From Kiritimatiellia bacterium (GTDB lineage Bacteria; Verrucomicrobiota; Kiritimatiellia; RFP12; UBA1067), in the NCBI GenBank assembly GCA_017514235.1, contig JAFWKK010000003.1:55905-119904 (forward strand): a DNA stretch of 64,000 bases, given 5' to 3'. How positions within the stretch are numbered: the first letter of the stretch is position 1; every line of letters begins with the position of its first letter. Under the pieces are notes generated by a model. It saw only the letters and a list, made by a program, of their open reading frames with translations, was not told where the DNA came from and did not search any database. The translations under genes and the position numbers were made by a program. This document shows, one piece after another, positions 1-64,000 of this stretch.

Positions 1-413
1 AAAATGAAACGCCATGTGAAATTGATGTCATCTATCAGGCAGAAAACGAAGAACACCAAAAGCGTCAAGGCGAAGTTCACAACGGTCTGAGCGTTCTTCG
101 ACAGCAGGAATATGTACTTCGGCACATTCACCTTTGTGAAGATTCCGGAGTTTCCGACGAGCGCCGTCATGCCACCCTTGCTAGATTCGGAAAAGAAGCC
201 AAAGACAAGGATTCCGACGAAAAGATAGGTCGTGTAATGCGGTGCGTTGCGCCCGAAGAACTGCGTGAAGACGAGCTTCATGACAAGAAGCGTCAAAAGC
301 GGCGACAGCAGGCTCCAGCCGACGCCCAGCACCGTTCCCTTGTACTTGTGCTTGAAGTCGCGCTTGACCAGCTCCACCAGAAGGAACTTGTATCTGCGCA
401 GTTTGAGAAACAT
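1..413 (-). CDS. ABC-2 type polysaccharide/O-antigen export permease (partial)
   Basis: This is the N-terminal 137 codons of a membrane permease; the gene leaves the window at base 1. The start is the ATG at 411-413. The product begins MFLKLRRYKFLLVELVKRDF, followed by a charged stretch and hydrophobic segments near residues 30-45, 60-75 and 105-125. The LVKRDFKHKYKGTVLGVGWS region is typical of TagG/Wzm/KpsM-like ABC-2 permeases, which export surface polysaccharide with a separate ATPase (not in view). A TATAAT hexamer lies only 8 nt upstream of the ATG, so the transcript should be nearly leaderless, and no Shine-Dalgarno is visible. The family call is fairly secure; the substrate is unknown. 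Confidence 0.8.
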   Translation of the reverse strand, partial: MFLKLRRYKFLLVELVKRDFKHKYKGTVLGVGWSLLSPLLTLLVMKLVFTQFFGRNAPHYTTYLFVGILVFGFFSESSKGGMTALVGNSGIFTKVNVPKYIFLLSKNAQTVVNFALTLLVFFVFCLIDDINFTWRFI

Positions 414-421
414 TATTGCAT

Positions 422-430
422 ATTATACCA
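422..430 (-). promoter_or_regulatory. Extended -10 promoter of the ABC permease, close to the start codon
   Basis: The minus strand reads TGGTATAAT, a perfect -10 with an extended TG. The -35 region is weak (no good TTGACA at 16-18 nt). Only 8 nt separate it from the ATG, which predicts a leaderless or nearly leaderless mRNA. Confidence 0.55.
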
Positions 431-499
431 CAAACAGGCGGATATGAGTCATTGAAAATGTAAATTGTACGGCCAAGCCCGTTCCTTCTCAGCAAATCG

Positions 500-3400
500 T
501 CATTGCGCCGCCGGACGGAAAGCGCAGAAGACGTCGGCTGCGAGCAGTGCCGACACCTTTTCTTCCGGGACTCGCTTCATGCCTTTCGGAGTGCGCTCGA
601 CGAGCCCCAGCTCGTCCCTGACCCATATTACCGACGGCTTCGACCGTCCGCCGGTCCAGGCCGCAACAACGTCGCCTGGCATGAGATCGCGCGAGCGTGT
701 TTCGCGCACGCGCCCCTCGCGCGGCGGATCGGCAGTCCCGTATCCTCCGCACCAGCCCCTCACGCGGCACGAGGGAAGGTGTCCGCAGTCCGTAAGGCTG
801 GCGTCCGCCCAGCGGAAGGCGTCCGATACGGGAACCATTCGTGACACGACCTGCGTCTCCAGCCTGTTCGACGGAACGCCGCCCGCGCTTCCCCCGTCGG
901 CCACGATGTATCCGCCGGCCGTCCCGAGCTTTGCGCGCACCGTCCATTCGACCGTCCGGCGTTCGCCAGAGCGGAGAAGGATCGGCCAGACAATTGAATT
1001 CGTCGCAACAGTCGCACCTTCCGAGAACGAAATCAGCTCCGTTCCTTCGGGGACCGCCTCGCGCACGGTCGCATCGCACGGGTCGGCGCCTGCGTTGAAC
1101 ACCTCGACCGAATAGCGGAGATGGCCGCCTTCGACGACGCTGCCGAACACGCCGCCCGCCACACGTCGGTCGTACCTGAACTTCGGGTGAGTGGCGCGCG
1201 CTTTACCCGTAGGCGTAAGCGTGAGATCCGCCCTTTGGAGCGGACGCAGTATCACGAACTGGTCGAACTTCGCCAGATAGCGCGGGCTCCCCTTCGTGAA
1301 CAGCAGATCATCGACATCGTTCTTGACGACCGTCCCTTCAGGCTCGATGCGGTCCGCATGCTTCTTGAAGTCAAACTTCCCCCCTACGGAGTGAAGAAGC
1401 GCGCCGATGCCGTCCACCTCGCCGATATAGACCAGCACATGACCTCCCCTCCTATGCATCTCGCCGCTAACGTTAGCGTAGGCGATCACATCGCCCGGCA
1501 GGAGCACGGCGCGCGCCTCCTTGAGCGCCTCCGCGTCCGGCTTAGCGTCCTTGCCCTTCTCATGGCGGTAAACGAGGATGCCTGGCGGCGGATACTGCGT
1601 GAGCTCGAACGACAGCCGCCCCTTGTGGTCATCGCCAATGCCGTAGCCGAATGCGCCGTAGTAGACCTCGTAGGCATATGACGAACAAACGGAGTAATAG
1701 GTTCGGTCGGGGGTGCATTCCTCGATCGGCAGCCGGTCGTTCTTGCGCGACCAGTTGGCGTGAGTGGATTTAAGGAGCTCGTCGCAGACGAGTCCGATGG
1801 AGTCATACTGCGTACACTCGTTCTTGAGGTAGTGTGCCCATGCCGTGGCGACCGCTGCGCGGACGCGTTCGTCATCGACCCGCTCGCCGATTCCACGCGG
1901 AAAGCTCCGCCGCTCCGCCACCTTGATCACCTCGCTGTTCAACGGACGCAGGACGGAAATCGGACCAGCGGCGGGCATCTTTCCGAGAACATACGGCCAG
2001 TTAAACGGATACGTCCCTACGCTCCACTCGCCCACAAAGCCTTCCTGGTTCACCGCCAGCAGCTTGCCGCGCCTCTCGCCGTACACGTCGCCAGCGTAGA
2101 AACAGCAGACGTTAGTGCCGCCGGAAACCACGAGATCGCCCGGCTCCAGAAGCCCTGAGAGCGTCCTTACCGCCGCATCTAGACCGGTCTCGTCCTGTGT
2201 GCGGTCGTAGGAGAACACCGTGAGCCCTGCAAGCGGCTCCTGCGCAAGGCCGCCATACACGGCATTGGCGAACGCCCACCCGTCAGCGAAACGGTCCGTA
2301 CGTTCCGGGGTACGCAGCGCGTAGGCGGCGGCGACGGCGTCATGCTGGCGCGAACCGGCCGCCGGCACGGGCGGTTTTGCGGTCTTCTGCGCCGTGACGT
2401 TGACGAACCCTGTCTCCGTCAATTTCCAGAACGTCAATTCGGCACTAAGCGATCCCGTAGGCGTGGTGCGTGAATTCACCCAGTTGCCTGTCTCGCACAG
2501 GATGAACAGATCAGGGCCAACGCATTCCATGCCGTGAGCGCGCCCCGTCTTGAACGTCGCAAGCGGTTTCCAATCCTTCGTGTAGATGACGGTGTTGTCG
2601 CATCCCTTCGCCGGATAGAATCTTGCGAACAGCCGTTCGCCGTCCGTCGTGAGGTTCTGGATGCCGTAGCAGGTGTTCTGTCCATGGTCGATCTCCTCCA
2701 TGCCGGAGAGGGGTTCAAGCGTGACGGCATCGTAGCGGATCGTGAGATTGGTGCGGTGCGGCTCTTTCGCCTCCTTCATGCCGGGCCAAGGCATGACGCC
2801 ATTGCCGATGTACAACACGCCACCCATGCAGGTAATGCCGTCCATCGCCTTCGCCGTCGGCACGTCGTGCAGCAGGTTCAGATCCTCGTCGAACACCTGG
2901 ATGCGCCCTTTGCCGGCCCTTTCGCCGCGATCCGCGATGGAGGAATAGATGCGCCCGTTCCACCAGCAGAGATCGCCCGTATGGTTGGGCGCCTCCACAC
3001 GCTTGACGATTCTTCCGCTCCAGTCGGCCTTTACGATGTCATGGGTACGGCCGAGATAGATGGCGCGCGGCGACGCACAGATGCCCTGCACATGGCCCTT
3101 GCCCGGAATGCCGCCGTAATCGACGACTATCTTGGGGTACTGCCCGTCGATGTCCGGCTTGGGCATCAAAAAGGTCGTAGCGACGGCAGCCTTTTTCCGT
3201 GCCACCACGTTTTCCGCAAACGGCGGGCAGGTGTAGCCGCGCCACGTATCGTCGTAGAGCCCGGTGACCTGGCGCTCGGCGTGGTAGAGCGCGGCCAGCT
3301 CGCTGTAGGCCGGCATCGCCGCAGCAGGCCGGATATCGCGGGCCGCATAGACAGCCTCGTCGATCTGTGCGCGCAGATATAGCTGCCGCCACCGCCAGTT

Positions 3401-4939
3401 CTGCCGCATGGAGGGCAGGATGGAGCGGTCGATCCTGTCGGCCAAGGCTCGCGCCTCATGTGCCACTGCCAGCCGCCGCTCAAGCTCTTCCGGCTTCTCC
3501 TCCCTCACATAGTTCGCCACGACGAACCCCTTCCAGCCCCGGAATCCGCCTTCGTGGTGCGTCTCGTAGACATCCTCTAGCTTGGCGCAGAGCGCAACAA
3601 AGTCATTCGGATCACACCCCGGAAGCTCATAGCTGGCATAATCCTTCAGCAAGTCGCTGCTCGTCCGCCTTGGATCAATGTAAAGCCCATTGACGACAAT
3701 CTTGTTGACATCTTCATAGATGCCCTCTGAATAAAGTTCAAAACCCTTCGCAATCTTCTGGCACTGGCGGTACAGGCGCTCAAAGCGTGCGGGCAACGGG
3801 TTCGCGCCTGTTCCGCCCCACGGGAAACGTCCCCACATGCTGATCTCCGGGAACGTGATGACGGGGATGTTTTTCGGGACAGGATGTTCCAGCGGATATC
3901 GCGGGAAGTCGTTGTGGGAGTCAACAACGATGGCGTCAATCCAGTCCTGCTTCTCCAGATATTTATAGAACATCTCCCAGTCCTCTTCCACGAAGAGCCA
4001 GGTCGAGACGTAGTGCCGTGAACCTGGATGCGACTTCTCGTTCATGTCGCGGAACCGCTCGATCAGCTTCACGTAGCCGCGTCCGCCCCATGGATCGCAT
4101 TTCTCGCACGCGCAGCCGCCTTCGTCGAACGGCCAGTAGATGTACCCCGAGATCGGGATGTGCTGCGCCCGGTCGAGCGCACCCTGACGGATGGAGATCA
4201 GGTAGTCGAGCGCGCCAGGCTTCTCCGGGCACACGTTAAACTGCGGCGCGCCGCGTCCCCACACCTTGTTCGGCACGGCGCGGAACTGTTCGGGCATGTT
4301 GGACGGCGCGCAGTTGCTGCCGCCGCCCGTCGTCAGCTCCATGTCTAGCGCATGGACGCGCTCGCCAATGGCGACCGATGCCGCAGCGAACACCGCCTTG
4401 TCCCCTTCCGTAGCCTTGGCTGCGTCTACCACCGCATAGTCGAGCTGCATGTGAAAGCCGTTGATGCCCCACAGTGCAAGATCCTCCACGTAACGGATGA
4501 TCTCGTCCGCACCCGCCCGGTGGTACCAGTTGTCGAAATGCCGCGCCATGTAGGCGATGCGGATCGCACTCGTTGGCTCGAAGCCGTATTCGCCGTCCTC
4601 CAGCTCGAACGTCTTTGCGCCGTAGCGGATCGTCCGCAGCAGCACGCCGGCGCCGAACACGAGCGAACGGAAGCGCCCGCCCCGTATCTCCGCCACGCCG
4701 TCCGCGACCTTCACCACCGCGTTCTCGCCGGCGAAAGATGGATCAATCGCAAGCCGCACCGTCAGCGTCCCTTCGGCATCCGACGGCGGTGTGCGGTTCC
4801 ACACGCGTGTGAGCATCACCTCGCGGAAGAACGCCCTCTCCTTCGGCAGAGCCGAAACATCCACCGACATCTTTGAATAGGTTGCCGATTCGACAACAAG
4901 CGCAGCAATCGTCGCAAGACACAAAAACAGTTTCTTCAT
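500..4939 (-). CDS. Secreted multidomain protein: glycosidase-like region, beta-propeller, repeated NlpC-like modules
   Basis: This is a 1479-residue exported protein. I chose the ATG at 4937-4939 because it opens a clear signal peptide (MKKLFLCLATIAALVVESA) behind an AGGAAAG ribosome site. Residues about 20-560 resemble the N-terminal domain plus TIM barrel of GH20/GH67-like enzymes (motifs ALWGINGFHMQLDYAV, EISMWGRFPWGG). Residues about 600-860 look like a six-bladed propeller (GKGHVQGICASPRAIYLG). The C-terminal third has repeated modules each carrying L-x-PGD-(V/L)-(V/I). One has a possible Cys (YYSVCSSYAYE) and His (RRGGHVLVYIG) of NlpC/P60 type. It ends with a DUF11-like beta domain. 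It is the last gene of a run that includes a phosphoesterase and a solenoid protein. The exact substrate is unknown; the domain calls are by eye. Confidence 0.65.
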   Translation of the reverse strand: MKKLFLCLATIAALVVESATYSKMSVDVSALPKERAFFREVMLTRVWNRTPPSDAEGTLTVRLAIDPSFAGENAVVKVADGVAEIRGGRFRSLVFGAGVLLRTIRYGAKTFELEDGEYGFEPTSAIRIAYMARHFDNWYHRAGADEIIRYVEDLALWGINGFHMQLDYAVVDAAKATEGDKAVFAAASVAIGERVHALDMELTTGGGSNCAPSNMPEQFRAVPNKVWGRGAPQFNVCPEKPGALDYLISIRQGALDRAQHIPISGYIYWPFDEGGCACEKCDPWGGRGYVKLIERFRDMNEKSHPGSRHYVSTWLFVEEDWEMFYKYLEKQDWIDAIVVDSHNDFPRYPLEHPVPKNIPVITFPEISMWGRFPWGGTGANPLPARFERLYRQCQKIAKGFELYSEGIYEDVNKIVVNGLYIDPRRTSSDLLKDYASYELPGCDPNDFVALCAKLEDVYETHHEGGFRGWKGFVVANYVREEKPEELERRLAVAHEARALADRIDRSILPSMRQNWRWRQLYLRAQIDEAVYAARDIRPAAAMPAYSELAALYHAERQVTGLYDDTWRGYTCPPFAENVVARKKAAVATTFLMPKPDIDGQYPKIVVDYGGIPGKGHVQGICASPRAIYLGRTHDIVKADWSGRIVKRVEAPNHTGDLCWWNGRIYSSIADRGERAGKGRIQVFDEDLNLLHDVPTAKAMDGITCMGGVLYIGNGVMPWPGMKEAKEPHRTNLTIRYDAVTLEPLSGMEEIDHGQNTCYGIQNLTTDGERLFARFYPAKGCDNTVIYTKDWKPLATFKTGRAHGMECVGPDLFILCETGNWVNSRTTPTGSLSAELTFWKLTETGFVNVTAQKTAKPPVPAAGSRQHDAVAAAYALRTPERTDRFADGWAFANAVYGGLAQEPLAGLTVFSYDRTQDETGLDAAVRTLSGLLEPGDLVVSGGTNVCCFYAGDVYGERRGKLLAVNQEGFVGEWSVGTYPFNWPYVLGKMPAAGPISVLRPLNSEVIKVAERRSFPRGIGERVDDERVRAAVATAWAHYLKNECTQYDSIGLVCDELLKSTHANWSRKNDRLPIEECTPDRTYYSVCSSYAYEVYYGAFGYGIGDDHKGRLSFELTQYPPPGILVYRHEKGKDAKPDAEALKEARAVLLPGDVIAYANVSGEMHRRGGHVLVYIGEVDGIGALLHSVGGKFDFKKHADRIEPEGTVVKNDVDDLLFTKGSPRYLAKFDQFVILRPLQRADLTLTPTGKARATHPKFRYDRRVAGGVFGSVVEGGHLRYSVEVFNAGADPCDATVREAVPEGTELISFSEGATVATNSIVWPILLRSGERRTVEWTVRAKLGTAGGYIVADGGSAGGVPSNRLETQVVSRMVPVSDAFRWADASLTDCGHLPSCRVRGWCGGYGTADPPREGRVRETRSRDLMPGDVVAAWTGGRSKPSVIWVRDELGLVERTPKGMKRVPEEKVSALLAADVFCAFRPAAQ

Positions 4940-4956
4940 GGATTTTCTTTCTTTCC

Positions 4957-6429
4957 TCATGCAGATTTCACAGGCGGCGGAATGCCCTTCGACCGCTTGC
5001 CGCCCGGCTTGCCGCGACGCAGCGCCGAAACCAGCGGTTTGCCGCAAACGCCAAAGCAGTTGCGCGGATATGCCTCGATACGGTATTCGACATCCTGCGG
5101 CAGGTCAAGCACATTGAACCAGAACTTCATCCGGGACGGCTCTTCCTCCTTCAATTTGTGGAAGGCCGGCGACAGGAACCGCTTCACCATTGGCTTTGCG
5201 CCATCTATCGGCACCGCCCGCAGCTCGTAGTCGAATGCCCGGGCGTTCCTGACCGCCGTCGCGGCCGGGAACTCCGCAATCATCACGATCTCCCAATTGC
5301 CGCCGCGAGTCTCGGTGTTGCGGGTGCGGAGCGAAAGCGCGGCGTCAGACGAAAACTCCGGCACGGGGATGCGGGCGGCATGAGCCTTCGGTTCATACGG
5401 CCGGTTCGACGCTGTCACCGGCAACGGCAAGTGCCATGTGGGCGCCGTGTGCACGAACTTCACGAAATCGTACCGCTCAAGCTCCATCCTGTCGCGAAAG
5501 ACAGTCACGACTAGCCCCTGCGGGCGTTCACGGCGAAGACGCGCCGGGATGATCGGCATCGCCCGTGAGCTCGTGCCGTCGCGCACGTCTCCGCCGTTCT
5601 CATAGCCGCCGTCGCGAACCCCTGCATGCGAGAGGGAGGGCACGGACACCGCCGTGAACGCTCCCTGCCAGATCGTACGCTCGTCGTTGATCGTACGGTG
5701 CGCGTGGCCGGAAATCGAAATGGCGTTGGGAAAGGCGGAAAGCGCCTGCGTGATTTGGCGCTGTACCGGATTATTGCTGAAGCTTCCCGTGGTCGTCTCC
5801 GCCGGCGGCGCATGGAGGAAGAAGAAGAACGGCTTCGATGGATCAAGTTCGCCGCCGTGTTCCCTCAACCAGTCGGGCGCAAGATTGTGCCCGGGCGCCA
5901 TGTCGCGTCCATACCATTCCGCGCTGATGAAGTCGAATCCGTTCACCGTCCGCCTGCGGATGGGGGCAAATTCCTCCTGGAAAACCTCCTCCCAGCAGTC
6001 CTTCATGCCGAGCTTGACAGCCGCATCGTCCTCCGAGTAGCCGAGGGCATGCATCTCAGCCGCCATGTCTGGATACCACCAGCCCTCGTAGTCATGGTTG
6101 CCCGTGCAGAAGAGCTTCCGGACGGGACGCCCCTCCGCGCCCTTGCCGCCTGGAAACACCTTGTTCCACGCCTCCGCCACGTACCTGAAGCCGCTTCGAA
6201 GCCCCCAATCCGCCAGATCACCGCAGTTCATCACGGCATCCACCTTGCGATCGCGGAAGAACCGCAAGGTCTGCTCGAAATTCGCCGCCGCCTCACGCGG
6301 ACCGATATGCGTGTCGGAGACGACGCCTAACGTCAAGAGGGGGCGCTCACGTTCGCGCCCCCACAGGCTCGGAAATCCCAGCGTCGTCGCGACAGCGGAC
6401 ACGCTGCGCAGGAAATCCCGCCTCTGCAT
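4957..6429 (-). CDS. Tat-exported calcineurin-like metallophosphoesterase (copy 1)
   Basis: A 490-residue metallophosphoesterase. The start at 6429 gives a twin-arginine signal (MQRRDFLRSVSAVATTLGF); an ATG 60 bp further upstream is possible but has no better ribosome site. The dinuclear metal motifs are present in order: SDTHIG, GDLADWG, GNHDYEG, FLHAPPAE and SGHAHRT. The C-terminal half is a beta-rich domain seen in other bacterial secreted calcineurin-like proteins, with a conserved YPRNCFGVCGKPL ending shared with the copy at 52.0 kb. It should act on a phosphoester in the periplasm or outside the cell. It starts about 95 bp after the solenoid gene and stops 17 bp before the glycosidase fusion, so the three are probably cotranscribed. 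Confidence 0.85.
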   Translation of the reverse strand: MQRRDFLRSVSAVATTLGFPSLWGRERERPLLTLGVVSDTHIGPREAAANFEQTLRFFRDRKVDAVMNCGDLADWGLRSGFRYVAEAWNKVFPGGKGAEGRPVRKLFCTGNHDYEGWWYPDMAAEMHALGYSEDDAAVKLGMKDCWEEVFQEEFAPIRRRTVNGFDFISAEWYGRDMAPGHNLAPDWLREHGGELDPSKPFFFFLHAPPAETTTGSFSNNPVQRQITQALSAFPNAISISGHAHRTINDERTIWQGAFTAVSVPSLSHAGVRDGGYENGGDVRDGTSSRAMPIIPARLRRERPQGLVVTVFRDRMELERYDFVKFVHTAPTWHLPLPVTASNRPYEPKAHAARIPVPEFSSDAALSLRTRNTETRGGNWEIVMIAEFPAATAVRNARAFDYELRAVPIDGAKPMVKRFLSPAFHKLKEEEPSRMKFWFNVLDLPQDVEYRIEAYPRNCFGVCGKPLVSALRRGKPGGKRSKGIPPPVKSA

Positions 6430-6524
6430 CTCTTTAAGCGGACGGTCTTTCTGTGCCTGACAAACCTTTTTTACGTGTATGCTTTTCATGCAGGATTCAC
6501 CGTCGAACGTCAAAATTCAAATCG

Positions 6525-9239
6525 TCAACGTATGAAAAATATCATGCCAACCATAGACGCCGTAAGATAGCCGTCATCATCGACGCGAAGCGGATCTCCA
6601 CCGTCCGTGACGAACATCTTCGAACGCGGCGCGGCCGCCTTGGAAGTGCCGAAGCGGATCGCCTTCTCGTCGAAGCCGCTCACGACAACCTTCTCCGCAG
6701 CCGCCCACGTCTCAGACCCGGAATCCGCAAAGGACAGCGTCGCACCCTCACCGAGCGATATCCTTCCGCCCGACACCGTGATCGAAAGAGCCCCAAGCGT
6801 ATTGGCAGTGCCTGCCGCAGCAGCCAACGTGCCGCCATCCAGACAAATCGGCGTCCCGCGCATGGCATCGCTCACGTTGAGGAGCCATGTGCCGGTCCGA
6901 ATAGTCGTAAGGCCAGGCACCCCGGCATCGGAGGGACATGCCGCGTTCAGCGAGACCGTGCCCTTCCCCGTCTTGACCATCGTGATGTTGGTGTAGGTGT
7001 TTTCCGTCGTGGAGCGAGACAACCAACCGTTCATGTTGAAATCTATCTCGCTGGAATCCGTCACGTCGGCGACGTCCCACATGAACTCGCGCCGACCATT
7101 GGCCCTGTACGAAAACAGCATGACATTCATGTCGCAGGATGATGCCGACATGCCTCGCACCTTCCAGCGCGGCTTTGAGGTCGAAAAGCCGACACGCAAA
7201 GGAGACAATCCCTTCACGGACGCGCCGTCCTGGAACTCGATCAGGTTTGCGTAGTTGTAGCACTGCGATTCGCCATGCACAACGTATCCGCACCAAAGCG
7301 TTCCGCCAAGAAGCTCGATTCTCTGTGCGTCACCTATCGCCCAGCGGCTGCGCTGGCAGAGCATTCCGCCCGCATGTACACGGAAAAGGCAGGAGCCGTT
7401 CGCGAAGTAGTTCGTTTCCGATGTGCTGACAGAGTCGGCAGAGTCAAAGACCGCGCAGCCGCCGTTCAACACTTCCAACACGCCGTTCTTCGGCAGTGAT
7501 CCCGGCTGGCGGAACTCAACCTGCACTCGCCGGTTGCCGGTGCCGGCAATCTCCACTCTGCTTCCGTTCGCAATTGAGATCGTCTCGGACGGATCTTCCC
7601 GAATCGTATATGCGTCTGGCTTCGCAAAAAGCACCTTGAAATCGTGGATCGCATATCCCTTGCCATCAGCCGTCGCCACAAAGTTCGCAGTGTACAAATC
7701 TGCGCCATTGGCGTACTCTGTGACAAAATTATATCCGGGAGTGTAACTCCCCGCAGTTGTGGCCTTGCTGCAGTAACAGGCTCCCGTTGCCCTCATCTGC
7801 AGAATATATCCATTGCTGCGAAATGCCATGACTATACAGCGAAGTGATGTGGATGCGGTGAGGGCCTGTACCTGTCCCGTGGCGACAAGGCCGTTGTCCG
7901 ACACTTTGTAATTGTGCAAAGAAAGAATGCTGTCCTTGCCAGACCCAACATACGAACCATTGATCTTGCCGGTGAAATTCGTCACGTCATACGGCGTCAA
8001 TCCCGTTCCAATCGTGATCCAGCTCGTTGCGAGATAAGGCTCATGCCTGTATTCCAAACCATTTGCCTCGTGATCGTCGCTTGCAAACCGCAGGATTCCA
8101 GAGCTGGAGAGAGAGCCTTTGTGGTATGTGCTCGGATCGGAAGCCGTGATGTCCGAGGCTATGTTGCCGAATGTGAATTCCCCGGCATTGCCGACGGATG
8201 ACCCCGTCGGCAGACGGCCGATACCGCTGCCGTTTCCGGCCCAGACAGCGGCGCCAGCCGAGACGGCAACGGGGAGTAAGGTTGCGTCGGTCGAGTTCGT
8301 CACAACACCCTCTAACCGCACCTGCGGAAAACCTCCAATGCGCCTCATCACGAGTTGGTTCACGCCATATCCCCCCGTCTCGGCCGAAGATTCAAGTATA
8401 GCGTATGACGTATTCACAGAGGAATAGTACTCTTTCGGATTCTCGGCCATATAGGCCACATCCTCGCCGTCGAACCTCTGAGAGCCGTTTGAGAGGAAAT
8501 AGGTTGTCTTTGCGGTCGCGGCGATACCGTCATCCGACTGCTTAAGCGTTACGCACACGCACTTTATGCAACAGCTATAGTTCTTGTTGCTTGCACAATA
8601 CTGCAGCTGAAAGTCGAGAAAGTCTGTGCCGCCTTCAGCATATCGCTTGATGTTGTACGCCGTCATCGGATTGGGATTGTAGGCCGTGGCCGGTCCCTGC
8701 GACGACACCGGCTCGAAGTCGGAAAGGTTCCTGCCTGGGAAAATCGTCGTCCAGTTCGGGTACTTCGATATGTATGTCGTGGCGTTCGACCACACGACCG
8801 TTGATTCATCCGTCACTGGCTGACAAAGGAGCGTCCCCGTCCCGTCAAGCGCATTTGAGAACACCACCGTTCCTGCGCCGACCGTGAACACTGGATTCTC
8901 CGCGAGTACCATCGTGTCACCGGAAATGATTACGCGGTTGCCATATCCGGGGTTGGCAACGATGGTCTTTACCTTGGTCGTTTCTGTCTCGTCATAGGTA
9001 AGCGCCAGCGATTCCTCCGCTAATGTTGCCGGCGTTGCGCCTGCAGTCCATAAACACGGATAATCAGCCGCTGAAGCGCAAAGCGCAACAAAGCAAGAAC
9101 ATATCGGCAAGAAAGTCCTAATCTTGTAGAGCAAAGACCCACGCCTCGGCATTGCCGCTGATGCGACCTTCCTCTCGTCAAACCGTACGTGCGGATTTCC
9201 CGCATACGGCTTTACATCGAGCGCTTTTCCCGTTGCCAC
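6525..9239 (-). CDS. Exported autotransporter-like beta-solenoid protein, 5' end altered by an intron remnant
   Basis: A large, Ser/Thr/Gly/Asn-rich secreted protein paralogous to the 914-residue protein next to it. Both begin after the signal peptide with a short xTLA-x-ESLALTYD-like segment and end with a matching block containing ATLSFADSGSETWA and AIRFGTS. That block resembles the C-terminal region of PVC proteins with autotransporter-associated beta strands. The hydrophobic stretch KIRTFLPICSCFVALCASA is the signal peptide core. The 904-codon frame opens with GTG at 9239 behind AGAAAGGA, but the first about 38 codons are read from a group II intron remnant. ATG at 9152 is an alternative without a ribosome site. 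The true N-terminus is therefore uncertain. No catalytic motif was recognised; a surface structural or adhesive role is an inference. Confidence 0.7.
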   Translation of the reverse strand: MATGKALDVKPYAGNPHVRFDERKVASAAMPRRGSLLYKIRTFLPICSCFVALCASAADYPCLWTAGATPATLAEESLALTYDETETTKVKTIVANPGYGNRVIISGDTMVLAENPVFTVGAGTVVFSNALDGTGTLLCQPVTDESTVVWSNATTYISKYPNWTTIFPGRNLSDFEPVSSQGPATAYNPNPMTAYNIKRYAEGGTDFLDFQLQYCASNKNYSCCIKCVCVTLKQSDDGIAATAKTTYFLSNGSQRFDGEDVAYMAENPKEYYSSVNTSYAILESSAETGGYGVNQLVMRRIGGFPQVRLEGVVTNSTDATLLPVAVSAGAAVWAGNGSGIGRLPTGSSVGNAGEFTFGNIASDITASDPSTYHKGSLSSSGILRFASDDHEANGLEYRHEPYLATSWITIGTGLTPYDVTNFTGKINGSYVGSGKDSILSLHNYKVSDNGLVATGQVQALTASTSLRCIVMAFRSNGYILQMRATGACYCSKATTAGSYTPGYNFVTEYANGADLYTANFVATADGKGYAIHDFKVLFAKPDAYTIREDPSETISIANGSRVEIAGTGNRRVQVEFRQPGSLPKNGVLEVLNGGCAVFDSADSVSTSETNYFANGSCLFRVHAGGMLCQRSRWAIGDAQRIELLGGTLWCGYVVHGESQCYNYANLIEFQDGASVKGLSPLRVGFSTSKPRWKVRGMSASSCDMNVMLFSYRANGRREFMWDVADVTDSSEIDFNMNGWLSRSTTENTYTNITMVKTGKGTVSLNAACPSDAGVPGLTTIRTGTWLLNVSDAMRGTPICLDGGTLAAAAGTANTLGALSITVSGGRISLGEGATLSFADSGSETWAAAEKVVVSGFDEKAIRFGTSKAAAPRSKMFVTDGGDPLRVDDDGYLTASMVGMIFFIR

Positions 9240-9240
9240 G
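9126..9240 (-). mobile_element. Group II intron 3' remnant (domains V and VI)
   Basis: The minus strand at 9180-9212 folds as an intron domain V. It has an 8-bp lower helix starting with the AGC triad (AAGCCGTA paired with TACGGTTT), the ACG bulge, and a GCGG/CCGC upper helix closed by a GAAA-containing loop. The following bases to 9126 (GAGAGG ... CTCTAC) fit domain VI with an AY 3' end. The putative 3' splice junction is therefore between 9126 and 9125, just before the codons of the neighbouring signal peptide. No reverse transcriptase gene or upstream domains I-IV are present, so this is a dead fragment. The upper helix is one nucleotide shorter than the 34-nt textbook form. Confidence 0.72.
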
Positions 9241-9270
9241 ACTTTTTTCCTTTCTGATTATCAAGAGCGT

Positions 9271-9296
9271 ATTATATGAATTTTCCTTCCTGTCAA
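9271..9296 (-). promoter_or_regulatory. Possible promoter of the 904-residue solenoid gene
   Basis: TATAAT at 9271-9276 and a perfect TTGACA at 9291-9296 are both present on the minus strand, but the spacer is only 14 nt. If it is functional, transcription starts about 25 nt before the GTG and runs into the intron remnant. Confidence is limited by the spacing. Confidence 0.35.
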
Positions 9297-9380
9297 ATCC
9301 GCACTCGGCCAAGCCCGTTCTTGCTCTCAGGGGACCTGTGCAAGGTCCGCGTTCTCAGTGCGCGTTTCATTCCCGCACTC

Positions 9381-12125
9381 TTAAAAAATCACGATCACGG
9401 CACCAGGCCGAACGGCGGTCAGGTAACCGTCATCACCTACGCTGAGCGACCTGCCGTCGTCGGTGACGAATCGCCTCGGACGAGGCGCATGCGCCTTTGA
9501 CGTTCCGAAGCGAATCGCCCCTTCGACAAAGCCGGTTACGACAACCTTATTCGTCATCGCCCATGTCTCGGCGCTCGAATCCGCAAACGTCAACGTCGCA
9601 CCAGCACCGAGCGAAATGCCGCCGCCACGCTCCGTGATGGCGAGCGTTCCGCACACGTTCTCCGTGCCGGCCGCCGCCTCCAGCGTGCCACCCGCAAGCC
9701 GGAAGCCCTGCGCCGCATCGTCCGTTATATGGCTCGCGCCCAGCTTCCACGCACCACCGTAGATGTTGATCTTGTAGCCCGTCTGAAGCTGATGCTTGCC
9801 GCGTGCCTCCAGCGTGCCGGGACCGTACTTGCCGAGTTCAACCTTGTCGAAATCTGTTGAGCCGCCGGCCGAGACCTTGTCGCAGTAAATAAAATCCTTC
9901 AGCAGATAGAAGTCGCTGCCGTCATCGCCCGTCACATCGGCTACGTCGATCGGGAACTCCCCATAGGCATGATTCGTGTCGAGGAACATCACCGGCGAAT
10001 CGACATACGACGGCGACGTGCCGCGCACCAGCCAACGGCCGGCCTCGCTTGACCCTGCATTGCCCGCCCAGAACGGGATGTCGCTCTCAATACGCGCACC
10101 GTCGGCGAAGATCGTATTGTTCAGATACAGATAGCAGAGCGTGGTCTGCGGATAGTGCAGCCAGCTCGGCATCATCTCGCCGCCCAAAAGGTCGATGCGC
10201 TGGCCTTTCATGTAGGCCCACTTCGAACCCGAGGTGAGAACGCTCGGATAGGTGCGCAGAACGCCGCCGCGATGGACTCTAATCTGAACGGAATTGTTCT
10301 GTGAACTTTGGCCCGGCCCACTGCTTCCACTGCCCATGTTGAGCGTACCGCCCATGCGCACTTCGACGACGCCGTTCGTCGGAAGGCGGTTGGGGCCATT
10401 GACGTTGGCGAAGATACGTGTCCCGTCCGGTTTGCCCTCCACGACAAGACGTCCATTTCGCCAATTCGGATTATTGGCGTTGATCGACATGGAATACTCG
10501 CCCGGCCGCGAGAACTGGCAGACGAGATTGGAGATGGAAAACGGCTTGGGCACATATGTTTCAGGCTGACTATTGCGCGTATATAAGTTGTAGAATCCTT
10601 TCATGTTGACCGCATTCGGATCCTCGAAATCCATGCCGAAATAACCTTCACCTTTGTTGGCGCCTGACGCCATCGGCGTATAGCAGGCCAAATTTGTGAT
10701 TGCGCAAACGCTAAAGTTGAAAGAATCCGGCTTGTTCTGCATGAACCTGAGGATGGTGCAGCGGATCATGGTTGTATTGTTGGAACCCTGCATCTGAACG
10801 GTGGCATAGGACAGAGGACCGTTCGTGTAGAACCGCCAATGGCAGGGCGCGGCGGGATTGGCACGGCTTATCTCGTTGAGCGTCATTGACCCGCCGCACA
10901 TGATTGAAGGGCAGACGTTCGTCAAGTCGAAGATGGAATGGGAGAGGGCGAGATTTCCGTTGGCCGTCGCCGTATCGACGTGATTGGTTCGATAAGTCAA
11001 GTAGTTCTTGACGCGCCCCTCGTAGGGGTTCTCGTGCGGAAGCGTCTCCGCCACGACGCCGACAGTTCCGTTCCCCTTGATGGGCGTACCCTGCGAGCCA
11101 ACGTAATCGCCCATTTCCCAGAGACCCTCGACATCAACGGCACTGGTGTCGCCGCTGGCCGGATTGTAGCTGTTTATCCGCAACCGCCTCGCCCGTGCGT
11201 TCGCCGCGATCTTCAGGTCACCGCCGAAGGCGAATGTCCTCCCCGTATAATTCAAGCCAACGCTCGGCACATCGCGTCGGCGTATCGTCAGCTGTCCCAC
11301 GCCGTAGCCATACCCGGTCGATCCGGGAAGCTTGACTGATGTCTCGTAGAACCTTGGATTGACGGCTGGGTCGGGATCGGCAAGCCAGCGGGCGCGGAGA
11401 GCCTCCATATCATCCTGATAAATCGAGGTGTTGACGTATGTGATGCTGAATGTGCTGTTCGTGGGGATGTAGCCGGCCGTCGTCACGCGGGCGGCGATGT
11501 TCGCACCGTCCTGCTTCAGCTCGAGGCCGACATACTTCACCATGACGTCGAAGTTAGCAGACGGCTTGCTTGCCTTGTTATAGCATTGCAGCTGCGCGGT
11601 CATCGTCTTCACCCCATCAACCGTGTTCGTCTTCACCCAATATGGATACATCATCTGCGGATTGGAAAGACCGGAAATGCTGACTTTGCTGCTCCAGGTC
11701 TTGTTGTCGGACGAGACAAGCTCGATGTCGTCCAGATCGACATTCTCGAAGACTGTCGTCCAGACGTTGGTGTCTAAAAGGTTGTCGCCCCACCATTCCA
11801 TCGTCAACTGCGCAGAGGAGGTGTTGGTGACGAGGAGTCCGCTCGTGCCGGAGATCTTGTTGGAGATGACGAGGTCGCCAAGCCCCGCCGTCTCGATCGT
11901 CGCGTCCGTGCCGAAATTAATCTGATCGCCCTTGAGATAGATGGTATCGCCCTTCGCCGCGTGGGAGACGATCCTCGTCACCATATCACCATCGTAGGTG
12001 AAGGCCAGTTCGCCGCCCGTACCAAGCGTGGCCGGCTTGTCGCCCGCCGCGTATGCAAGCGTTTGATCCGCCGCCGCGCAGGAAAGTGCGCCAGCGATTG
12101 CTGTCACCAGAATCAACTGCTTCAT
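9381..12125 (-). CDS. Exported autotransporter-like beta-solenoid protein (914 aa)
   Basis: This is the closer-to-intact paralogue of the 904-residue protein. It starts at ATG 12125 behind GAAAGGA, with a clean signal peptide (MKQLILVTAIAGALSCAAA). The body is rich in short beta-strand repeats with Asn/Gly turns, as in surface solenoids. The C-terminal block (GAGATLTFADSSAETWA ... AIRFGTSKAHAPRP) matches the paralogue almost residue for residue. The extreme end reads VRPGAVIVIF and resembles the KPGSVLIIR end of the LamG protein at 19.8 kb. No autotransporter barrel of about 250 residues follows, so secretion must use another route. It is likely cotranscribed with the ceramidase-like gene 37 bp upstream. 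The function is unknown. Confidence 0.75.
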   Translation of the reverse strand: MKQLILVTAIAGALSCAAADQTLAYAAGDKPATLGTGGELAFTYDGDMVTRIVSHAAKGDTIYLKGDQINFGTDATIETAGLGDLVISNKISGTSGLLVTNTSSAQLTMEWWGDNLLDTNVWTTVFENVDLDDIELVSSDNKTWSSKVSISGLSNPQMMYPYWVKTNTVDGVKTMTAQLQCYNKASKPSANFDVMVKYVGLELKQDGANIAARVTTAGYIPTNSTFSITYVNTSIYQDDMEALRARWLADPDPAVNPRFYETSVKLPGSTGYGYGVGQLTIRRRDVPSVGLNYTGRTFAFGGDLKIAANARARRLRINSYNPASGDTSAVDVEGLWEMGDYVGSQGTPIKGNGTVGVVAETLPHENPYEGRVKNYLTYRTNHVDTATANGNLALSHSIFDLTNVCPSIMCGGSMTLNEISRANPAAPCHWRFYTNGPLSYATVQMQGSNNTTMIRCTILRFMQNKPDSFNFSVCAITNLACYTPMASGANKGEGYFGMDFEDPNAVNMKGFYNLYTRNSQPETYVPKPFSISNLVCQFSRPGEYSMSINANNPNWRNGRLVVEGKPDGTRIFANVNGPNRLPTNGVVEVRMGGTLNMGSGSSGPGQSSQNNSVQIRVHRGGVLRTYPSVLTSGSKWAYMKGQRIDLLGGEMMPSWLHYPQTTLCYLYLNNTIFADGARIESDIPFWAGNAGSSEAGRWLVRGTSPSYVDSPVMFLDTNHAYGEFPIDVADVTGDDGSDFYLLKDFIYCDKVSAGGSTDFDKVELGKYGPGTLEARGKHQLQTGYKINIYGGAWKLGASHITDDAAQGFRLAGGTLEAAAGTENVCGTLAITERGGGISLGAGATLTFADSSAETWAMTNKVVVTGFVEGAIRFGTSKAHAPRPRRFVTDDGRSLSVGDDGYLTAVRPGAVIVIF

Positions 12126-12162
12126 GTTCGTTCCTTTCGCTTGTTAAATGGTTTAGGGCGCA

Positions 12163-13569
12163 TCACAAACTCTTGCCGGCGTCGAACAGCCGGCGGAGCT
12201 GCTCCAGATGGCCGTTGACGATCGCCTGCTCCAGCCCAGGCACGAAGAGCGATCCCTGCGTCTCGTAGCCCTCTTCGCGCAGCGCCTCATCCGTAGGCAG
12301 ATAGCCGAAGTTGCCGTTGACGATGCAAGCGGGCACCGTCATCGTGAACGGCGACTTCGCCTTGAGCGTCGTGCCGTAGGCCGTGAACGGTTCGCCCGGG
12401 AAGCCCACGAACGCCAGCGTCTCGCCCACCGTGACCGCCGAGAGCGGGAAATCGAAGAAGTCTGGCCCATCCTTGAGGTTGATCTTGCGCGTTGCGGCGG
12501 CCATGTTGGTAGTACGCATCATTCCAGTGCCTGGCACCTCCGACTGCTTGCCGGCTTTGATGAGGTCGACGATGCGCTGCGCCTCGGGAATCTCCTCCGG
12601 CGACGGACGGTGAGACTTCACCTTCGCCCGCGCCACGCCAAACCCGACCTTGCCGGCGGGAACAGGTTCACAAACGTCCCAGAGGCCGATCGTCGCCCCG
12701 GCCACCACGCGTCCCATGTGGCGGTAGATGATGCTGCGGTCTTTCGCCACGTCCTTACGGGTGAGATCGACGCACACATGGTTGGAATCACCCTGTGCGC
12801 CATTGACGAAGATGCATTTCACGCCGTCCAGAACACGCTCGACCGTCTCGCGCACCACGCGCGGCCAGTCGGCGCTGATCTTGTTGCCGCCGATGGTGTC
12901 GGGATGGCACTGGAAGTTGACGATGGCGATGGCGTCGCGCCCTTCGCGGTCGATGCGCACAAGCTGCACCATCTCGTCAGGCGTCCCGATGGGAGCGACG
13001 ATGTCTTTGTTGCCTCGCCCGGGGTTCGTGCGGCAGGAGCCGTCCTTCATGCGGTAGCGGCGGATGAAGGAGATGTTCTTGGCCTCGCCGCGCGCGATGG
13101 AGAGCTTAGCCGGCGTCAGGTCGGCAAGCGCGAGCTTCACGGCGTCCTTCAGGCGTTCGCCCACGAATCGCTCGTACGTGCTGGCCTTGGCGAAGGAGTC
13201 GAACGTCGTTCCGTAGTAGCTCAAGCCCACATGCGGCCCCGTGTGCGTATGAGTGCAGGCTATGAACACAGCCTCCGGCGGAAGCCCGGCTGCTGCGGCG
13301 GCGTTCTTGCGGAAAAGGTCGAAGTACGCGCGAAGGTTGATTACGTCGGCGGAGATGACGACCGCCTTGTTGGTGCCATCCGAAAACGCGACAGCATTGA
13401 TGTCGAGCGGGTCAATGATCCCGTCCGACACGCGCTTCCTCGGATAGCCGGAAAGCTCAGTTCCAATCGGCGGCGTCATGTCGACGCGGGAAAAGCCCGC
13501 CTTGAATTCAGCGTGAAGGACAAGGCCTGCGCTCGCGGCTGCCACTGCAAGCAATATTTTTGTTTTCAT
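12163..13569 (-). CDS. Secreted neutral/alkaline ceramidase-like hydrolase
   Basis: A 468-residue protein with signal peptide (MKTKILLAVAAASAGLVLHA). The region after it (GFSRVDMTPPIGTELSGY) and the metal-binding block AVFIACTHTHTGPHVGLS match the N-terminal domain of neutral/alkaline non-lysosomal ceramidases. Those are zinc amidases that cut the N-acyl bond of ceramides. It is shorter than classical neutral ceramidases (about 650-750 residues) and lacks their C-terminal domain, as in many PVC and Planctomycetes homologues annotated only at family level. The natural substrate could be another N-acylated lipid or sugar. It sits between the solenoid gene and a TIM-barrel glycosidase-like gene. 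Confidence 0.8.
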   Translation of the reverse strand: MKTKILLAVAAASAGLVLHAEFKAGFSRVDMTPPIGTELSGYPRKRVSDGIIDPLDINAVAFSDGTNKAVVISADVINLRAYFDLFRKNAAAAAGLPPEAVFIACTHTHTGPHVGLSYYGTTFDSFAKASTYERFVGERLKDAVKLALADLTPAKLSIARGEAKNISFIRRYRMKDGSCRTNPGRGNKDIVAPIGTPDEMVQLVRIDREGRDAIAIVNFQCHPDTIGGNKISADWPRVVRETVERVLDGVKCIFVNGAQGDSNHVCVDLTRKDVAKDRSIIYRHMGRVVAGATIGLWDVCEPVPAGKVGFGVARAKVKSHRPSPEEIPEAQRIVDLIKAGKQSEVPGTGMMRTTNMAAATRKINLKDGPDFFDFPLSAVTVGETLAFVGFPGEPFTAYGTTLKAKSPFTMTVPACIVNGNFGYLPTDEALREEGYETQGSLFVPGLEQAIVNGHLEQLRRLFDAGKSL

Positions 13570-13653
13570 TTCAACTGTTCCTTTCGTCTGTCAGAGGATT
13601 CCAAGATGCTATAATGAGTCACGCCGCTCCTTCAACGCGTCATCCACCGGACG

Positions 13654-14973
13654 CTACGGCAGACGCAACAGAACGCCGCCGCCGCGCTGAAGCGCGAGGT
13701 CGAACTCCGTGCCTGCAGGCGACCATGTGCCGACACGCGGATCGAACCGTTCGGCGGCGGACGGCGCCTTGACATGAATCGTGCGGTCCTTCCTGTAGTC
13801 GCAGTTCACGACCATCAGGTGCGTGGGCTTGCCGGGAGTGTCGAAGCGCGTGACGAGCGTGGTATCAGTCAGTTCCTGAAGCGGCTGCAGCTCCGCGTAC
13901 GGCGTCTCGGGAGCAAGCTTCAAGAGCGCCTGGTCGCCGTATGGCGTGGTGCCCGGCGCGTGAAGCCCCTGAAAGTACGCGCCCGTGAAGTTGAGCGGCG
14001 AAAGCACCGATGCAAATGCGACAAAGTCTCGGTTGATCGACTTAACCCCCTCGTACTTCTCGCCGACCGTGCCGTCAAGCGCGGCAATCGTGCCGTCGTG
14101 CCCCTTGCGGCAATATACGTAATAGTAGAAGCCGTGAGCTCCGTACGCCGCCGTCGAATGGACGAGGTAGCGCATCTCGTCGACCGTCGGAATGCGCGGC
14201 GACTTTGGCGAAGCCAGATGCCCCGGCACCCACGTGCAGGCCTGAAGCCCGTTCCAGAACGGCACCCGGCGTGCGCTGGCGCTCTGGCGGATTATGCCGA
14301 GGTTCAGGAAGTAGTTCGAGGCGTCGCCGTTGCTCTTGAGCTGGTAATGGTCGTAGGTGATCAGCTCCGGACGGTAGATTTCGCCGAAGAGCCTCACATG
14401 CTCCCAATACGATGCAATGATGTCATTCGAAAAGCCAAGCCTCTTCTCCTCTCCTTCCTTGCCGCCCACGCCCAGCTGCTTGTGGTTGGCGTACGTCGGA
14501 AGCAGGTTGAACCAGCTCGCATGGTCGGGGTCAAGGCTGTGGATGTACTCCTTCACGCGCGCCAGCTGCGCGAACAGCTCCGCCGGCGCCTCGTCATAGT
14601 GTTCGTAGATGTAGAGCGCGGGGTGGTTCTTCACGCGGGCGATGCGCTCTGCAAGCGCCGCCTTCTGCGCCGGGTCGTCCAGATCGACCTTGGCCCACTC
14701 GGTAGTAGAATCAACGCTGTAGATGACACGCAGCCCATATTTAGCAGCAATGTCCAGCTCTTCCGGACGGCTTGCCCAAACGGTGTTGAAGCCGCCTTCC
14801 TTCAGCTGCTTGGCCCAGGCGTCGGTGAGGGCCTGCTCCTGTCCGGGGCACCCCGGGCCGAACCAGTAGGTCGTAACCGGATCACCAGGTTCCCACGCTG
14901 CGGAAGCAACCCCTGCAAGGAGCCCGCCGGCCAGAATCACAAGCGATTTCTTGGCATTCATAATGATGTTCAT
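13654..14973 (-). CDS. Secreted TIM-barrel glycoside hydrolase-like protein
   Basis: A 439-residue exported protein starting at ATG 14973 with GGGAAGA upstream and a signal peptide ending near ASA. The sequence has the feel of a (beta/alpha)8 glycosidase: a NTVWASRPEELDIAAKYGLRVI strand, HPALYIYEHYDEAPAEL, ITYDHYQLKSNGDASNYF, and a C-terminal beta domain with THLMVVNCDYRKDRTIHV. It resembles GH42/GH2-like or DUF4434-type barrels, but I cannot place it in a numbered family. Acidic candidates E/D in YEHYDE and TYDHY could be catalytic. Substrate unknown. Confidence 0.55.
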   Translation of the reverse strand: MNIIMNAKKSLVILAGGLLAGVASAAWEPGDPVTTYWFGPGCPGQEQALTDAWAKQLKEGGFNTVWASRPEELDIAAKYGLRVIYSVDSTTEWAKVDLDDPAQKAALAERIARVKNHPALYIYEHYDEAPAELFAQLARVKEYIHSLDPDHASWFNLLPTYANHKQLGVGGKEGEEKRLGFSNDIIASYWEHVRLFGEIYRPELITYDHYQLKSNGDASNYFLNLGIIRQSASARRVPFWNGLQACTWVPGHLASPKSPRIPTVDEMRYLVHSTAAYGAHGFYYYVYCRKGHDGTIAALDGTVGEKYEGVKSINRDFVAFASVLSPLNFTGAYFQGLHAPGTTPYGDQALLKLAPETPYAELQPLQELTDTTLVTRFDTPGKPTHLMVVNCDYRKDRTIHVKAPSAAERFDPRVGTWSPAGTEFDLALQRGGGVLLRLP

Positions 14974-15058
14974 TTTTTTGGTCTTCCCTAGTGTGTAAAC
15001 ATGCGAAATTCTTTGGAGTTAGTGTTGCACAAGGCGTCTTCACCGTTCGATAGCCTTG

Positions 15059-15268
15059 TCAAATACGCCATAACGGGTAATGGAAGGAGAAGTAGAGCGC
15101 GTTCGAACTTACGCACATTCCCTGAACGTGTCCGCACCACGTCTTGCCGATCCATTCCTTCGCCGCACCCTCCGCCGTGACGATTGGGCACCAGTTCGGC
15201 ACCTTCCACTCCGCCGCCGGAAGGTTCACGGCTGCCGCAATCGCAAACACCAGACAACTACGCTTCAT
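15059..15268 (-). pseudogene. Truncated secreted protein (69 codons), propeller-type N-terminus
   Basis: A short frame with a strong ribosome site (GAGGAGA) and a signal peptide (MKRSCLVFAIAAAVNLPAA). After about 40 more residues it reads HVQGMCVSSNALYFSF and then stops. The same HVQG-(M/I)-C-x-S-x-x-A-(I/L)-Y motif starts the propeller of the 1479-residue protein at 0.5 kb. I therefore read this as the surviving 5' end of a propeller-protein gene rather than a complete small protein. It has its own promoter (15301-15330), so it may still be transcribed. Confidence 0.55.
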
Positions 15269-15300
15269 TACTTCTCCTCGTGTCATTGCATCCTTAGGCT

Positions 15301-15330
15301 ATTTTACCATAACCCGCCTTGGCTTTTCAA
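15301..15330 (-). promoter_or_regulatory. Sigma70-like promoter before the truncated propeller gene
   Basis: On the minus strand, TTGAAA (15325-15330), an 18-nt spacer ending in TGG, and TAAAAT (15301-15306). The start codon follows 32 nt downstream with GAGGAGA between, a normal leader length. Confidence 0.5.
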
Positions 15331-15382
15331 GCGGCGGGCAAGGCGCAGGGCAGCTCGAAACTGTCTTGAAACTGTCTCGCGC

Positions 15383-16897
15383 TTACCCGCCGAACGCGGC
15401 CGAAAGCGGCGCGCTCTTCTGCCCCAGCGAAGAGATGGCACGGACCTCTATCTTGAACGGCGCCGGAGGCAGCTGGTCGAGGCAGACGGTAACGGTCTCG
15501 CCCTTCTCCGACCAGTAGTCCTCGTCAGGCTTGTAGACGTTAGCTGCAAGCAAGCGCTTCACTACAGCCTTGCCGCTTGCGGGAACGAACGCAGCCTCGT
15601 AAGAGAACGGACGCGTAGCGCGCACGGCGTCGGCCTGCGGAAAGTCAAGGCGCACGGCGGCCTTCTTCTCCGACGGCACAATCTTCTTCACGCCGTCTAC
15701 CTTCGCCTTGCCGCCACGGTTCGTAGCCTCCGTCTTCGTTACGGCGAGCTTCGCGCCGGGGGCGAACGCCGGAGGCTTTTCCTTAGCGCGGCGAGGCTCG
15801 AACGCGAACGGCTGCGACTTCGCGACGGGCAGCGGCACAACCCAGTCGCCGCCAAGCGTCTTGTCGGTGGAGAAGTCGCGGCGCGTGAACGCGATGCAGT
15901 CGTTGAAAACGCGCACCAGCATTCCCTGCCGGCTCGTCTCGGGCATCGGGCGCGTAGCCTTGAACGCGTTCTGCCCGCCCCACCCGTTCTCATAGCCGGA
16001 GTCCGGGTGCAGCTCGTCGCCGGGCGACGCACAGGCGCGCAGCGACGCCGTGCCGAGCGACGTGAAGCCACCCTGCCAGATCGACCGCTCGTCCGTAAGG
16101 CTGTAGTGCGAATGGCCGGAGAACGCAACGGCGTTCGGGAACGCCTTTAGCGCGGCGGTCGTCTCGCCGGAGTCGTGTCCCCACGCCCACGCGCCGTAGA
16201 CGGTGTTCTGCAGGTGCGCGTGCTGGCAGTAGAAGAACGGCCTGGACGGATCGAGCGCAGCGCCATTCGCGGCGAACCACCCGCCTACGTGACGGAACGC
16301 CGTCTCGCACTTCGGGTGGCAAGGCTCGTTCTGCCAGTGTGCGCCGACGAATGAGTAGCCCTTCACGTCCTTCCGGAAAACCGGCTCGTAAGGCTCCTGC
16401 ATGATGCGCTCCCAGCAGCCCTTCAGGTCGCTGCACAGCAGGTTGCGCTTCCGCTCCGCCTCGTCCGGGAAGAGCTTTTTCACGAACACTCCGCCGTCAT
16501 AGGTATAGGCGTCCCAATCGTGGTTGCCGGTGATGAAAACGCGCTCGACATGCCGCCCGTCCGGCGCCTTCGAATCCGGGAAAACCTTCCACCATGCCGC
16601 GGCGACTGCTTCAAGCTCCGCGACAAGCCCAGTGTCGGCAAGGTCGCCCGCGACCATGACGGCATCGACCTTACGGTCGCGGAACCACTCGAGCGCATGG
16701 ATGAACGCGCTGCAGTCGTGACTCGGGCGCATCCCCTTGCCGTCGGGCGCGATCCTGATGTGAATGTCGCTCACGGCGCCGAACGTCATGTTGGGCTTGC
16801 GCTCCGGCGCATACGCCGCCGACAGCCGCAGCATCGGCATCGCACCGAACGCCGTCGCCCCGCAGATGAATCCCCGTCTAGACAGTTGCATTCCCAT
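15383..16897 (-). CDS. Tat-exported calcineurin-like metallophosphoesterase (copy 2)
   Basis: A 504-residue phosphoesterase paralogous to those at 5.0 and 52.0 kb. The ATG at 16897 has GGGAAG seven bases upstream and gives the Tat signal MGMQLSRRGFICGATAFG. Upstream in-frame ATGs would overlap the PHP gene. The metal ligands are in SDIHIR, GDLADTG, GNHDWDA, CQHAHLQ and SGHSHYS. The C-terminal beta domain is present but diverged and lacks the NCFGVCG end of the other two copies. It lies 31 bp after a Tat-exported PHP phosphoesterase, so the two probably form one transcript and act together outside the cytoplasm on phosphorylated substrates. Confidence 0.85.
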   Translation of the reverse strand: MGMQLSRRGFICGATAFGAMPMLRLSAAYAPERKPNMTFGAVSDIHIRIAPDGKGMRPSHDCSAFIHALEWFRDRKVDAVMVAGDLADTGLVAELEAVAAAWWKVFPDSKAPDGRHVERVFITGNHDWDAYTYDGGVFVKKLFPDEAERKRNLLCSDLKGCWERIMQEPYEPVFRKDVKGYSFVGAHWQNEPCHPKCETAFRHVGGWFAANGAALDPSRPFFYCQHAHLQNTVYGAWAWGHDSGETTAALKAFPNAVAFSGHSHYSLTDERSIWQGGFTSLGTASLRACASPGDELHPDSGYENGWGGQNAFKATRPMPETSRQGMLVRVFNDCIAFTRRDFSTDKTLGGDWVVPLPVAKSQPFAFEPRRAKEKPPAFAPGAKLAVTKTEATNRGGKAKVDGVKKIVPSEKKAAVRLDFPQADAVRATRPFSYEAAFVPASGKAVVKRLLAANVYKPDEDYWSEKGETVTVCLDQLPPAPFKIEVRAISSLGQKSAPLSAAFGG

Positions 16898-16928
16898 TAC
16901 TCGCTTCCCGCGCAGCGGCATTGGTCTC

Positions 16929-18365
16929 TTACACAGATGGGTTGGCGTATGGCTGGGTCCAAGCGACATGCACCCCCTGCGGATGCAGGGCTGCCGTGCA
17001 GAGCGTCGCGCCGCACTCCTCGATGCGCGCCCGCACGTAGAGGTCGTCGTCGGCCAGCGTGTACGAAGCTCGGACCGGCTCGCCGGGGCGGAACCTGACA
17101 GTCTTGACTACCTTGCCGATCTTCTCGTCGTAGACGTTTATCGCGCGCTGGAACTTCATGGAATCCTTGTGCTGCTCAGGGCGCACGGTCACCGTGCCGA
17201 CGGGCTTGTCGGCGAAGTCGCGCTTGGTGACGATGAAACGGACAGTGCGCACCGAGAGCCCCGCCGGGGCGGACACGGCAAGCGATCCGGCAGACGGATC
17301 GAACGAGACGTCATCCGGCTCGAGGCCCTCGCACGTCACGAAATCGCCCGCGTTCATCGCCGCGATTAGCGACGCGGCATCGAGCGATTCGGCCCGCACG
17401 AGCGACCAGGCGTTGCCCGGCATCAGCATTTCGCAAGGCTCGCCGCGATAGCGATGCGTGTCGTCCGTGCCGATGCCGTAGAGAAGCGGCTGCCCCCTGC
17501 GCATGCGGAAGGCGTTCGCGACGTCCCAGAGGCGGTCGGTGTCGAATCCGTCGTCGGGGAGGCCTTCGCCGGACTTGAACGGAGACCCGTTGTTGCAGAC
17601 CTCGAAGAAGCGGACAGACGGATTCTCTATGATCGATTCTGGGCCGACATCATACCACCTCCAGATGGGATGGTTCAGTATGAAGAGGTGCGGCCTGCCC
17701 ATGGCCTTGGCGAGCTCGGCCGTCTCCTTCGCATGGCTGCCGAGGAACGCGCCCAGGGGGATGTCCCTGACGGAGCGCTTGAATCCGGGCGCGACATAGG
17801 ACGGAAGAAGCTGCGGCAGGTTCACGTAGTTCATGTGAAGCTGATGGATGCGCCCGTCGGCATATTCCACGCTCCGCGTCGCCTCGACGTCCGGCAGCAG
17901 CAGGAACTTGCCCGGCTCGTTGAACCGCGCCGAGAGTTCGTCGAACGTGCTTAGCCGCGCCTCTAGCCTGCCGCCAGCCCCGGTCCTCGTCTTTGCGTCC
18001 GGGAAAGCCGTAAGGTAATCGTCGAAGTACCGCTGCTTAGCCGTGAAGACATAACGGCGCGTAGGTTTCTTCGACCATTCCGGCGTGAAGCCCGACTCCA
18101 TGTCGCCGACCGCCGCGATCCAGCTGTCGGGATCGTCCTGCAACATGTTGTGGTCGCTGAGGCCGAGGAAGTTGTAGCCGCGGCTCTTGTACCAGGCCAC
18201 CGCCTCTTCCGGGAACGCCTTGCCGTCGGACCAGAAAGTGTGAGTGTGCAGGTTTCCCTTGTACCAGCGTTTCTTGGCGCAAGCCGAACGCATGCCGAGG
18301 GTTTCGCACCCCGAGAGCGCCGCGAGCGCCGCCGCGCCGCCGATGAATTCTCTTCTTGTTTTCAT
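16929..18365 (-). CDS. Tat-exported PHP-domain phosphoesterase, likely lipoprotein
   Basis: A 478-residue protein starting at ATG 18365 with AAGGAC upstream. The signal MKTRREFIGGAAALAALSGC combines a twin-arginine motif with a lipobox (LSGC), so it is probably a Tat lipoprotein. The PHP metal site is visible: NLHTHTFWSDG, then GLSDHNML. Later His/Asp residues in ILNHPIWRW and GIGTDDTHRY complete the pattern of PolX/HisJ-like phosphoesterases. The C-terminal about 130 residues are beta-rich. It heads a two-gene unit with the phosphoesterase downstream, driven by a promoter at 18386-18414. Confidence 0.8.
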   Translation of the reverse strand: MKTRREFIGGAAALAALSGCETLGMRSACAKKRWYKGNLHTHTFWSDGKAFPEEAVAWYKSRGYNFLGLSDHNMLQDDPDSWIAAVGDMESGFTPEWSKKPTRRYVFTAKQRYFDDYLTAFPDAKTRTGAGGRLEARLSTFDELSARFNEPGKFLLLPDVEATRSVEYADGRIHQLHMNYVNLPQLLPSYVAPGFKRSVRDIPLGAFLGSHAKETAELAKAMGRPHLFILNHPIWRWYDVGPESIIENPSVRFFEVCNNGSPFKSGEGLPDDGFDTDRLWDVANAFRMRRGQPLLYGIGTDDTHRYRGEPCEMLMPGNAWSLVRAESLDAASLIAAMNAGDFVTCEGLEPDDVSFDPSAGSLAVSAPAGLSVRTVRFIVTKRDFADKPVGTVTVRPEQHKDSMKFQRAINVYDEKIGKVVKTVRFRPGEPVRASYTLADDDLYVRARIEECGATLCTAALHPQGVHVAWTQPYANPSV

Positions 18366-18385
18366 GCCATTGTCCTTTTTGTCAT

Positions 18386-18414
18386 ATTCTATCAAAACCG
18401 CAGATGAGGTTCAA
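18386..18414 (-). promoter_or_regulatory. Sigma70-like promoter of the PHP gene
   Basis: On the minus strand, TTGAAC (18409-18414), a 17-nt spacer, and TAGAAT (18386-18391). The ATG is about 20 nt downstream, with AAGGAC between. Confidence 0.5.
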
Positions 18415-18490
18415 CGCCGTTAGGTCATGTCGCGGCGGGAACTGGCAGCGACGCCGCCGCAAAAGGCTTTCGCTTTTTTCGCCTGGACGG

Positions 18491-19762
18491 TCACTTTCCG
18501 ATTTCCCGGATCGTCGTCTGGACGTTCTCGCCCGGGTCGGCGACGAACATGTTGTTCTCTATCGTCGCCGTCTCCACCCCGCCGCGCATGTCTAAAAACG
18601 GCAGCGGCTTGTCCATCCTGTTGACCACCTTGCAGTCCCGCACAGTCAGCCTCTTGACCTTGGCGGGCTCGTCCACCCGTATGGAGGCGACGGCGATGTT
18701 CTTCTCGTCACGGCTCAGGTTGCAGATGGTGAGCGAACCCACGTCCACCGGTCCCTGCACCCAGATCGGCGGGAAATTCGTGCGGGAATACACTCCGATG
18801 TCCTCTGGCGAATACACCTTGGACGCAAACACGTCGGATATCACGATGTCGTCGAAACACCCGCGCGGATTCTTCGGGAAGTAGTGCGTCAGGCCGACCG
18901 CATACGTGTAGAAGTTGCCGTGTACGTTGCGAATCGTCACGCGCCGGAGGTCCGCGCCAGCAGAAAGGAGCCTCACCGCGCTATGGCAGTATTCTGCATA
19001 TATGCCGTCGATGTCCACATCGGAGATTGGCCCTTCCTCCTGCGCGCACTGGACGTCGTTGGCGTTTAGCGCAACAAGGTCGTCGTAACACGTGCCGCGC
19101 AGGTTGGATATCTTTCCGTGGTGGCAATGCCCGTCGAAATGAACTCCGTCCAGATTGAGCCGCAGAGGGTTCCAGGTCGTGTAGTCGAACGATACGTCGT
19201 CTATGTAGAAATACGACGCCTTGCAGAACGCGATTCCATACATTGTCGGGTTGCGAACCGTCAAGCCGCGCACGGTGATGCCCTCCACATTCGCAAATCG
19301 AATCGCGATGCCGAGAAACACCCCGTATTCGTAATGCTTCGGCAACGGCGACGGCCTTGGCGGCTTGAAGCTCCAGTACTGCGCGGGATTAGGCGACTGG
19401 TCAAGGTTCGCCATGTCCCAGATGCCGCCGGTGAGGGCGATGCGCTTGTCCGCCCCGTCCTTGTATCCGCGATTCTCCACCATGGGACAGTCCGACTTCG
19501 GCGCGAGCCTGACTACGGAAAAGCGATCCAGCCGGAGTTCCTGGTTAGAGCCTATCTTCAGCGTCTTGGATATGAGGTAGCATTTCGCTGGCGGCGGCAG
19601 ATAGACGCAGCTCTTGCCGCTGTCGAGCCGCGCTTGAATCGCTGCCGTATCGTCTGCGGCGCCGTCACCGACAAGTGGCGGGAACGACTCCGCCGCAACA
19701 CAATGAAAAACGCCACAGGCAAGACAAATCCCGACTGTCAGCCTTCTTATCATGCCATGCAT
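18491..19762 (-). CDS. Secreted right-handed beta-helix protein, GH28-like
   Basis: A 423-residue exported protein. I use the ATG at 19762 (then MHGMIRRLTVGICLACGVF, signal peptide); the longer frame upstream is implausible. After the signal comes VGDGAADDTAAIQARLDSG, the usual start of pectate-lyase/GH28 helices. The core has LNLDGVHFDGHCHHGKISNL and GTCYDDLVALN. The latter resembles the GDDCIAIN catalytic block of polygalacturonases, with D-D kept. It is probably a glycan-cleaving enzyme, but the exact family and substrate are uncertain. It lies 52 bp downstream of the LamG gene and is likely cotranscribed with it. Confidence 0.65.
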   Translation of the reverse strand: MHGMIRRLTVGICLACGVFHCVAAESFPPLVGDGAADDTAAIQARLDSGKSCVYLPPPAKCYLISKTLKIGSNQELRLDRFSVVRLAPKSDCPMVENRGYKDGADKRIALTGGIWDMANLDQSPNPAQYWSFKPPRPSPLPKHYEYGVFLGIAIRFANVEGITVRGLTVRNPTMYGIAFCKASYFYIDDVSFDYTTWNPLRLNLDGVHFDGHCHHGKISNLRGTCYDDLVALNANDVQCAQEEGPISDVDIDGIYAEYCHSAVRLLSAGADLRRVTIRNVHGNFYTYAVGLTHYFPKNPRGCFDDIVISDVFASKVYSPEDIGVYSRTNFPPIWVQGPVDVGSLTICNLSRDEKNIAVASIRVDEPAKVKRLTVRDCKVVNRMDKPLPFLDMRGGVETATIENNMFVADPGENVQTTIREIGK

Positions 19763-19814
19763 GGTTTGTCTTACCCGACAACACAAAGCCCCGCCGATTG
19801 GCATGGCCCTATGC

Positions 19815-22355
19815 CTAGCGAATGATAAGCACCGAGCCAGGCTTGACAACGTGCAACATCTGGTCAACGGCAAGCACGCCCTTCGAAATGCGCACCTCGT
19901 CAAGATAGCCGTTGTATTTGGCACCCACGCCCAGACAGGAATACCCAAATTCAGCTCCTGTCTTCATCAACCCGTTGTAGGTCTTTGTCTCGCCAATCTG
20001 CTTATAATCCCTGTACACCTTGCAGAGCGTATTCCCGCTTCCGTTCGGCTCAAACGTGACGGCGACATGGTGCCAGCGGCCATCGGCAAAACTAACACTG
20101 TCATCTGGGTAATAGAGCTGCCAATTTGCGTTTGCTGGTCCGTTGTCCATAAGGATATATAAGGCACCAACATCGTTCTTGTAGCCAATAGACCACAGTC
20201 TCTCGCCGCCAGTGTCCGCACAAGTGGAGTTACCATACATGCGGAGGAGATACGCCCACGCCACCGCCTCATTCTTCGTTCCCTTCATGAAGAACTCCAC
20301 CGTCATGGCGGTCATGTCGCCCTCAAGAAGGAGATTGCGGTCGAACTTAAGCCTCTTGTCGGCAGCGGTGCTGCTCGTCGAGCCGGAGAAATACATGGAG
20401 TTCGTGTTGGATGCGCGAAGGACGGCACCATTGCCATCAACAATTCCGCCCACACCATAAATAGCATTGGTGAACACAGCGTTGACAGAGTTCTGTTCCT
20501 GACCGGCAGGAATCGCGCCTTCGCTCGGCTCCGCACTCAAATCGCCCTCAAATCCAATCCAAGCACACGTCGGCTCGAACGCCGTCGAATCCACCGATGC
20601 ACCCGCCATGAGGAACTCCTGCGGCGCAAGCGCACGACGCGTGATGCGAAATTCGTCTATGGACATGTTTTGGAAACTCATCGTGTTATTTCCGCCCCAT
20701 CCATCGCCGATCTTTAGCGTCTTATAGCCATCGGCATAAGTGCTGACGCTTGACGCAAGCACAAAATTGCTTTGAGTTGCAACGGGATTCCTATCCAAGT
20801 AGAGCGTAACGGTCTGACGTGTGCGATTCACAACAAGGGCGACATGATGCCACGCACCGCCAATAATATTGGCAATGGACGTGGAAAGTGTGATGGATGC
20901 CGCCGCACTCGTCGTACCGGAATCATACGCTTCAAGCCCCGCCTGCGAAACAAGTGTGCATTTAAGACCGGTTCCATCCACCTTAAAATCAAGCGTTCCA
21001 GTCGTCTTTGAACCTGAATTTTCACAAAGAATGCGAGTTGTAATGGTCGGTGTCTCAAGTACCTTGAGGTAAAGTTCGGCCGTAAAGTCGCCTGACGAGA
21101 TGAGGTGTGTATTGTTGTTCTTTGAAAAATCATCAATCCAGATAAACCGTGCCTTACCGGGATTGGCAACGTTGTTGGTGTACGTCCAACAACCTTCGTC
21201 TGCAATTGTGTTCGTCGCAAAGATGCCGGCATGTAATTCGTTTGAGACAACAGCAGATACGCCCGTATCAAGCCGAGGAAGGATACCTGCCGTAATCGTG
21301 CTCAAACTGAGGTTTATCAAGCCCGCATTCGTCGAACAGGCACTGTTGTGCAGAATCGGATTGCCGTTCTGTATCGCCCCGAAAAACGCATCGCTCGAAG
21401 TCTCGAACGAGTTGAAAGGAAGATAGATGGCCGTATCTTGATCCGATGCATTGTTGGCAAGCCCTCCAACCTGAAGGAACTTCTCCGGCGGAAGTGCTTC
21501 GTCGGAAATGCGCACCTCGTCTATGAAGCCATCCCATCCGCCATAGCTATTGCCGTAATTCGGGCCGATGCTGAGTATGCCATTGCAGTCGTCGTTGTAG
21601 GCGATTGGTCCTGCATAGGCACAACTGCCCCGCAGCGTATAATCGACATACAGCCTCGCCGTCTCGCCATCATAGGTCATGGCGACATGGTGCCACTTGC
21701 CGTCGGTAATCTTGGGTATGCCACTGCTGACCCAAGTCGAATAAAAATACGGGTTGCCATTGTAGCCATTGATGCTCTTGGACGAATCCTTGTAGTTATC
21801 AAAGTAGCAGAACATTTCGCCCGCGCCTCTGATCATGATTCCCCAGGCTCGCTTGTTGTTGGTGACGTCGGAAACCATGCTCAGCGCATGAAGCCAATCG
21901 CCACTTGCATATTGCGCCGCCGCCTCTGGCGATGCCTTGATCATCATTTCCACGGTGATGTTCTCGCAGTGCAGCGCCTCGTCATCATCAATGAGAACCG
22001 TGGACGCGCCGTAGCTTCCTTTTCGGTTATTCGTCTTGAGAAACAGACTGCGGTTGTCGCCACCTCTCGCCCCAGTCACGGGGTCGTACCAACTCACGCA
22101 AGACGGCATATCATTGGTATATGCAGGAAGGTTGTCACCCGTCGCGCTCGTGGCCGCCTTCCCGGTCGCGACATACGGCTTGCCCGCAAGCGACGTTGGA
22201 TCGACGGCGTTCAGCACAACGGGCTGGCCACCCGCCGCCGCCTCGCCACTGGCCCCTTCGTTGAAGTGGTACCATGCAACAGTCTTTGCCGATGCGGAGC
22301 AGACCGCCATGCAAACCGCCACAAACGCGACACACGACATCTTCATGTTTTTCAT
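19815..22355 (-). CDS. Secreted triple LamG (concanavalin-like) domain protein
   Basis: An 846-residue exported protein. The ATG at 22355 has AAGGAGA eight bases upstream and a signal peptide (MKNMKMSCVAFVAVCMAVCSASA). Three LamG-type jelly rolls are visible at about residues 25-310, 380-600 and 610-840. Each contains a W-H-H-V-A-(M/L/V) strand (GKWHHVAMTYDG, GAWHHVALVVNR, GRWHHVAVTFEP) and an (I/L)DE-(V/F)-RI closing strand. The C-terminus reads VDQMLHVVKPGSVLIIR, resembling the ends of the two solenoid proteins. It probably binds surface or dietary glycans; no catalytic domain is seen. Its promoter contains TATAAT at 22421-22426. Confidence 0.8.
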   Translation of the reverse strand: MKNMKMSCVAFVAVCMAVCSASAKTVAWYHFNEGASGEAAAGGQPVVLNAVDPTSLAGKPYVATGKAATSATGDNLPAYTNDMPSCVSWYDPVTGARGGDNRSLFLKTNNRKGSYGASTVLIDDDEALHCENITVEMMIKASPEAAAQYASGDWLHALSMVSDVTNNKRAWGIMIRGAGEMFCYFDNYKDSSKSINGYNGNPYFYSTWVSSGIPKITDGKWHHVAMTYDGETARLYVDYTLRGSCAYAGPIAYNDDCNGILSIGPNYGNSYGGWDGFIDEVRISDEALPPEKFLQVGGLANNASDQDTAIYLPFNSFETSSDAFFGAIQNGNPILHNSACSTNAGLINLSLSTITAGILPRLDTGVSAVVSNELHAGIFATNTIADEGCWTYTNNVANPGKARFIWIDDFSKNNNTHLISSGDFTAELYLKVLETPTITTRILCENSGSKTTGTLDFKVDGTGLKCTLVSQAGLEAYDSGTTSAAASITLSTSIANIIGGAWHHVALVVNRTRQTVTLYLDRNPVATQSNFVLASSVSTYADGYKTLKIGDGWGGNNTMSFQNMSIDEFRITRRALAPQEFLMAGASVDSTAFEPTCAWIGFEGDLSAEPSEGAIPAGQEQNSVNAVFTNAIYGVGGIVDGNGAVLRASNTNSMYFSGSTSSTAADKRLKFDRNLLLEGDMTAMTVEFFMKGTKNEAVAWAYLLRMYGNSTCADTGGERLWSIGYKNDVGALYILMDNGPANANWQLYYPDDSVSFADGRWHHVAVTFEPNGSGNTLCKVYRDYKQIGETKTYNGLMKTGAEFGYSCLGVGAKYNGYLDEVRISKGVLAVDQMLHVVKPGSVLIIR

Positions 22356-22420
22356 GTCAGGTTCTCCTTGCCGAGGTGCCATTTCCCGTCGCTTAACAGG
22401 AAATCCATCATCTGATGCGA

Positions 22421-22450
22421 ATTATAGCAAAATTTATGGCTTCAGAGCAA
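22421..22450 (-). promoter_or_regulatory. Promoter of the LamG gene
   Basis: On the minus strand, TATAAT (22421-22426) with TTGCTC (22445-22450) 18 nt upstream. The ATG lies 65 nt downstream. The MITE-like element begins only 30 bp further upstream. Confidence 0.45.
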
Positions 22451-22479
22451 CAGTCAACGTTGCTGGAATACCCCCCCAC

Positions 22480-22846
22480 GGGTGCAACGAGTTGTTTATG
22501 CAACGAGAATGCGATATGGGCGCTACGCGCGACCACGAAACGACACGAAAAGCCCCGCGTCCTGCCTCCGTTTCGTGAGGTTTCGTGTGCCGCGAAGGCG
22601 GCTTTCGTGCCCTGCGGACGGCGCGCCCCGAAAGGGGCGGCGGTGGCGGCGCGACTGGCGAGGCGACGCCTCAGGCCAGGTCGCGGCGATACCGCCGTCC
22701 GTTGCCGCATGGCAACGCGCCGTTCGCAGGCGTTCGTGGTCGCGCGTAGCGCAAACCGGATCGTTTGGCACATGTGAAACCGTATATGTGGAGTCGCGAC
22801 GATGCTGACATGCCGTGCTTCTGTGCATAAAAGTCTCGGTGCACCC
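22480..22846. mobile_element. MITE-like element, copy 1 (367 bp)
   Basis: This block recurs at 61417-61783 with nine base substitutions and no indels that I could find. The ends are 12-bp terminal inverted repeats: GGGTGCAACGAG at the left, and the complement of GGGTGCACCGAG at the right. A second, perfect 18-bp inverted repeat lies inside (22522-22539 GCTACGCGCGACCACGAA and 22733-22750). Together with several smaller palindromes, it lets the whole element fold into a long hairpin. The flanks (CCCCCCCAC and TATCCCCAC) look like a decayed 9-bp target duplication. Frames of 100-120 codons exist on both strands but look like by-products of the palindromes. A non-autonomous transposon is the best reading. 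Confidence 0.75.
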
Positions 22847-23155
22847 TATCCCCACCTCTTGAAATACCTGCCGAACCATTTGAACCGCCTGTGCCTCATT
22901 AAGGAACTCCGACGGCTGAAAAAGCAGTAGGCTACACTATCGTTTCGCCTCGGCTTCGCGCCCTCCAGCCGACAGTCTGCCGTTAGTGCAGCCACTTTTT
23001 CAACCCTCGGAGTCGATGAAACGGCCATTTCACTTGCCGAATGCACCCAACAAGCGAATCGGCCAATGTTTTCATGGGTATGATTCGCTCTGGCGCCTGA
23101 AATCTGGGGATATTCCAGTCAGCGCTGATGATTCAAACTGTCGGCATATCCGCCG
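22847..23155. other. Intergenic region without recognised features
   Basis: About 310 bp between the MITE-like element and the Ig-like gene stop. I see no convincing frame, promoter or hairpin-plus-T-run. A TGCACCC at 23042 resembles the element's terminus, but nothing else of the element surrounds it. Confidence 0.5.
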
Positions 23156-24295
23156 TCAATTTAACAGCGACAGGTAATCCCACGCGTAGAAGAAATCCTT
23201 GTCGACGACTGCGCCGGACGAATCAATCTCCAGCACGGCCGTGAGGACGAGCCCGTCAAACTTTTTTGACTTGTTCTTCGGAAACACCATGTTCACCTGC
23301 GCGGTCCAGACGTCCTCCTCTTCGTCATACGAAAGCGCTGAAACGCTGGTCGAGCACGTATGCGCCTTATTGTAGACGGCCGTCACGGCGCCTTTCCTGC
23401 CGAACTTGAGCGAAACGGACTTGCCTGTCCCCACCCACTTTCCGGACACTGCCAAACCCTCGGCAATCGGGGGGAGCGGAAGTTTGGATCTCTTTGGGTG
23501 CGTCCACATGACCTGGTCGATGCAGAAGGATTTGTTTGTGAACTTCGTCTCGTCCTCCTTGAACGACCCCTTGAACTTGGCCTTGCCGCGCATGTAACCG
23601 TCGTAGTACTCCAAAGACGAGATCGTCACCGTGAACTTGTTGCCGCCCTTGTCGGAAACGGTGGCTTTTAGCGTTCCGGCTCCATCTTCCCAGTCTCCGC
23701 CGGTCTTGAAGCCGGAGCCGGAGAACGACGTGGCATCGCCGGAAAGCACGTATTTCCCCGATATCTTGCCGGCAGAGGTGACGGCGAACTTAACGGTTCC
23801 GTCTTCCCACCAGTCGGCATTGCTCCCCTCGTACTGGCCCATAAGCCCGACGAACGTGCCAACGGCCCACGGCGGAACGACGACCTTGATCTTGACCTTC
23901 TGGGAAATGCTTTTTCCCGACGTGTCCGTCACGGTCACCGTAGCCGTAAAGGAACCCGATTTCTGCGGCCTGCCGGAAATTTTGCCGGTCTTCTTGCTTA
24001 TGGAGAGGCCGTTCGGCAAGTTCTTCGCCGAAAACTTCAGGCCTGATGAAGATGACGTTACCCCGATCTTCAGCGTAACCGACTCGCCGGCGGTAAACTT
24101 CTTCGGCGACGTCGCAAGCTTTGCGGTCTCGACCGAAAACGCGAGTTTCTTCCTCGCTGCCTTGGGCATGCAAGACCCTACGGAGCAGTTGTCTAACGTT
24201 TCGGCCTGCGCCGCGAACGCAATGGCCATGCCGGCGGCAAGCACCTTCATTGCCACGACAAGCTTCTTCGCAATTCCCTTGCCTTTAGTTGTCAT
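23156..24295 (-). CDS. Secreted Ig-like (He_PIG-type) domain protein
   Basis: A 379-residue exported protein starting at ATG 24295 with AAGGATT upstream. A long signal peptide (residues about 8-32, VVAMKVLAAGMAIAFAAQA) is followed by a Lys-rich region. A putative Ig module follows: LPNGLSISKKTGKISGRPQK and SGSFTATVTVTDTSGK is the standard He_PIG/cadherin-like pattern. The rest (residues about 165-379) is beta-rich, with two WEDG/GxG-type repeats (NADWWEDGTVKFAVTSAGKI and GGDWEDGAGTLKATVSDKGG) that look like tandem barrel or lipocalin-like units. A surface binding role is likely; no enzyme motif was seen. Confidence 0.65.
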   Translation of the reverse strand: MTTKGKGIAKKLVVAMKVLAAGMAIAFAAQAETLDNCSVGSCMPKAARKKLAFSVETAKLATSPKKFTAGESVTLKIGVTSSSSGLKFSAKNLPNGLSISKKTGKISGRPQKSGSFTATVTVTDTSGKSISQKVKIKVVVPPWAVGTFVGLMGQYEGSNADWWEDGTVKFAVTSAGKISGKYVLSGDATSFSGSGFKTGGDWEDGAGTLKATVSDKGGNKFTVTISSLEYYDGYMRGKAKFKGSFKEDETKFTNKSFCIDQVMWTHPKRSKLPLPPIAEGLAVSGKWVGTGKSVSLKFGRKGAVTAVYNKAHTCSTSVSALSYDEEEDVWTAQVNMVFPKNKSKKFDGLVLTAVLEIDSSGAVVDKDFFYAWDYLSLLN

Positions 24296-24318
24296 ATGCA
24301 GAATCCTTTTAGGCATGT

Positions 24319-24327
24319 ATTGTACCA
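24319..24327 (-). promoter_or_regulatory. Extended -10 promoter of the Ig-like gene
   Basis: The minus strand reads TGGTACAAT, an extended -10 about 24 nt upstream of the ATG. No clear -35 is present. Confidence 0.4.
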
Positions 24328-24449
24328 TAATCCACGCCCCAGCTGTTGATGCGTGGCCCAAAGTCCACTTTTCGCCTTGACGACAAAATGGCCGTCGTTT
24401 GAAATGCCATTGCTTTCCACCGCCTCGCTACCGGCTTTTTATCGGGCGG

Positions 24450-27311
24450 TCACTTTGATGTTTTACTCATCTCACAAAGTATCCCCCGCAACTTCTCGAC
24501 CGTCACTGGCTTGAGAAGGACGCCGTCAAACCCGACAGCCTCGGCCTTCGCAAGCATCTCCACGTCGGCGGTGATGACGTAGACGGGCAGTTTCGCCAGC
24601 GCGGCGTTGGCACGGATTGCGCGCACAAGCCCCTCGCCGTCAAGTTCGGGCATCCACATGTCAGTCAGCACCAGCCCGAACTCCGTTGCGCCGCCGGATT
24701 CCAGCGCCGCCAAGGCTTGCTTGCCGTCGGCGGTCGGCGTGACATCAAGATAGCCCAGTTTCTTGAGCATTGCCTCCAGGACGGTCAGGTTCATCTTCTG
24801 GTCGTCGACGATGAGGATGCGCTTCTTTTCCTGTGCGGCAACCGGCGTCACGTGCTCCTCCGCCTTCGGCGTCGCCGCCGGCACGGCATCGCACACCTTC
24901 ACGTTCGGAACGGCGATCACGAAGGTGGAGCCCTTCCCGAGCGTGGAAGCGATGGACAATTCGCCGCCCATGGCGGCGGCAAGCTGCCTGCAGATGGCGA
25001 GGCCGAGGCCCGTGCCGCCGTGGCGCGCCAGCTTCGCGCCCACCTGGACGTAGGGCGACGCGATGACCTTCAAGTCGTCCTCGCTGATGCCGCAGCCTGT
25101 GTCCTCCACCTCCAGGCGGAGCGTGCCGATGTCCGCGCCGTTGTCCCGGGCGAACGTGGCGCGGACATCCACGAAGCCGGATTCGGTGAACTTCACGGCA
25201 TTCCCCATCAGATTGAAGAGCATCTGGCGGACACGCTGCGGATCCACCATGAGGATGGGCAGTCCGTCGGCGCGGCACCGGAACTCGACGGCGGGGTCCT
25301 TGCTCGCGATGCGGAAGGCCTCGACGAGCTCGCCCATAATCCTGCCGCAGTCCGTCGGTTCCGGCACGATCTCCATGCGCCCGGCCTCCAGCTTCGAGAA
25401 GTCGAGAACGTCGTTGACGAGATGGAGAAGCGTCTTTCCGCTCGCCAGGATGGAGTCGATGGCCTGGTCGCGTTCGGCGTCCGACCTGAACCCCATCTTG
25501 AGCATCTGCGAAAAGCCGATGATAGCGTTGAGCGGAGTGCGGATGTCGTGGCTGACGGTCGAAAAGAAGTAGCTTTTCGACTTGTTGGCGCTTTCCTCCG
25601 CCTCGAGCTTCTGGATGATCAGGTTCTTCTCGCGCGTGCGGAGAATCGAAAAGAGGCTGAGCATGATCCCGAGCGAAGAGACCAGGAGCGCAAGCTCGAC
25701 GACCGACTTGAGCAGCATGTCGGAGTCCAAGTGGGATATCAGCCTGACGAAATCCTCCTTGCCGAGCGTCATTCCCACGAAATCGTCGAAGGCGTTCTCC
25801 GCCGCGTCGCAGACGGCAAGGCGGAACCACATGAGCGACGATAAGAAGATCATCACGAAGATGCTGACCCATACGACCGTGGAGTGCCCGAAGCGCCCGC
25901 TCGAATCCAGTCGGAACACGCGCCTGTAGAGGAGAAAGCCGAGCATGCACCAGATGGAGAGCAGAAGGTACGATTCCGCCGAAAGCGTGCTGCCTGAAAG
26001 ATAGTTCGGGACAAGCATCAGGAGGCTGAACACGACGGCCATGCCGACGCCGGCCAGACCTGCGGATCGCACGAAGAGGCTCTTCTCCCCCTCGCGGCGG
26101 GCGATGGCATACGCGGCGGCGGAGACATAGCCGTAGGCGATGGCTGCGCCGAGGCTGGAGACATCGACGGGCCAGCCCGTGACGGTGCGCCCGAAGAACG
26201 GAATCGCGAACGAGACAAGCATGACGAAGACGATGGCATTCGCAGGCGTGCCATCGCGGTTGAGAACACCGAACCAGCGGGGAAGCATGCCGCCGTGCGA
26301 CATGGCGTGCATGAGGCGGCTTGAGGTGACAAAGGTGGCTAAAAGGCCGGTCAGCTGCGCGGCAAGCATCGTCCCGCCGAGGATCGCCGTGCCGGCTGCG
26401 CCAAGCGTCCGGCGCGCCGCCGCGAACACTGGCAGCGAATCAGACACGTCAAGCTCCGGCAGTGCCGCGATATATTCGGACCACGTGGCAAACCTTTCCG
26501 GGAACGAGAGGACCGGCAAGACCGCAAGGGCGATGTAAGCGAGCGCGGAAAGGACGATCGCCGCGATCATCAGCGAGAGCGTCCGCTTGACGGGGAAACG
26601 GAACTCGGCCGAAGAGTGGACGACCGCCTCGAAGCCGACGAACGCCCACGGTATCATCGCGAGGATGCGCAAGACCTGTATCCCCGGGCTGCCGTTCGAC
26701 GAGAACGCCGGCGCCATCGAGGCGATGCCGCCCTCGTGCCGGAAGAGCGCGGCGAAGAAGCACGTCGCGACGCCCGCCACCATCACGCCGGCGAATAGCG
26801 TATGGAGCCGCACCGCGAGGCGTTTGCCGAAGATAAACAGTCCGCCGCAGAGCGCTATCGCGGCGACGCTCAGCAGGACTTCTCCGAAGTACACGTCAAA
26901 GCCGACCATGCTGTAGTGGAAGCCGAACTGGAGCGCGTCGCCCAGGATGTATCGCGACTCGATCACGAGCGCGGTGGAGTTGGCCCATAGGATTGCCACG
27001 TACGTGAGCAGCAGGAACCAGGCCACAAGGTAGCCGTGGTCCGTGCCGAACGCCTTGGCCACGAACCCGTACGCACCGCCAGGACCCGGCCGGCGGATGA
27101 CAAGCCGGTGGTAGTTCAGCGCGAATACCAACATCGCGGCCATGCCGATCAAGATGCCGATCAGGGTCCCCGCGGGACCGGCCTTCGGGAGGAAAACCGT
27201 TCCGGGCAGGACGAACGCACCCCACCCCACGGCATAGCCAAACGAAAGCGCAATGACCGCGAGGGGCGAGAGATATGCGCCGAGCCCCGTCCTCCCGTCA
27301 TTGTCGATCAT
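24450..27311 (-). CDS. APC-family transporter / histidine kinase / receiver fusion (copy 1)
   Basis: A 953-residue membrane sensor. Residues about 10-470 are an amino-acid-permease-type (APC superfamily) transporter. It opens with GYAVGWGAFVLPGTVFLPKA and contains the RPGPGGAYGFVAKAFG signature. Two more membrane segments (about 485-505 and 545-565) precede a HisKA domain (His about 589, TVSHDIRTPLNAIIGFSQ). The HATPase boxes are NLMGNAVKFTE, DTGCGIS and GTGLGLAI. A receiver follows, with phospho-acceptor Asp about 882 in LVLTDMWMP and Lys in LLKPVT. It begins with GGAGG at a good distance from ATG 27311. The transporter half may import and/or sense a nutrient and set kinase activity, as known for CbrA (which uses an SSS-type transporter instead). 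It has no HPt of its own; an orphan HPt is encoded at 33.6 kb in the same run. Confidence 0.85.
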   Translation of the reverse strand: MIDNDGRTGLGAYLSPLAVIALSFGYAVGWGAFVLPGTVFLPKAGPAGTLIGILIGMAAMLVFALNYHRLVIRRPGPGGAYGFVAKAFGTDHGYLVAWFLLLTYVAILWANSTALVIESRYILGDALQFGFHYSMVGFDVYFGEVLLSVAAIALCGGLFIFGKRLAVRLHTLFAGVMVAGVATCFFAALFRHEGGIASMAPAFSSNGSPGIQVLRILAMIPWAFVGFEAVVHSSAEFRFPVKRTLSLMIAAIVLSALAYIALAVLPVLSFPERFATWSEYIAALPELDVSDSLPVFAAARRTLGAAGTAILGGTMLAAQLTGLLATFVTSSRLMHAMSHGGMLPRWFGVLNRDGTPANAIVFVMLVSFAIPFFGRTVTGWPVDVSSLGAAIAYGYVSAAAYAIARREGEKSLFVRSAGLAGVGMAVVFSLLMLVPNYLSGSTLSAESYLLLSIWCMLGFLLYRRVFRLDSSGRFGHSTVVWVSIFVMIFLSSLMWFRLAVCDAAENAFDDFVGMTLGKEDFVRLISHLDSDMLLKSVVELALLVSSLGIMLSLFSILRTREKNLIIQKLEAEESANKSKSYFFSTVSHDIRTPLNAIIGFSQMLKMGFRSDAERDQAIDSILASGKTLLHLVNDVLDFSKLEAGRMEIVPEPTDCGRIMGELVEAFRIASKDPAVEFRCRADGLPILMVDPQRVRQMLFNLMGNAVKFTESGFVDVRATFARDNGADIGTLRLEVEDTGCGISEDDLKVIASPYVQVGAKLARHGGTGLGLAICRQLAAAMGGELSIASTLGKGSTFVIAVPNVKVCDAVPAATPKAEEHVTPVAAQEKKRILIVDDQKMNLTVLEAMLKKLGYLDVTPTADGKQALAALESGGATEFGLVLTDMWMPELDGEGLVRAIRANAALAKLPVYVITADVEMLAKAEAVGFDGVLLKPVTVEKLRGILCEMSKTSK

Positions 27312-27362
27312 GACGCCTCCGAATTGGCTGCGGGTTTGAAATCAGCATGACTCGCCCTCCTT

Positions 27363-30236
27363 TCACGAACCTCCTGAAAGGACCTTGCCAAGCGCGGCTG
27401 TCGTGACGGGTTTGAGAAGGATGTCGTTGAATCCCATGTCGGCGTACGTCGTCTGAGATTCCACGTCTGCCGTCACGGCTACGACGCGCAGGGATGCAAG
27501 CGCCGGATTGGCGCGGATGGCGCGTATCAACCCCGCACCGTCCATGTTCGGCATCCACATGTCCGTCAGGACGAGGTCGAAGGCCTTTGCGCCCGGCGCT
27601 TCCAGCACGCTGAGCGCCTCCTGCCCGTCCGCCGCCAAGGCAACCTCGAAATCGCCCATGTTCTTCAGAAGCGCCTTGAGAACCATGAGGTTCATCTTCG
27701 AGTCGTCCACAATGAGGATCCTGTGCGGCATCTGCCCGGGAAGAGCGCTCCGCTGCGCGTCCGCCAGGGGAGGGACGTGCTCCTGCGCGTCGGCCGTCGG
27801 CTCCACGATCTTCACATTCGGTATGACAACCGAGAACGTGGAACCCGCGCCGAGGGTGGAAGCCACCTCCAACCTGCCGCCCATGGCCGCCGCGAGCTGC
27901 TTGCAGATGGCGAGGCCAAGCCCCGTGCCGCCGTTGCGGGAAGCCTTAACGCCCACCTGGGAGTAGGCCGAGCCGATGCGCTTCAAGTCTTCCTCGCTGA
28001 TGCCGCAACCCGTATCCTCGACCTCCAGCCGCAGCTCCCCCGCGTCCGCGTCCTTACACCGTTCGAACCTGGCACGGAGCTCCACATGCCCCTTCTCGGT
28101 GAACTTGACGGCGTTGCCGACGAGGTTGAACACGATCTGCCGCAGGCGCTGCGGGTCTAGCATCAGAAGGGGCATCTCCTCGGCGCGGCACCTCAACTCG
28201 AAGCTCAACCTGCCGCTGGAGGCGCGGAACGCCTCCAGCACGGCGCGCATGAGACGGGAACAGTCCGTTGGCTCCGGGAGTATCTCCATCTTGCCGGATT
28301 CCAGCTTCGAGAGGTCCAGCACGTCGTTTACGAGCCCCAGCAGGGTCTTGCCGCTCACGAGGATGGAATTGACCGCCTCCTTGCGCTCGGCCTCGGTCTT
28401 TAAGCCGGCCTCGAGCATCGTCGAGTAGCCGATGATGGCGTTGAGCGGCGTGCGGATGTCATGGCTGACGGTGGAGAAGAAATAGCTCTTGGCCGCGGCC
28501 TTCTCCCGCTCCATGTCGCGTTCACGGCGGCGAAGGATCGCGTATAGGCCGAACATGAGGGCAAGGGCAAGGAGGTTGAGTCCGGTCTGGACGAGATTGC
28601 TGCGGAAGATCGAACGCTCAACGTTGGACAGGTTCTTCCGCAGGATGGCATGCCAGTCGCCCTCCTCCTGCCCGTGACTCGCCTTGCCCGACGCGGCGTC
28701 CGTGCAGGTCTCGGCATGTCGGCCGACGATGGTTTCATACGCCTTTTCCGCCGTCTCGCGGGTCGTCTGGCGTATCCACATCACCGACAGGATCATGATG
28801 ATGACGAACAGGGAAATCCATGCGACGGGCGACCTGCCGAAGCGGCGCATGCTGTCGCGGTGGAAGATGGTGATGAAGATGGCGAGGGCGGCAAGGCACC
28901 AGACGATCAGGACGAGGTAGGACCCGGTGGCGATCATGGTGGCGTCTAACGTCATGAACGGCATGACGAAGAGGAAGATGATCACGATTGAAACCGCAAG
29001 CCCGAGAAGTCCCGTCACCTGCGTACCCCTGTCCCCAGCCTTGCGCGCAGTCTTGAACGCCGCGGACGACGTGTAGGCGTAGGCCACCGCCGCGCCGAGA
29101 ATCGAGATGTCCACGACGACGCCGATGACCGTCCGTCCGAGGGGCACCACGAGGGTGGCCAGCGCCGCGATGGCAATGACGGCGTTGCGCGGGGCGCCGT
29201 CGGCGTTTCTCCCTCCCAGAAACGAGGGCAACGCGCCGTCGTCCGCCATCGCCGCCATCAGGCGGCTCGCCGCGACGGTGTTGCCGACGAGGTTCGTGAA
29301 GATGGCGCCGACCAGCGTCACGCCGATGATGACGCACCCCGCCTGGCCAAAGAACTGGCTGGCTACGTCAAACGCGTGGTAGTCCAGCTCGTTCCCCGAA
29401 TCGGCCAAGTTGGCCACGGCGCCGGTCCAGCCGGAAGCCCCCTCGCCGAGCGTGAGCACTGGGATGAACGTCAGGCACGTGTAGGCGATCACCGCCGTGA
29501 CGAGTGCGGCGAGCATGACCCGGAAGGACTTCCCGACGGGGAAACGGAATTCCGAGGAGGAGTTCGAGATGGCCTCGAAACCGACGAAGAGCCACGGCGC
29601 GATGGCGAGGATGTTCAAGGTCTGGAGAAGTCCGGAACCACGATCGGGGGCGAAAAACGGGCGCATCGACTCCAGCCCCCCGTGGTGGTTGATCGCCGCC
29701 GACGCGAAGCAGGCGAGGATCCCTACGGCCAGGATGACTGCCAGCGCCGACTGGACGACGCCCGACAGACGGCGGCGGCAGCATATTGCGGAAGCGACGA
29801 CGATGGCGGCGATGGAAAGCAGGATGTCGCCAAGGTAGATGCTGCTCTCTTGAATCGTGTAGTGTAACCCGAAGCGGAAGGCGTCGCCCAGAGTGTAGTG
29901 CGCCACGACCACGAGCGCCGTCACGTCCAGCCAGACTATCGCCAAGTAGGCGAATGCGAGGAAGACGCCGCAGAGGAAGCCGTGGTCGTGGCCAAACGCC
30001 TCCGACGCGTATGCGTATGTGCCGCCGGAACCAGGCTGGCGGTTGATCATGTAGTGGAAATTCCATGCGACGAGAGTCATGATCAGCCCGCCGATGAAGA
30101 TGCCGAGCACCGTGCCAAGAGGTCCGGCCTTTGGCAGGAAATCGTTCCAAGGCATGACGAAGGCGTCGGACCCCACTGAGCAGCCGAAGGCGAGCGCCCA
30201 GGCTCCAAGCCTAGAGAGATACCGTGAAGACGCCAT
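27363..30236 (-). CDS. APC-family transporter / histidine kinase / receiver fusion (copy 2)
   Basis: A 957-residue paralogue of the preceding protein with the same architecture. I chose ATG 30236 because AAAGGAG sits five bases upstream; the longer frame overlaps the EvgS-like gene. The transporter half starts FGCSVGSDAFVMPWNDFLPK and has RQPGSGGTYAYASEAFGH. The HisKA His is about residue 592 (TVSHDIRTPLNAIIGYST), the ATPase boxes are NLVGNAVKFTE, DTGCGIS and GTGLGLAICK, and the receiver Asp is about 891 (LVLTDMWMPNMDG). A periplasm-facing or linker stretch of about 70 residues with a Glu/Lys-rich part precedes the last membrane segment, longer than in copy 1. The tandem pair probably senses related but different ligands. 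Confidence 0.85.
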   Translation of the reverse strand: MASSRYLSRLGAWALAFGCSVGSDAFVMPWNDFLPKAGPLGTVLGIFIGGLIMTLVAWNFHYMINRQPGSGGTYAYASEAFGHDHGFLCGVFLAFAYLAIVWLDVTALVVVAHYTLGDAFRFGLHYTIQESSIYLGDILLSIAAIVVASAICCRRRLSGVVQSALAVILAVGILACFASAAINHHGGLESMRPFFAPDRGSGLLQTLNILAIAPWLFVGFEAISNSSSEFRFPVGKSFRVMLAALVTAVIAYTCLTFIPVLTLGEGASGWTGAVANLADSGNELDYHAFDVASQFFGQAGCVIIGVTLVGAIFTNLVGNTVAASRLMAAMADDGALPSFLGGRNADGAPRNAVIAIAALATLVVPLGRTVIGVVVDISILGAAVAYAYTSSAAFKTARKAGDRGTQVTGLLGLAVSIVIIFLFVMPFMTLDATMIATGSYLVLIVWCLAALAIFITIFHRDSMRRFGRSPVAWISLFVIIMILSVMWIRQTTRETAEKAYETIVGRHAETCTDAASGKASHGQEEGDWHAILRKNLSNVERSIFRSNLVQTGLNLLALALMFGLYAILRRRERDMEREKAAAKSYFFSTVSHDIRTPLNAIIGYSTMLEAGLKTEAERKEAVNSILVSGKTLLGLVNDVLDLSKLESGKMEILPEPTDCSRLMRAVLEAFRASSGRLSFELRCRAEEMPLLMLDPQRLRQIVFNLVGNAVKFTEKGHVELRARFERCKDADAGELRLEVEDTGCGISEEDLKRIGSAYSQVGVKASRNGGTGLGLAICKQLAAAMGGRLEVASTLGAGSTFSVVIPNVKIVEPTADAQEHVPPLADAQRSALPGQMPHRILIVDDSKMNLMVLKALLKNMGDFEVALAADGQEALSVLEAPGAKAFDLVLTDMWMPNMDGAGLIRAIRANPALASLRVVAVTADVESQTTYADMGFNDILLKPVTTAALGKVLSGGS

Positions 30237-30253
30237 CTGCTCCTTTCGCCACA

Positions 30254-33200
30254 TCATGTGTCCGCAATGTCCCCGAATAGCGCGTGGAGCTTGTCCGACG
30301 TGACGGGCTTCGCCATGACCTTTGCGAAGAGGCTCATGTCGTAGGCGGAGCCCACGTCCACGTCGGCCGTGACGGCGACGATCGGAATCTCCGCGAGCCT
30401 GCGGTCCCTGCGCATGGCCTCCGCGAGCTGCGTGCCGTCCATCTTCGGCATCCACATGTCGGTGAGTACGAGGTCGGGCACCCACTCCTTCATCACCTCG
30501 AGTGCCTCCTCGCCGTTCTCGGCGTAGCGGATGTCACCGATACCGAGGTTCTTGAGGTGAATGCCGAGGATCTTGCGGTTCATCATCATGTCGTCAACCA
30601 CCATCACCCGTTCCGGCATCGCGGCGCGGATCGTCTCCTCGGCGGCGCGCGGCGCGGCGGGCATGTGGTCGATCACCGTGAGGCCGGGAATCTCGATGTG
30701 GAACGACGTGCCAGAGCCGAGCGTGCTCGCGGCCTTGACCGTGCCGTTGGCGCTGTCGACCATGCGCTTGACGATCGGGAGGCCGAGGCCGGTGCCCTTG
30801 AGTTCGCCGTTGTTGCTTCTCATGCGGCTCGCGATGTCCTGTACGAACGGGTCGAAGAGCTTCGACATCTTCTCATTGGAGATGCCGCAGCCGGTGTCCG
30901 TCACGTCCAGCGCGAGCGTGCGCATTGCGGCCGTCCACGTCATCTTCACCGCAATCTCGCCCTGCTCGGTGAACTTCGCCGCGTTGCCCACGAGGTTGAT
31001 GAGGATCTGCCGCATCCCCTGCTGGGACAGTTCCACCACGGGGATTGGCAAGTCGCCGGCCGTCTCGATGACCAGCCTCACGCCGTGCCGGCGCACGCGG
31101 TAGCCGAAGATCGCCGGCAGCTCGCGGAGGAGCTGGGTCACGTCGCACGCGCCGGATCGCATGTTCATCGCCCCCGTCTCGAGCTTGGAGAGGTCGAGGA
31201 TGTCGTTGATCAGTTCAAGGAGCGCGGTCGCGCTCAGCAAGATCCCGTCGGTGTACTCCTTGCGCTTCGCCTCGTCAAGGCCCTCGCGCGAGAGGAACTC
31301 CGCGAAGCCGATCACGGCGTTGAGCGGCGTGCGCAACTCGTGCGACATCATAGCGAGAAAGCGCGTCTTCGCCTGCGCGTGGCTCTCCGCGGCGGCGGCG
31401 GCCTCGTTCGCACGGCGCGCTTGGCGCCTCAGGAGCACCATCATCACCGCCCCGTAGATCGCCGCAATGGCTAGGACGGCGATTACCGTCACGATGATCA
31501 GCCGCGAGAGCTCCTTGCTCGTGAGGCCGAACACCCGGTGGACCATGGTGCGCTCGGCGGCGGCGGCCATGAACATCTCCTGCAGTTGGAGCGGGTCTAT
31601 CGAGTTGACGGCCTTGCGGAGCACCGCCACCTCCTCCTCCGGCACGGAGCGGCTCGCCCACAGCTCGAACCCCTCGCTGCGCTCCTTCGAGCCGATCATC
31701 TTCGCGTAGATCTCGGGCACGGGGAAGGAGAACACCGACACCGCGCCGAACTCTGCGGGGTCGATTTTCTCGGGATAGGGGATCCAGAAGTCCGTGTCGC
31801 CGCGCAGGAACTTCGCCTCGGCGGTCTGTATGCCGGTCTGCGGGTGCGTGTCGAACTTAAGGCCGGTCTTCGCCTCCAGCTCCCCGAGGAACGCCTTGGC
31901 GAAGTGCGTGAGGTTCCCCCTGGAGTCCTTGAGCGACACGGGCCACGGCGAGAAGTCGATCATCACCGGGCGCGGATCCTTAAGGCGCTCGCGCAGCCAG
32001 TTCGCCTCCTTCAGCGAGAGCAGGGACATCTCGGTGCGCAGGCCGTAGTGGCGCTCGGAGATCATCTTCATGTACTTCGGGAAATCGTCGCACACCTCGT
32101 CGAGCGCCCGTTCCAGCTCGTGAAAGAGCCGGGAGCTCTTCGGCGAGGCGCAGAGGTACATCGGGTGCGAGGCGTAGATGTGGAGCGCCCGCTCGTTGTC
32201 GAGCTCGGGCATCTCGACGTCGACGAGCGCGTCCACCTCTCCCGAGAAGTAGGCGTTCAGAAGCGCCATGTCGGTCGCGTACTCGCGGCAGACAATGCCG
32301 AGCGAGTCGGTCTCGAGCTGCCGCTTGATCCGCTGCGTGCTGAGGGCTCCGGCCAGCACGCCCGCCTTCATGCCTTTCCAGCTGGCGGGGTCGCCGGCCT
32401 GGAATCGGTTGCCGTGGCGTGTCCAGAGGAACACCCGGAGCATCCCGATGGGGGTGTGCGGGTAGAAGAACCTGTCGCGCCGGTCGGCCGTGAAGCCAAT
32501 CCCGCCCACGAGGTCGAGCCGGCCTGACGTCACGTCGTTCAGGCTCTCATCGTACCCGCCGTAGACGTAGTCAAACGTCCAGTGGGTGAGCGGGCCGATC
32601 GCATTGAGCCAATCTTCGATCGCGCCCGAACGCTCGCCGTCCGGCGTGACGTTGAAGAGCCTGCCCCGGCAGTACGCCGCCACGCGCACGCGGTTGGACG
32701 GAGTCTGCACGCCCAGGAACTCCTCGCGCAGCCTGTCGTACTTGGAGATGTTGGTTATGTAGCATTCGCGGTACGCGGATATGAGCCTCTTCATGAGGTC
32801 GGGGCGATCCTTCCGCACGGCGAAATAGACGTTGCGCGAGCCGATGGGCACCACCTCCACGAGGCCGTCGGGGCGCTTCCCCTGCGGCGTGTAGAGGAAA
32901 AGCAGGTCGATCTCGCCGTCGCGCAAGGCCTGTACCGCGCCCTCGCTCGTCCTGTACTCCACGTATTCGGGGGAGAGCGTCGCGTGCTCGAAGTAGCGCT
33001 CCCGGTCTCTGTTCGGTCCCTGCGAGACGGGCGAGTACCCCACGCGCATCTGGGGCCAGTCGGTGATCTTGGTGGCCAGCATTTTCGACGCGCGCGCTGG
33101 CATCGCGTAGAGCGCGAAGTGCATCCGCCCGAGCGGCTGCAGCGGGAAGTCGTAGTCCTTCTTGAGGCGTTCCGTGCGGAACGCGGAACACACGACCACG

Positions 33201-33457
33201 GCGTTCGAGGCGTCGCTCATTCCGTCCGCGCGGTATTGTACGCGCGTCGGCTCGACTCCCGCCGCCGCGAACACGTCCTCCATCACGGCACGCGCGAACT
33301 TCACGTCCGCCGCCGCCCATTCGTCCAGCGAAGGGTCGCGCGCGCAGTCCACCACGTCGACGCTTTCGGCAGACGTCGAAGCCGAAAGCAGAAAGCAGAA
33401 TGTAAAATGCAGGATCGCGGCGGCCGGGGATGCCATGGTCGTCTTGGAGTCGTTCAT
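30254..33457 (-). CDS. EvgS/BvgS-like hybrid histidine kinase with periplasmic solute-binding domains
   Basis: A 1067-residue hybrid kinase. After a signal/anchor (residues about 8-30) come roughly three venus-flytrap-like modules. The first (about 35-250) recalls phosphonate/ABC-type binders (EGAVQALRDGEIDLLFLY). The second (about 255-485) is SBP_bac_3-like (LVGGIGFTADRRDRFFYPHT). The third covers about 495-640. One membrane helix (about 648-672) leads to HisKA (His about 705, MMSHELRTPLNAVIGFAEF), HATPase (NLVGNAAKFTE, DTGCGIS, GTGLGLPIVK) and a receiver (Asp about 999, LVLTDMWMPKMDG; Lys in VMAKPVT). There is no HPt domain, unlike EvgS and BvgS; the separate HPt gene two frames upstream probably fills the role. 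The stop lies 17 bp before the next kinase start. Confidence 0.85.
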   Translation of the reverse strand: MNDSKTTMASPAAAILHFTFCFLLSASTSAESVDVVDCARDPSLDEWAAADVKFARAVMEDVFAAAGVEPTRVQYRADGMSDASNAVVVCSAFRTERLKKDYDFPLQPLGRMHFALYAMPARASKMLATKITDWPQMRVGYSPVSQGPNRDRERYFEHATLSPEYVEYRTSEGAVQALRDGEIDLLFLYTPQGKRPDGLVEVVPIGSRNVYFAVRKDRPDLMKRLISAYRECYITNISKYDRLREEFLGVQTPSNRVRVAAYCRGRLFNVTPDGERSGAIEDWLNAIGPLTHWTFDYVYGGYDESLNDVTSGRLDLVGGIGFTADRRDRFFYPHTPIGMLRVFLWTRHGNRFQAGDPASWKGMKAGVLAGALSTQRIKRQLETDSLGIVCREYATDMALLNAYFSGEVDALVDVEMPELDNERALHIYASHPMYLCASPKSSRLFHELERALDEVCDDFPKYMKMISERHYGLRTEMSLLSLKEANWLRERLKDPRPVMIDFSPWPVSLKDSRGNLTHFAKAFLGELEAKTGLKFDTHPQTGIQTAEAKFLRGDTDFWIPYPEKIDPAEFGAVSVFSFPVPEIYAKMIGSKERSEGFELWASRSVPEEEVAVLRKAVNSIDPLQLQEMFMAAAAERTMVHRVFGLTSKELSRLIIVTVIAVLAIAAIYGAVMMVLLRRQARRANEAAAAAESHAQAKTRFLAMMSHELRTPLNAVIGFAEFLSREGLDEAKRKEYTDGILLSATALLELINDILDLSKLETGAMNMRSGACDVTQLLRELPAIFGYRVRRHGVRLVIETAGDLPIPVVELSQQGMRQILINLVGNAAKFTEQGEIAVKMTWTAAMRTLALDVTDTGCGISNEKMSKLFDPFVQDIASRMRSNNGELKGTGLGLPIVKRMVDSANGTVKAASTLGSGTSFHIEIPGLTVIDHMPAAPRAAEETIRAAMPERVMVVDDMMMNRKILGIHLKNLGIGDIRYAENGEEALEVMKEWVPDLVLTDMWMPKMDGTQLAEAMRRDRRLAEIPIVAVTADVDVGSAYDMSLFAKVMAKPVTSDKLHALFGDIADT

Positions 33458-33470
33458 CTTCTCTCGCTTT

Positions 33471-33578
33471 TCATTTTACGCTTTCCATCTCGTCTTCGAC
33501 CGTCGGCACGGTCTCGAACACGCGGCTGACCTTCGTGATGCGCGGGTCGTCCTTCGACCTTTCGGGAAAACCCGCCAT
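33471..33578 (-). CDS. Small ORF (35 codons) between HPt and hybrid kinase genes
   Basis: An ATG lies ten bases after the HPt stop and the frame ends 13 bases before the EvgS-like start, filling the only larger gap in this part of the run. The product is hydrophilic and acidic at its end (MAGFPERSKDDPRITKVSRV then FETVPTVEDEMESVK), with no signal peptide or membrane segment. The ribosome site is weak. Tight packing argues for translation, if only to couple the flanking genes. No homology was recognised. Confidence 0.4.
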   Translation of the reverse strand: MAGFPERSKDDPRITKVSRVFETVPTVEDEMESVK

Positions 33579-33588
33579 GCCTGCACTT

Positions 33589-33897
33589 TCAGAGCTGTTT
33601 CTCAAGCGCCCTCAGGTCCGCAATGAGCCGCTCCGCCTGGTCGCGGTCCTGCAGCTTGGCGGCGTTTCGGAGCTCGATTGCCGTGTCGGCCATCTGCTGG
33701 TCGCCGACGGCGAGCGAGTTGCCCTTGATGGTGTGCGCCACCTTGTCCAGCGCGTCCCACGCGACTGCGGCCAGCGCCTCGTCGGCCTCGGCCGCCTTGA
33801 CGTTGACGGATGAGACGTATTCGGCGTAGATCGCGTTCACGACCTCCGCGTCGTTTCCGAACTGTTCGTTCAGGTATTTCTCGCAGCATTGTTTCAT
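33589..33897 (-). CDS. Orphan HPt phosphotransfer protein
   Basis: A 102-residue single-domain HPt. The acceptor His is residue 55 in AHTIKGNSLAVG, matching the AHTLKGSS signature, with flanking helices of the normal four-helix bundle. AAGGAG precedes ATG 33897. The three hybrid kinases downstream all end in a receiver and lack an HPt, so this protein is the expected shuttle from their receivers to a final receiver. The REC-PAS protein at 38.4 kb is the only stand-alone receiver in the window. Partner assignment is inference. Confidence 0.85.
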   Translation of the reverse strand: MKQCCEKYLNEQFGNDAEVVNAIYAEYVSSVNVKAAEADEALAAVAWDALDKVAHTIKGNSLAVGDQQMADTAIELRNAAKLQDRDQAERLIADLRALEKQL

Positions 33898-33923
33898 GGG
33901 TTACTCCTTTTCCTGTTCGTCAC

Positions 33924-34421
33924 CTAGCAGCTGAGCAAGGCCTCCAAATCATTGCGGGTGGAAACGGAGGCAAGGCGGGATACATTGTCGTCGGAAATGA
34001 GGCACCTGCACAATCGCGCCAGGAGCTGACGGTATCCCGGATGGTTGGGGCTGGAGCAGACGATCACGAAGAAGATGTGCGTTCTGGAGCCGTCTATGGC
34101 GTTGAAATCAATCGAACTGCCATGTCTCAAAATGCCGATGCCCACAAGCAGCTTCTCCAATCCGGCGATGTATCCGTGCGGAATCGCAAGGCCGTACATT
34201 GCGGTGAAGCCGATGTCGCACTGGGAGTGCGCGATGACGGTCGAGACCGTGTCGTCGAGCTTGTCCATGGGCAGGCCGTTCTTCTCGAAGACGGCCTTGA
34301 GAACCTGGCGGACGACGCCTTCGGCGGTCGTCTCGGTGATGTCGCAGACGACGGGAATGGACTTGACGATCTCCTGCCACTCTGCATTGCCCATTGGGAT
34401 GCCTTCGTTCGTATCGTTCAT
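33924..34421 (-). CDS. PTS EIIA (PtsN/fructose-type) domain protein
   Basis: A 165-residue protein. I use ATG 34421 because GGAGA lies upstream; a start at 34436 is possible. The EIIA-2 fold pattern is visible, with the phosphorylatable His82 in GLAIPHGYIAGLEKLLVG and a preceding DIGFTAMYG strand. A downstream IFFVIVCSSPNHPGYRQLLA matches the second half of the EIIA-Fru/EIIA-Ntr family. No EIIB/EIIC gene is nearby, so a regulatory EIIA-Ntr-like role is more likely than sugar transport. Its place beside an HPt inside an exopolysaccharide locus suggests it reports carbon or energy status to that pathway. Confidence 0.8.
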   Translation of the reverse strand: MNDTNEGIPMGNAEWQEIVKSIPVVCDITETTAEGVVRQVLKAVFEKNGLPMDKLDDTVSTVIAHSQCDIGFTAMYGLAIPHGYIAGLEKLLVGIGILRHGSSIDFNAIDGSRTHIFFVIVCSSPNHPGYRQLLARLCRCLISDDNVSRLASVSTRNDLEALLSC

Positions 34422-34455
34422 TTTGCTTTTCTCCATGTTGTAGTTGCTTGTAGGA

Positions 34456-36276
34456 TCAAGGCTTGACATCCGCATGGCCGCACAGCGCGCCCAGCGCCCA
34501 GTCAAGGGCGAAGAAGGAAACGCCCTTCAGGTCGGCCGCCGCCTCGAGCTGCGCATGCACGGAGTCCCGGTCGGGGCTCGCTTCGTCCGCGCAGGCGGCG
34601 ATCCCCGGGACTAGGGCGGACGCCGGCACCGCCGCCTTGCACTGCGCAAGGTCGCGTTTGAAGACGATTGGGGACTCGGTGTAGATCATGGGCGAGACGA
34701 AATCAACCCACCCCTCCTTCACCCACCGGGGCCAGTCCTGGCCACGCTTCGCCGCCGCTTCGGGGGTGGGGAACACCGCAACGGAAAGCGCGCAGCCCAG
34801 ACGTGCGCGGCGAAACATCCGCGAGAAAGTCCGGACGAAAAGCGAGATGTCGCCCATCTTCTCGGCGGTCGCCTCCTCAGCGGACGGCACGCGCACGTAG
34901 TCGAGCTGGACGCCGGCGACATCCTGCGGGATTGAATCCAGGAGCTCCTGCACGCGCCTGCCGCGTGCTTCTCCGCCGTGGGGAACGGTCCACCGGCCGT
35001 CCGAAGACGGTTCGAACGCATTGAGCCAGAGATGGACGCCGACGCCCGCTTTGCCGGCCGTCCCGAGAAATCGCCTGACGCCGGTCTCCCCAGAGCCCAG
35101 CGCTTCGCGGCGGACGAAGAGCGCATTCAGGCCGCACCCCTTCATCCATTCCGGCAGCGCAGGCATTCCACCCGGAAAGCCGGGAGGATTCTGCAGCCAT
35201 GCCCCGCGCAACTCGAACTTGGCGAGTTCCCTGGCGGAAATGGGCTTCATGGGACCAGGAAGATCCTGACAGGCCATGTTGGGCAACACCTTCTGTATGA
35301 CACTCCTGAGGTGCCTTGCCGCTGCAGGCGACGGAAGCGACGGGATGTGCGAGAACCACGCGCCGGCGGGCGTGAGCGTCACGGCGGGCGAAACGGCCAC
35401 GCCGTTGGGAGAGAGGAACCGGGCCACCACATTGGCGGAAGCCGAGCCGTCGAAGAACGGCACGATGGTGTTGTCGGTGCGGTGGGGATATGGCGGAACG
35501 GCCTCGTCGAGGGGCTTGATGGCGCACCACGGCTGTCCGCCGTGCCAGGCACCGGGCCGCAGGCCGAACGCCTCCGAGAGGATGGGGTTGGCCGAATAGT
35601 AGACGATGGCGCGGCCGCCTTTGCGAATAAACCCGGCGAGGAGCTCGGCATCGTCGGCAGGGAGCGACGAGGCATCAGGGACGATGACAAGCCGCGGGGC
35701 GGACTTCACGGCGGCGGAAACGGTGGGATGGAGATCGCAATCAAGCCGGCTGCGGGAGAGCGTGGCGGCTACGCGGCGCGCAAGAGTTTCCATCCACGAA
35801 CCTGCCGGGCCCGACAGAACGGCGATTTCGGAGACGGGGGCGAGCGAGAGGGAGTTGACGACGAGCCTGCCCGCACCGGGCGAAGGCGAGCGCCACACGC
35901 TCACGCGAACCTCGTCTATCTTAGGCGCCCCGCCAACGGTCGGCGCGAAGTTCCCGAACGGAACGCGCAGGCGCGACGTGGCAAGCGCGGCAGTGTCAAC
36001 TTGGGCGGCGGCAAGCCAGTCGTCGCCGATTTTCAAGTGGAACGTTGCGGCCCTGACGGAAGCGGCCCCCTCGAAAAGCTTGATGTCGAGCGCAATGGCG
36101 CCCGCCGGAACGCCGGGGCGGGTTGGCGTCGGCTTCACGTCCACGAAGGCCCGGTCCTCCGCAGTTTTCGCAAAGTCCCACTCAAGCGACAGCACGGCGG
36201 CCGGCGCCATCAGGGCGGCGAGGGCGCAGGCGGGTGACAGGAGCCTTTTCACAGCCCTTTGGAAGATCATCGCCAC
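34456..36276 (-). CDS. Exported GHL10-type glycoside hydrolase-like protein
   Basis: A 606-residue protein with a signal peptide (FQRAVKRLLSPACALAALMA). Residues about 35-150 form a beta-sandwich and about 150-330 an alpha/beta region. The C-terminal about 260 residues are a GHL10/DUF187-like TIM barrel: ALFVRREALGSGETGVRRFL, VGVHLWLNAFEPSSDGRW, VAGVQLDYVRVPSAEE and WVDFVSPMIYTE. The VQLDYVR strand corresponds to the acidic catalytic strand of GH153/GHL10 enzymes such as the PgaB hydrolase domain. It overlaps the preceding gene by ten bases, indicating coupling. It likely trims the secreted polymer. Confidence 0.75.
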   Translation of the reverse strand: MAMIFQRAVKRLLSPACALAALMAPAAVLSLEWDFAKTAEDRAFVDVKPTPTRPGVPAGAIALDIKLFEGAASVRAATFHLKIGDDWLAAAQVDTAALATSRLRVPFGNFAPTVGGAPKIDEVRVSVWRSPSPGAGRLVVNSLSLAPVSEIAVLSGPAGSWMETLARRVAATLSRSRLDCDLHPTVSAAVKSAPRLVIVPDASSLPADDAELLAGFIRKGGRAIVYYSANPILSEAFGLRPGAWHGGQPWCAIKPLDEAVPPYPHRTDNTIVPFFDGSASANVVARFLSPNGVAVSPAVTLTPAGAWFSHIPSLPSPAAARHLRSVIQKVLPNMACQDLPGPMKPISARELAKFELRGAWLQNPPGFPGGMPALPEWMKGCGLNALFVRREALGSGETGVRRFLGTAGKAGVGVHLWLNAFEPSSDGRWTVPHGGEARGRRVQELLDSIPQDVAGVQLDYVRVPSAEEATAEKMGDISLFVRTFSRMFRRARLGCALSVAVFPTPEAAAKRGQDWPRWVKEGWVDFVSPMIYTESPIVFKRDLAQCKAAVPASALVPGIAACADEASPDRDSVHAQLEAAADLKGVSFFALDWALGALCGHADVKP

Positions 36277-36614
36277 ACGTACCCCTCGTCGTCATCGGCC
36301 GGTGCTTTGACGGACTGGCCCGCGGGATTGTCGGCGGCGGCGACAGTCGCGGATGCCGGAACGGGCGTCTGGACAGGGGCCGGCGCGGGCGTTGGAGCCG
36401 CAACCGTAGGTTCCAGCGCGGCAAAGGGGTTTTCCAGCCTTACGGGAGCGCGCTCGTTGCCAGTGTTGCCGTTGTCCTTGATGATGCGGGCGGTCTCGCG
36501 CCGGTTGTTCCGGATGCGAGAGCGGATCGCGTTTACCAGCGCGCTCAGAAGGAAGATGGCGGCAAGAATGCCGAACACCAGATGGAAAAGGTCGTTCTGA
36601 AGCAAGTCCTTCAT
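36267..36614 (-). CDS. Small single-pass membrane protein, Pro/Ala-rich tail
   Basis: A 115-residue protein. ATG 36614 has AAGGAGGG nine bases upstream; the longer frame is a shadow of the ATPase gene. Residues about 9-30 (FHLVFGILAAIFLLSALVNA) are a membrane helix, followed by a basic patch (RSRIRNNRRETAR). A Pro/Ala/Thr-rich linker (AAPTPAPAPVQTPVPAS) leads to an acidic end. Size and layout suit an inner-membrane adaptor for the ExeA-type ATPase encoded five bases upstream. No family was recognised. Confidence 0.65.
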   Translation of the reverse strand: MKDLLQNDLFHLVFGILAAIFLLSALVNAIRSRIRNNRRETARIIKDNGNTGNERAPVRLENPFAALEPTVAAPTPAPAPVQTPVPASATVAAADNPAGQSVKAPADDDEGYVWR

Positions 36615-36619
36615 GCCGG

Positions 36620-37447
36620 TCAACCCTCCTTCGGCAGGATGCCCACGTCCTCGGCCGCCTGCTGCACGATCGCGGCGTCTATCTCGGGAGCCTTGGCCAC
36701 GTAGCCGAGCATCAGCGCGGTGTCGCAGATGTTGGTGATGCTTCTGGGCACGCCGCCGGAAATGCGGTAAAGCTCGGACAGGGCCCCTTGGTTGAAGATC
36801 CACATGTCGCCGCCAGCCGCCATGACCTTGTGCTGGACGAACTCGATGGTCTCGCTGTGCGTAAGAGGGTCTAGCGTCCAGGTAAGCTGCACCCTGGCGC
36901 GCAGGGACTGGTAGGAACGCACCATGTCCAGAAGCTCCGGAATGCCGGCCATGATGACCGTGGCGAGCTGCTGTTCGCGTCCGTCGCTGGAGGCCAGGCG
37001 CAGGTTGCTCAGGTAGTGGATGAGGTAGAGCCCGTCGTCATCGCCCAGATACTGCGCCTCGTCGATGAGAATCGCGTGGCGTTTCAGGGCGCCCGGCTTG
37101 CGGGAGAGCTCCTGGAGCGTCATGAGGCCGTCCGCGATCGAGGCGACCGTCCCCTTCACGCCCAGGCCGGCGATGACATGGCGCAGCAGCGCGAGGTGCC
37201 CCTTGGGGATGGCGTCGATGCGGATGTACGGTATGCCCGCCTGGGAAATGCGCTCGGTCAGGTTGGACAGGAGGAAGGACTTGCCCATGCCGAACTGACC
37301 GGTGAGGATGCCGGCGACCCGTCCTTCCGAAACCAGGTAGAAGAGCCGTGCCACGCCCTCCTCGAACTGGCTCGAGAGGTAGAGCTGCCGAGGGTTGTAT
37401 AAGTTGACGAACGGCGCTTCCCTGAGATTCCAATATTTCTTGTACAT
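36620..37447 (-). CDS. ExeA/GspA-type AAA ATPase of exopolysaccharide loci
   Basis: A 275-residue AAA ATPase with Walker A GQFGMGKSFLLSNL, Walker B HAILIDEAQYL and a conserved YWNLREAPFVN N-terminus. This is the pattern of ExeA-like and XrtA/EPS-associated ATPases. Those usually end in a membrane or peptidoglycan-binding part; here that part is absent and a separate single-pass protein follows immediately, as if the two were split. It begins one base after the stop of the KaiC-like gene. It probably energises assembly or localisation of the export complex. Confidence 0.85.
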   Translation of the reverse strand: MYKKYWNLREAPFVNLYNPRQLYLSSQFEEGVARLFYLVSEGRVAGILTGQFGMGKSFLLSNLTERISQAGIPYIRIDAIPKGHLALLRHVIAGLGVKGTVASIADGLMTLQELSRKPGALKRHAILIDEAQYLGDDDGLYLIHYLSNLRLASSDGREQQLATVIMAGIPELLDMVRSYQSLRARVQLTWTLDPLTHSETIEFVQHKVMAAGGDMWIFNQGALSELYRISGGVPRSITNICDTALMLGYVAKAPEIDAAIVQQAAEDVGILPKEG

Positions 37448-37448
37448 G

Positions 37449-38429
37449 TCAACCTTCTTCCTTCATTGCGGAGGCGAACGAATATTTCGCGCGTTTTTTC
37501 GTTTCTGTCTCGGCGGCAGCGAACGAATATTTCGTACGGTCCCCCTTTTCGGGCACGGGCACGGGCGCTGGCGCGGGGCTGGGATTGGGCTGCGGCACGA
37601 AATGCGAAATCTGGCCGAGTATGGACTGCGTCATGTCCATAATCACCGGATCAGCCCCATGGGAGAAGGACTCCGCGGCCGCCGGCGCCTCCTTTCGTTC
37701 GGCAGGAGTCTGGAATTCGCCCAACGACGTTGGGACAGCCGCAGGCTCCACGTCCTTCACGAACCCTTCCCGCGGCACGAACTTCAGCGGCGCCTCGTAT
37801 GGCAGGCGGACGTCCGCCGTCAGCCCCATGTAGCCGAGCACCTTCATGAAGTAGTTGCCCAGCCTGTCGCGGTAGAACTGGATCGCGATCGAGGACTTGT
37901 TCTTCATCTCCCCCCACACCTTCTTCGCGGCGGCGGAGACGGGTTCCGGCAGGGCCACGATGGTGGTAAGCCCGGATTCTTCGAGTGTCGAGATGAATTC
38001 CACGACACGCTCTGGAGCGGCAGAAACAGGATGGACTTCGAGCCAGGGTCGGGCGTCCTGGATGAAGAGGACTGTCGCCGAGATGCGGCGGGCCTCCGCG
38101 ATGATTTCCGCAAGCGATTCCCTAACGGACAGCTCCTCACCCGGCTTGTAGGCATGGTAGAGGATCGAGAGTGCGCCGATTTCTGTGGCCTTATCCAGAT
38201 CGTAGCCGACTTCGCGCGCCCGCAGTGCGACACGGTCAGCGGACTCGGCGAAAACGGCTAAGACCTGCTCATCCAGCCGGTAGTAGTTGTTCAGTACCGC
38301 GCCCGCAGCAACTTCGCGGCCTTCGCCCGAGGCACCCGTCAGAAACGTCACGTGGCCGACGTAGATGCCGGAGAGCTTGTCATCCAGCACCGGAATCCCG
38401 ACGGGGACCTTCATGATCTTCTTTGCCAT
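37449..38429 (-). CDS. RecA/KaiC-like protein with degenerate P-loop
   Basis: A 326-residue cytoplasmic protein; GGAGGAGAG precedes the ATG, which abuts the TAA of the REC-PAS gene. Residues about 10-210 follow a KaiC/RadA-like fold (VPVLDDKLSGIYVGHVTFLTG). The Walker A equivalent reads GASGEGREV, with the usual Lys and Ser/Thr replaced. A Walker B-like strand is VLFIQDARPW. The C-terminal about 100 residues are disordered, Pro-rich, and carry two KYSFA motifs 17 residues apart near the end. It may bind but not hydrolyse ATP, or act as a partner of the ExeA-type ATPase. Confidence 0.65.
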   Translation of the reverse strand: MAKKIMKVPVGIPVLDDKLSGIYVGHVTFLTGASGEGREVAAGAVLNNYYRLDEQVLAVFAESADRVALRAREVGYDLDKATEIGALSILYHAYKPGEELSVRESLAEIIAEARRISATVLFIQDARPWLEVHPVSAAPERVVEFISTLEESGLTTIVALPEPVSAAAKKVWGEMKNKSSIAIQFYRDRLGNYFMKVLGYMGLTADVRLPYEAPLKFVPREGFVKDVEPAAVPTSLGEFQTPAERKEAPAAAESFSHGADPVIMDMTQSILGQISHFVPQPNPSPAPAPVPVPEKGDRTKYSFAAAETETKKRAKYSFASAMKEEG

Positions 38430-39272
38430 TTAGGCTCTCCTCCCCGCCGCCACGGCAGCTTCAAGCTCACGCAGACGGTTTGCCATCGCGGTGATGTCCA
38501 TCAGCGTGCCCACCACCAGGTCGTGGCGAGCGCCCGAGCACTTCATCAGCTCGCAGAAAAGCACGTCCACGTGGTTGGGCTTGAGCGAGTCGACCAGGAC
38601 GGGGCCTCCGGAACCGGAATCAACAGTGTTCCTGACGACCCCGTTGAAGAGCTCGGCGTTTTGCCCCACGACGTCCGCAAGCGTGAAGCCGACCGTCCGC
38701 GAGTAGCCGACCAGCGCGTTGAAGCGGCTGTTGGCGCGCACGATCTTCCCCGTAGCGGCGTCGACCGCGAAGACGGCGGCGGCCGTCCCCTCGAGGACGG
38801 CGTTGAGCTCCCCGCCCGCGGAGGCGATGGCGGCGGCGGCGGCGGACGCCCGCTCGCAGACGCTCTTCACCCGCGCCAGCAGCATCTTCCCGTCGAAGGG
38901 CTTGCCGATCACCTCCCATGCACCGCATTCATAGAGTTCTGTAACCGTATGAAGATCGATGGCCGAGGCGGTCTCCACCACCACTGGCACCGTCTGGATG
39001 ATGCCGCTTTCGCGCAGAAACTTCAGCACCGACCATCCGTCCACCTCCTGCATGACGAGGTCAAGTATGATTGCGGAGTAGCTGTACTCGCCCTTGCGCA
39101 GCATCTCGATGGCCTGGGCACCGCCCGAAGCCTCGTGAACCTCGAAGTCGTTCTGGAATATGGCGCGCATGATGGACCGCACGACGTTTGAATCGTCAAC
39201 GATCAGGATCAGGGATTTCGCGCCCCCGCGGGCTCCGTCATGCGTGCTGAGATGATGGATTGGGATTGTCAT
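38430..39272 (-). CDS. Response regulator: receiver plus PAS domain
   Basis: A 280-residue protein. The receiver (residues about 20-140) has the acidic pair (LILIVDDSN), acceptor Asp in AIILDLVMQEVDGW, and Lys in VIGKPF. A PAS-like domain follows (about 150-265: LNAVLEGTAAAVFAVDAATG, SRFNALVGYSR). There is no DNA-binding, GGDEF or kinase output, so it should act by protein contact. It is the only stand-alone receiver in this gene run and therefore the likely end-point of the HPt relay. It sits between the ATPase genes and the barrel fusion. Confidence 0.8.
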   Translation of the reverse strand: MTIPIHHLSTHDGARGGAKSLILIVDDSNVVRSIMRAIFQNDFEVHEASGGAQAIEMLRKGEYSYSAIILDLVMQEVDGWSVLKFLRESGIIQTVPVVVETASAIDLHTVTELYECGAWEVIGKPFDGKMLLARVKSVCERASAAAAAIASAGGELNAVLEGTAAAVFAVDAATGKIVRANSRFNALVGYSRTVGFTLADVVGQNAELFNGVVRNTVDSGSGGPVLVDSLKPNHVDVLFCELMKCSGARHDLVVGTLMDITAMANRLRELEAAVAAGRRA

Positions 39273-39311
39273 GCGTACATTCCTTTACGATGTCATGGAA
39301 TCGGAGTGGCG

Positions 39312-42300
39312 TTAGAAATGGCTTAGGAGGTAGAGAAGCACCATGTGGTCGATGTAGGTCCTCATGGCCAGGATGTCGTATTCCACCGAAACCGTCAGCC
39401 AGTCGGTGATGTCGTAGCTGTAGAGGCCGCCAAAGCCCCATATGGGCTTCCACTTGGTGTCTAGGTCGTAGAAGTTCCTGAAGGAGGATTTGCGCTCGTT
39501 CCTGGAGGAGTTGTCGTCGTCGGAGCCTTCGTCGGAGGAGGTGTTGACGGAGCTCAAATAGTCCCTGATGGTCCTGTCGTCCATCGCAAAGCCGCCGCGC
39601 CCGTCGCTCTGGGAGAAGCCGCCTAAGATGTCGGCCCGGAACCGCATCTTGTCCGAATCCGTCTCATAGCGCAGCACGCCCAGCATGCGCTTGTCCCAGT
39701 AGGGCGTCCAGTAGAAGTCACTGGCGTCGCTCGTCGTGGTGGTGCTGAATCTCAGGCCGTACCAGACCGTCGGCATGGACTCGAAGGACCACAGGGACTC
39801 GAGGTTCATGAAGTACATTGCGTTGTCGTCGCGGTAGGACCAGTACTGCGTGCGACCGGACAGCTTCCAGTAGTCGAACGGCAGCCACTCCGTCGTGAGG
39901 GCGAGGGAGTCGTACGTGACGTCCTTGACGGCCGAGGCCACGTAGTCGTGGTCGAAGAGCGTCATGACGGAGAAGTTGTCCTCGGGGTTCCACCGGGCGC
40001 CGAAGGAAAACACCGCCTCGTCATTCCTCCGCATCCGCGTGAAATAGCCGCTGTTGAGGTGATCCTGCAAGTTCGCGTAATCCCCGTACCAGTACCTGCC
40101 GGAGTAGTCGGGCTTGCGCCTCGACAGCCCACCCGAGCCGAAGAGGAACACCCCGGAATCGAGGCGCCAGTTCATGCCCGCGCGCAAGTCCTCGGTGTCG
40201 GTCTTGAAGTTGTACTTCGACTCCCCGTAGGACACGTCGGTCATCGTCTGCGCGTTCCAGTAGGGCCGGACGGTCTGCTTGATCTCGCCCCTGTGGTATT
40301 CGCCGTACAGGCCGATCCTGTCGTTCCAGTTGGCCCCGGCCTTCGCACCGTACCTGACGATCTCCACCTGGTCGTTGGCCTTGGTGTGGGAGAGGTCGAC
40401 CTGCCCGTAGGGATGGGCGGGATCGAACCAGGGCTTATCCTTCTCCTTGGACATCTGCCACTCGAGCTCCGGCTCGCGCAAGTCGCCCGCGACCTGCTTC
40501 GCCCCCCCGCCTTCGCCGGGATCGTTCCGACGGATCGTCGTGTCGTTGCGGTCGTCTTGCTCCGCGTCGTGCGCGGACGTCCCGCCCGAGACCGTCTCCA
40601 GCAATGGGCGCATGCTGGCGGAGACGCGGTTGCGGAAGCGGTGGCGGATGCTGTAGTCAAGCTTGGTGCACAGGTCTTCGGGATAGCCGGCCTTGCGCAG
40701 GCTGGCCACGATCTTGTTCGCCTCGTTCGGCTGGTTGAGGAGCATCGCCAGCTCGGCGCGCATCCGGCGGCCGAGGAAGTAAGGATGGAATTCGTAGGCG
40801 TGCCGGACGACGTCCTCGCCCTCGTCCGCCCAGCTGGGCTCGTAGCGGCGCGCGATCATCGGGTCGTCACCAGTCAAGGTGAAGCCGGTGTTGCTCTGCA
40901 CGAAGCCGAGGCTATATGAGCTGGCAGCCTCGGAGATGATGCTGTCGCTGATCGAGCGCTTGGCGCTGATGTTGCACGCGCCAACCTGGCCCAACGAGCC
41001 GAAGGGGTAGGCCACCATGGCCACGGCGCAGTCGTTCGAGCCCATCTCCCTGCGGATCTTGGCGCGGCTGTCACGAAACTCGTGGCGGATGCGCCGGTCC
41101 CATTCGTTCATCGACTCGATCCGGTTGCGGTCGGCCTTCCACAGGCGGTTGTACAGAGGGTCTCGCATGTCGGTGCCCTCCTTGTCCACGGGCGCCTTCT
41201 TGTCGCCGGAGCGGAGCGAGGACCCGACGATCCAGTTGCCGGTGTCGGCGTACTGGCGTATCTCATCCCACTCAAGCCTACTGGGCTCGAAAGATTCCGG
41301 CTCATCGGAGGGGGTGAACAGCGCGAAAGGAACGCCGAACTCCTCCGCGACACGGGTGCCCAGCACCATTTGCGAGCGGCGGGCGGTGTCGAACGTCACC
41401 GCGAAGGTCAACCGGGGGCCAAGGGAATCATCGTCATCCCAGCCTTCCTCGTCCTCGTCGCCGGCATCGCCGTCTTCATCCTGCTCGGATCGCCTGCGTT
41501 CGCGGTCCTTTCTCGTCTCCTTGTCCTTTTTGAGGTAATGCAGGCCCGTGATCATCCAGCCGACATGATCGAAGAACTTCGCCGGGAGAGGCGCTTCCTC
41601 CTCGTCGGCTTGCTCATCGACGAGATGCCGCACTTTCCTGCGGCCGGCCTTGGCGGCTTTAGCAGGGTGCCTCTCGGCGCCGATGATCCGGGGGATCTCG
41701 TCCGCCGAGACCAGTTCCCAGCCGGCTCGCTGCAGCGAACGGATGTGCTCCGTCAGGCGTCTCACGCTCGTCTGCGGCATCCAGTCGCTCTCGGTGAGGT
41801 CGGTGTACTTGAGCGTTAACACGGAGTTCTTCGAACCCGCCTCCTCGAGCTGTTTCGCCTCCGCCAACGCCTTGGCGTATTCGCCCTGGGCGGAATATAG
41901 GCGCGCGCGGTAGTAGTGTATCATCGGGTCGTCGCGGTCGAAATGCTTGAAGCACTCGCGCAGGACACGCTGCGCGGCATCGAAGTTCCGCTCCTTGATC
42001 TCCACCTCGAAGAGCAGCGCAAGCGCCCGCACGTCCTGGTGGTTGTAATTGAGGAGGACGTCTTCGATCTGGCTGCGGCAGATGTTCAACCGGTCGGACT
42101 GGTAGCAAAGCTCGGCCAGGAGCTCGCGCGCCTGCATGTTAAGGGGATCGTCCTTGACCGCCTCCTGCAACCGGTCGATGATCATGTCGGTCTTGTAGCG
42201 CTCGGGGTTGACCCGGTTGATGGCCACGCACCGGCCCGCGAGCCGGGTGAGGTACTCCGAACGCATGAGGCGGTTGGTGGTCGCCTCGATGAGCGTCTCG

Positions 42301-43109
42301 AGCGGGGTCACGTCCTCCTGGCCCGAGATCTCCGCGATATCGGCCCGGAGCCGCATGGCCGTCATGTTCTCGGGCTCCAGCTCGAGGACCTCCTGGCAAA
42401 GGCGGTCGGCCTTCTCAAGCTCGCCCACCCGCAGCTCAAGCGTGGCCTGCTCGAGTTTTATGGGAGCGCTGTCCGAGATGACTTCCGCGATGTCGCGGTA
42501 GATCTTGAGCGAGTCCTCGTCCTGAAAACGGTTTGCAAGCATCTGGGCGTAGGTGCGCTTGATGTCGACGCGGTCGGGGTCCTCCTTGACGAGCCCCTTC
42601 AAAACCGCTTCGGACTCCTCGATCTGGCCCAGTCGCATCAGGTTCTGCGCGAATGAGTACTTGAGGTCGTAGTCCCGAGGATTGATGGCGAGGGCCTTGC
42701 GGAAGGCCTCGTCCGCCTTCACCCAGTCCTTCTCGAGTATCTCGTACTGCGCGACAAGCGCGTGAGGCTTGGCCTTCTCGGGCATCAGGTCGCGCATCCG
42801 GAACCACAGGTCGCGTGTGCGCTTCTGCTGGCCGGTCCGCACGTAGCACCAGCCGAGGCCCTCCCAGCCGGCCTCCAGCGCGGGGTCGCGCGAGATTGCC
42901 TCCTCCAGGAAGGGAATGGCCTCGGCGAACTCCTCCTCCTGCAGGAGGCCGAGTCCGTGATACAGGAGCGCCTGGGCGGGCGTTACCGAGACGTCAGTCC
43001 GGCGGGACTCGTCGATCACGCGATTGAACTCGTCCTGGATGGTAGCGGCGCAAGCCGAGCCGGCGGCCAGCGCCAGCGCCATCGTGATTGCCCGTCCAAT
43101 TATCCTCAT
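39312..43109 (-). CDS. TPR / degenerate CE4 / outer-membrane barrel fusion (PgaA-like exporter)
   Basis: A 1265-residue exported protein with signal peptide (MRIIGRAITMALALAAGSACA). Residues about 40-440 are TPR repeats (for example ALLYHGLGLLQEEEFAEAIP). Residues about 450-860 resemble a polysaccharide-deacetylase/PgaB barrel (LTFAVTFDTARRSQMVLG, VAMVAYPFGSLGQ). The metal-binding His of the usual H(S/T)xxH motif is missing, and a long acidic Lys/Glu/Asp insert is present. Residues about 900-1265 are amphipathic beta strands ending in MVLLYLLSHF, an aromatic C-terminus as in Bam substrates. In pga systems the TPR-barrel exporter PgaA and deacetylase PgaB are separate; here the parts are fused. 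It is the probable outer-membrane exit of the polymer. Confidence 0.75.
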   Translation of the reverse strand: MRIIGRAITMALALAAGSACAATIQDEFNRVIDESRRTDVSVTPAQALLYHGLGLLQEEEFAEAIPFLEEAISRDPALEAGWEGLGWCYVRTGQQKRTRDLWFRMRDLMPEKAKPHALVAQYEILEKDWVKADEAFRKALAINPRDYDLKYSFAQNLMRLGQIEESEAVLKGLVKEDPDRVDIKRTYAQMLANRFQDEDSLKIYRDIAEVISDSAPIKLEQATLELRVGELEKADRLCQEVLELEPENMTAMRLRADIAEISGQEDVTPLETLIEATTNRLMRSEYLTRLAGRCVAINRVNPERYKTDMIIDRLQEAVKDDPLNMQARELLAELCYQSDRLNICRSQIEDVLLNYNHQDVRALALLFEVEIKERNFDAAQRVLRECFKHFDRDDPMIHYYRARLYSAQGEYAKALAEAKQLEEAGSKNSVLTLKYTDLTESDWMPQTSVRRLTEHIRSLQRAGWELVSADEIPRIIGAERHPAKAAKAGRRKVRHLVDEQADEEEAPLPAKFFDHVGWMITGLHYLKKDKETRKDRERRRSEQDEDGDAGDEDEEGWDDDDSLGPRLTFAVTFDTARRSQMVLGTRVAEEFGVPFALFTPSDEPESFEPSRLEWDEIRQYADTGNWIVGSSLRSGDKKAPVDKEGTDMRDPLYNRLWKADRNRIESMNEWDRRIRHEFRDSRAKIRREMGSNDCAVAMVAYPFGSLGQVGACNISAKRSISDSIISEAASSYSLGFVQSNTGFTLTGDDPMIARRYEPSWADEGEDVVRHAYEFHPYFLGRRMRAELAMLLNQPNEANKIVASLRKAGYPEDLCTKLDYSIRHRFRNRVSASMRPLLETVSGGTSAHDAEQDDRNDTTIRRNDPGEGGGAKQVAGDLREPELEWQMSKEKDKPWFDPAHPYGQVDLSHTKANDQVEIVRYGAKAGANWNDRIGLYGEYHRGEIKQTVRPYWNAQTMTDVSYGESKYNFKTDTEDLRAGMNWRLDSGVFLFGSGGLSRRKPDYSGRYWYGDYANLQDHLNSGYFTRMRRNDEAVFSFGARWNPEDNFSVMTLFDHDYVASAVKDVTYDSLALTTEWLPFDYWKLSGRTQYWSYRDDNAMYFMNLESLWSFESMPTVWYGLRFSTTTTSDASDFYWTPYWDKRMLGVLRYETDSDKMRFRADILGGFSQSDGRGGFAMDDRTIRDYLSSVNTSSDEGSDDDNSSRNERKSSFRNFYDLDTKWKPIWGFGGLYSYDITDWLTVSVEYDILAMRTYIDHMVLLYLLSHF

Positions 43110-43124
43110 CGTGCCTCCTGCGGG

Positions 43125-43859
43125 TTACTTCTTGTCGGGCCAGTAGGTCCTGAGCACGTCCTCCGCGACGATTTTCGCGCCAGAGAAGGACAGGTGGATG
43201 CCGTCCGTGTCGCGCACCGTGACCGCCGAGCCCGTCTTGGAGAAGATGGTCTGCGTGTAGCGTCCCGGCCGGATCGTGAGCACCTTGCCCATGTCGTACC
43301 TGTGGAACCGGTCGCGGTACTTCTCGTCGCCCGCAATCTCGGCGACGATGCCGGCGACGAGCTGCGCGTGCTGCTCGTTGCCGTCGGACTTCATCGGCGG
43401 CGTAAGCATCCACACGGCGTGGGTTACGCCGTTCGTGTAGAGGGCGTCGAGAAGCTCCTCGATGCGGCACTTGTACTCGACGCGCCACGTGTCCGTCCCC
43501 ACCATGGCCATGCTGCCCGTACGGCTCTCGAGGGTTTGCCTGTCGTTCGTACCCAACGCAATGAAGGCGGTCTTCGGCTTCACCCGCTCGCAGAGCTCCT
43601 TGGCCTTCTCCGGCCAGTTGAAGACCGACGGCCGGGCAAGTCCGGAACCGAGCGACGAGAATGACTCGGCCGGGGTCACTTCCTTCGCCTTGAAGGCCTT
43701 CTCCATGCCCTTGCCGAGCATCTTCATCATAGAGTCGCCAATGAAGATGACGGGCGTGTCGAGCTTGACCGGCTCCCCGATCTTCGGAGCGTCCGGCTCC
43801 GCGCCAGTCGCCGTAATCGCCGCCATCAGGACTGCCACAGTCATGAGTTTGCTTGTCAT
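43125..43859 (-). CDS. Exported SGNH-hydrolase-family protein (acetyltransferase/esterase)
   Basis: A 244-residue protein; ATG 43859 follows AGGAAGG and gives a signal peptide (TSKLMTVAVLMAAITATGA). The SGNH blocks are intact: Ser in IFIGDSMMKML (about 42), GxND in IALGTNDRQ (about 105), and DxxH in DTDGIHLS (about 221). It looks like the DUF459/AlgJ-type enzymes that complete O-acetylation of exported polysaccharide together with an MBOAT protein. The MBOAT gene lies two genes upstream. It could alternatively be a deacetylating esterase. Confidence 0.8.
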   Translation of the reverse strand: MTSKLMTVAVLMAAITATGAEPDAPKIGEPVKLDTPVIFIGDSMMKMLGKGMEKAFKAKEVTPAESFSSLGSGLARPSVFNWPEKAKELCERVKPKTAFIALGTNDRQTLESRTGSMAMVGTDTWRVEYKCRIEELLDALYTNGVTHAVWMLTPPMKSDGNEQHAQLVAGIVAEIAGDEKYRDRFHRYDMGKVLTIRPGRYTQTIFSKTGSAVTVRDTDGIHLSFSGAKIVAEDVLRTYWPDKK

Positions 43860-43893
43860 TTTACCTTCCTTGTTTTTCATTGGATGTTATTTG

Positions 43894-44133
43894 CTATTGC
43901 GGGTTATCTTCCTGGTCGAGCCACCGCCCGCGAACGCGCGCGGTTCCCCGGCGGAGAAAATCCAGTCGGAACATCGCCGAGAGACGTGCAACCGGACGCA
44001 CGAGCGCCTTCGCCGCGTCGCGGGCAACGCCGTAGTCCATGTTCTCGGCGTTCTTCTCCATCGCCGGCGCATTCATGAGCGCCACAAGCGCGTAGAACAC
44101 GGCAAGGCCGGCCGCCGCCGCCCGCCAAGTCAC
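43894..44133 (-). CDS. Small single-pass membrane protein of the acyltransferase module
   Basis: A 79-codon frame starting at GTG 44133 with AAGGAAG upstream; other in-frame starts (GTG near 44163) are possible. It has one N-terminal hydrophobic helix (AAAAGLAVFYALVALM) and a basic tail ending RGRWLDQEDNPQ. It lies exactly between the MBOAT and SGNH genes. Small membrane subunits linking these two enzymes occur in several O-acetylation systems, which is the likely role. No homology was recognised. Confidence 0.55.
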   Translation of the reverse strand: MTWRAAAAGLAVFYALVALMNAPAMEKNAENMDYGVARDAAKALVRPVARLSAMFRLDFLRRGTARVRGRWLDQEDNPQ

Positions 44134-44170
44134 GTTTCTTCCTTCAGAGTCCTTAATAGCCACGCCTCCT

Positions 44171-45655
44171 TCAGAACTGGAAATAGATGAACGGAGCCAC
44201 GCCTTCGGGGGCGAGTCCAAGGATGACGGTAAACACGACCGCCGCCAGGCCGCCCTGCACCCACACGGGCCACCTGCGCAAGCGATCGGTGAGCCAGGCG
44301 AGCCGCGCTCCGTCGCAGAGCTGCAGGGCGAAGCCCGCCGCCAGCATCGCCGCGCCAGCCGTCACCGGCAGCGTGGACTCCACGCCTACTGCCTTGAACG
44401 CATTGAGGACCCCCTTGAAGGTCTCCATGCCGCCTGCGGAGCCCGCCCTGAAGAGAATCCACAGGAAGGCGACCACGTGGAACACGAATATCCGCGCAAG
44501 CCACTTCGGCGGGCGGAAGGAAACGAGGCGGCCGAGCATGCGCTCCACCGCCAGCAGCGCACCATGCATGATCCCCCACAGCGCGAACGCCCAGCCCGCC
44601 CCGTGCCAGAGCCCGCCCAGGAACATGGTGAGCATGAGGTTCGCGTAGGTTCTCGCCTTCCCCTTGCGCGAGCCGCCCAGGGGGATGTAGAGGTAGTCGC
44701 GGAGCCACGACGAGAGCGAGATGTGCCAGCGGCGCCAGAACGTCTTGAAGCTGTCGGAGAAATAGGGCGCGTCGAAATTGATCGGGAACTCGAAGCCCAG
44801 CAGCAGCGCACAGCCGATCGCGATGTCAGAGTAGGCAGAGAAGTCGCAGTAGATCTGCAAGGTGTAGGCGTACACGCCCATGAGTGCGTCGATGGTGCCG
44901 AATTCTTCCGGCATGGCGAAGAGCGGATCCGCGAGGTTCGCGGCGAGGTAGTCCGCGATGACCATCTTCTTGACGAGCCCCGCGAGGATGAGCACGCCTG
45001 CGCGCGAGGCATCCAGCCTCGTCTCCGTCCCCGGCAGGTTCTCCATCGCCGGGATGAGGTGGCCCGCCCGGACGATCGGCCCGGCCACGAGCTGCGGGAA
45101 GAAGGCAAGGTAGTTCGCGAAGTCGATCCAGCGCCTCGCGGGCCTTACCTCGCCGCGCGCCACGTCAATCACGTAGCTCAGCGCCTGGAAGGTGTAGAAG
45201 GATATGCCAACGGGGAGGACGATCTTGTCCAGAAATGGCTGCGCCGACTCCAGGAAGGCGATCCACTCATCGCCTCGGCCAAGCCAGCCGGCCACCTTCA
45301 CCCCCAGCGGGGCGACAGCCCCGTTGAAGAGGAATCCCGTGTACTTGAAGAACACGAGCACGCCGATGTTGAACGCGACCGCCAGCGCCACCGGCAGTCT
45401 GCCCGCCTGCCTCCCTCGCCCGGCCATCCACAGGGCGAAGCCATGGTTGATGACGGAAGACGCGAGCAGCATCAGCGCAAACGGCCAGCTCCACCAGCCG
45501 TAGAACACTAGACTCGCGGCGAGCAGCACCAGCTTCCTCAGCGAGACGAACCCCCTTTCGCAGCCTGCATACCGCTCCGCCAGCGCCGCCAGGCCCCAGT
45601 TGAGGCCGAAGACGACCGCGAAGAACACGGCAAACGTCAAGGTCGGAAACAGCAT
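44171..45655 (-). CDS. MBOAT-family O-acyltransferase (AlgI-like)
   Basis: A 494-residue polytopic membrane protein. ATG 45655 overlaps the preceding stop (TGATG); the longer frame is a shadow. AlgI/DltB motifs are clear: FPQLVAGPIVRAGHLIP, then TFWRRWHISLSSWLRDYLYIPLGG, then GLWHGAGWAFALWG with the catalytic His at about 348. It moves an acyl group, usually acetyl, across the inner membrane for transfer to a polysaccharide. With the neighbouring small membrane protein and SGNH protein it forms an O-acetylation module for the polymer made by the GT2. Confidence 0.9.
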   Translation of the reverse strand: MLFPTLTFAVFFAVVFGLNWGLAALAERYAGCERGFVSLRKLVLLAASLVFYGWWSWPFALMLLASSVINHGFALWMAGRGRQAGRLPVALAVAFNIGVLVFFKYTGFLFNGAVAPLGVKVAGWLGRGDEWIAFLESAQPFLDKIVLPVGISFYTFQALSYVIDVARGEVRPARRWIDFANYLAFFPQLVAGPIVRAGHLIPAMENLPGTETRLDASRAGVLILAGLVKKMVIADYLAANLADPLFAMPEEFGTIDALMGVYAYTLQIYCDFSAYSDIAIGCALLLGFEFPINFDAPYFSDSFKTFWRRWHISLSSWLRDYLYIPLGGSRKGKARTYANLMLTMFLGGLWHGAGWAFALWGIMHGALLAVERMLGRLVSFRPPKWLARIFVFHVVAFLWILFRAGSAGGMETFKGVLNAFKAVGVESTLPVTAGAAMLAAGFALQLCDGARLAWLTDRLRRWPVWVQGGLAAVVFTVILGLAPEGVAPFIYFQF

Positions 45656-48600
45656 CAGTCTTCCCGCCCCCTTGGCATGACCACTAGCATCGGCTCCGTC
45701 CCAGTGCCGGCGGAGGAGGCCTTCCACTTCTCGAATTTCTCCACCCGAGTCTCCCAGGTCGCCTGGCCCGTCTGCAGGTAGAGACTGCCGCGCTGGAGCT
45801 CGTGCAGCACCAACTTGGCGCCGGCCTGCGCGGCCTCCGCGAGCGGCTTGTCGCTCTGGATCAGGACGACGTTCGCGAACAGGGCCTCGAGCTCCTCCTC
45901 CATCTTCGCGCGCCACTCCGCCCCGGGGAGACGCCTCACCCGCAGGCACAGGCCGTCAAAGCCGGACTTCTTCATGTAGGCGATGACGTCCGCAGGTTCG
46001 GGGTCGTTGTAGTAGCCGAGGTCCACGACCGGCATGAGCCGCAGACGATGGTAGCGCGCGAAGACGCGCAGACCGTCTAGCGAGCGAGCGTCTGGAGAAG
46101 AGAGAGACCGGTCTACCGCCTGCTGGCCGACGATCGGCGCAATCATGCCCACGTCGTCCACTCGCGCACGCAGGGCCTCGAGAACGTCGCGCGTCGGCGC
46201 AGGCTCGGAGGTGCCCGCCTCCATGACGGTCGGCAGCAGGTCCATGACGACGATTGTCGGGCACATCGGGCCGGACGACAACACCTTGAGGCGCGTCTGA
46301 GCCATGCCCGTCTCGGATGCGGAGGCCGCCACCCCCCACCAGCCATAGCCGAGCGCGCGTGGAATCTCGAGAGGCGTGGAGAACGCATGCCTGCCGTTGA
46401 AGTAGCCGATCGCGCCGTCGCCGCGGATCTCCAGCCGGAGCGTGAGGTCGTCTTTCGGACGGACCCACAGGACGCTGTCCAGCACCCGTGGCTCGCCGTT
46501 CTGCCATGCCTGAATGCGCAGGAATCCGTCACTGTCGAACCCGAAGCGCACCATGCCCTGCGTCGAACGCCGCGCATAGAGCCAGAACGCGCCGAGCGAC
46601 TCGCCAATCCTCGCCTCCACGAACCCGTCGCGGATGAGGTCGCTGCGCTTGAGCCTCAGGTTGGTCTCGGATGGGTCGGGCAGGCCCGGCAGCAGGTATT
46701 CGCCGCCGTTCATCACCCCGTTGTTGCCGAAAATCTCCCAGTTGTCGGAGAGACCGGACTCCGAAAAATTCTCGATGACGGGCTGTTCGAGCGGCATCAG
46801 CGTCATGTAGTTGCGCTTCACCAGGCCGTTCTTGGAATCCCTCGCCACACGCCGCAGGAAGTCGAACGCCGCGCTCGACTCCGGAAACGTTAAGAGCCCG
46901 GAGTCCTCGATCTTGCGGCGGAACCACATCAGGTTCTGGCTGTTGGGCGCGACCATGCCGATGATGTGCCGCAGGTTGTCGTAGCGCTCGGGCGCCTCGT
47001 TGAGATAGTTTTGCAGCGCCACCCTGATGTCGATGTTGTCGGGCTGGCGTCCGACCCAGTCCTTGAGAATCGCGCGCGCGTCCGCGCGCATCCCCCTGTG
47101 GTCGAGCCAACGCGCCTGCGCGAGGGCTATCTCGCGGTTGAGGGGGAAGGCCTTCGCGTACCTGTCCAGCATCTCGCGCGCCTCGTCCTCGGCCTTGCCG
47201 GTCGTCATCAGGTAGTCGGCGAAGGCCGTCACCACGCTAATTCGCCCGGGGTCAAGTTCGAGGGCCTTCCGGTAGGCCGCAGCCGCATCGTCGCCACGCG
47301 TCTCGCGGACGTTCAGCCGCGCCTTGTATTCCCATGCGTCCGCGCTCGTCGGCATCGCCTCCGTCCAGCGCTTGGCGACGGCGTCAGCCTCAAGGAAACG
47401 GCGTTCGGACAGAAGCCGCTCGGCCCGGACGACGAAGTCCGGATCGCCAGGCTGCGATTCCTGCGGATTCGCGTCGATCTTCGCGAGCTGGTAGTAGTTG
47501 ACGGCGTCATCCTTATCGTTCGGCACCACCGACAGGAGCCCGTGCATGCGCTTCCTGAGGACGGGCGTGACCACCGAGCCGTCCGCAGCTACCACAATCA
47601 CGCCCGGCAGCGTGCCAAGAAAGCCCGCCGCCATGCTCCCCGCCACGAACGACGCCGGGAACCTGACCGCTACCGGCATGTTGGTACACCCCGTATCCTT
47701 GCGGAACGACGCGATCCAGCTGCGCATCAGCGGCAGGCTCGTCTCCTTCAGCTCGCTCGCGTCTACGTAGAGCCCCGCGAAACCGCCGTCCTTGAATGCC
47801 TCCGCCGACGTCTCCCGCGGGATGTTGTCGAACGGGTTGTTCCCGGAGAGCTTCAGCCGCGGCCATACGCCGCAGAACGCCCTGGCCGCCTCGATCTTGA
47901 TGACGTCGAGATCCTCCACGAGCTGGAAGCCGGCCATGCCGTCGCTCGCCGAAAACCACGGCGGCGCGATTCCGTCGTACCTGAAGGCCTGCCGTTCAAG
48001 CTCCGCGAAGACGTCCGTCTTGTCGCGTATCGACTCCGCGTCCCAAAACGCAAAACGCGGCAGCGGCGCCCTGAGACGCGCGGACATGATCTCCACTTCC
48101 GCCACGCCGGGATAGCCGCTCCATACGCCCGCGCCGACGAATCCGGGCCTGGGCCGAGGGTTCCCAAGGCTCACGCCCCCGCCGAAGATCACCCGCCCGT
48201 CCAGCATCGTGAAAAGCGCGCCGCTGCGCGCGACGAGAACGAGCGAATGCTCGCGGCCCGTACCGATGGGGGAATCCAGGAATTCAACGGCCAGCCTTTC
48301 GCCGGACGTGCGCTCCGGCTGGTTGCGCGTCAGGATGATCGAGCTGTCGTTTCCGAACGTGAGCATCACCGTGTCATCTTCGGCCACGTAGTTCAGGAAC
48401 ACGGTGAAGCCGCCTCCATCCATGCGGAACTTGATTTCAAACGAGCCTTCCGTAAAGGCGTTGGAGCCCATCACCAGCGCCCTCGAGCCGGTGGTGGAGC
48501 CTTTGTCGGAGACGACCGGGTCGTCCGGAGCCTTTGCCCGCAGGTAGACGGAGGGGCTGTCGGCGGCTGGTATGCACTCGCCCCAGATCGCGCGCCACCT

Positions 48601-49659
48601 TTCCTTTTCCACGCCGCCCGCCTCCGGCGAGTCATTCCAGCCGCCTGGTATCGCGCGCGGCCACACGCCGTCAAGGATGCGCACCAGCTCGTCGGCGCTC
48701 CACGCGGGATCCACCTTGAGCCGCGCGAGGCGGCGCGGGTCGGAGTGGGCGTCGTTGTAGCCGAAGCCGTCGATAATGAACCCCATTTCGTAGAAGTCCT
48801 CCACCGCCTTGAGGTTGACTTCCCGCAGTGGCTTGTTGTGCGCCTCGAACTGTCCGTAGTTCCCCATGGGGAAGAAGAACGCCCGCGCCGCGCATCCGAG
48901 CGTGTTCGTGAAAAACGAGGCCGCCGCGACATGGTCGGCGCGGATGCGCCTGTCGAACTCCTCCAAGGTTTCAAATCGCGAAAGGTCCGACAGCCACGCT
49001 GGCGCGGAAAAGAACATCGCCGTTCGCCCGTCCGCGCCCGCAGTGACCTCCCCCGCGCCGTGATCGGACTCCGCCGCCAGGTCCCATGTGGGGCTTGATT
49101 TCATGCGCTTCAGGTACGGCGCGAGGATGACCCCTTCCACCTCCTTGCGCACGTCGTCCGTCACCACCCCCATGACGGCATGCCAGTGCCGCTTCTCCAG
49201 CAGGCCGCCGGTTGTGAAGTACGAGCTTCGCCGCGAGTTCTCGAACGTGATCAGCAGCGACTTGGCGGGGAGGAGGCGCCCCTCCTTGTAGAACCTCGCC
49301 ACGTCGTCGAGCGTGATCGGGGTGTACCCCGCCGCCTTCAGCGCGTCCAGCTGCAAATCGAACTCCGCCGTCGAGACGAAGTCCCCGCCGACTTCCGGAT
49401 TTGTCGTGACGCCGCCGTAGGCGATGGCCACGAACGAATCGCTCTCGCGCTTTACCATGTCCAGCGCCGCCTGATGCAGGCGCTCGCGCCGCTTCCAGTA
49501 GATGCCGTTTAACACGCCCCATGTCGCCACCCCCAGGCATACGAGGCCGAACAACACGAGCCAGGCGGTGCGGTTCTGGTCCTTGCGCATCGCTTGCGGA
49601 CGCGTCCATCCGCTGCCCGCCATCCTGGCGGAGCTGGATATGTCCGGATTCGCGCTCAT
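45655..49659 (-). CDS. Membrane-anchored degenerate CE4 / beta-sandwich / TPR protein (PgaB-like scaffold)
   Basis: A 1334-residue protein. ATG 49659 overlaps the GT2 stop as ATGA; the much longer upstream frame is a shadow. A membrane helix (about 25-43, WLVLFGLVCLGVATWGVLNG) anchors it. Residues about 60-310 align by eye with PgaB-type deacetylase (LQLDALKAAGYTPITLDDVA, AKSLLITFENSRRSSYFT, FFFPMGNYGQ). The catalytic TFDDG is TFENS, so activity is doubtful. Next come a beta-sandwich (about 340-500), a barrel-like part (about 510-680), TPRs (about 690-830), a second sandwich (about 920-1080) and a C-terminal alpha/beta region (about 1095-1330). It probably guides the polymer from synthase to exporter. 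Confidence 0.7.
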   Translation of the reverse strand: MSANPDISSSARMAGSGWTRPQAMRKDQNRTAWLVLFGLVCLGVATWGVLNGIYWKRRERLHQAALDMVKRESDSFVAIAYGGVTTNPEVGGDFVSTAEFDLQLDALKAAGYTPITLDDVARFYKEGRLLPAKSLLITFENSRRSSYFTTGGLLEKRHWHAVMGVVTDDVRKEVEGVILAPYLKRMKSSPTWDLAAESDHGAGEVTAGADGRTAMFFSAPAWLSDLSRFETLEEFDRRIRADHVAAASFFTNTLGCAARAFFFPMGNYGQFEAHNKPLREVNLKAVEDFYEMGFIIDGFGYNDAHSDPRRLARLKVDPAWSADELVRILDGVWPRAIPGGWNDSPEAGGVEKERWRAIWGECIPAADSPSVYLRAKAPDDPVVSDKGSTTGSRALVMGSNAFTEGSFEIKFRMDGGGFTVFLNYVAEDDTVMLTFGNDSSIILTRNQPERTSGERLAVEFLDSPIGTGREHSLVLVARSGALFTMLDGRVIFGGGVSLGNPRPRPGFVGAGVWSGYPGVAEVEIMSARLRAPLPRFAFWDAESIRDKTDVFAELERQAFRYDGIAPPWFSASDGMAGFQLVEDLDVIKIEAARAFCGVWPRLKLSGNNPFDNIPRETSAEAFKDGGFAGLYVDASELKETSLPLMRSWIASFRKDTGCTNMPVAVRFPASFVAGSMAAGFLGTLPGVIVVAADGSVVTPVLRKRMHGLLSVVPNDKDDAVNYYQLAKIDANPQESQPGDPDFVVRAERLLSERRFLEADAVAKRWTEAMPTSADAWEYKARLNVRETRGDDAAAAYRKALELDPGRISVVTAFADYLMTTGKAEDEAREMLDRYAKAFPLNREIALAQARWLDHRGMRADARAILKDWVGRQPDNIDIRVALQNYLNEAPERYDNLRHIIGMVAPNSQNLMWFRRKIEDSGLLTFPESSAAFDFLRRVARDSKNGLVKRNYMTLMPLEQPVIENFSESGLSDNWEIFGNNGVMNGGEYLLPGLPDPSETNLRLKRSDLIRDGFVEARIGESLGAFWLYARRSTQGMVRFGFDSDGFLRIQAWQNGEPRVLDSVLWVRPKDDLTLRLEIRGDGAIGYFNGRHAFSTPLEIPRALGYGWWGVAASASETGMAQTRLKVLSSGPMCPTIVVMDLLPTVMEAGTSEPAPTRDVLEALRARVDDVGMIAPIVGQQAVDRSLSSPDARSLDGLRVFARYHRLRLMPVVDLGYYNDPEPADVIAYMKKSGFDGLCLRVRRLPGAEWRAKMEEELEALFANVVLIQSDKPLAEAAQAGAKLVLHELQRGSLYLQTGQATWETRVEKFEKWKASSAGTGTEPMLVVMPRGRED

Positions 49660-51197
49660 CCTCTCGTACCCCATTTCTTGCCGTCCAGCGTCAGGAAGCC
49701 CCAGTAGGTCTGCCAGCCGAAAAAGAAGATGTAGGAAAGCGTGAACAGGATCCCGGCATACCACCACCTGCGGCCGCTCGTGATCCAGAAGTGGAGGCAC
49801 CACACCAGCGTGATCGTGAACACGCCGATCACATACGACGGATGCAGCATCCGCTCCTGCAGGGGCGCGATGAGAAGCGCCTGCACCATAACGACGGGCT
49901 CGACGATCGGCATCCACATCATGGCGTACCACGAAAGTGCGGGAACGGGGTGCTTGCGCCACATGAACTTGCCCGTCTTCCAGATTTCGCGCAGGTAGGA
50001 CCTCACCCACCGCGCCTGCTGGCGCGCGTACTGCTTCCACCCCTCGGGGCAGATCGTCGTCGCGAGCGCCTGGTCGTCGTAGAGGATCTTGTAGTCCCTC
50101 AGGATGAGGTTCGTGAGCGAACGGTCGTCGGCGTAGTTCCCGTGCTCGCCCCACACGGTCGCGTTGATCCAGTCGTCCATCACGGCGAGAACGCACGTCC
50201 GCCTGTACGCCGAAAAGCATCCGGGCAGGCAGCTCACGGTGCCGAATACGCTTTCGGCCGCCTTCATGATCTTGTACGAGAAGTAATACCTCACGTCCTG
50301 CATCCGAGTGAGCATGTTGACGTTCGCGTTCTCGATGTCGCAGTGGCCGGAGATGCCGCCCACCGTCGGGTCCACGAAGCCCTGCATCAGCTTGTGGAGC
50401 GAACCCGGGAAGACGAAGGTGTCCGAATCCACGCACACCATGAACTCGCCGCGCGCGAGGAACGTCGCCACCCCCCAGCCGTGGCAGAGGCCGCGGTTCT
50501 TCTCGAAATTCACCAGCACGAGCCCCGGATGGTTCGTCTGCGCCTCCTGGATGTGGACGAGCGAATCGTCCGATGAGCCGTCGTTGACGCACACGACCTC
50601 AAGCTTGTCCAGGGGATAGCCTGAGGAGAAAATGCGCTCCAGGGTCTTGCGGATCGCCAGGCCCTCGTTGAAACACGGCACCAGCACCGTCAGCGTCGGC
50701 TCGAAATCGGCTTCGGCCGGCGCCTTGTAGAAGGCGGCGAAGATGAAGCGCGTGATCACGAAGGCGCCGGCGATGATGGAGTAGATCGACACGAGCGGCT
50801 GGTAAAAGTAGTTCTCGATGCTGTTCAGCTGCACCGTCACCGCCCACGCCAGCATGCCCACCGCGCCGACCGCCACGATGATGCCAAATATGAAATGCGG
50901 GGGATGGTAGATCGCCTTCAGACGCGCCTTCACCTCTTCCGGCGAAGGCGGCTCCATCGACGGGGCGACCGTGCGTTCCAGCGTGCTCTGCACCATCGCC
51001 TGACGGCAGTAGGGACAGATCGTCGGTGGAGCCGTCCCTAGGGTCTGGACGTCAATCAAACAGTGCGGACACCGGCTGGATCGCACCTCCACCGAATTTC
51101 GGCGGCGGCTCCCGGAGACGGCAGGGCGGGGACTGGAACGCGTAAAGAAACTGCGCGTTCCCCCTACCCCTGCCTTAGATGTCATGTCGGTCGTCAT
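49656..51197 (-). CDS. Processive family 2 glycosyltransferase with N-terminal zinc ribbon
   Basis: A 513-residue membrane GT2. Unusually, residues about 43-65 carry CPHC and CPYC, 20 residues apart, a zinc-ribbon pattern. Two membrane helices (about 103-125 and 137-157) precede the GT-A domain: VPCFNEG, VVCVNDGSSDD (about 202), MVCVDSDT (about 255), ADDRSLTN (about 355) and QQARWVRS (about 394). These are the D, DxD, catalytic D and Q/RxxRW motifs of PgaC/hyaluronan/chitin-type synthases. Three C-terminal membrane segments follow. It should polymerise an N-acetylhexosamine polymer through the inner membrane. It is the first gene of the exopolysaccharide run. Confidence 0.88.
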   Translation of the reverse strand: MTTDMTSKAGVGGTRSFFTRSSPRPAVSGSRRRNSVEVRSSRCPHCLIDVQTLGTAPPTICPYCRQAMVQSTLERTVAPSMEPPSPEEVKARLKAIYHPPHFIFGIIVAVGAVGMLAWAVTVQLNSIENYFYQPLVSIYSIIAGAFVITRFIFAAFYKAPAEADFEPTLTVLVPCFNEGLAIRKTLERIFSSGYPLDKLEVVCVNDGSSDDSLVHIQEAQTNHPGLVLVNFEKNRGLCHGWGVATFLARGEFMVCVDSDTFVFPGSLHKLMQGFVDPTVGGISGHCDIENANVNMLTRMQDVRYYFSYKIMKAAESVFGTVSCLPGCFSAYRRTCVLAVMDDWINATVWGEHGNYADDRSLTNLILRDYKILYDDQALATTICPEGWKQYARQQARWVRSYLREIWKTGKFMWRKHPVPALSWYAMMWMPIVEPVVMVQALLIAPLQERMLHPSYVIGVFTITLVWCLHFWITSGRRWWYAGILFTLSYIFFFGWQTYWGFLTLDGKKWGTRG

Positions 51198-51222
51198 CTA
51201 ACCAGAAACCGCCTCCGCCGAC

Positions 51223-51525
51223 TTACCGCACCTCGTTTGCGAGGTTGTCCACGCGGATCTTGAAGAAGCGCGCGTCGCCGGCGCCGTTGAGGTCGATCAC
51301 GGCCGTGTTGTACGGCGGCGTGGCTTCCATGTGGTAGTAGCCCATGTTGTCGAATCCATTGCTGTCGACGGGAATGTAGTCCTCGAAAGCGTCGAGCGCA
51401 GTCGCGGCGAGGACCGAGTAGGCCTGGCCTTCGTAGCTGTTCCACGTAAGGGTCAGGCACGCCCTAGAAGCTGAAAATCTCAACATCCGTGCGAAAGCCG
51501 AATCGACAACACCTTTCTCTTTCAT
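51223..51525 (-). pseudogene. C-terminal fragment of a secreted protein (100 codons)
   Basis: The frame reads LTLTWNSYEGQAYSVLAATA ... ARFFKIRVDN at its end. This is the typical terminal beta module of PVC secreted proteins (a W-x-S-x-x-G-x-x-Y start and a (A/R)-RF-(F/Y)-(K/R)-V end). No signal peptide or body precedes it. ATG 51525 has AAAGAGAA upstream, so it can be translated, but it looks like the tail of a lost gene. The same frame extended to 51915 runs through the promoter and into the tRNA, which is not credible. Confidence 0.5.
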
Positions 51526-51876
51526 GCATTTTTCTCTTTCATATGATGAGCAGCTGCAAAACCCCTCTTTGCATTGTCCAAGAGCATGGCCATGCGGCCC
51601 GACGAAGCCACAGGACACCTTCCGAAGAGAAGAATTACAACACGCGGATATTATATCATATTTCACCCCACTGTCGCAAGGAGTCGCAGTTTGCCATAAC
51701 TCTCGGCAAAGGCAGATAAGGTTTCGAGCGACCACGTTCGCCAAATGCCGGACACCACGAGTAGAATGGGAACATGGGAACATGTCACGAAGAACTCGCC
51801 GCCGCCGTGGGGCTTGAACGCAATTACGTGCGATATGCCCTTCGCTTAGCGCTCCGGCGCATTTTGCTAATCGGAG
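51526..51876. other. Intergenic leader/promoter region upstream of the exopolysaccharide run
   Basis: About 350 bp between the tRNA and the 100-codon fragment. It holds one good minus-strand promoter (51650-51679) and otherwise nothing coding that I can support. If that promoter serves the glycosyltransferase gene, the transcript has a leader of about 450 nt spanning the fragment. Confidence 0.5.
51650..51679 (-). promoter_or_regulatory. Promoter candidate for the exopolysaccharide operon
   Basis: On the minus strand, TTGCGA (51674-51679), an 18-nt spacer ending in TGA, and a perfect TATAAT (51650-51655), giving an extended TGATATAAT. It is the only strong minus-strand promoter I find between the tRNA and the GT2 start. 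Confidence 0.5.
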
Positions 51877-51952
51877 TGGTCGGACTGGCGGGGATCGGAC
51901 CCGCGACCCCAACATTAAAAGTGTCGTGCTCTACCAACTGAGCTACAGTCCG
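51877..51952 (-). tRNA. tRNA-Lys (anticodon TTT)
   Basis: A full cloverleaf on the minus strand. The 7-bp acceptor is CGGACTG/CAGTCCG and the D arm is GCTC-AGTTGGTA-GAGC. The anticodon stem is CGACA/TGTTG around loop CTTTTAA, with a 5-nt variable loop. The T arm is GCGGG-TCCGATC-CCCGC, and discriminator A is followed by an encoded CCA. It is 76 nt with CCA. The anticodon TTT reads lysine codons. Confidence 0.95.
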
Positions 51953-51969
51953 AAGTCGCAATTGGGGGA

Positions 51970-51998
51970 ATTATACCAAATAATCGGCCTGCGCACAA
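51970..51998 (-). promoter_or_regulatory. Promoter of tRNA-Lys
   Basis: On the minus strand, TTGTGC (51993-51998), a 17-nt spacer ending in TGG, and TATAAT (51970-51975). The mature 5' end begins 17 nt downstream of the -10. Confidence 0.55.
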
Positions 51999-52003
51999 TC
52001 GGC

Positions 52004-53434
52004 TCATGCCTTTATGCGCTTTGCGTGGGCCTTGCCCGGTTTGCTTTCCAGCACGGCGGATTCGATCGGCCTGCCGCACACGCCAAAGCAGTTGCGCGGA
52101 TAGACGCGAAGCCGGTACCGTCCGCTCTCCGGCAGATCCATCGCGTTGACCGCGAACCTTTGGACCGCCGGCTCGTCGCGCTCCAGCCGATAGAACGCAG
52201 GCGCAAGAAAACGCTTCACGACGGCGACCGTACCATCCTCCATCTCGGCGCGCACCTCGTAGTCGAACACGCGTCCCCCGCTGGCGCTGGCGGACGGGAA
52301 CTCGGCCATCATCATTATGGTCCAGTTGTAGCTCCGCGTCTCGAAGTTGCTTGTGTACGTCTTCACCGAAGCTCCCGCAGGGAACTGCGGCACAGGCGTT
52401 CGCGCCTTGCTGTTGGCGAAGGCGTAGCGGCTGGCGTCAGCGGCTGGCGGCGTGACGATCCACGCCGGCGCAGCCTCCACCCCTTCCGTGAAGTCGCGGC
52501 GCTCGACCTCCATGCGGCCGTCGTACACGGAGACGACATAGCCCTGGGCCTCCTTGAGGAACTCGCGTGCCGGCAGGCACTGCATCGACAGGTCGCACTT
52601 GCCGTTCCGCCTGGCACTGCCGTTCTCGTAGCCGCCGGGAACAGTCGTGTACGACATCGACGGCACTGCGATCGCCGTGTATCCGCCCTGCCAGATGGAA
52701 CGCTCGTCGTTAAGCGTCCAGTGGACGTGCCCCGTGAACGTCACCGCGTTTGGGAACTTCCTGAACACGTCGCCGCCGTAGGCGTCGCCGCCGCTGCCCG
52801 GCGTCGTGCCCTTGAACGGATAGTGCGTAAAGACGAAGAACGGCTTCTTCGGGTCGAGGGACCCGCCGTTCGCGGCAAACCAGGCGTTCGCGTCCGAAAA
52901 GCCGTCCGCGCCGTCCTTCCACTCCGAGCTGATGAAGTCGTACCCCTTCACGGTACGGCGCCGGACCTGCTCGAACGGCTCGTGGAACGCCTCTTCCCAG
53001 CACTTCTTCATGCCGAGCTTCACGAGCGCCTCCTCTTCGGAATAGCCCTGCACGTGCATGTCGAGCGTCATGTCGCCGTACCAGTAGCCGTCGTAGTCGT
53101 GGTTGCCCGTGCAGAACAGCTTCTCCACCTTGCGTCCGTCGGGCGCACGGTCGTCGGGAAACACGCTGTACCATGCGTCCGCCACGTACTTCAGACCGCT
53201 ACGCAGCCCCCAGTCGCTCAGGTCGCCCGAAACTACGACGGCATCTACCTTGCGGTCGCGCATGTATGCAAGGGCGCGTCGGAACGCCTCCGTGGATTCG
53301 GGCGTCGTCACGTGAAGGTCGCTGAGCACTCCGAACGTAAGCCTGGGCGACTCTCCGCCGATGCCGAGCGCCCGGCATCCGCCAGCGCCCGCAAGGGCCG
53401 CCGCCCCGCCGAGAAAGTTGCGTCTGCTGATCAT
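52004..53434 (-). CDS. Tat-exported calcineurin-like metallophosphoesterase (copy 3), likely lipoprotein
   Basis: A 476-residue phosphoesterase. ATG 53434 has AGGAGA upstream and starts MISRRNFLGGAAALAGAGGC, a Tat signal ending in a possible lipobox. The metal motifs are SDLHVT, GDLSDWG, GNHDYDG, FTHYPF and TGHVHWT. The C-terminal beta domain ends in YPRNCFGVCGRPIESAV, nearly the same as copy 1 at 5.0 kb, so copies 1 and 3 are the closest pair. A paralogue set of three in 50 kb suggests an important periplasmic phosphate-ester function. The substrate is unknown. Confidence 0.85.
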   Translation of the reverse strand: MISRRNFLGGAAALAGAGGCRALGIGGESPRLTFGVLSDLHVTTPESTEAFRRALAYMRDRKVDAVVVSGDLSDWGLRSGLKYVADAWYSVFPDDRAPDGRKVEKLFCTGNHDYDGYWYGDMTLDMHVQGYSEEEALVKLGMKKCWEEAFHEPFEQVRRRTVKGYDFISSEWKDGADGFSDANAWFAANGGSLDPKKPFFVFTHYPFKGTTPGSGGDAYGGDVFRKFPNAVTFTGHVHWTLNDERSIWQGGYTAIAVPSMSYTTVPGGYENGSARRNGKCDLSMQCLPAREFLKEAQGYVVSVYDGRMEVERRDFTEGVEAAPAWIVTPPAADASRYAFANSKARTPVPQFPAGASVKTYTSNFETRSYNWTIMMMAEFPSASASGGRVFDYEVRAEMEDGTVAVVKRFLAPAFYRLERDEPAVQRFAVNAMDLPESGRYRLRVYPRNCFGVCGRPIESAVLESKPGKAHAKRIKA

Positions 53435-53463
53435 GGTTTCTCCTGTCTGCCGCCAAAAGGGAC

Positions 53464-54342
53464 TCAAGCCTGAAGCGACGTTCCTGTGGCGCAATCGCGC
53501 TCGTAACGGGCGCGCACGCGCAAGAATACAAGCCCTGACACCGGAACGGTAAACAGGTAGCCTACTCCCAGGACGCCGATGGCAAGCCAGAAGTTCGACA
53601 CCAGGAACGCCACAAGAAGCAGCAGGCCGGCCAGCACTAAAGGCAGCGCCTTCCGCCTGACGTGCACCGCCTTTAGCGAAATCGTAGGCAAGCGAGAGGC
53701 CATGAGAGTGCCGACCAGAAGCAGCATGAACACCCCTGTCCACGGATTCTGCAGCACCGTTGCGAACGTTGGCGAAGACCCCTTAGCGTCGAACGCCAGC
53801 GAGAGAATGGCCGGGGTAAGCACCATCCAGCACCCGCCTGGCGCCGGAACCCCGGTAAAGAAATGCTTCCAGTACGGGGCCGTCTCCTGTTCCAGCATCG
53901 TATTGAACCGCGCCAGGCGGAAGCAGTCGCAAAGCGCATAGTACAGTGCGCAAGCCAGCACCACGCGGATGAACGGCCGCGCCACGACCGTGCCGTCGGC
54001 AAGCGTGTGGTCCGGGCCGCCCGTCATCCAGAAGTACATGAACATCGCCGGCGCGACGCCGAAGTTCACGAAGTCCGCAAGCGAATCGAGCTCCGCGCCC
54101 AGCTTCGAGCTGGCCTTCAGCAGCCGCGCAATCCGGCCGTCGATCCCGTCGCAGATGCAGGCGACGAGAAGCGCCCACAGCGCGGACAGGAAACGCCCCT
54201 CGGACGAGAACGAGATGGAGGTGATGCCTGCGCACGCCGCCATGGACGTGATCAGGTTCGGCACGATCGCCCGGAGCGGGACCCGGTCGACCTTCGCCGC
54301 TCGCGGGCGCCGGCGGCGACCCCTCAGTCGGAATCGGCTCAT
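53464..54342 (-). CDS. pssA: CDP-diacylglycerol-serine O-phosphatidyltransferase
   Basis: A 292-residue membrane protein with the CDP-alcohol phosphatidyltransferase signature complete: D68-G69, A72-R73, G82, D86, D90 in DGRIARLLKASSKLGAELDS. About eight hydrophobic segments follow, with a basic cytoplasmic N-terminus (RLRGRRRRPRAAK). The length and the VNFGVAPAMFMY segment fit the PssA branch making phosphatidylserine for phosphatidylethanolamine, rather than PgsA. It starts four bases after the infC stop, so the two are coupled. No psd gene is in view. Confidence 0.85.
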   Translation of the reverse strand: MSRFRLRGRRRRPRAAKVDRVPLRAIVPNLITSMAACAGITSISFSSEGRFLSALWALLVACICDGIDGRIARLLKASSKLGAELDSLADFVNFGVAPAMFMYFWMTGGPDHTLADGTVVARPFIRVVLACALYYALCDCFRLARFNTMLEQETAPYWKHFFTGVPAPGGCWMVLTPAILSLAFDAKGSSPTFATVLQNPWTGVFMLLLVGTLMASRLPTISLKAVHVRRKALPLVLAGLLLLVAFLVSNFWLAIGVLGVGYLFTVPVSGLVFLRVRARYERDCATGTSLQA

Positions 54343-54346
54343 GGCG

Positions 54347-54922
<576 letters not shown>

Positions 54923-54956
54923 AACTCACCTCATATTTTTTGTTGAAGATGAACGT

Positions 54957-54965
54957 ATTGTATCA
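54957..54965 (-). promoter_or_regulatory. Extended -10 promoter of infC
   Basis: The minus strand reads TGATACAAT 34 nt upstream of the ATC start, with a weak TTGCGC-like -35 about 18 nt further up. It gives a leader of about 28 nt containing GAGGTGAG. Confidence 0.45.
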
Positions 54966-55016
54966 TATTCGGCGGCTTCCGCGCAATAGCCGCGGCGCAC
55001 CGCATGCGGACTGGCG

Positions 55017-56222
55017 TTATCGCCGCCGCAGGACGACAAGCGACTCGAACCGCGCCGTGCGCGGGAACATGTTGAACCACCGGACTGATTCCACGTCGTA
55101 GGCCGACGTGAGCACCCGAAGGTCCCGAGTGAGCGTGGCAGGGTCACAGGACACGTAGAAAATTCGCGCCGCATGCGAAGCTGCAAGACCGCGCGCCACG
55201 CCCGGCTCGAGTCCGCCGCGCGGCGGATCAACGATGACGGTGGTCCTGGCACCGAACCGCAGCTTGCGCATGCTCCGCCCCACGGTGTCCGCAAAAAAAC
55301 GCGCCTCGATGCCCTGCGCCGCCGCGTTCTGCTTCGCAGACGCCACGGCCTGGCGGCCGCTCTCTATTCCGGTCAGGCGCGTCGCCTCGCTGCCGCGCGC
55401 CCCGGCGCAGCACAGCCCGAAGACACCGACTCCGCAATAAAGGTCCACCATGTCGGGCGCGGCATCGCTGCCCTTGAGATAGTCGTCCACGACAGTCCGC
55501 ACAAGCGCCTCGCCGACAGCAGGATTGACCTGGTAAAAGCCGTCCGCAGGCACGTCGAACGTCCGTCCGCAGGTCGTCTCCTGAAGCACCAGCCCCGGCG
55601 GCGGCTCGCCGACCCACCACTTTACGCCGCTCCTGGGCGTCCAGCGGATCGTCACGCCGCCCTTGCGCGCTATGTCCCTGCGGACATGCTCCGCTCCTTG
55701 CGTCAGCAACGCAAGCACGCTGCGGCGTATCTCGGGAAGCTTTTCATTTATCGCGGGCACGGCAAGCGGATCCTCCGGCATGTCCACGATCTCGTCGCCC
55801 GACGCCATGCGGTAGCCTATGGCCCAGCGTCCGCCCTGCCGCGCAAAGTGGTAGACCACCTTGTTGCGGTAGTTCGCGGCCGCCGCAGGCCCGGCGGACG
55901 CCACGCCCGGGAACGGTATTCGGGCCCGCTCAAGGAAATCCTTCAGCTGCCCTTCCTTGGCCAGCGCCTCTCCGTCTTCGCCCAGGGCGGCGTAGACGCA
56001 GCCCGGAACGCCTGCAAACGCCCCGCCGTCAATGCGGTCGGGGCTCGGCTCCACCACCTCAACGAGCCGCGCCCGGACGAAATGGCGGCGCTCTTCGACG
56101 ATCTCGGCCTTTACGCTCTCGCCGGCCCAGGCGCCGGGCACGAAAACGACGCGCCCGTCGCCAAGACGGCCGAGCCCGTCGCCGCCATACACGTTCTTGG
56201 CAACGTAAACGGTGCTAGTCAC
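55017..56222 (-). CDS. rlmD: 23S rRNA (uracil-C5)-methyltransferase, RumA/RlmD type
   Basis: A 401-residue TrmA/RumA-family enzyme. GTG 56222 overlaps the GH97 stop (GTGA) with GAGG upstream; the longer frame is a shadow. A TRAM-like N-terminal domain (VYVAKNVYGGDGLGRLGDGR) precedes the methylase domain with DLYCGVGVFGLCCAG (SAM), VDPPRGGL and the catalytic Cys at about 357 in VSCDPATLTRD. The CGGCxxQH iron-sulphur segment of E. coli RumA is not obvious (only PGCVYA remains), so it may lack the cluster. It should methylate U1939 and/or U747-type positions. The exact target is uncertain, so the symbol is provisional. Confidence 0.8.
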   Translation of the reverse strand: MTSTVYVAKNVYGGDGLGRLGDGRVVFVPGAWAGESVKAEIVEERRHFVRARLVEVVEPSPDRIDGGAFAGVPGCVYAALGEDGEALAKEGQLKDFLERARIPFPGVASAGPAAAANYRNKVVYHFARQGGRWAIGYRMASGDEIVDMPEDPLAVPAINEKLPEIRRSVLALLTQGAEHVRRDIARKGGVTIRWTPRSGVKWWVGEPPPGLVLQETTCGRTFDVPADGFYQVNPAVGEALVRTVVDDYLKGSDAAPDMVDLYCGVGVFGLCCAGARGSEATRLTGIESGRQAVASAKQNAAAQGIEARFFADTVGRSMRKLRFGARTTVIVDPPRGGLEPGVARGLAASHAARIFYVSCDPATLTRDLRVLTSAYDVESVRWFNMFPRTARFESLVVLRRR

Positions 56223-58228
56223 TTTGAGAACCTCGCGATGAAACCGCCGCCGGAGGCCATGCGGAACGCTATGCTCTCGCCGGCGCGCACCCGCATCGTC
56301 TCGTGACCGTACGCCTGTGCATCGAGCCTCGTGCGCCAGTTGTCGCGGAACGCCTCCATGCGCCACACGCCCTCGCCGAGGAAGGAGGTGTCGAGCTGGT
56401 AGGTGCGGTGGTCGCCGTTGGTTATGCCGGCCACGTACCAGACGTCGCTCTTGCGGCGGGCTAAGACCACGAACGAGTCGGGGTCTCCGGCGAGGCCGAG
56501 GGTGTCGTCCCACGTTACGGGCGTTGCCGCCATGAACGCCAGCGACTCCCCGTTGCGCATGTAGTTCCCGGGACTGTCGCACAGCATCTGGAGCGGGGCC
56601 TCGTAAAGCGCCATCATGGCCATCTGCCGGCAGCGGGTTCCGAGAGACCCCGGATGGCTGTACGCTTTCTTAGGATACTTGCCGACCGCGTAGTTCTCCA
56701 TCGCTCCCGGCGTGTAGTCGAGCGGACCGGCCGTCATGCGCACGAACGCCGCCCTCACGTCGTTGTCGAGCATCTCCGGGTCGCCCTTGTTCCACTTCAT
56801 CTGCTCCAGCCCGTGAATGCCCTCGTAGTTGAGGATGTTCGGGTAACGCCGCTGAAGTCCGGTCGGGCGGTACATGCCGTGATAGTCAACGACCATCTTC
56901 TCCCTTGCGCACACGGCGGCGAACTTCTCGATGAACCGCACCAGCGACGCGTCGCCGCGGTCCATGAAGTCGACCTTGAAGCCCGCCGCACCGAGCTTCG
57001 CGAAGTGCGACGCCACCTTCTCCTCCTCGCCGACGACCTGCGCCCACGCCATCCAGAGTATGATGCCGACGCCCTTCTCGCGGCCGTGGCGTATGATTTC
57101 CGGAACGTCTACGGCCGGATTGAACTTCCATATGTCCAGCTTCTCGCTCCAGCCCTCGTCGAGTATGACGTACTCTATGCCATGCGCGGCGGCGAAGTCT
57201 ATGTACCGCTTGTAGGTGCCGGTAGTGCAGTTGGTCACGCCCTTGCCCTCCCAGTTGTTCCACCAGTCCCACGCCACCTTGCCGGGCTTGACCCACGAGA
57301 AGTCGGCGTCCTTGTCAGCAGGCGCGGCAAGCGCGTATACAATGTCCGCCTCGGCAAGCTTCGCGGGCGCATCCGCCAGCACGAAAGTACGCCAAGGGAA
57401 AGTGCGCGTACCTTCCGTTTCCACAAGCCAGTCGGCGTGCTTCTCAACGCGCACCCAGCGGCCGCCGCGCTCCAGACGATTCGTGCCGCCGGCAGAGTGG
57501 TATTCGCGCTTCGGCCAGCCGGCGAAGCGGGCCTGAAGCCGCGTCATGCCAAGCTCGGACTCCGCCTCGTCCAGATTCCAGATCGGATAATCGCGCACGT
57601 CGGACTCCGTCACTGCCACCGTCTTGCCGGAAACGGAATACACGAACGGCAGATAGACGATCTTGTTATTGTCGCTGTCGGTCTTCACGTCACGGGCGCG
57701 GAGGCTCTTGCACTTCGTCTCCTCGCAGCCTACGCGGTCAGTGAAGTGCACCCAGCACTTAGCCGCCGCGTCCGGCACGGTGACGTCCGCCCGCTCGCCG
57801 CTGACGCGTATGCGATCCCCGAACTTCGTCTCGAAGCGGTATGCCGCGCCGTCGTCGCGCGCCACGATGCGGACCGCCCACTTGCCAAAGTCAACGAGCG
57901 CCTCGTAGCCATTCTGGCTGACCTTGCCTTTCTTGTACACCGGAGTAGGCACCTTGCCGAGAAGCCGCCCCGACGAGACGACCGGCTTGACGGTCTCAGC
58001 GTCGCGTCCGAGACGCTTGCCCTCGACCCTGAGCATCAACCTGCTCTTCGCGACCATCGTTCTGCCGTCGCGCAGCACCTCGTACGATAGCGGATTCAGA
58101 TAAAGTCGAATCTCGTTGCGCCCGTCGGGCGAAGCGACCGAAGCCACGGGCCCGTCGCCACGGAACAGCATACAACCACAAACGCCAAGCGTCGCAACGC
58201 CGGCAACCAGCATCACAAGTCTCTTCAT
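56219..58228 (-). CDS. GH97 glycoside hydrolase (SusB-like), lipoprotein
   Basis: A 669-residue enzyme with a lipoprotein signal (MKRLVMLVAGVATLGVCGC). GH97 features are in order: an N-terminal beta-sandwich (VASPDGRNEIRLYLNPLSYE); the TIM barrel with WDWWNNWEGKG, EYVILDEGWSEKLDIW, GAAGFKVDFMDRGD and VDYHGMYRPTGLQRRYPN; and MAGPLDYTPGAM-like TAGPLDYTPGAMEN. The C-terminal sandwich carries WYVAGITNGDHRTYQLD. The family contains alpha-glucosidases (inverting) and alpha-galactosidases (retaining). Its promoter is at the pdxT stop with only seven bases between -10 and ATG, so its mRNA is probably leaderless. It overlaps rlmD by four bases. Confidence 0.92.
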   Translation of the reverse strand: MKRLVMLVAGVATLGVCGCMLFRGDGPVASVASPDGRNEIRLYLNPLSYEVLRDGRTMVAKSRLMLRVEGKRLGRDAETVKPVVSSGRLLGKVPTPVYKKGKVSQNGYEALVDFGKWAVRIVARDDGAAYRFETKFGDRIRVSGERADVTVPDAAAKCWVHFTDRVGCEETKCKSLRARDVKTDSDNNKIVYLPFVYSVSGKTVAVTESDVRDYPIWNLDEAESELGMTRLQARFAGWPKREYHSAGGTNRLERGGRWVRVEKHADWLVETEGTRTFPWRTFVLADAPAKLAEADIVYALAAPADKDADFSWVKPGKVAWDWWNNWEGKGVTNCTTGTYKRYIDFAAAHGIEYVILDEGWSEKLDIWKFNPAVDVPEIIRHGREKGVGIILWMAWAQVVGEEEKVASHFAKLGAAGFKVDFMDRGDASLVRFIEKFAAVCAREKMVVDYHGMYRPTGLQRRYPNILNYEGIHGLEQMKWNKGDPEMLDNDVRAAFVRMTAGPLDYTPGAMENYAVGKYPKKAYSHPGSLGTRCRQMAMMALYEAPLQMLCDSPGNYMRNGESLAFMAATPVTWDDTLGLAGDPDSFVVLARRKSDVWYVAGITNGDHRTYQLDTSFLGEGVWRMEAFRDNWRTRLDAQAYGHETMRVRAGESIAFRMASGGGFIARFSK

Positions 58229-58235
58229 GGGGCCG

Positions 58236-58265
58236 ATTATAGCATTTGCCGACCCCAGCCGTCAA
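58236..58265 (-). promoter_or_regulatory. Promoter of the GH97 gene, predicted leaderless
   Basis: On the minus strand, TTGACG (58260-58265, overlapping the pdxT stop), an 18-nt spacer, and TATAAT (58236-58241). Only seven bases (CGGCCCC) separate the -10 from the ATG and no Shine-Dalgarno is present. Confidence 0.65.
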
Positions 58266-58804
58266 ATCGGACGCAATCCGCCCGCATTCAGCTCCGGGTG
58301 CCAGGTGAAGGCCGTGACGTTCCGCCAGCGGACGGCGGTGGGCTGGCCGTTGAAGACCGACAGGACCTTTGCCTCAGGGGAAACTGCGGTAATGGCGGGG
58401 GCGCGTATGAACGTCATCGGGACACCAGGCGTTCCGTCAAAGTCGCCGACCGTCCTGAAGCTACCGAGCTGCCGCCCGTATGCGTTGCGACGAACCGTGA
58501 CCGGCAACGAACCGAACCAGACCGTCGGATCGTCCTCGATCTTCTCCGCGAGCAGGATAAGCCCGGCGCAGACGGCGAACACTGGCAACCCGCCGTCAAT
58601 GCGCTCCTTCAGCGGCTCAAAGAGCCCGAGATCCTTCAGGAGCTTGCCCTGCACGGTAGATTCGCCGCCCGGCAGGGCGAGCAAGTCCAGGCCGCGCTCG
58701 AGGTCGGAGCGTTGCCGGATCTCAAAGACGTCAGCCCCCTGCGACCGCCAGTAGGCCTCCATCTCGGCAAACGCACCCTGGACCGATAGCACGCCAACTT
58801 TCAT
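58262..58804 (-). CDS. pdxT: Pyridoxal 5'-phosphate synthase glutaminase subunit
   Basis: A 180-residue class I glutamine amidotransferase. ATG 58804 follows AAGGGGAAG. The PdxT pattern is MKVGVLSVQGAFAEM, ALPGGESTV, catalytic Cys in VFAVCAGLILLAEK and the His-Glu pair in TWHPELN. It hydrolyses glutamine and passes ammonia to PdxS for PLP synthesis. It is 28 bp downstream of pdxS in one operon. It is slightly shorter at the C-terminus than the usual about 195 residues. Confidence 0.95.
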   Translation of the reverse strand: MKVGVLSVQGAFAEMEAYWRSQGADVFEIRQRSDLERGLDLLALPGGESTVQGKLLKDLGLFEPLKERIDGGLPVFAVCAGLILLAEKIEDDPTVWFGSLPVTVRRNAYGRQLGSFRTVGDFDGTPGVPMTFIRAPAITAVSPEAKVLSVFNGQPTAVRWRNVTAFTWHPELNAGGLRPI

Positions 58805-58832
58805 CCGACTTCCCCTTCTACCCAAATAACCA

Positions 58833-59705
58833 CTACTTCCCGCGCTCTTCCATTATGGTCTCGATCTCGTCGGCGTTGATGCCGACCATCGCCGGACCAA
58901 GGTTCTCCGACAGCTTTGCGAGCAGCTTGGAGTCCTGCCAGTTGGTGACGGCCTGGACGATCGCCGCCGCACGCTTCGCGGGGTCGCCGCTCTTGAATAT
59001 GCCGGAGCCTACGAACACGCCCTCTGCGCCAAGTTCCATCATGAGAGCGGCATCGGCCGGCGTGGCAACGCCGCCTGCGGCAAAGTTCACGACGGGAAGC
59101 TTGCCGTTGTCATGCACGAACCTCACCAGATCGAGCGGGGCGGCCAGCTCCTTCGCCGCCTCGTACAGCTCGTCTTCGCGTAGGGACGCGACGCGGCGGA
59201 TCTCGCTCTGCATCTTGCGCATGTGCCTGACCGCCTGCACCACGTCGCCCGTGCCAGGTTCCCCCTTGGTACGGATCATCGTCGCGCCCTCGCCGATGCG
59301 CCGCAGGGCTTCGCCGAGATCGCGCGCGCCGCAGACGAACGGCACGGAGAACTTCGTCTTGTCTATGTGCCGCACGTCATCGGCAGGCGAAAGCACCTCG
59401 GACTCGTCTATGTAGTCTATCTCTATAGCCTCCAGTATCCGCGCTTCGGCGATGTGGCCGATGCGGCACTTCGCCATCACCGGAATGGAGACGGCCGCCT
59501 GAATGCCCTTTATCATCGCCGGATCGCTCATGCGAGAGACTCCGCCTGCCGCGCGGATGTCGGCGGGGATGCGCTCGAGCGCCATCACCGCGCACGCGCC
59601 GGCGTCCTCGGCGATCTTCGCCTGTTCGGGCGTCGTAACGTCCATGATCACTCCGCCCTTAAGCATTTGCGCAAGGTTGCGGTTCAGTTCCTGCCTGTCG
59701 TTCAT
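58833..59705 (-). CDS. pdxS: Pyridoxal 5'-phosphate synthase subunit
   Basis: A 290-residue (beta/alpha)8 synthase, nearly invariant in its family: [38 protein letters not shown], and the catalytic Lys in [14 protein letters not shown]. The second Lys is in [13 protein letters not shown], with [17 protein letters not shown] after it. It makes PLP directly from ribose 5-phosphate, glyceraldehyde 3-phosphate and ammonia from PdxT. AAGGAGG precedes the ATG. Its promoter lies 31-58 nt upstream. Confidence 0.97.
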
Positions 59706-59735
59706 GTTGCCTCCTTAATGATAGGGTCGAGCATC

Positions 59736-59763
59736 ATTATACACCATCGCCGACAACTGTCGA
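59736..59763 (-). promoter_or_regulatory. Promoter of pdxST
   Basis: On the minus strand, TCGACA (59758-59763), a 16-nt spacer ending in GTG, and a perfect TATAAT (59736-59741). The ATG is 30 nt downstream, after AAGGAGG. Confidence 0.65.
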
Positions 59764-59823
59764 AAATAGGAATTTCATCCATTCCGCCATAGGCGCATCC
59801 TATGCCTCGCCGTCGCCATGCAG

Positions 59824-59854
59824 TTGACTGCACAGGGGGGTGTTTTGGTATAAT
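59824..59854 (+). promoter_or_regulatory. Promoter of the M20 peptidase gene
   Basis: TTGACT (59824-59829), a 19-nt spacer ending in TGG, and TATAAT (59849-59854), an extended -10. The leader of about 40 nt contains AGGAAA before the ATG. It diverges from the pdxST promoter within the same 196-bp spacer. Confidence 0.6.
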
Positions 59855-59901
59855 AGCCTGGCAGTTACCATAACTTTAAACGCAAAACTAGGAAACCAGA
59901 C

Positions 59902-61041
59902 ATGAAGAAAATGCTGTTGGCGGCGTCTGCCTGCCTTGTAGCGGCCTGCGTTGCGCAGTCCGCCGACCTCGACTTTCTCAAGGAGCTCGTCGAGATACCC
60001 AGTTCGTCCATCGACTACCCGCAGGTCAACCGCGCGATGCGCGCCATGAAGGCTTATCTTGAGAAGCGCGGGCTCTTCTGTACGGTCGAGACCGACGACG
60101 ACGGCCGCGAACTTCTGTTCGCCGCGACGAAGCCGGGGAAGGTGCAGGATTACGTCATATCGGCGCATCTTGACGTGGTGCCGGCCTCCTACGAGGGCCA
60201 GTACACGTTCAAGAACGAGAACGGGCGCCTCTCCGGGCGCGGCGTGGGCGACGACAAGGGCGGTTCGCTCGCCGTGGCGCAGGCACTTGCCGCGCTCGCT
60301 GGCAAAGACGTGTCCGTAGGCTGCATATTCGGGGCGGACGAGGAACTGGGCGGCTTCACGACCACATGGATGGTCGAGAAGATGGGCTACCGCCCGCGGA
60401 AGATGGTGATCGTGGTCGACAGCGCCTACGGCAAGATAGGCTATGCGACGAAGGGCCAGCTGATGGTCCGGGCGACGATCACGGGGAAAGGCGGCCATTC
60501 GTCGGCTCCGTGGAATTGCGAAGACCTCATAACGCAGCTTTCCTCGGCCGTCGTAAAGATCAAGGAAGAATGGTATCGCCGCCATCCGATGGCGGACGGC
60601 CCGGACCACTGGTCGGACGTGCTGACGCCGACGATCATCCATTCGGAAGGCACGGCGCTTAACCGCATTCCGTCCGAGGTGTGGGTCAACTTCAACCTGC
60701 GTTCGGTGCGTCCGGAGGCCAAGGACGAATGCATCCAGCTCGTCCGCGAGGTCACGGGCGGCAAGGTCGAGGTCGTGCGCTATTCGCCGCCGTGCGTGAC
60801 CGACGGGGACAACCCGTACGTGCTGCGGCTGAAGAAGGCGATGGAAGCCGAGCTGAAGGCTCCGGTTCCGCTCGAGCGCATGCCTTTCGCGACGGACGCT
60901 CGCTGCTTCGTATCGTGCAATGTGCCGGTCGTCAACATCGGGCACGAGCACGGCGATGCGCACGGGGCGACCGAGTGGGCCAATGCCGATTCGATAGACG
61001 TCGTGACGCGCTACCTGACTGCATTCCTGCTTGCCGAATAA
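59902..61041 (+). CDS. Exported M20-family metallopeptidase/deacylase
   Basis: A 379-residue protein with signal peptide (MKKMLLAASACLVAACVAQS). The dizinc motifs are SAHLDVVP, GRGVGDDKGG (bridging Asp), FGADEELGG (Glu pair) and GHEHGDAHGATEW near the end. The dimerisation lid (GKGGHSSAPWNCEDL) is intact. It belongs to the ArgE/DapE/CPG2/PepV-like peptidases. Export makes a dipeptidase or amidohydrolase role outside the cytoplasm more likely than biosynthesis. A Cys in the signal (LVAACVA) could serve as a lipobox. It is the first plus-strand gene in the window. Confidence 0.88.
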   Translation: MKKMLLAASACLVAACVAQSADLDFLKELVEIPSSSIDYPQVNRAMRAMKAYLEKRGLFCTVETDDDGRELLFAATKPGKVQDYVISAHLDVVPASYEGQYTFKNENGRLSGRGVGDDKGGSLAVAQALAALAGKDVSVGCIFGADEELGGFTTTWMVEKMGYRPRKMVIVVDSAYGKIGYATKGQLMVRATITGKGGHSSAPWNCEDLITQLSSAVVKIKEEWYRRHPMADGPDHWSDVLTPTIIHSEGTALNRIPSEVWVNFNLRSVRPEAKDECIQLVREVTGGKVEVVRYSPPCVTDGDNPYVLRLKKAMEAELKAPVPLERMPFATDARCFVSCNVPVVNIGHEHGDAHGATEWANADSIDVVTRYLTAFLLAE

Positions 61042-61049
61042 GCGACCAC

Positions 61050-61416
61050 ATGAAAAAGACGCTGCCTTCGATCGCCGCCGCGCCCGGCATCCACGCGAAG
61101 GGCAACGACATCTACGTCTCCGTGGCGTTCAACGAGCCCGTGACGGTCACCGGCTTCCCGTCGCTCACGACGACCAGCTGGGGGGGGGGCTCAACTACTT
61201 CTCCGGCAGCGGCTCGAACGTCCTCACCTTCAAGGGCACGATTTCCGACACCGCCTCCGGCCCCCTTCAACGTCACCGGCAAGAGCGGCGCAATCAAGGA
61301 CCTCGCCGGCAACCCGCTTGGCACCGCCGCGCTTCTTCCGCGCGCTGCTCACGCCAATTAGGCCCGACTACACGAAACAGGTTTTCGACTACCGCGAGCA
61401 GCGGGCAGAACGTTAA
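61050..61416 (+). pseudogene. Frameshifted fragment of a secreted Ig-like protein
   Basis: The frame opened at ATG 61050 gives NDIYVSVAFNEPVTVTGFPS, the start of a SwmA/Big-type bacterial Ig module. It loses the frame at a run of ten G (about 61180-61189). The next frame continues it (LNYFSGSGSNVLTFKGTISD), and after a run of C near 61260 the first frame resumes (FNVTGKSGAIKDLAGNPLGT). A third frame gives a plausible end (RPDYTKQVFDYREQRAER) with TAA at 61414. At least three shifts make it a pseudogene, unless the homopolymers are sequencing errors. It has no export signal of its own. Confidence 0.65.
61408..61416. repeat. Target-site duplication, left copy
   Basis: GAACGTTAA lies immediately left of the MITE-like element and is repeated exactly at its right end (61784-61792). 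Nine bases is typical of several DDE transposase families. Confidence 0.85.
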
Positions 61417-61783
61417 GGGTGCAACGAATTGTTTATGCAACAAGAATGCGATATGGGCGCTACGCGCGACCACGAAACGGCACGAAAAGCCCCGCGTCCT
61501 GCCTCCGTTTCGTGAGATTTCGTGTGCCGCGAAGGCGGCTTTCGTGTCCTGCGGACGGCGCGCCCCGAAAGGGGCGGCGGTGGCGGCGCAACTGGCGAGG
61601 CGACGCCTCAGGCCAGGTCGCGGCGATACCGCCGTGCGTTGCCGCATGGCAACGCGCCGTTCGCAGGCGTTCGTGGTCGCGCGTAGCGCAAACCGAATCG
61701 TTTGGCACATGTGAAACCGTATATGTGGAGTCGCGACGATGCTGACATGCCGTGCTTTTGTGCATAAAAGTCTCGGTGCACCC
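61417..61783. mobile_element. MITE-like element, copy 2 (367 bp)
   Basis: Same length as the copy at 22480-22846 and differing at nine positions. It has the same terminal inverted repeats (left GGGTGCAACGAA, right the complement of GGGTGCACCGAG) and the internal 18-bp inverted repeat. A perfect 9-bp target duplication flanks it, so this copy entered by transposition, and more recently than copy 1, whose duplication is decayed. It separates the Ig-like pseudogene from the restriction-modification promoter. No transposase is encoded. Confidence 0.85.
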
Positions 61784-61792
61784 GAACGTTAA
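61784..61792. repeat. Target-site duplication, right copy
   Basis: An exact direct repeat (GAACGTTAA) of the nine bases at 61408-61416 bordering the element. Confidence 0.85.
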
Positions 61793-61830
61793 GGGGATGG
61801 GAAACTTGTGCCCTCAAAGTCACGGCGATT

Positions 61831-61839
61831 TGGTATAAT
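61831..61839 (+). promoter_or_regulatory. Extended -10 promoter of the methyltransferase gene
   Basis: TGGTATAAT with TATAAT at 61834-61839 and no good -35. The ATG is 24 nt downstream with AGGAAAA between. The element's right end lies about 50 bp upstream. Confidence 0.55.
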
Positions 61840-61863
61840 ATTTGTGTTTCCACAGGAAAAACC

Positions 61864-63441
61864 ATGCAATTGCGAGAACGCAAAATCAATGCTACGGGAA
61901 GCCGCCTCAACGGGCGGACCGTCCTGTGCGTCGTCGCATTGGCACTTGCCGAATCCCGTCCCTTGCGCGAACAGATGGAGCAACGGCGGATTATCCACGC
62001 CAACGAAACGCCTGTTGCCACAAAGCAGGAGCTGGGCCAGTATTTCACTCCCGGACACATTGCCGATTTCATGGCGTCGCTTTTTCCGGTAAACGGCGGC
62101 GGCGATGTTCGCATCCTTGACCCTGGAGCCGGCATCGGCATCCTTTCCTGTGCGTTGGCGGAACGTATTGCCTCAGAGCGGTGGGATGTCGGTTCGCTTG
62201 CCGTGGAGGCTTTTGAAATCGACCAGTCGCTTGTTGGGCAGTTGCAGGGAAATCTGGAAAAGGCATTGTCAGAGACTGGGTGGCGGGCGGAAGTCGTGAA
62301 TGGCGATTTCCTCGCGGCGGTCGCGGAATCGGTCAAACGTGGAGAATCGCCGCGCTACACGCATGTCATCATGAACCCGCCGTACAAAAAGATTCGCACT
62401 GCATCCAAGGAGCGCGAGTTGGTCCAATCGTTCGGGCTTGAAACGGTGAATCTCTACACGGCGTTCATGGGCGCGTCGATTGTCTCGACCGTCGATGGAG
62501 GCTACATCGTCGCCATTGTCCCGCGCAGTTTCTGCAACGGCACGTACTACAAGCCTTTTAGGGAGTTTCTCCTCAAGCGCTGCTCAATCGAGCGAATCCA
62601 TCTCTTCGACAGTCGCAACACGGCATTCAAGGACGAAGCCGTGTTGCAGGAAAACGTCATCATCATGTTACGCAAAGGCGGCGCGCAGGGAGATGTCATG
62701 GTGTCGTATTCAAGGGATGCGTCGCTGAAAGACTTGGAGAGCCGCACGTTTCCTTTTGCGGAGATCGTGTCGCCTGGAGACGGTGAGCAATACATTAACA
62801 TCCCTCAGGCACAGCGCAACGAATCCGATAGTGGATTTGAAGAATGCCATACTTCGCTGTGGGATATTGGCATTCAGGCGTCCACCGGGGCGGTAGTTGA
62901 TTTCAGGGTCAGAGACGCGCTTCGCAAAGAGCCTGAAGATGGTGCCGTGCCGTTACTGTACTCTGTCCATTTCAAGGACTGGCGTGTCCGCTGGCCAGTG
63001 GAATCGAAACGGCCCAATGCCATTGTGCGAACGTCTGACACGGAGAAGATGCTGTTGCCGAGGGGATATTACGTGGCGGTCAAGCGCTTTTCGGCGAAGG
63101 AAGAGAAGCGGCGACTTGTCGCCTCGCTCGTCCGGCCTGAAGATTTCAAAGCGGATTCCATTGCCTTTGAGAACCATCTGAACGTCTTCATGCAAGACAA
63201 GCACGGTCTTGACAAGTACATGGCGTATGGGCTTGCCGTGTGGCTCAACACGATGTGGCTTGACAAGAGGTTCCGCGTGTTCAGTGGTCATACGCAGGTC
63301 AACGCAACGGATCTTCGCAACCTCCCGTATCCGTCTGCAAAGCAATTGTCCGACATGGGGCGGAAGATTGAATTGGAGCAAGAATGGTCGCAGGCCGTTT
63401 TCGACAGAATCGCCAAGGAGGTTGTTGTCAATGGCAAATGA
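61864..63441 (+). CDS. N6-adenine DNA methyltransferase of a PstI/BsuBI-type system
   Basis: A 525-residue gamma-class (Eco57I/PstI-like) methyltransferase. The SAM motif DPGAGIG is at residues 86-92, acidic motif II about 116-120 (EAFEID), and the catalytic NPPY at 171-174. The region KQELGQYFTPGHIADFMASL is the conserved lead of this family. A C-terminal target-recognition part follows (residues about 300-520, with TQVNATDLRNLPYPS). The downstream gene is a PstI/BsuBI-type endonuclease whose ATG overlaps this stop by 11 bases, so the pair forms a type II system. By analogy the target could be CTGCAG, but specificity cannot be read from sequence. Base composition is less GC-rich than its neighbours, which suggests transfer. 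Confidence 0.9.
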   Translation: MQLRERKINATGSRLNGRTVLCVVALALAESRPLREQMEQRRIIHANETPVATKQELGQYFTPGHIADFMASLFPVNGGGDVRILDPGAGIGILSCALAERIASERWDVGSLAVEAFEIDQSLVGQLQGNLEKALSETGWRAEVVNGDFLAAVAESVKRGESPRYTHVIMNPPYKKIRTASKERELVQSFGLETVNLYTAFMGASIVSTVDGGYIVAIVPRSFCNGTYYKPFREFLLKRCSIERIHLFDSRNTAFKDEAVLQENVIIMLRKGGAQGDVMVSYSRDASLKDLESRTFPFAEIVSPGDGEQYINIPQAQRNESDSGFEECHTSLWDIGIQASTGAVVDFRVRDALRKEPEDGAVPLLYSVHFKDWRVRWPVESKRPNAIVRTSDTEKMLLPRGYYVAVKRFSAKEEKRRLVASLVRPEDFKADSIAFENHLNVFMQDKHGLDKYMAYGLAVWLNTMWLDKRFRVFSGHTQVNATDLRNLPYPSAKQLSDMGRKIELEQEWSQAVFDRIAKEVVVNGK

Positions 63442-64000
63442 GGATAAGAAGAATGCAAAGCCGTCAAAGGTAAGGTAGGCGATAGACGTTCTGGCTCAAT
63501 TTGGTCTGCCTCGCGCACAGTTGAACGAGCGGACGGCCTATTGTCTTTTGGCCTTGTTGAATCTGACGGAGGAAAAGCAGTGGGCAAAGGCAACCGATCC
63601 GCTTGTCGGCATTACGCCCATGATGGATTTTGCCCGCAACAATTACGGGGCGGACTATGCGCCAAACACGCGGGAGACATTTCGTCGGTTCAGCATGCAT
63701 CAGATGGTTCAGGCGGGCATTGCGCTCTACAACCCCGACATGCCGGATCGTCCAACCAACAGCCCCAAGGCTGTTTATCAGATTTCGCCTGCCGCGTTGC
63801 AACTTGTCAAGGCCTATAAGACAAGGGCGTGGAGTAGGAAACTTGCGGTTTTCAAGAAGAACGTTTCAACTTTGGTCGAGCAGTATGCCCAGGAGCGGCA
63901 GATGGACATGGTGCAAGTACGTGTCCGAGATGGTCAGGCCGTCTCGTTGTCACCAGGGAAGCACAATGGCCTTATACGTTTGATAATCGAGGACATGGCA
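63431..64000 (+). pseudogene. PstI/BsuBI-type restriction endonuclease, interrupted by amber codon (partial)
   Basis: ATG 63431 overlaps the methyltransferase stop. After 15 codons (MANEDKKNAKPSKVR) the frame meets TAG at 63476-63478 and then stays open to the window end. It reads AIDVLAQFGLPRAQLNERTA, WAKATDPLVGITPMMDF, YAPNTRETFRRFSMHQM and DRPTNSPKAVYQISP, all highly characteristic of BsuBI/PstI endonucleases. A single CAG to TAG change would explain it. The enzyme is therefore probably dead, unless translation restarts downstream (ATG about 63623) or the codon is suppressed. The catalytic region lies outside the window. Confidence 0.85.

Follow-up and report, generated by a model that had tools for sequence, protein, structure and literature searches.

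A putative exopolysaccharide locus of a Kiritimatiellia bacterium and the REC/KaiC-like/AAA_22 cassette that may control it

In Gram-negative bacteria, c-di-GMP is the switch of the best-known machines for synthase-dependent polysaccharides. What might control a machine of this kind whose genes lie in one run with ATPases, a receiver, an HPt protein, a PTS EIIA protein and three hybrid kinases? The question is raised by the window, a 64,000-nucleotide stretch of a Kiritimatiellia genome (GCA_017514235.1, contig JAFWKK010000003.1, positions 55,905 to 119,904), where 16 consecutive minus-strand open reading frames without internal stops occupy positions 24450-51197. Three layers can be told apart: a polymer machine, a cassette of REC(-PAS), KaiC-like, AAA_22 and one-TM proteins, and a movable block of HPt and kinase genes after the EIIA gene.

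The gene run and its polymer machine

The initial annotation had described sixteen tightly packed genes of these types, and a check of the ORFs and their junctions, together with Pfam, agrees with it. The GT2 and scaffold genes overlap by ATGA (49659/49656), the scaffold and MBOAT genes meet at TGATG (45655) and the REC-PAS and KaiC genes abut (38430/38429). Further ATGA overlaps lie at 36270/36267 and 30257/30254, and, with assumed start codons for smTM2 and EIIA, the remaining gaps measure 1-51 nt except the largest, 131 nt, between the HPt gene and the first kinase gene. Two genes of the run add to the earlier description: one at 36267-36614 encodes a one-TM protein of 115 aa, the other, at 34456-36270, a secreted glycosidase-like protein. 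The polymer genes and the site upstream of them are as follows.

51650..51679, minus strand: promoter-like site upstream of the run, a consensus match only, about 450 nt upstream of GT2
49656..51197, minus strand: GT2 synthase, PgaC/NodC/hyaluronan-synthase-like (Pfam GT2/chitin-synthase-like, NCBIfam, PDB hyaluronan synthases, alignment)
45655..49659, minus strand: scaffold, 1334 aa, with N-terminal hydrophobic segment, PgaB-type deacetylase-like domain and TPR region (Pfam, NCBIfam, PDB comparison, alignment)
44171..45655, minus strand: MBOAT O-acyltransferase (Pfam)
43894..44163, minus strand: smTM2, small protein with a hydrophobic segment (GTG start assumed)
43125..43880, minus strand: SGNH/DUF459 protein (Pfam)
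39312..43109, minus strand: TPR exporter (Pfam TPR; C-terminal OMP barrel match sub-threshold)
34456..36270, minus strand: secreted glycosidase-like protein, LDYxR motif, TIM-barrel-like (alignment similar to Cwp19)

Is the run a single transcript? Co-transcription is plausible, and is graded no higher because the promoter and terminator scans are weak. Internal promoters or terminators had been named earlier as signs of a split run. Within the run, a weak consensus scan detected no promoter-like site on the minus strand; a likewise weak scan gave three minus-strand terminator-like sites, each inside a gene, and the overall number of terminator-like sites was below that of shuffled sequences (7 against 12.6, and 5 against 9.9). 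An RNA switch upstream of GT2 was set aside: Rfam yields only a tRNA-Lys there, and conservation of the upstream DNA is low, with a mean column identity of 50% over the window and four relatives.

The domain content bears out the synthase, scaffold and exporter set, read earlier as Pga-like, and the O-acylation module. The locus resembles PgaABCD, the PNAG system, in its PgaC/NodC-type GT2, PgaB-type deacetylase fold, TPR exporter and glycosidase-like protein. The GT2 has an N-terminal CxxC...CxxC, and its QQxRW and WGTRG motifs are invariant in 8/8 aligned sequences. Its PDB matches are hyaluronan synthases; its NCBIfam scores, 143 bits for NodC and 118.7 bits for PgaC, are both below cut-off, the latter against a PgaC equivalog cut-off of 422.3 bits, and the scores lie far below the Pga equivalog cut-offs. 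Also unlike PgaABCD, the locus has no PgaD match in Pfam, contains MBOAT/SGNH genes and an ATPase cassette, and encodes a scaffold that lacks the aligned PgaB catalytic residues: TFEN, TFEQ or TFSQ stands for TFDDG, and all three aligned histidines are replaced in 7/7 sequences. An active PgaB N-deacetylase would carry TFDDG, the WHNV His and the metal histidines, which we take to be the histidines that matter. The TPR of the exporter is clear and its OMP barrel match is below the Pfam cut-off; its middle region, weakly similar to the deacetylase-like domain of the scaffold, retains TFD in 7/8 sequences but not TFDDG, and its best match among solved structures, PgaB, is not significant (E 0.16).

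GT2 and TPR proteins occur in one locus, with the exporter barrel as a sub-threshold match only. On an evenly balanced judgement from sequence, the locus may be a synthase-dependent exopolysaccharide system that differs from the known ones. The GT2 would make and extrude the chain, the scaffold would guide it, the MBOAT and SGNH proteins would O-acylate it, the TPR protein would export it through its probable barrel and the glycosidase-like protein would trim it. No match was seen to the published Pontiella sulfated-polymer cluster, which has GT2/GT4, sulfotransferase and transaminase genes; the available portion of its description does not mention KaiC (PMC7356697).

A cassette that accompanies the synthase

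Four genes of the run form the candidate control unit.

38430..39272, minus strand: REC-PAS protein (Pfam REC and PAS; REC residues intact)
37449..38429, minus strand: KaiC-like protein (Pfam; Walker A degenerate, GASGEGRE, in the window's clade)
36620..37447, minus strand: AAA_22 ATPase (Pfam; related to the XrtA-associated ATPase TIGR03015)
36267..36614, minus strand: one-TM protein, 115 aa, C-terminal YVWR (ORF reading, comparison across loci)

The cassette goes with the polymer machine in many genomes of the class. Among 346 class genomes, 63 have both GT2 and AAA_22, 5 GT2 alone, 12 AAA_22 alone and 266 neither; AAA_22 is therefore present in 63/68 GT2-bearing genomes against 12/278 others (Fisher p ~2e-50, a statistic that ignores shared ancestry). 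The orthologue cut-offs are the analyst's choice: GT2 matches below 400 bits were dropped before the count, 10 genomes, none with AAA_22, had only such matches, and keeping them gives 63/78. At 45/76 GT2 loci the AAA_22 gene is found on the contig of the GT2 gene (34 divergent, 8 same strand, 3 convergent), one divergent pair being 217 kb apart; in G232 the cassette and GT2 are far apart. Could the run nonetheless be a set of unrelated neighbours, exopolysaccharide genes with passenger signalling genes? Dense packing is common and the kinase block is variable, but the AAA_22-GT2 linkage recurs across the class in different layouts, which makes this reading very improbable.

The receiver next to KaiC, a further element of the initial annotation, proved to be conserved. 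A REC profile, built in part from the loci on which it was tested, finds a co-directional REC gene upstream of KaiC in 39/42 loci, the window not counted; REC is missing in L076 and L085, whereas L092 is truncated at its edge and the adjoining L091 ends with a REC. All 39 receiver sequences listed carry the Asp, T/S and Lys residues. In 32/36 loci, the window again not counted, AAA_22 is followed by an ORF with the C-terminal pattern [Y/L/F/A]xW[E/D/R/Q]; the pattern, picked after the sequences had been viewed, matches 42/6696 of all ORFs, those 32 included.

The KaiC-like protein belongs to the RecA/KaiC family and has KaiC as its best PDB matches. It differs from KaiC clock proteins in that a single KaiC domain is matched, no KaiA or KaiB is found by Pfam among the 16 genes, and the Walker A lysine is lost in the window's clade. 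Walker A is degenerate in 11/11 genomes examined of genera g1, g29 and g32 (the window, G004, G046, G051, G056, G266, G267, G268, G270, G273 and G281), and the lysine is retained in 30/34 other loci, rows repeating the same contigs left out (missing in L038, L063, L064 and L086). Because the lysine is lost, KaiC may not be an ATPase in this clade.

The relation of AAA_22 to TIGR03015 (121.3 bits, cut-off 324.5) and the weak match of the TPR proteins to PrsT recall XrtA/PEP-CTERM loci, in which, according to parts of one source, kinase and regulator genes lie near exopolysaccharide genes (PMC1569441). The AAA_22 score is well short of the cut-off, however, Pfam finds no exosortase among the 16 genes, and PrsR is a sigma-54-interacting regulator, whereas Pfam detects no DNA-binding domain in REC-PAS.

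GspA/GspB in type II secretion and BcsQ in cellulose synthesis are assembly or positioning devices. Might the KaiC/AAA_22/one-TM proteins likewise assemble or position an envelope complex, with REC setting when and where and with synthesis not gated? The kinship of AAA_22 to TIGR03015, the Walker-type motifs retained in its alignment and the one-TM protein adjoining it favor such a role, but Pfam finds no peptidoglycan-binding domain in AAA_22, and the basic residues after the TM of the one-TM protein suggest a cytoplasmic tail, a topology that differs from that of GspB. We consider a positioning device somewhat unlikely.

A variable input block

The remaining five genes of the run would supply the signal.

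33924..34436, minus strand: PTS EIIA type 2 (Pfam EIIA_2, NCBIfam; start assumed)
33589..33897, minus strand: HPt protein (Pfam; conserved HPt motif)
30254..33457, minus strand: hybrid histidine kinase with SBP_bac_3-like region (Pfam HisKA/HATPase/REC; SBP_bac_3 below cut-off)
27363..30257, minus strand: amino-acid-permease-fused hybrid histidine kinase (Pfam; permease N-terminus nearly complete)
24450..27311, minus strand: amino-acid-permease-fused hybrid histidine kinase (Pfam; permease N-terminus nearly complete)

The His of the EIIA [P/L]HG motif is conserved (9/9 aligned), and contig C28 of the same genome encodes HPr and, near it, an EI-type protein, identified as such by its PEP-utilizers_C domain and its position close to HPr; the elements of PTS-linked regulation are thus present. 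Hybrid kinases, HPt and receiver, with phospho-site motifs intact, make up the predicted genes of a multistep phosphorelay. Pfam found no DNA-binding domain in these genes, in line with the earlier claim of a phosphorelay lacking a DNA-binding output, and "nutrient sensing" is a reading of domain names alone. The CbrA transporter domain is of the SLC5 type; the two permease-fused kinases here have an amino-acid-permease domain and a C-terminal REC. They share with CbrA the fusion of a transporter domain to a histidine kinase, as presented in parts of one source (PMC11109136).

How far does this block follow the machine? Locus maps were read for the nine loci with EIIA whose sequence continues beyond it (the window, L019, L022, L092, L094, L096, L098, L099 and L101), leaving out G051 and G267, whose contigs end before the region. 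An HPt gene lies near EIIA in 7/9, co-directional in three (the window, L022, L101) and opposite in four (L019, L092, L096, L099), and permease kinases occur in 6/9. Neither was seen in L094 (with L095, ~21 kb beyond EIIA) or in L098, where the contig ends 5.2 kb beyond EIIA. Because HPt strand and presence vary in this way, the 16-gene run is rejected as a conserved unit, contrary to its first description as one operon. The absence of kinases beside GT2 in relatives had been named as evidence against that description, and these loci supply such evidence in part. Elsewhere, L024, from another family, has a permease-fused kinase ~5 kb upstream of its REC-KaiC pair, and in family f4 a histidine-kinase-like ORF separates exporter and REC in 4/6 genomes examined (L051, L054, L057, L059; not seen in L052 and L038).

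This variability bears on another alternative, an ordinary transcriptional phosphorelay whose kinases and HPt target DNA-binding regulators encoded elsewhere and lie by the polymer genes only incidentally. In relatives the HPt/kinase block changes strand or was not detected, REC-PAS might act as a sink for phosphate, and the HPt, the only one detected in a search of the genome, might work with further hybrid kinases, for instance the one matched on C28. Against this stand the conserved receiver by KaiC, the f4 ORF between exporter and REC, and the placing of both permease-fused kinases detected in the genome within the run. A transcriptional phosphorelay is unlikely on this evidence.

Control of the machine and c-di-GMP

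The initial annotation gave weight to the lack of a c-di-GMP receptor. A domain search of the window's genome (92% complete) for GGDEF and PilZ returned 0 of each, so that neither type of receptor was found in locus or genome. PilZ was sought in this genome only, GGDEF also across the class. The significance claimed was too high: the absence is less telling since near relatives mostly lack GGDEF as well (4/117 with it). A tie between the machine and c-di-GMP loss is rejected, GGDEF being present in 31/68 GT2-bearing class genomes and 139/278 without GT2, with no association either way (p 0.59); c-di-GMP control in other members is accordingly possible. One source describes the interaction of PgaC with PgaD as dependent on c-di-GMP (PMC5933820).

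As a whole, the locus is best explained as an exopolysaccharide machine controlled by the REC/KaiC/AAA_22/one-TM cassette, a reading to which we attach intermediate confidence. The KaiC/AAA_22 pair, kept by the one-TM protein at the inner membrane close to the synthase, would sense phosphorylation of the receiver. In the window's clade, hybrid kinases would feed the receiver via the single HPt and the PTS EIIA would add carbon or energy status, so that the relay would act directly on the polymer machine and not on transcription. More tentatively, the cassette could be a c-di-GMP-independent switch, in which the phospho-receiver drives a membrane-tethered KaiC/AAA_22, anchored by docking of the YxW[E/R] tail of the one-TM protein, to gate synthesis or export; in one clade, where the KaiC P-loop lysine is lost and EIIA has joined, a carbon-status input might replace part of the ATPase input.

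Searches of one open-access library, including KaiC with polysaccharide or XrtA, turned up no account of the cassette, and the available portion of one article mentions neither Verrucomicrobia, Kiritimatiellae or Lentisphaerae nor KaiC (PMC7112194). If the proposal is true, the cassette would represent a further means, besides c-di-GMP, of switching a polymer synthase. It is present in many class genomes, and GGDEF was not detected in 37/68 of those bearing GT2; the cassette also offers a small gene set for testing such control.

Gene run and predicted polymer machine

Sixteen ORFs with no internal stops occupy the minus strand from 51197 (a GT2 synthase) to 24450 (a hybrid kinase). The initial annotation, which described an exopolysaccharide operon with a built-in phosphorelay, identified these genes correctly. 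Spacing between the ORFs ranges from -4 to 51 nt, the sole exception being the 131 nt from HPt to the first kinase. Two features are located upstream of GT2:

51877-51952, tRNA-Lys
51679-51650, promoter-like site

Within the run, a site scan returned no promoter-like sites on the minus strand and three minus-strand terminator-like sites, each inside a gene; terminator-like sites were below the shuffled-sequence count. These predictions are compatible with expression of the run as a single transcript.

The nearest curated families to GT2 (49656..51197) are NodC (143 bits) and PgaC (118.7 bits), in each case far below the cut-off, and its nearest solved structures are hyaluronan synthases. The N-terminus carries a CxxC...CxxC arrangement, and QQxRW and WGTRG are invariant in all eight aligned sequences; QxxRW is a mark of processive enzymes. 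The N-terminal domain of the scaffold (45655..49659) resembles PgaB structures (3vus, E 3.7e-24). However, in all seven scaffold sequences the TFDDG of PgaB is replaced by TFEN, TFEQ or TFSQ and its three aligned histidines are substituted. PMC5933820 gives H49A and D114A as deacetylase-inactive variants of Bordetella PgaB. The exporter (39312..43109) contains TPRs according to Pfam, where a C-terminal barrel match is under the cut-off. Its middle region is weakly similar to scaffold residues 222-327 (47-51 bits, two loci), keeps TFD but not TFDDG in seven of eight sequences, and among solved structures matches PgaB only at E 0.16. The MBOAT and SGNH/DUF459 genes suggest O-acylation of the putative polymer. 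Pfam gave no match to the secreted protein (34456-36270) by itself; an alignment of this protein matches Cwp19 (E 2.9e-11).

No c-di-GMP receptor had been recognized in the run, and a domain search of the window's genome gave no matches to GGDEF or to PilZ. GGDEF was found in 4 of 117 near relatives (0/33 of the better genomes) and in 170 of the 346 genomes of the class, presumed to be Kiritimatiellae, with about equal frequency in machine-bearing genomes (31/68) and the others (139/278). As far as draft genomes go, the machine occurs in genomes without detected GGDEF, yet is not confined to them.

A cassette associated with the machine

The wide association is that of the polymer machine with a cassette encoding REC, KaiC-like, AAA_22 and one-TM proteins. 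Among the 346 class genomes, 68 have GT2, 75 have AAA_22, 63 have both and 266 neither. For GT2, matches below 400 bits were excluded, reducing 78 genomes at the search threshold by 10, none of which has AAA_22. The two genes share a contig at 45 of 76 GT2 loci, in divergent (34), same-strand (8) or convergent (3) orientation. Divergent pairs are spaced by 1.1-1.9 kb (25), 4.3-11.1 kb (8) or 217 kb (one), and same-strand pairs by 12-15 kb; the layout in the window is therefore the rarer one. An exporter-based scan of named genomes, which used two peptide patterns and was not exhaustive, returned 31 loci. Thirty carry the labels Kiritimatiellae, Lentisphaerae, Verrucomicrobia/Verrucomicrobiota or uncultured bacterium; the remaining one is labelled Akkermansia muciniphila. 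The contig with this last label (L070, CAMBQN010000003.1) carries a locus of this type, and the label may be wrong.

REC precedes KaiC on the same strand at 39 of 42 loci, as called with a profile trained partly on the loci tested. L076 and L085 lack REC, and L092 is cut at the edge, with REC at the end of adjoining L091. All 39 sequences show the phospho-acceptor Asp and the Lys. The receiver ORF is longer in the window (REC-PAS) and nearer relatives, and short (126-215 aa) in 20 other loci. The C-terminal part of the KaiC-like protein (37449-38429 and relatives) is variable and Pro/Ala-rich, and an FS-containing motif recurs near its end at many loci.

The small one-TM protein encoded after AAA_22 (36267-36614 in the window, where Pfam gave no match) ends in a conserved YxW[E/R]-type peptide. 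A protein ending in [Y/L/F/A]xW[E/D/R/Q] follows AAA_22 at 32 of 36 loci; this pattern, picked after the sequences were inspected, matches 42 of 6696 ORFs overall. The four misses are two contig ends (L023, L087), a locus with such an ORF elsewhere (L086) and one with none (L079). In 31 of the 32 ORFs (all except that of L099, which has no such stretch) one strongly hydrophobic stretch is followed by at least three basic residues in the next 15, which, by the positive-inside rule, suggests a cytoplasmic tail.

EIIA, HPt and kinases as a movable input

EIIA, HPt and the kinases are a movable input at clade level. Nine loci carry EIIA after the secreted-protein gene, and the EIIA His is conserved in all nine aligned sequences. 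HPt is nearby in seven of these loci (three co-directional, four opposite) and was not seen in two; permease-fused kinases occur in six and the SBP-type kinase in three. Inverted copies of the block, at L019 and L092, keep its genes in the sequence HPt, SBP kinase, permease kinase, permease kinase; the HPt/kinase block thus behaves as its own unit. The only HPt and the only two permease-fused kinases detected in the window's genome are those of the run. HPr is also present, with an EI-type protein close to it (contig C28).

In genera g1, g29 and g32, those where EIIA was seen, the KaiC Walker A reads GAS(G/N)EGRE in 11/11 genomes, whereas 30 of the 34 loci outside these genera retain its lysine. 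The presence of EIIA at the locus thus goes together with loss of this P-loop residue.

A histidine-kinase-like ORF lies between exporter and REC in four of six fetched genomes of family f4 (L051, L054, L057, L059); at L024, in family f6, a gene for a permease-fused kinase precedes REC-KaiC by about 5 kb. Kinases may therefore have been recruited to the locus on more than one occasion; many of the distant loci examined show no kinase. Because a receiver without a DNA-binding domain is kept beside the machine, the most economical reading is that the relay would target the machine itself rather than work by way of transcription.

Elsewhere in the window, the ORF 6525-9239 has at its start, at 9126-9214 (-), a group II intron match (Rfam, 44.7 bits). 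The genes at 4957-6513 (-) and 15383-16969 (-) both encode calcineurin-like phosphoesterases, similar in size, and 61864-63441 (+) matches an Eco57I-type DNA methylase.
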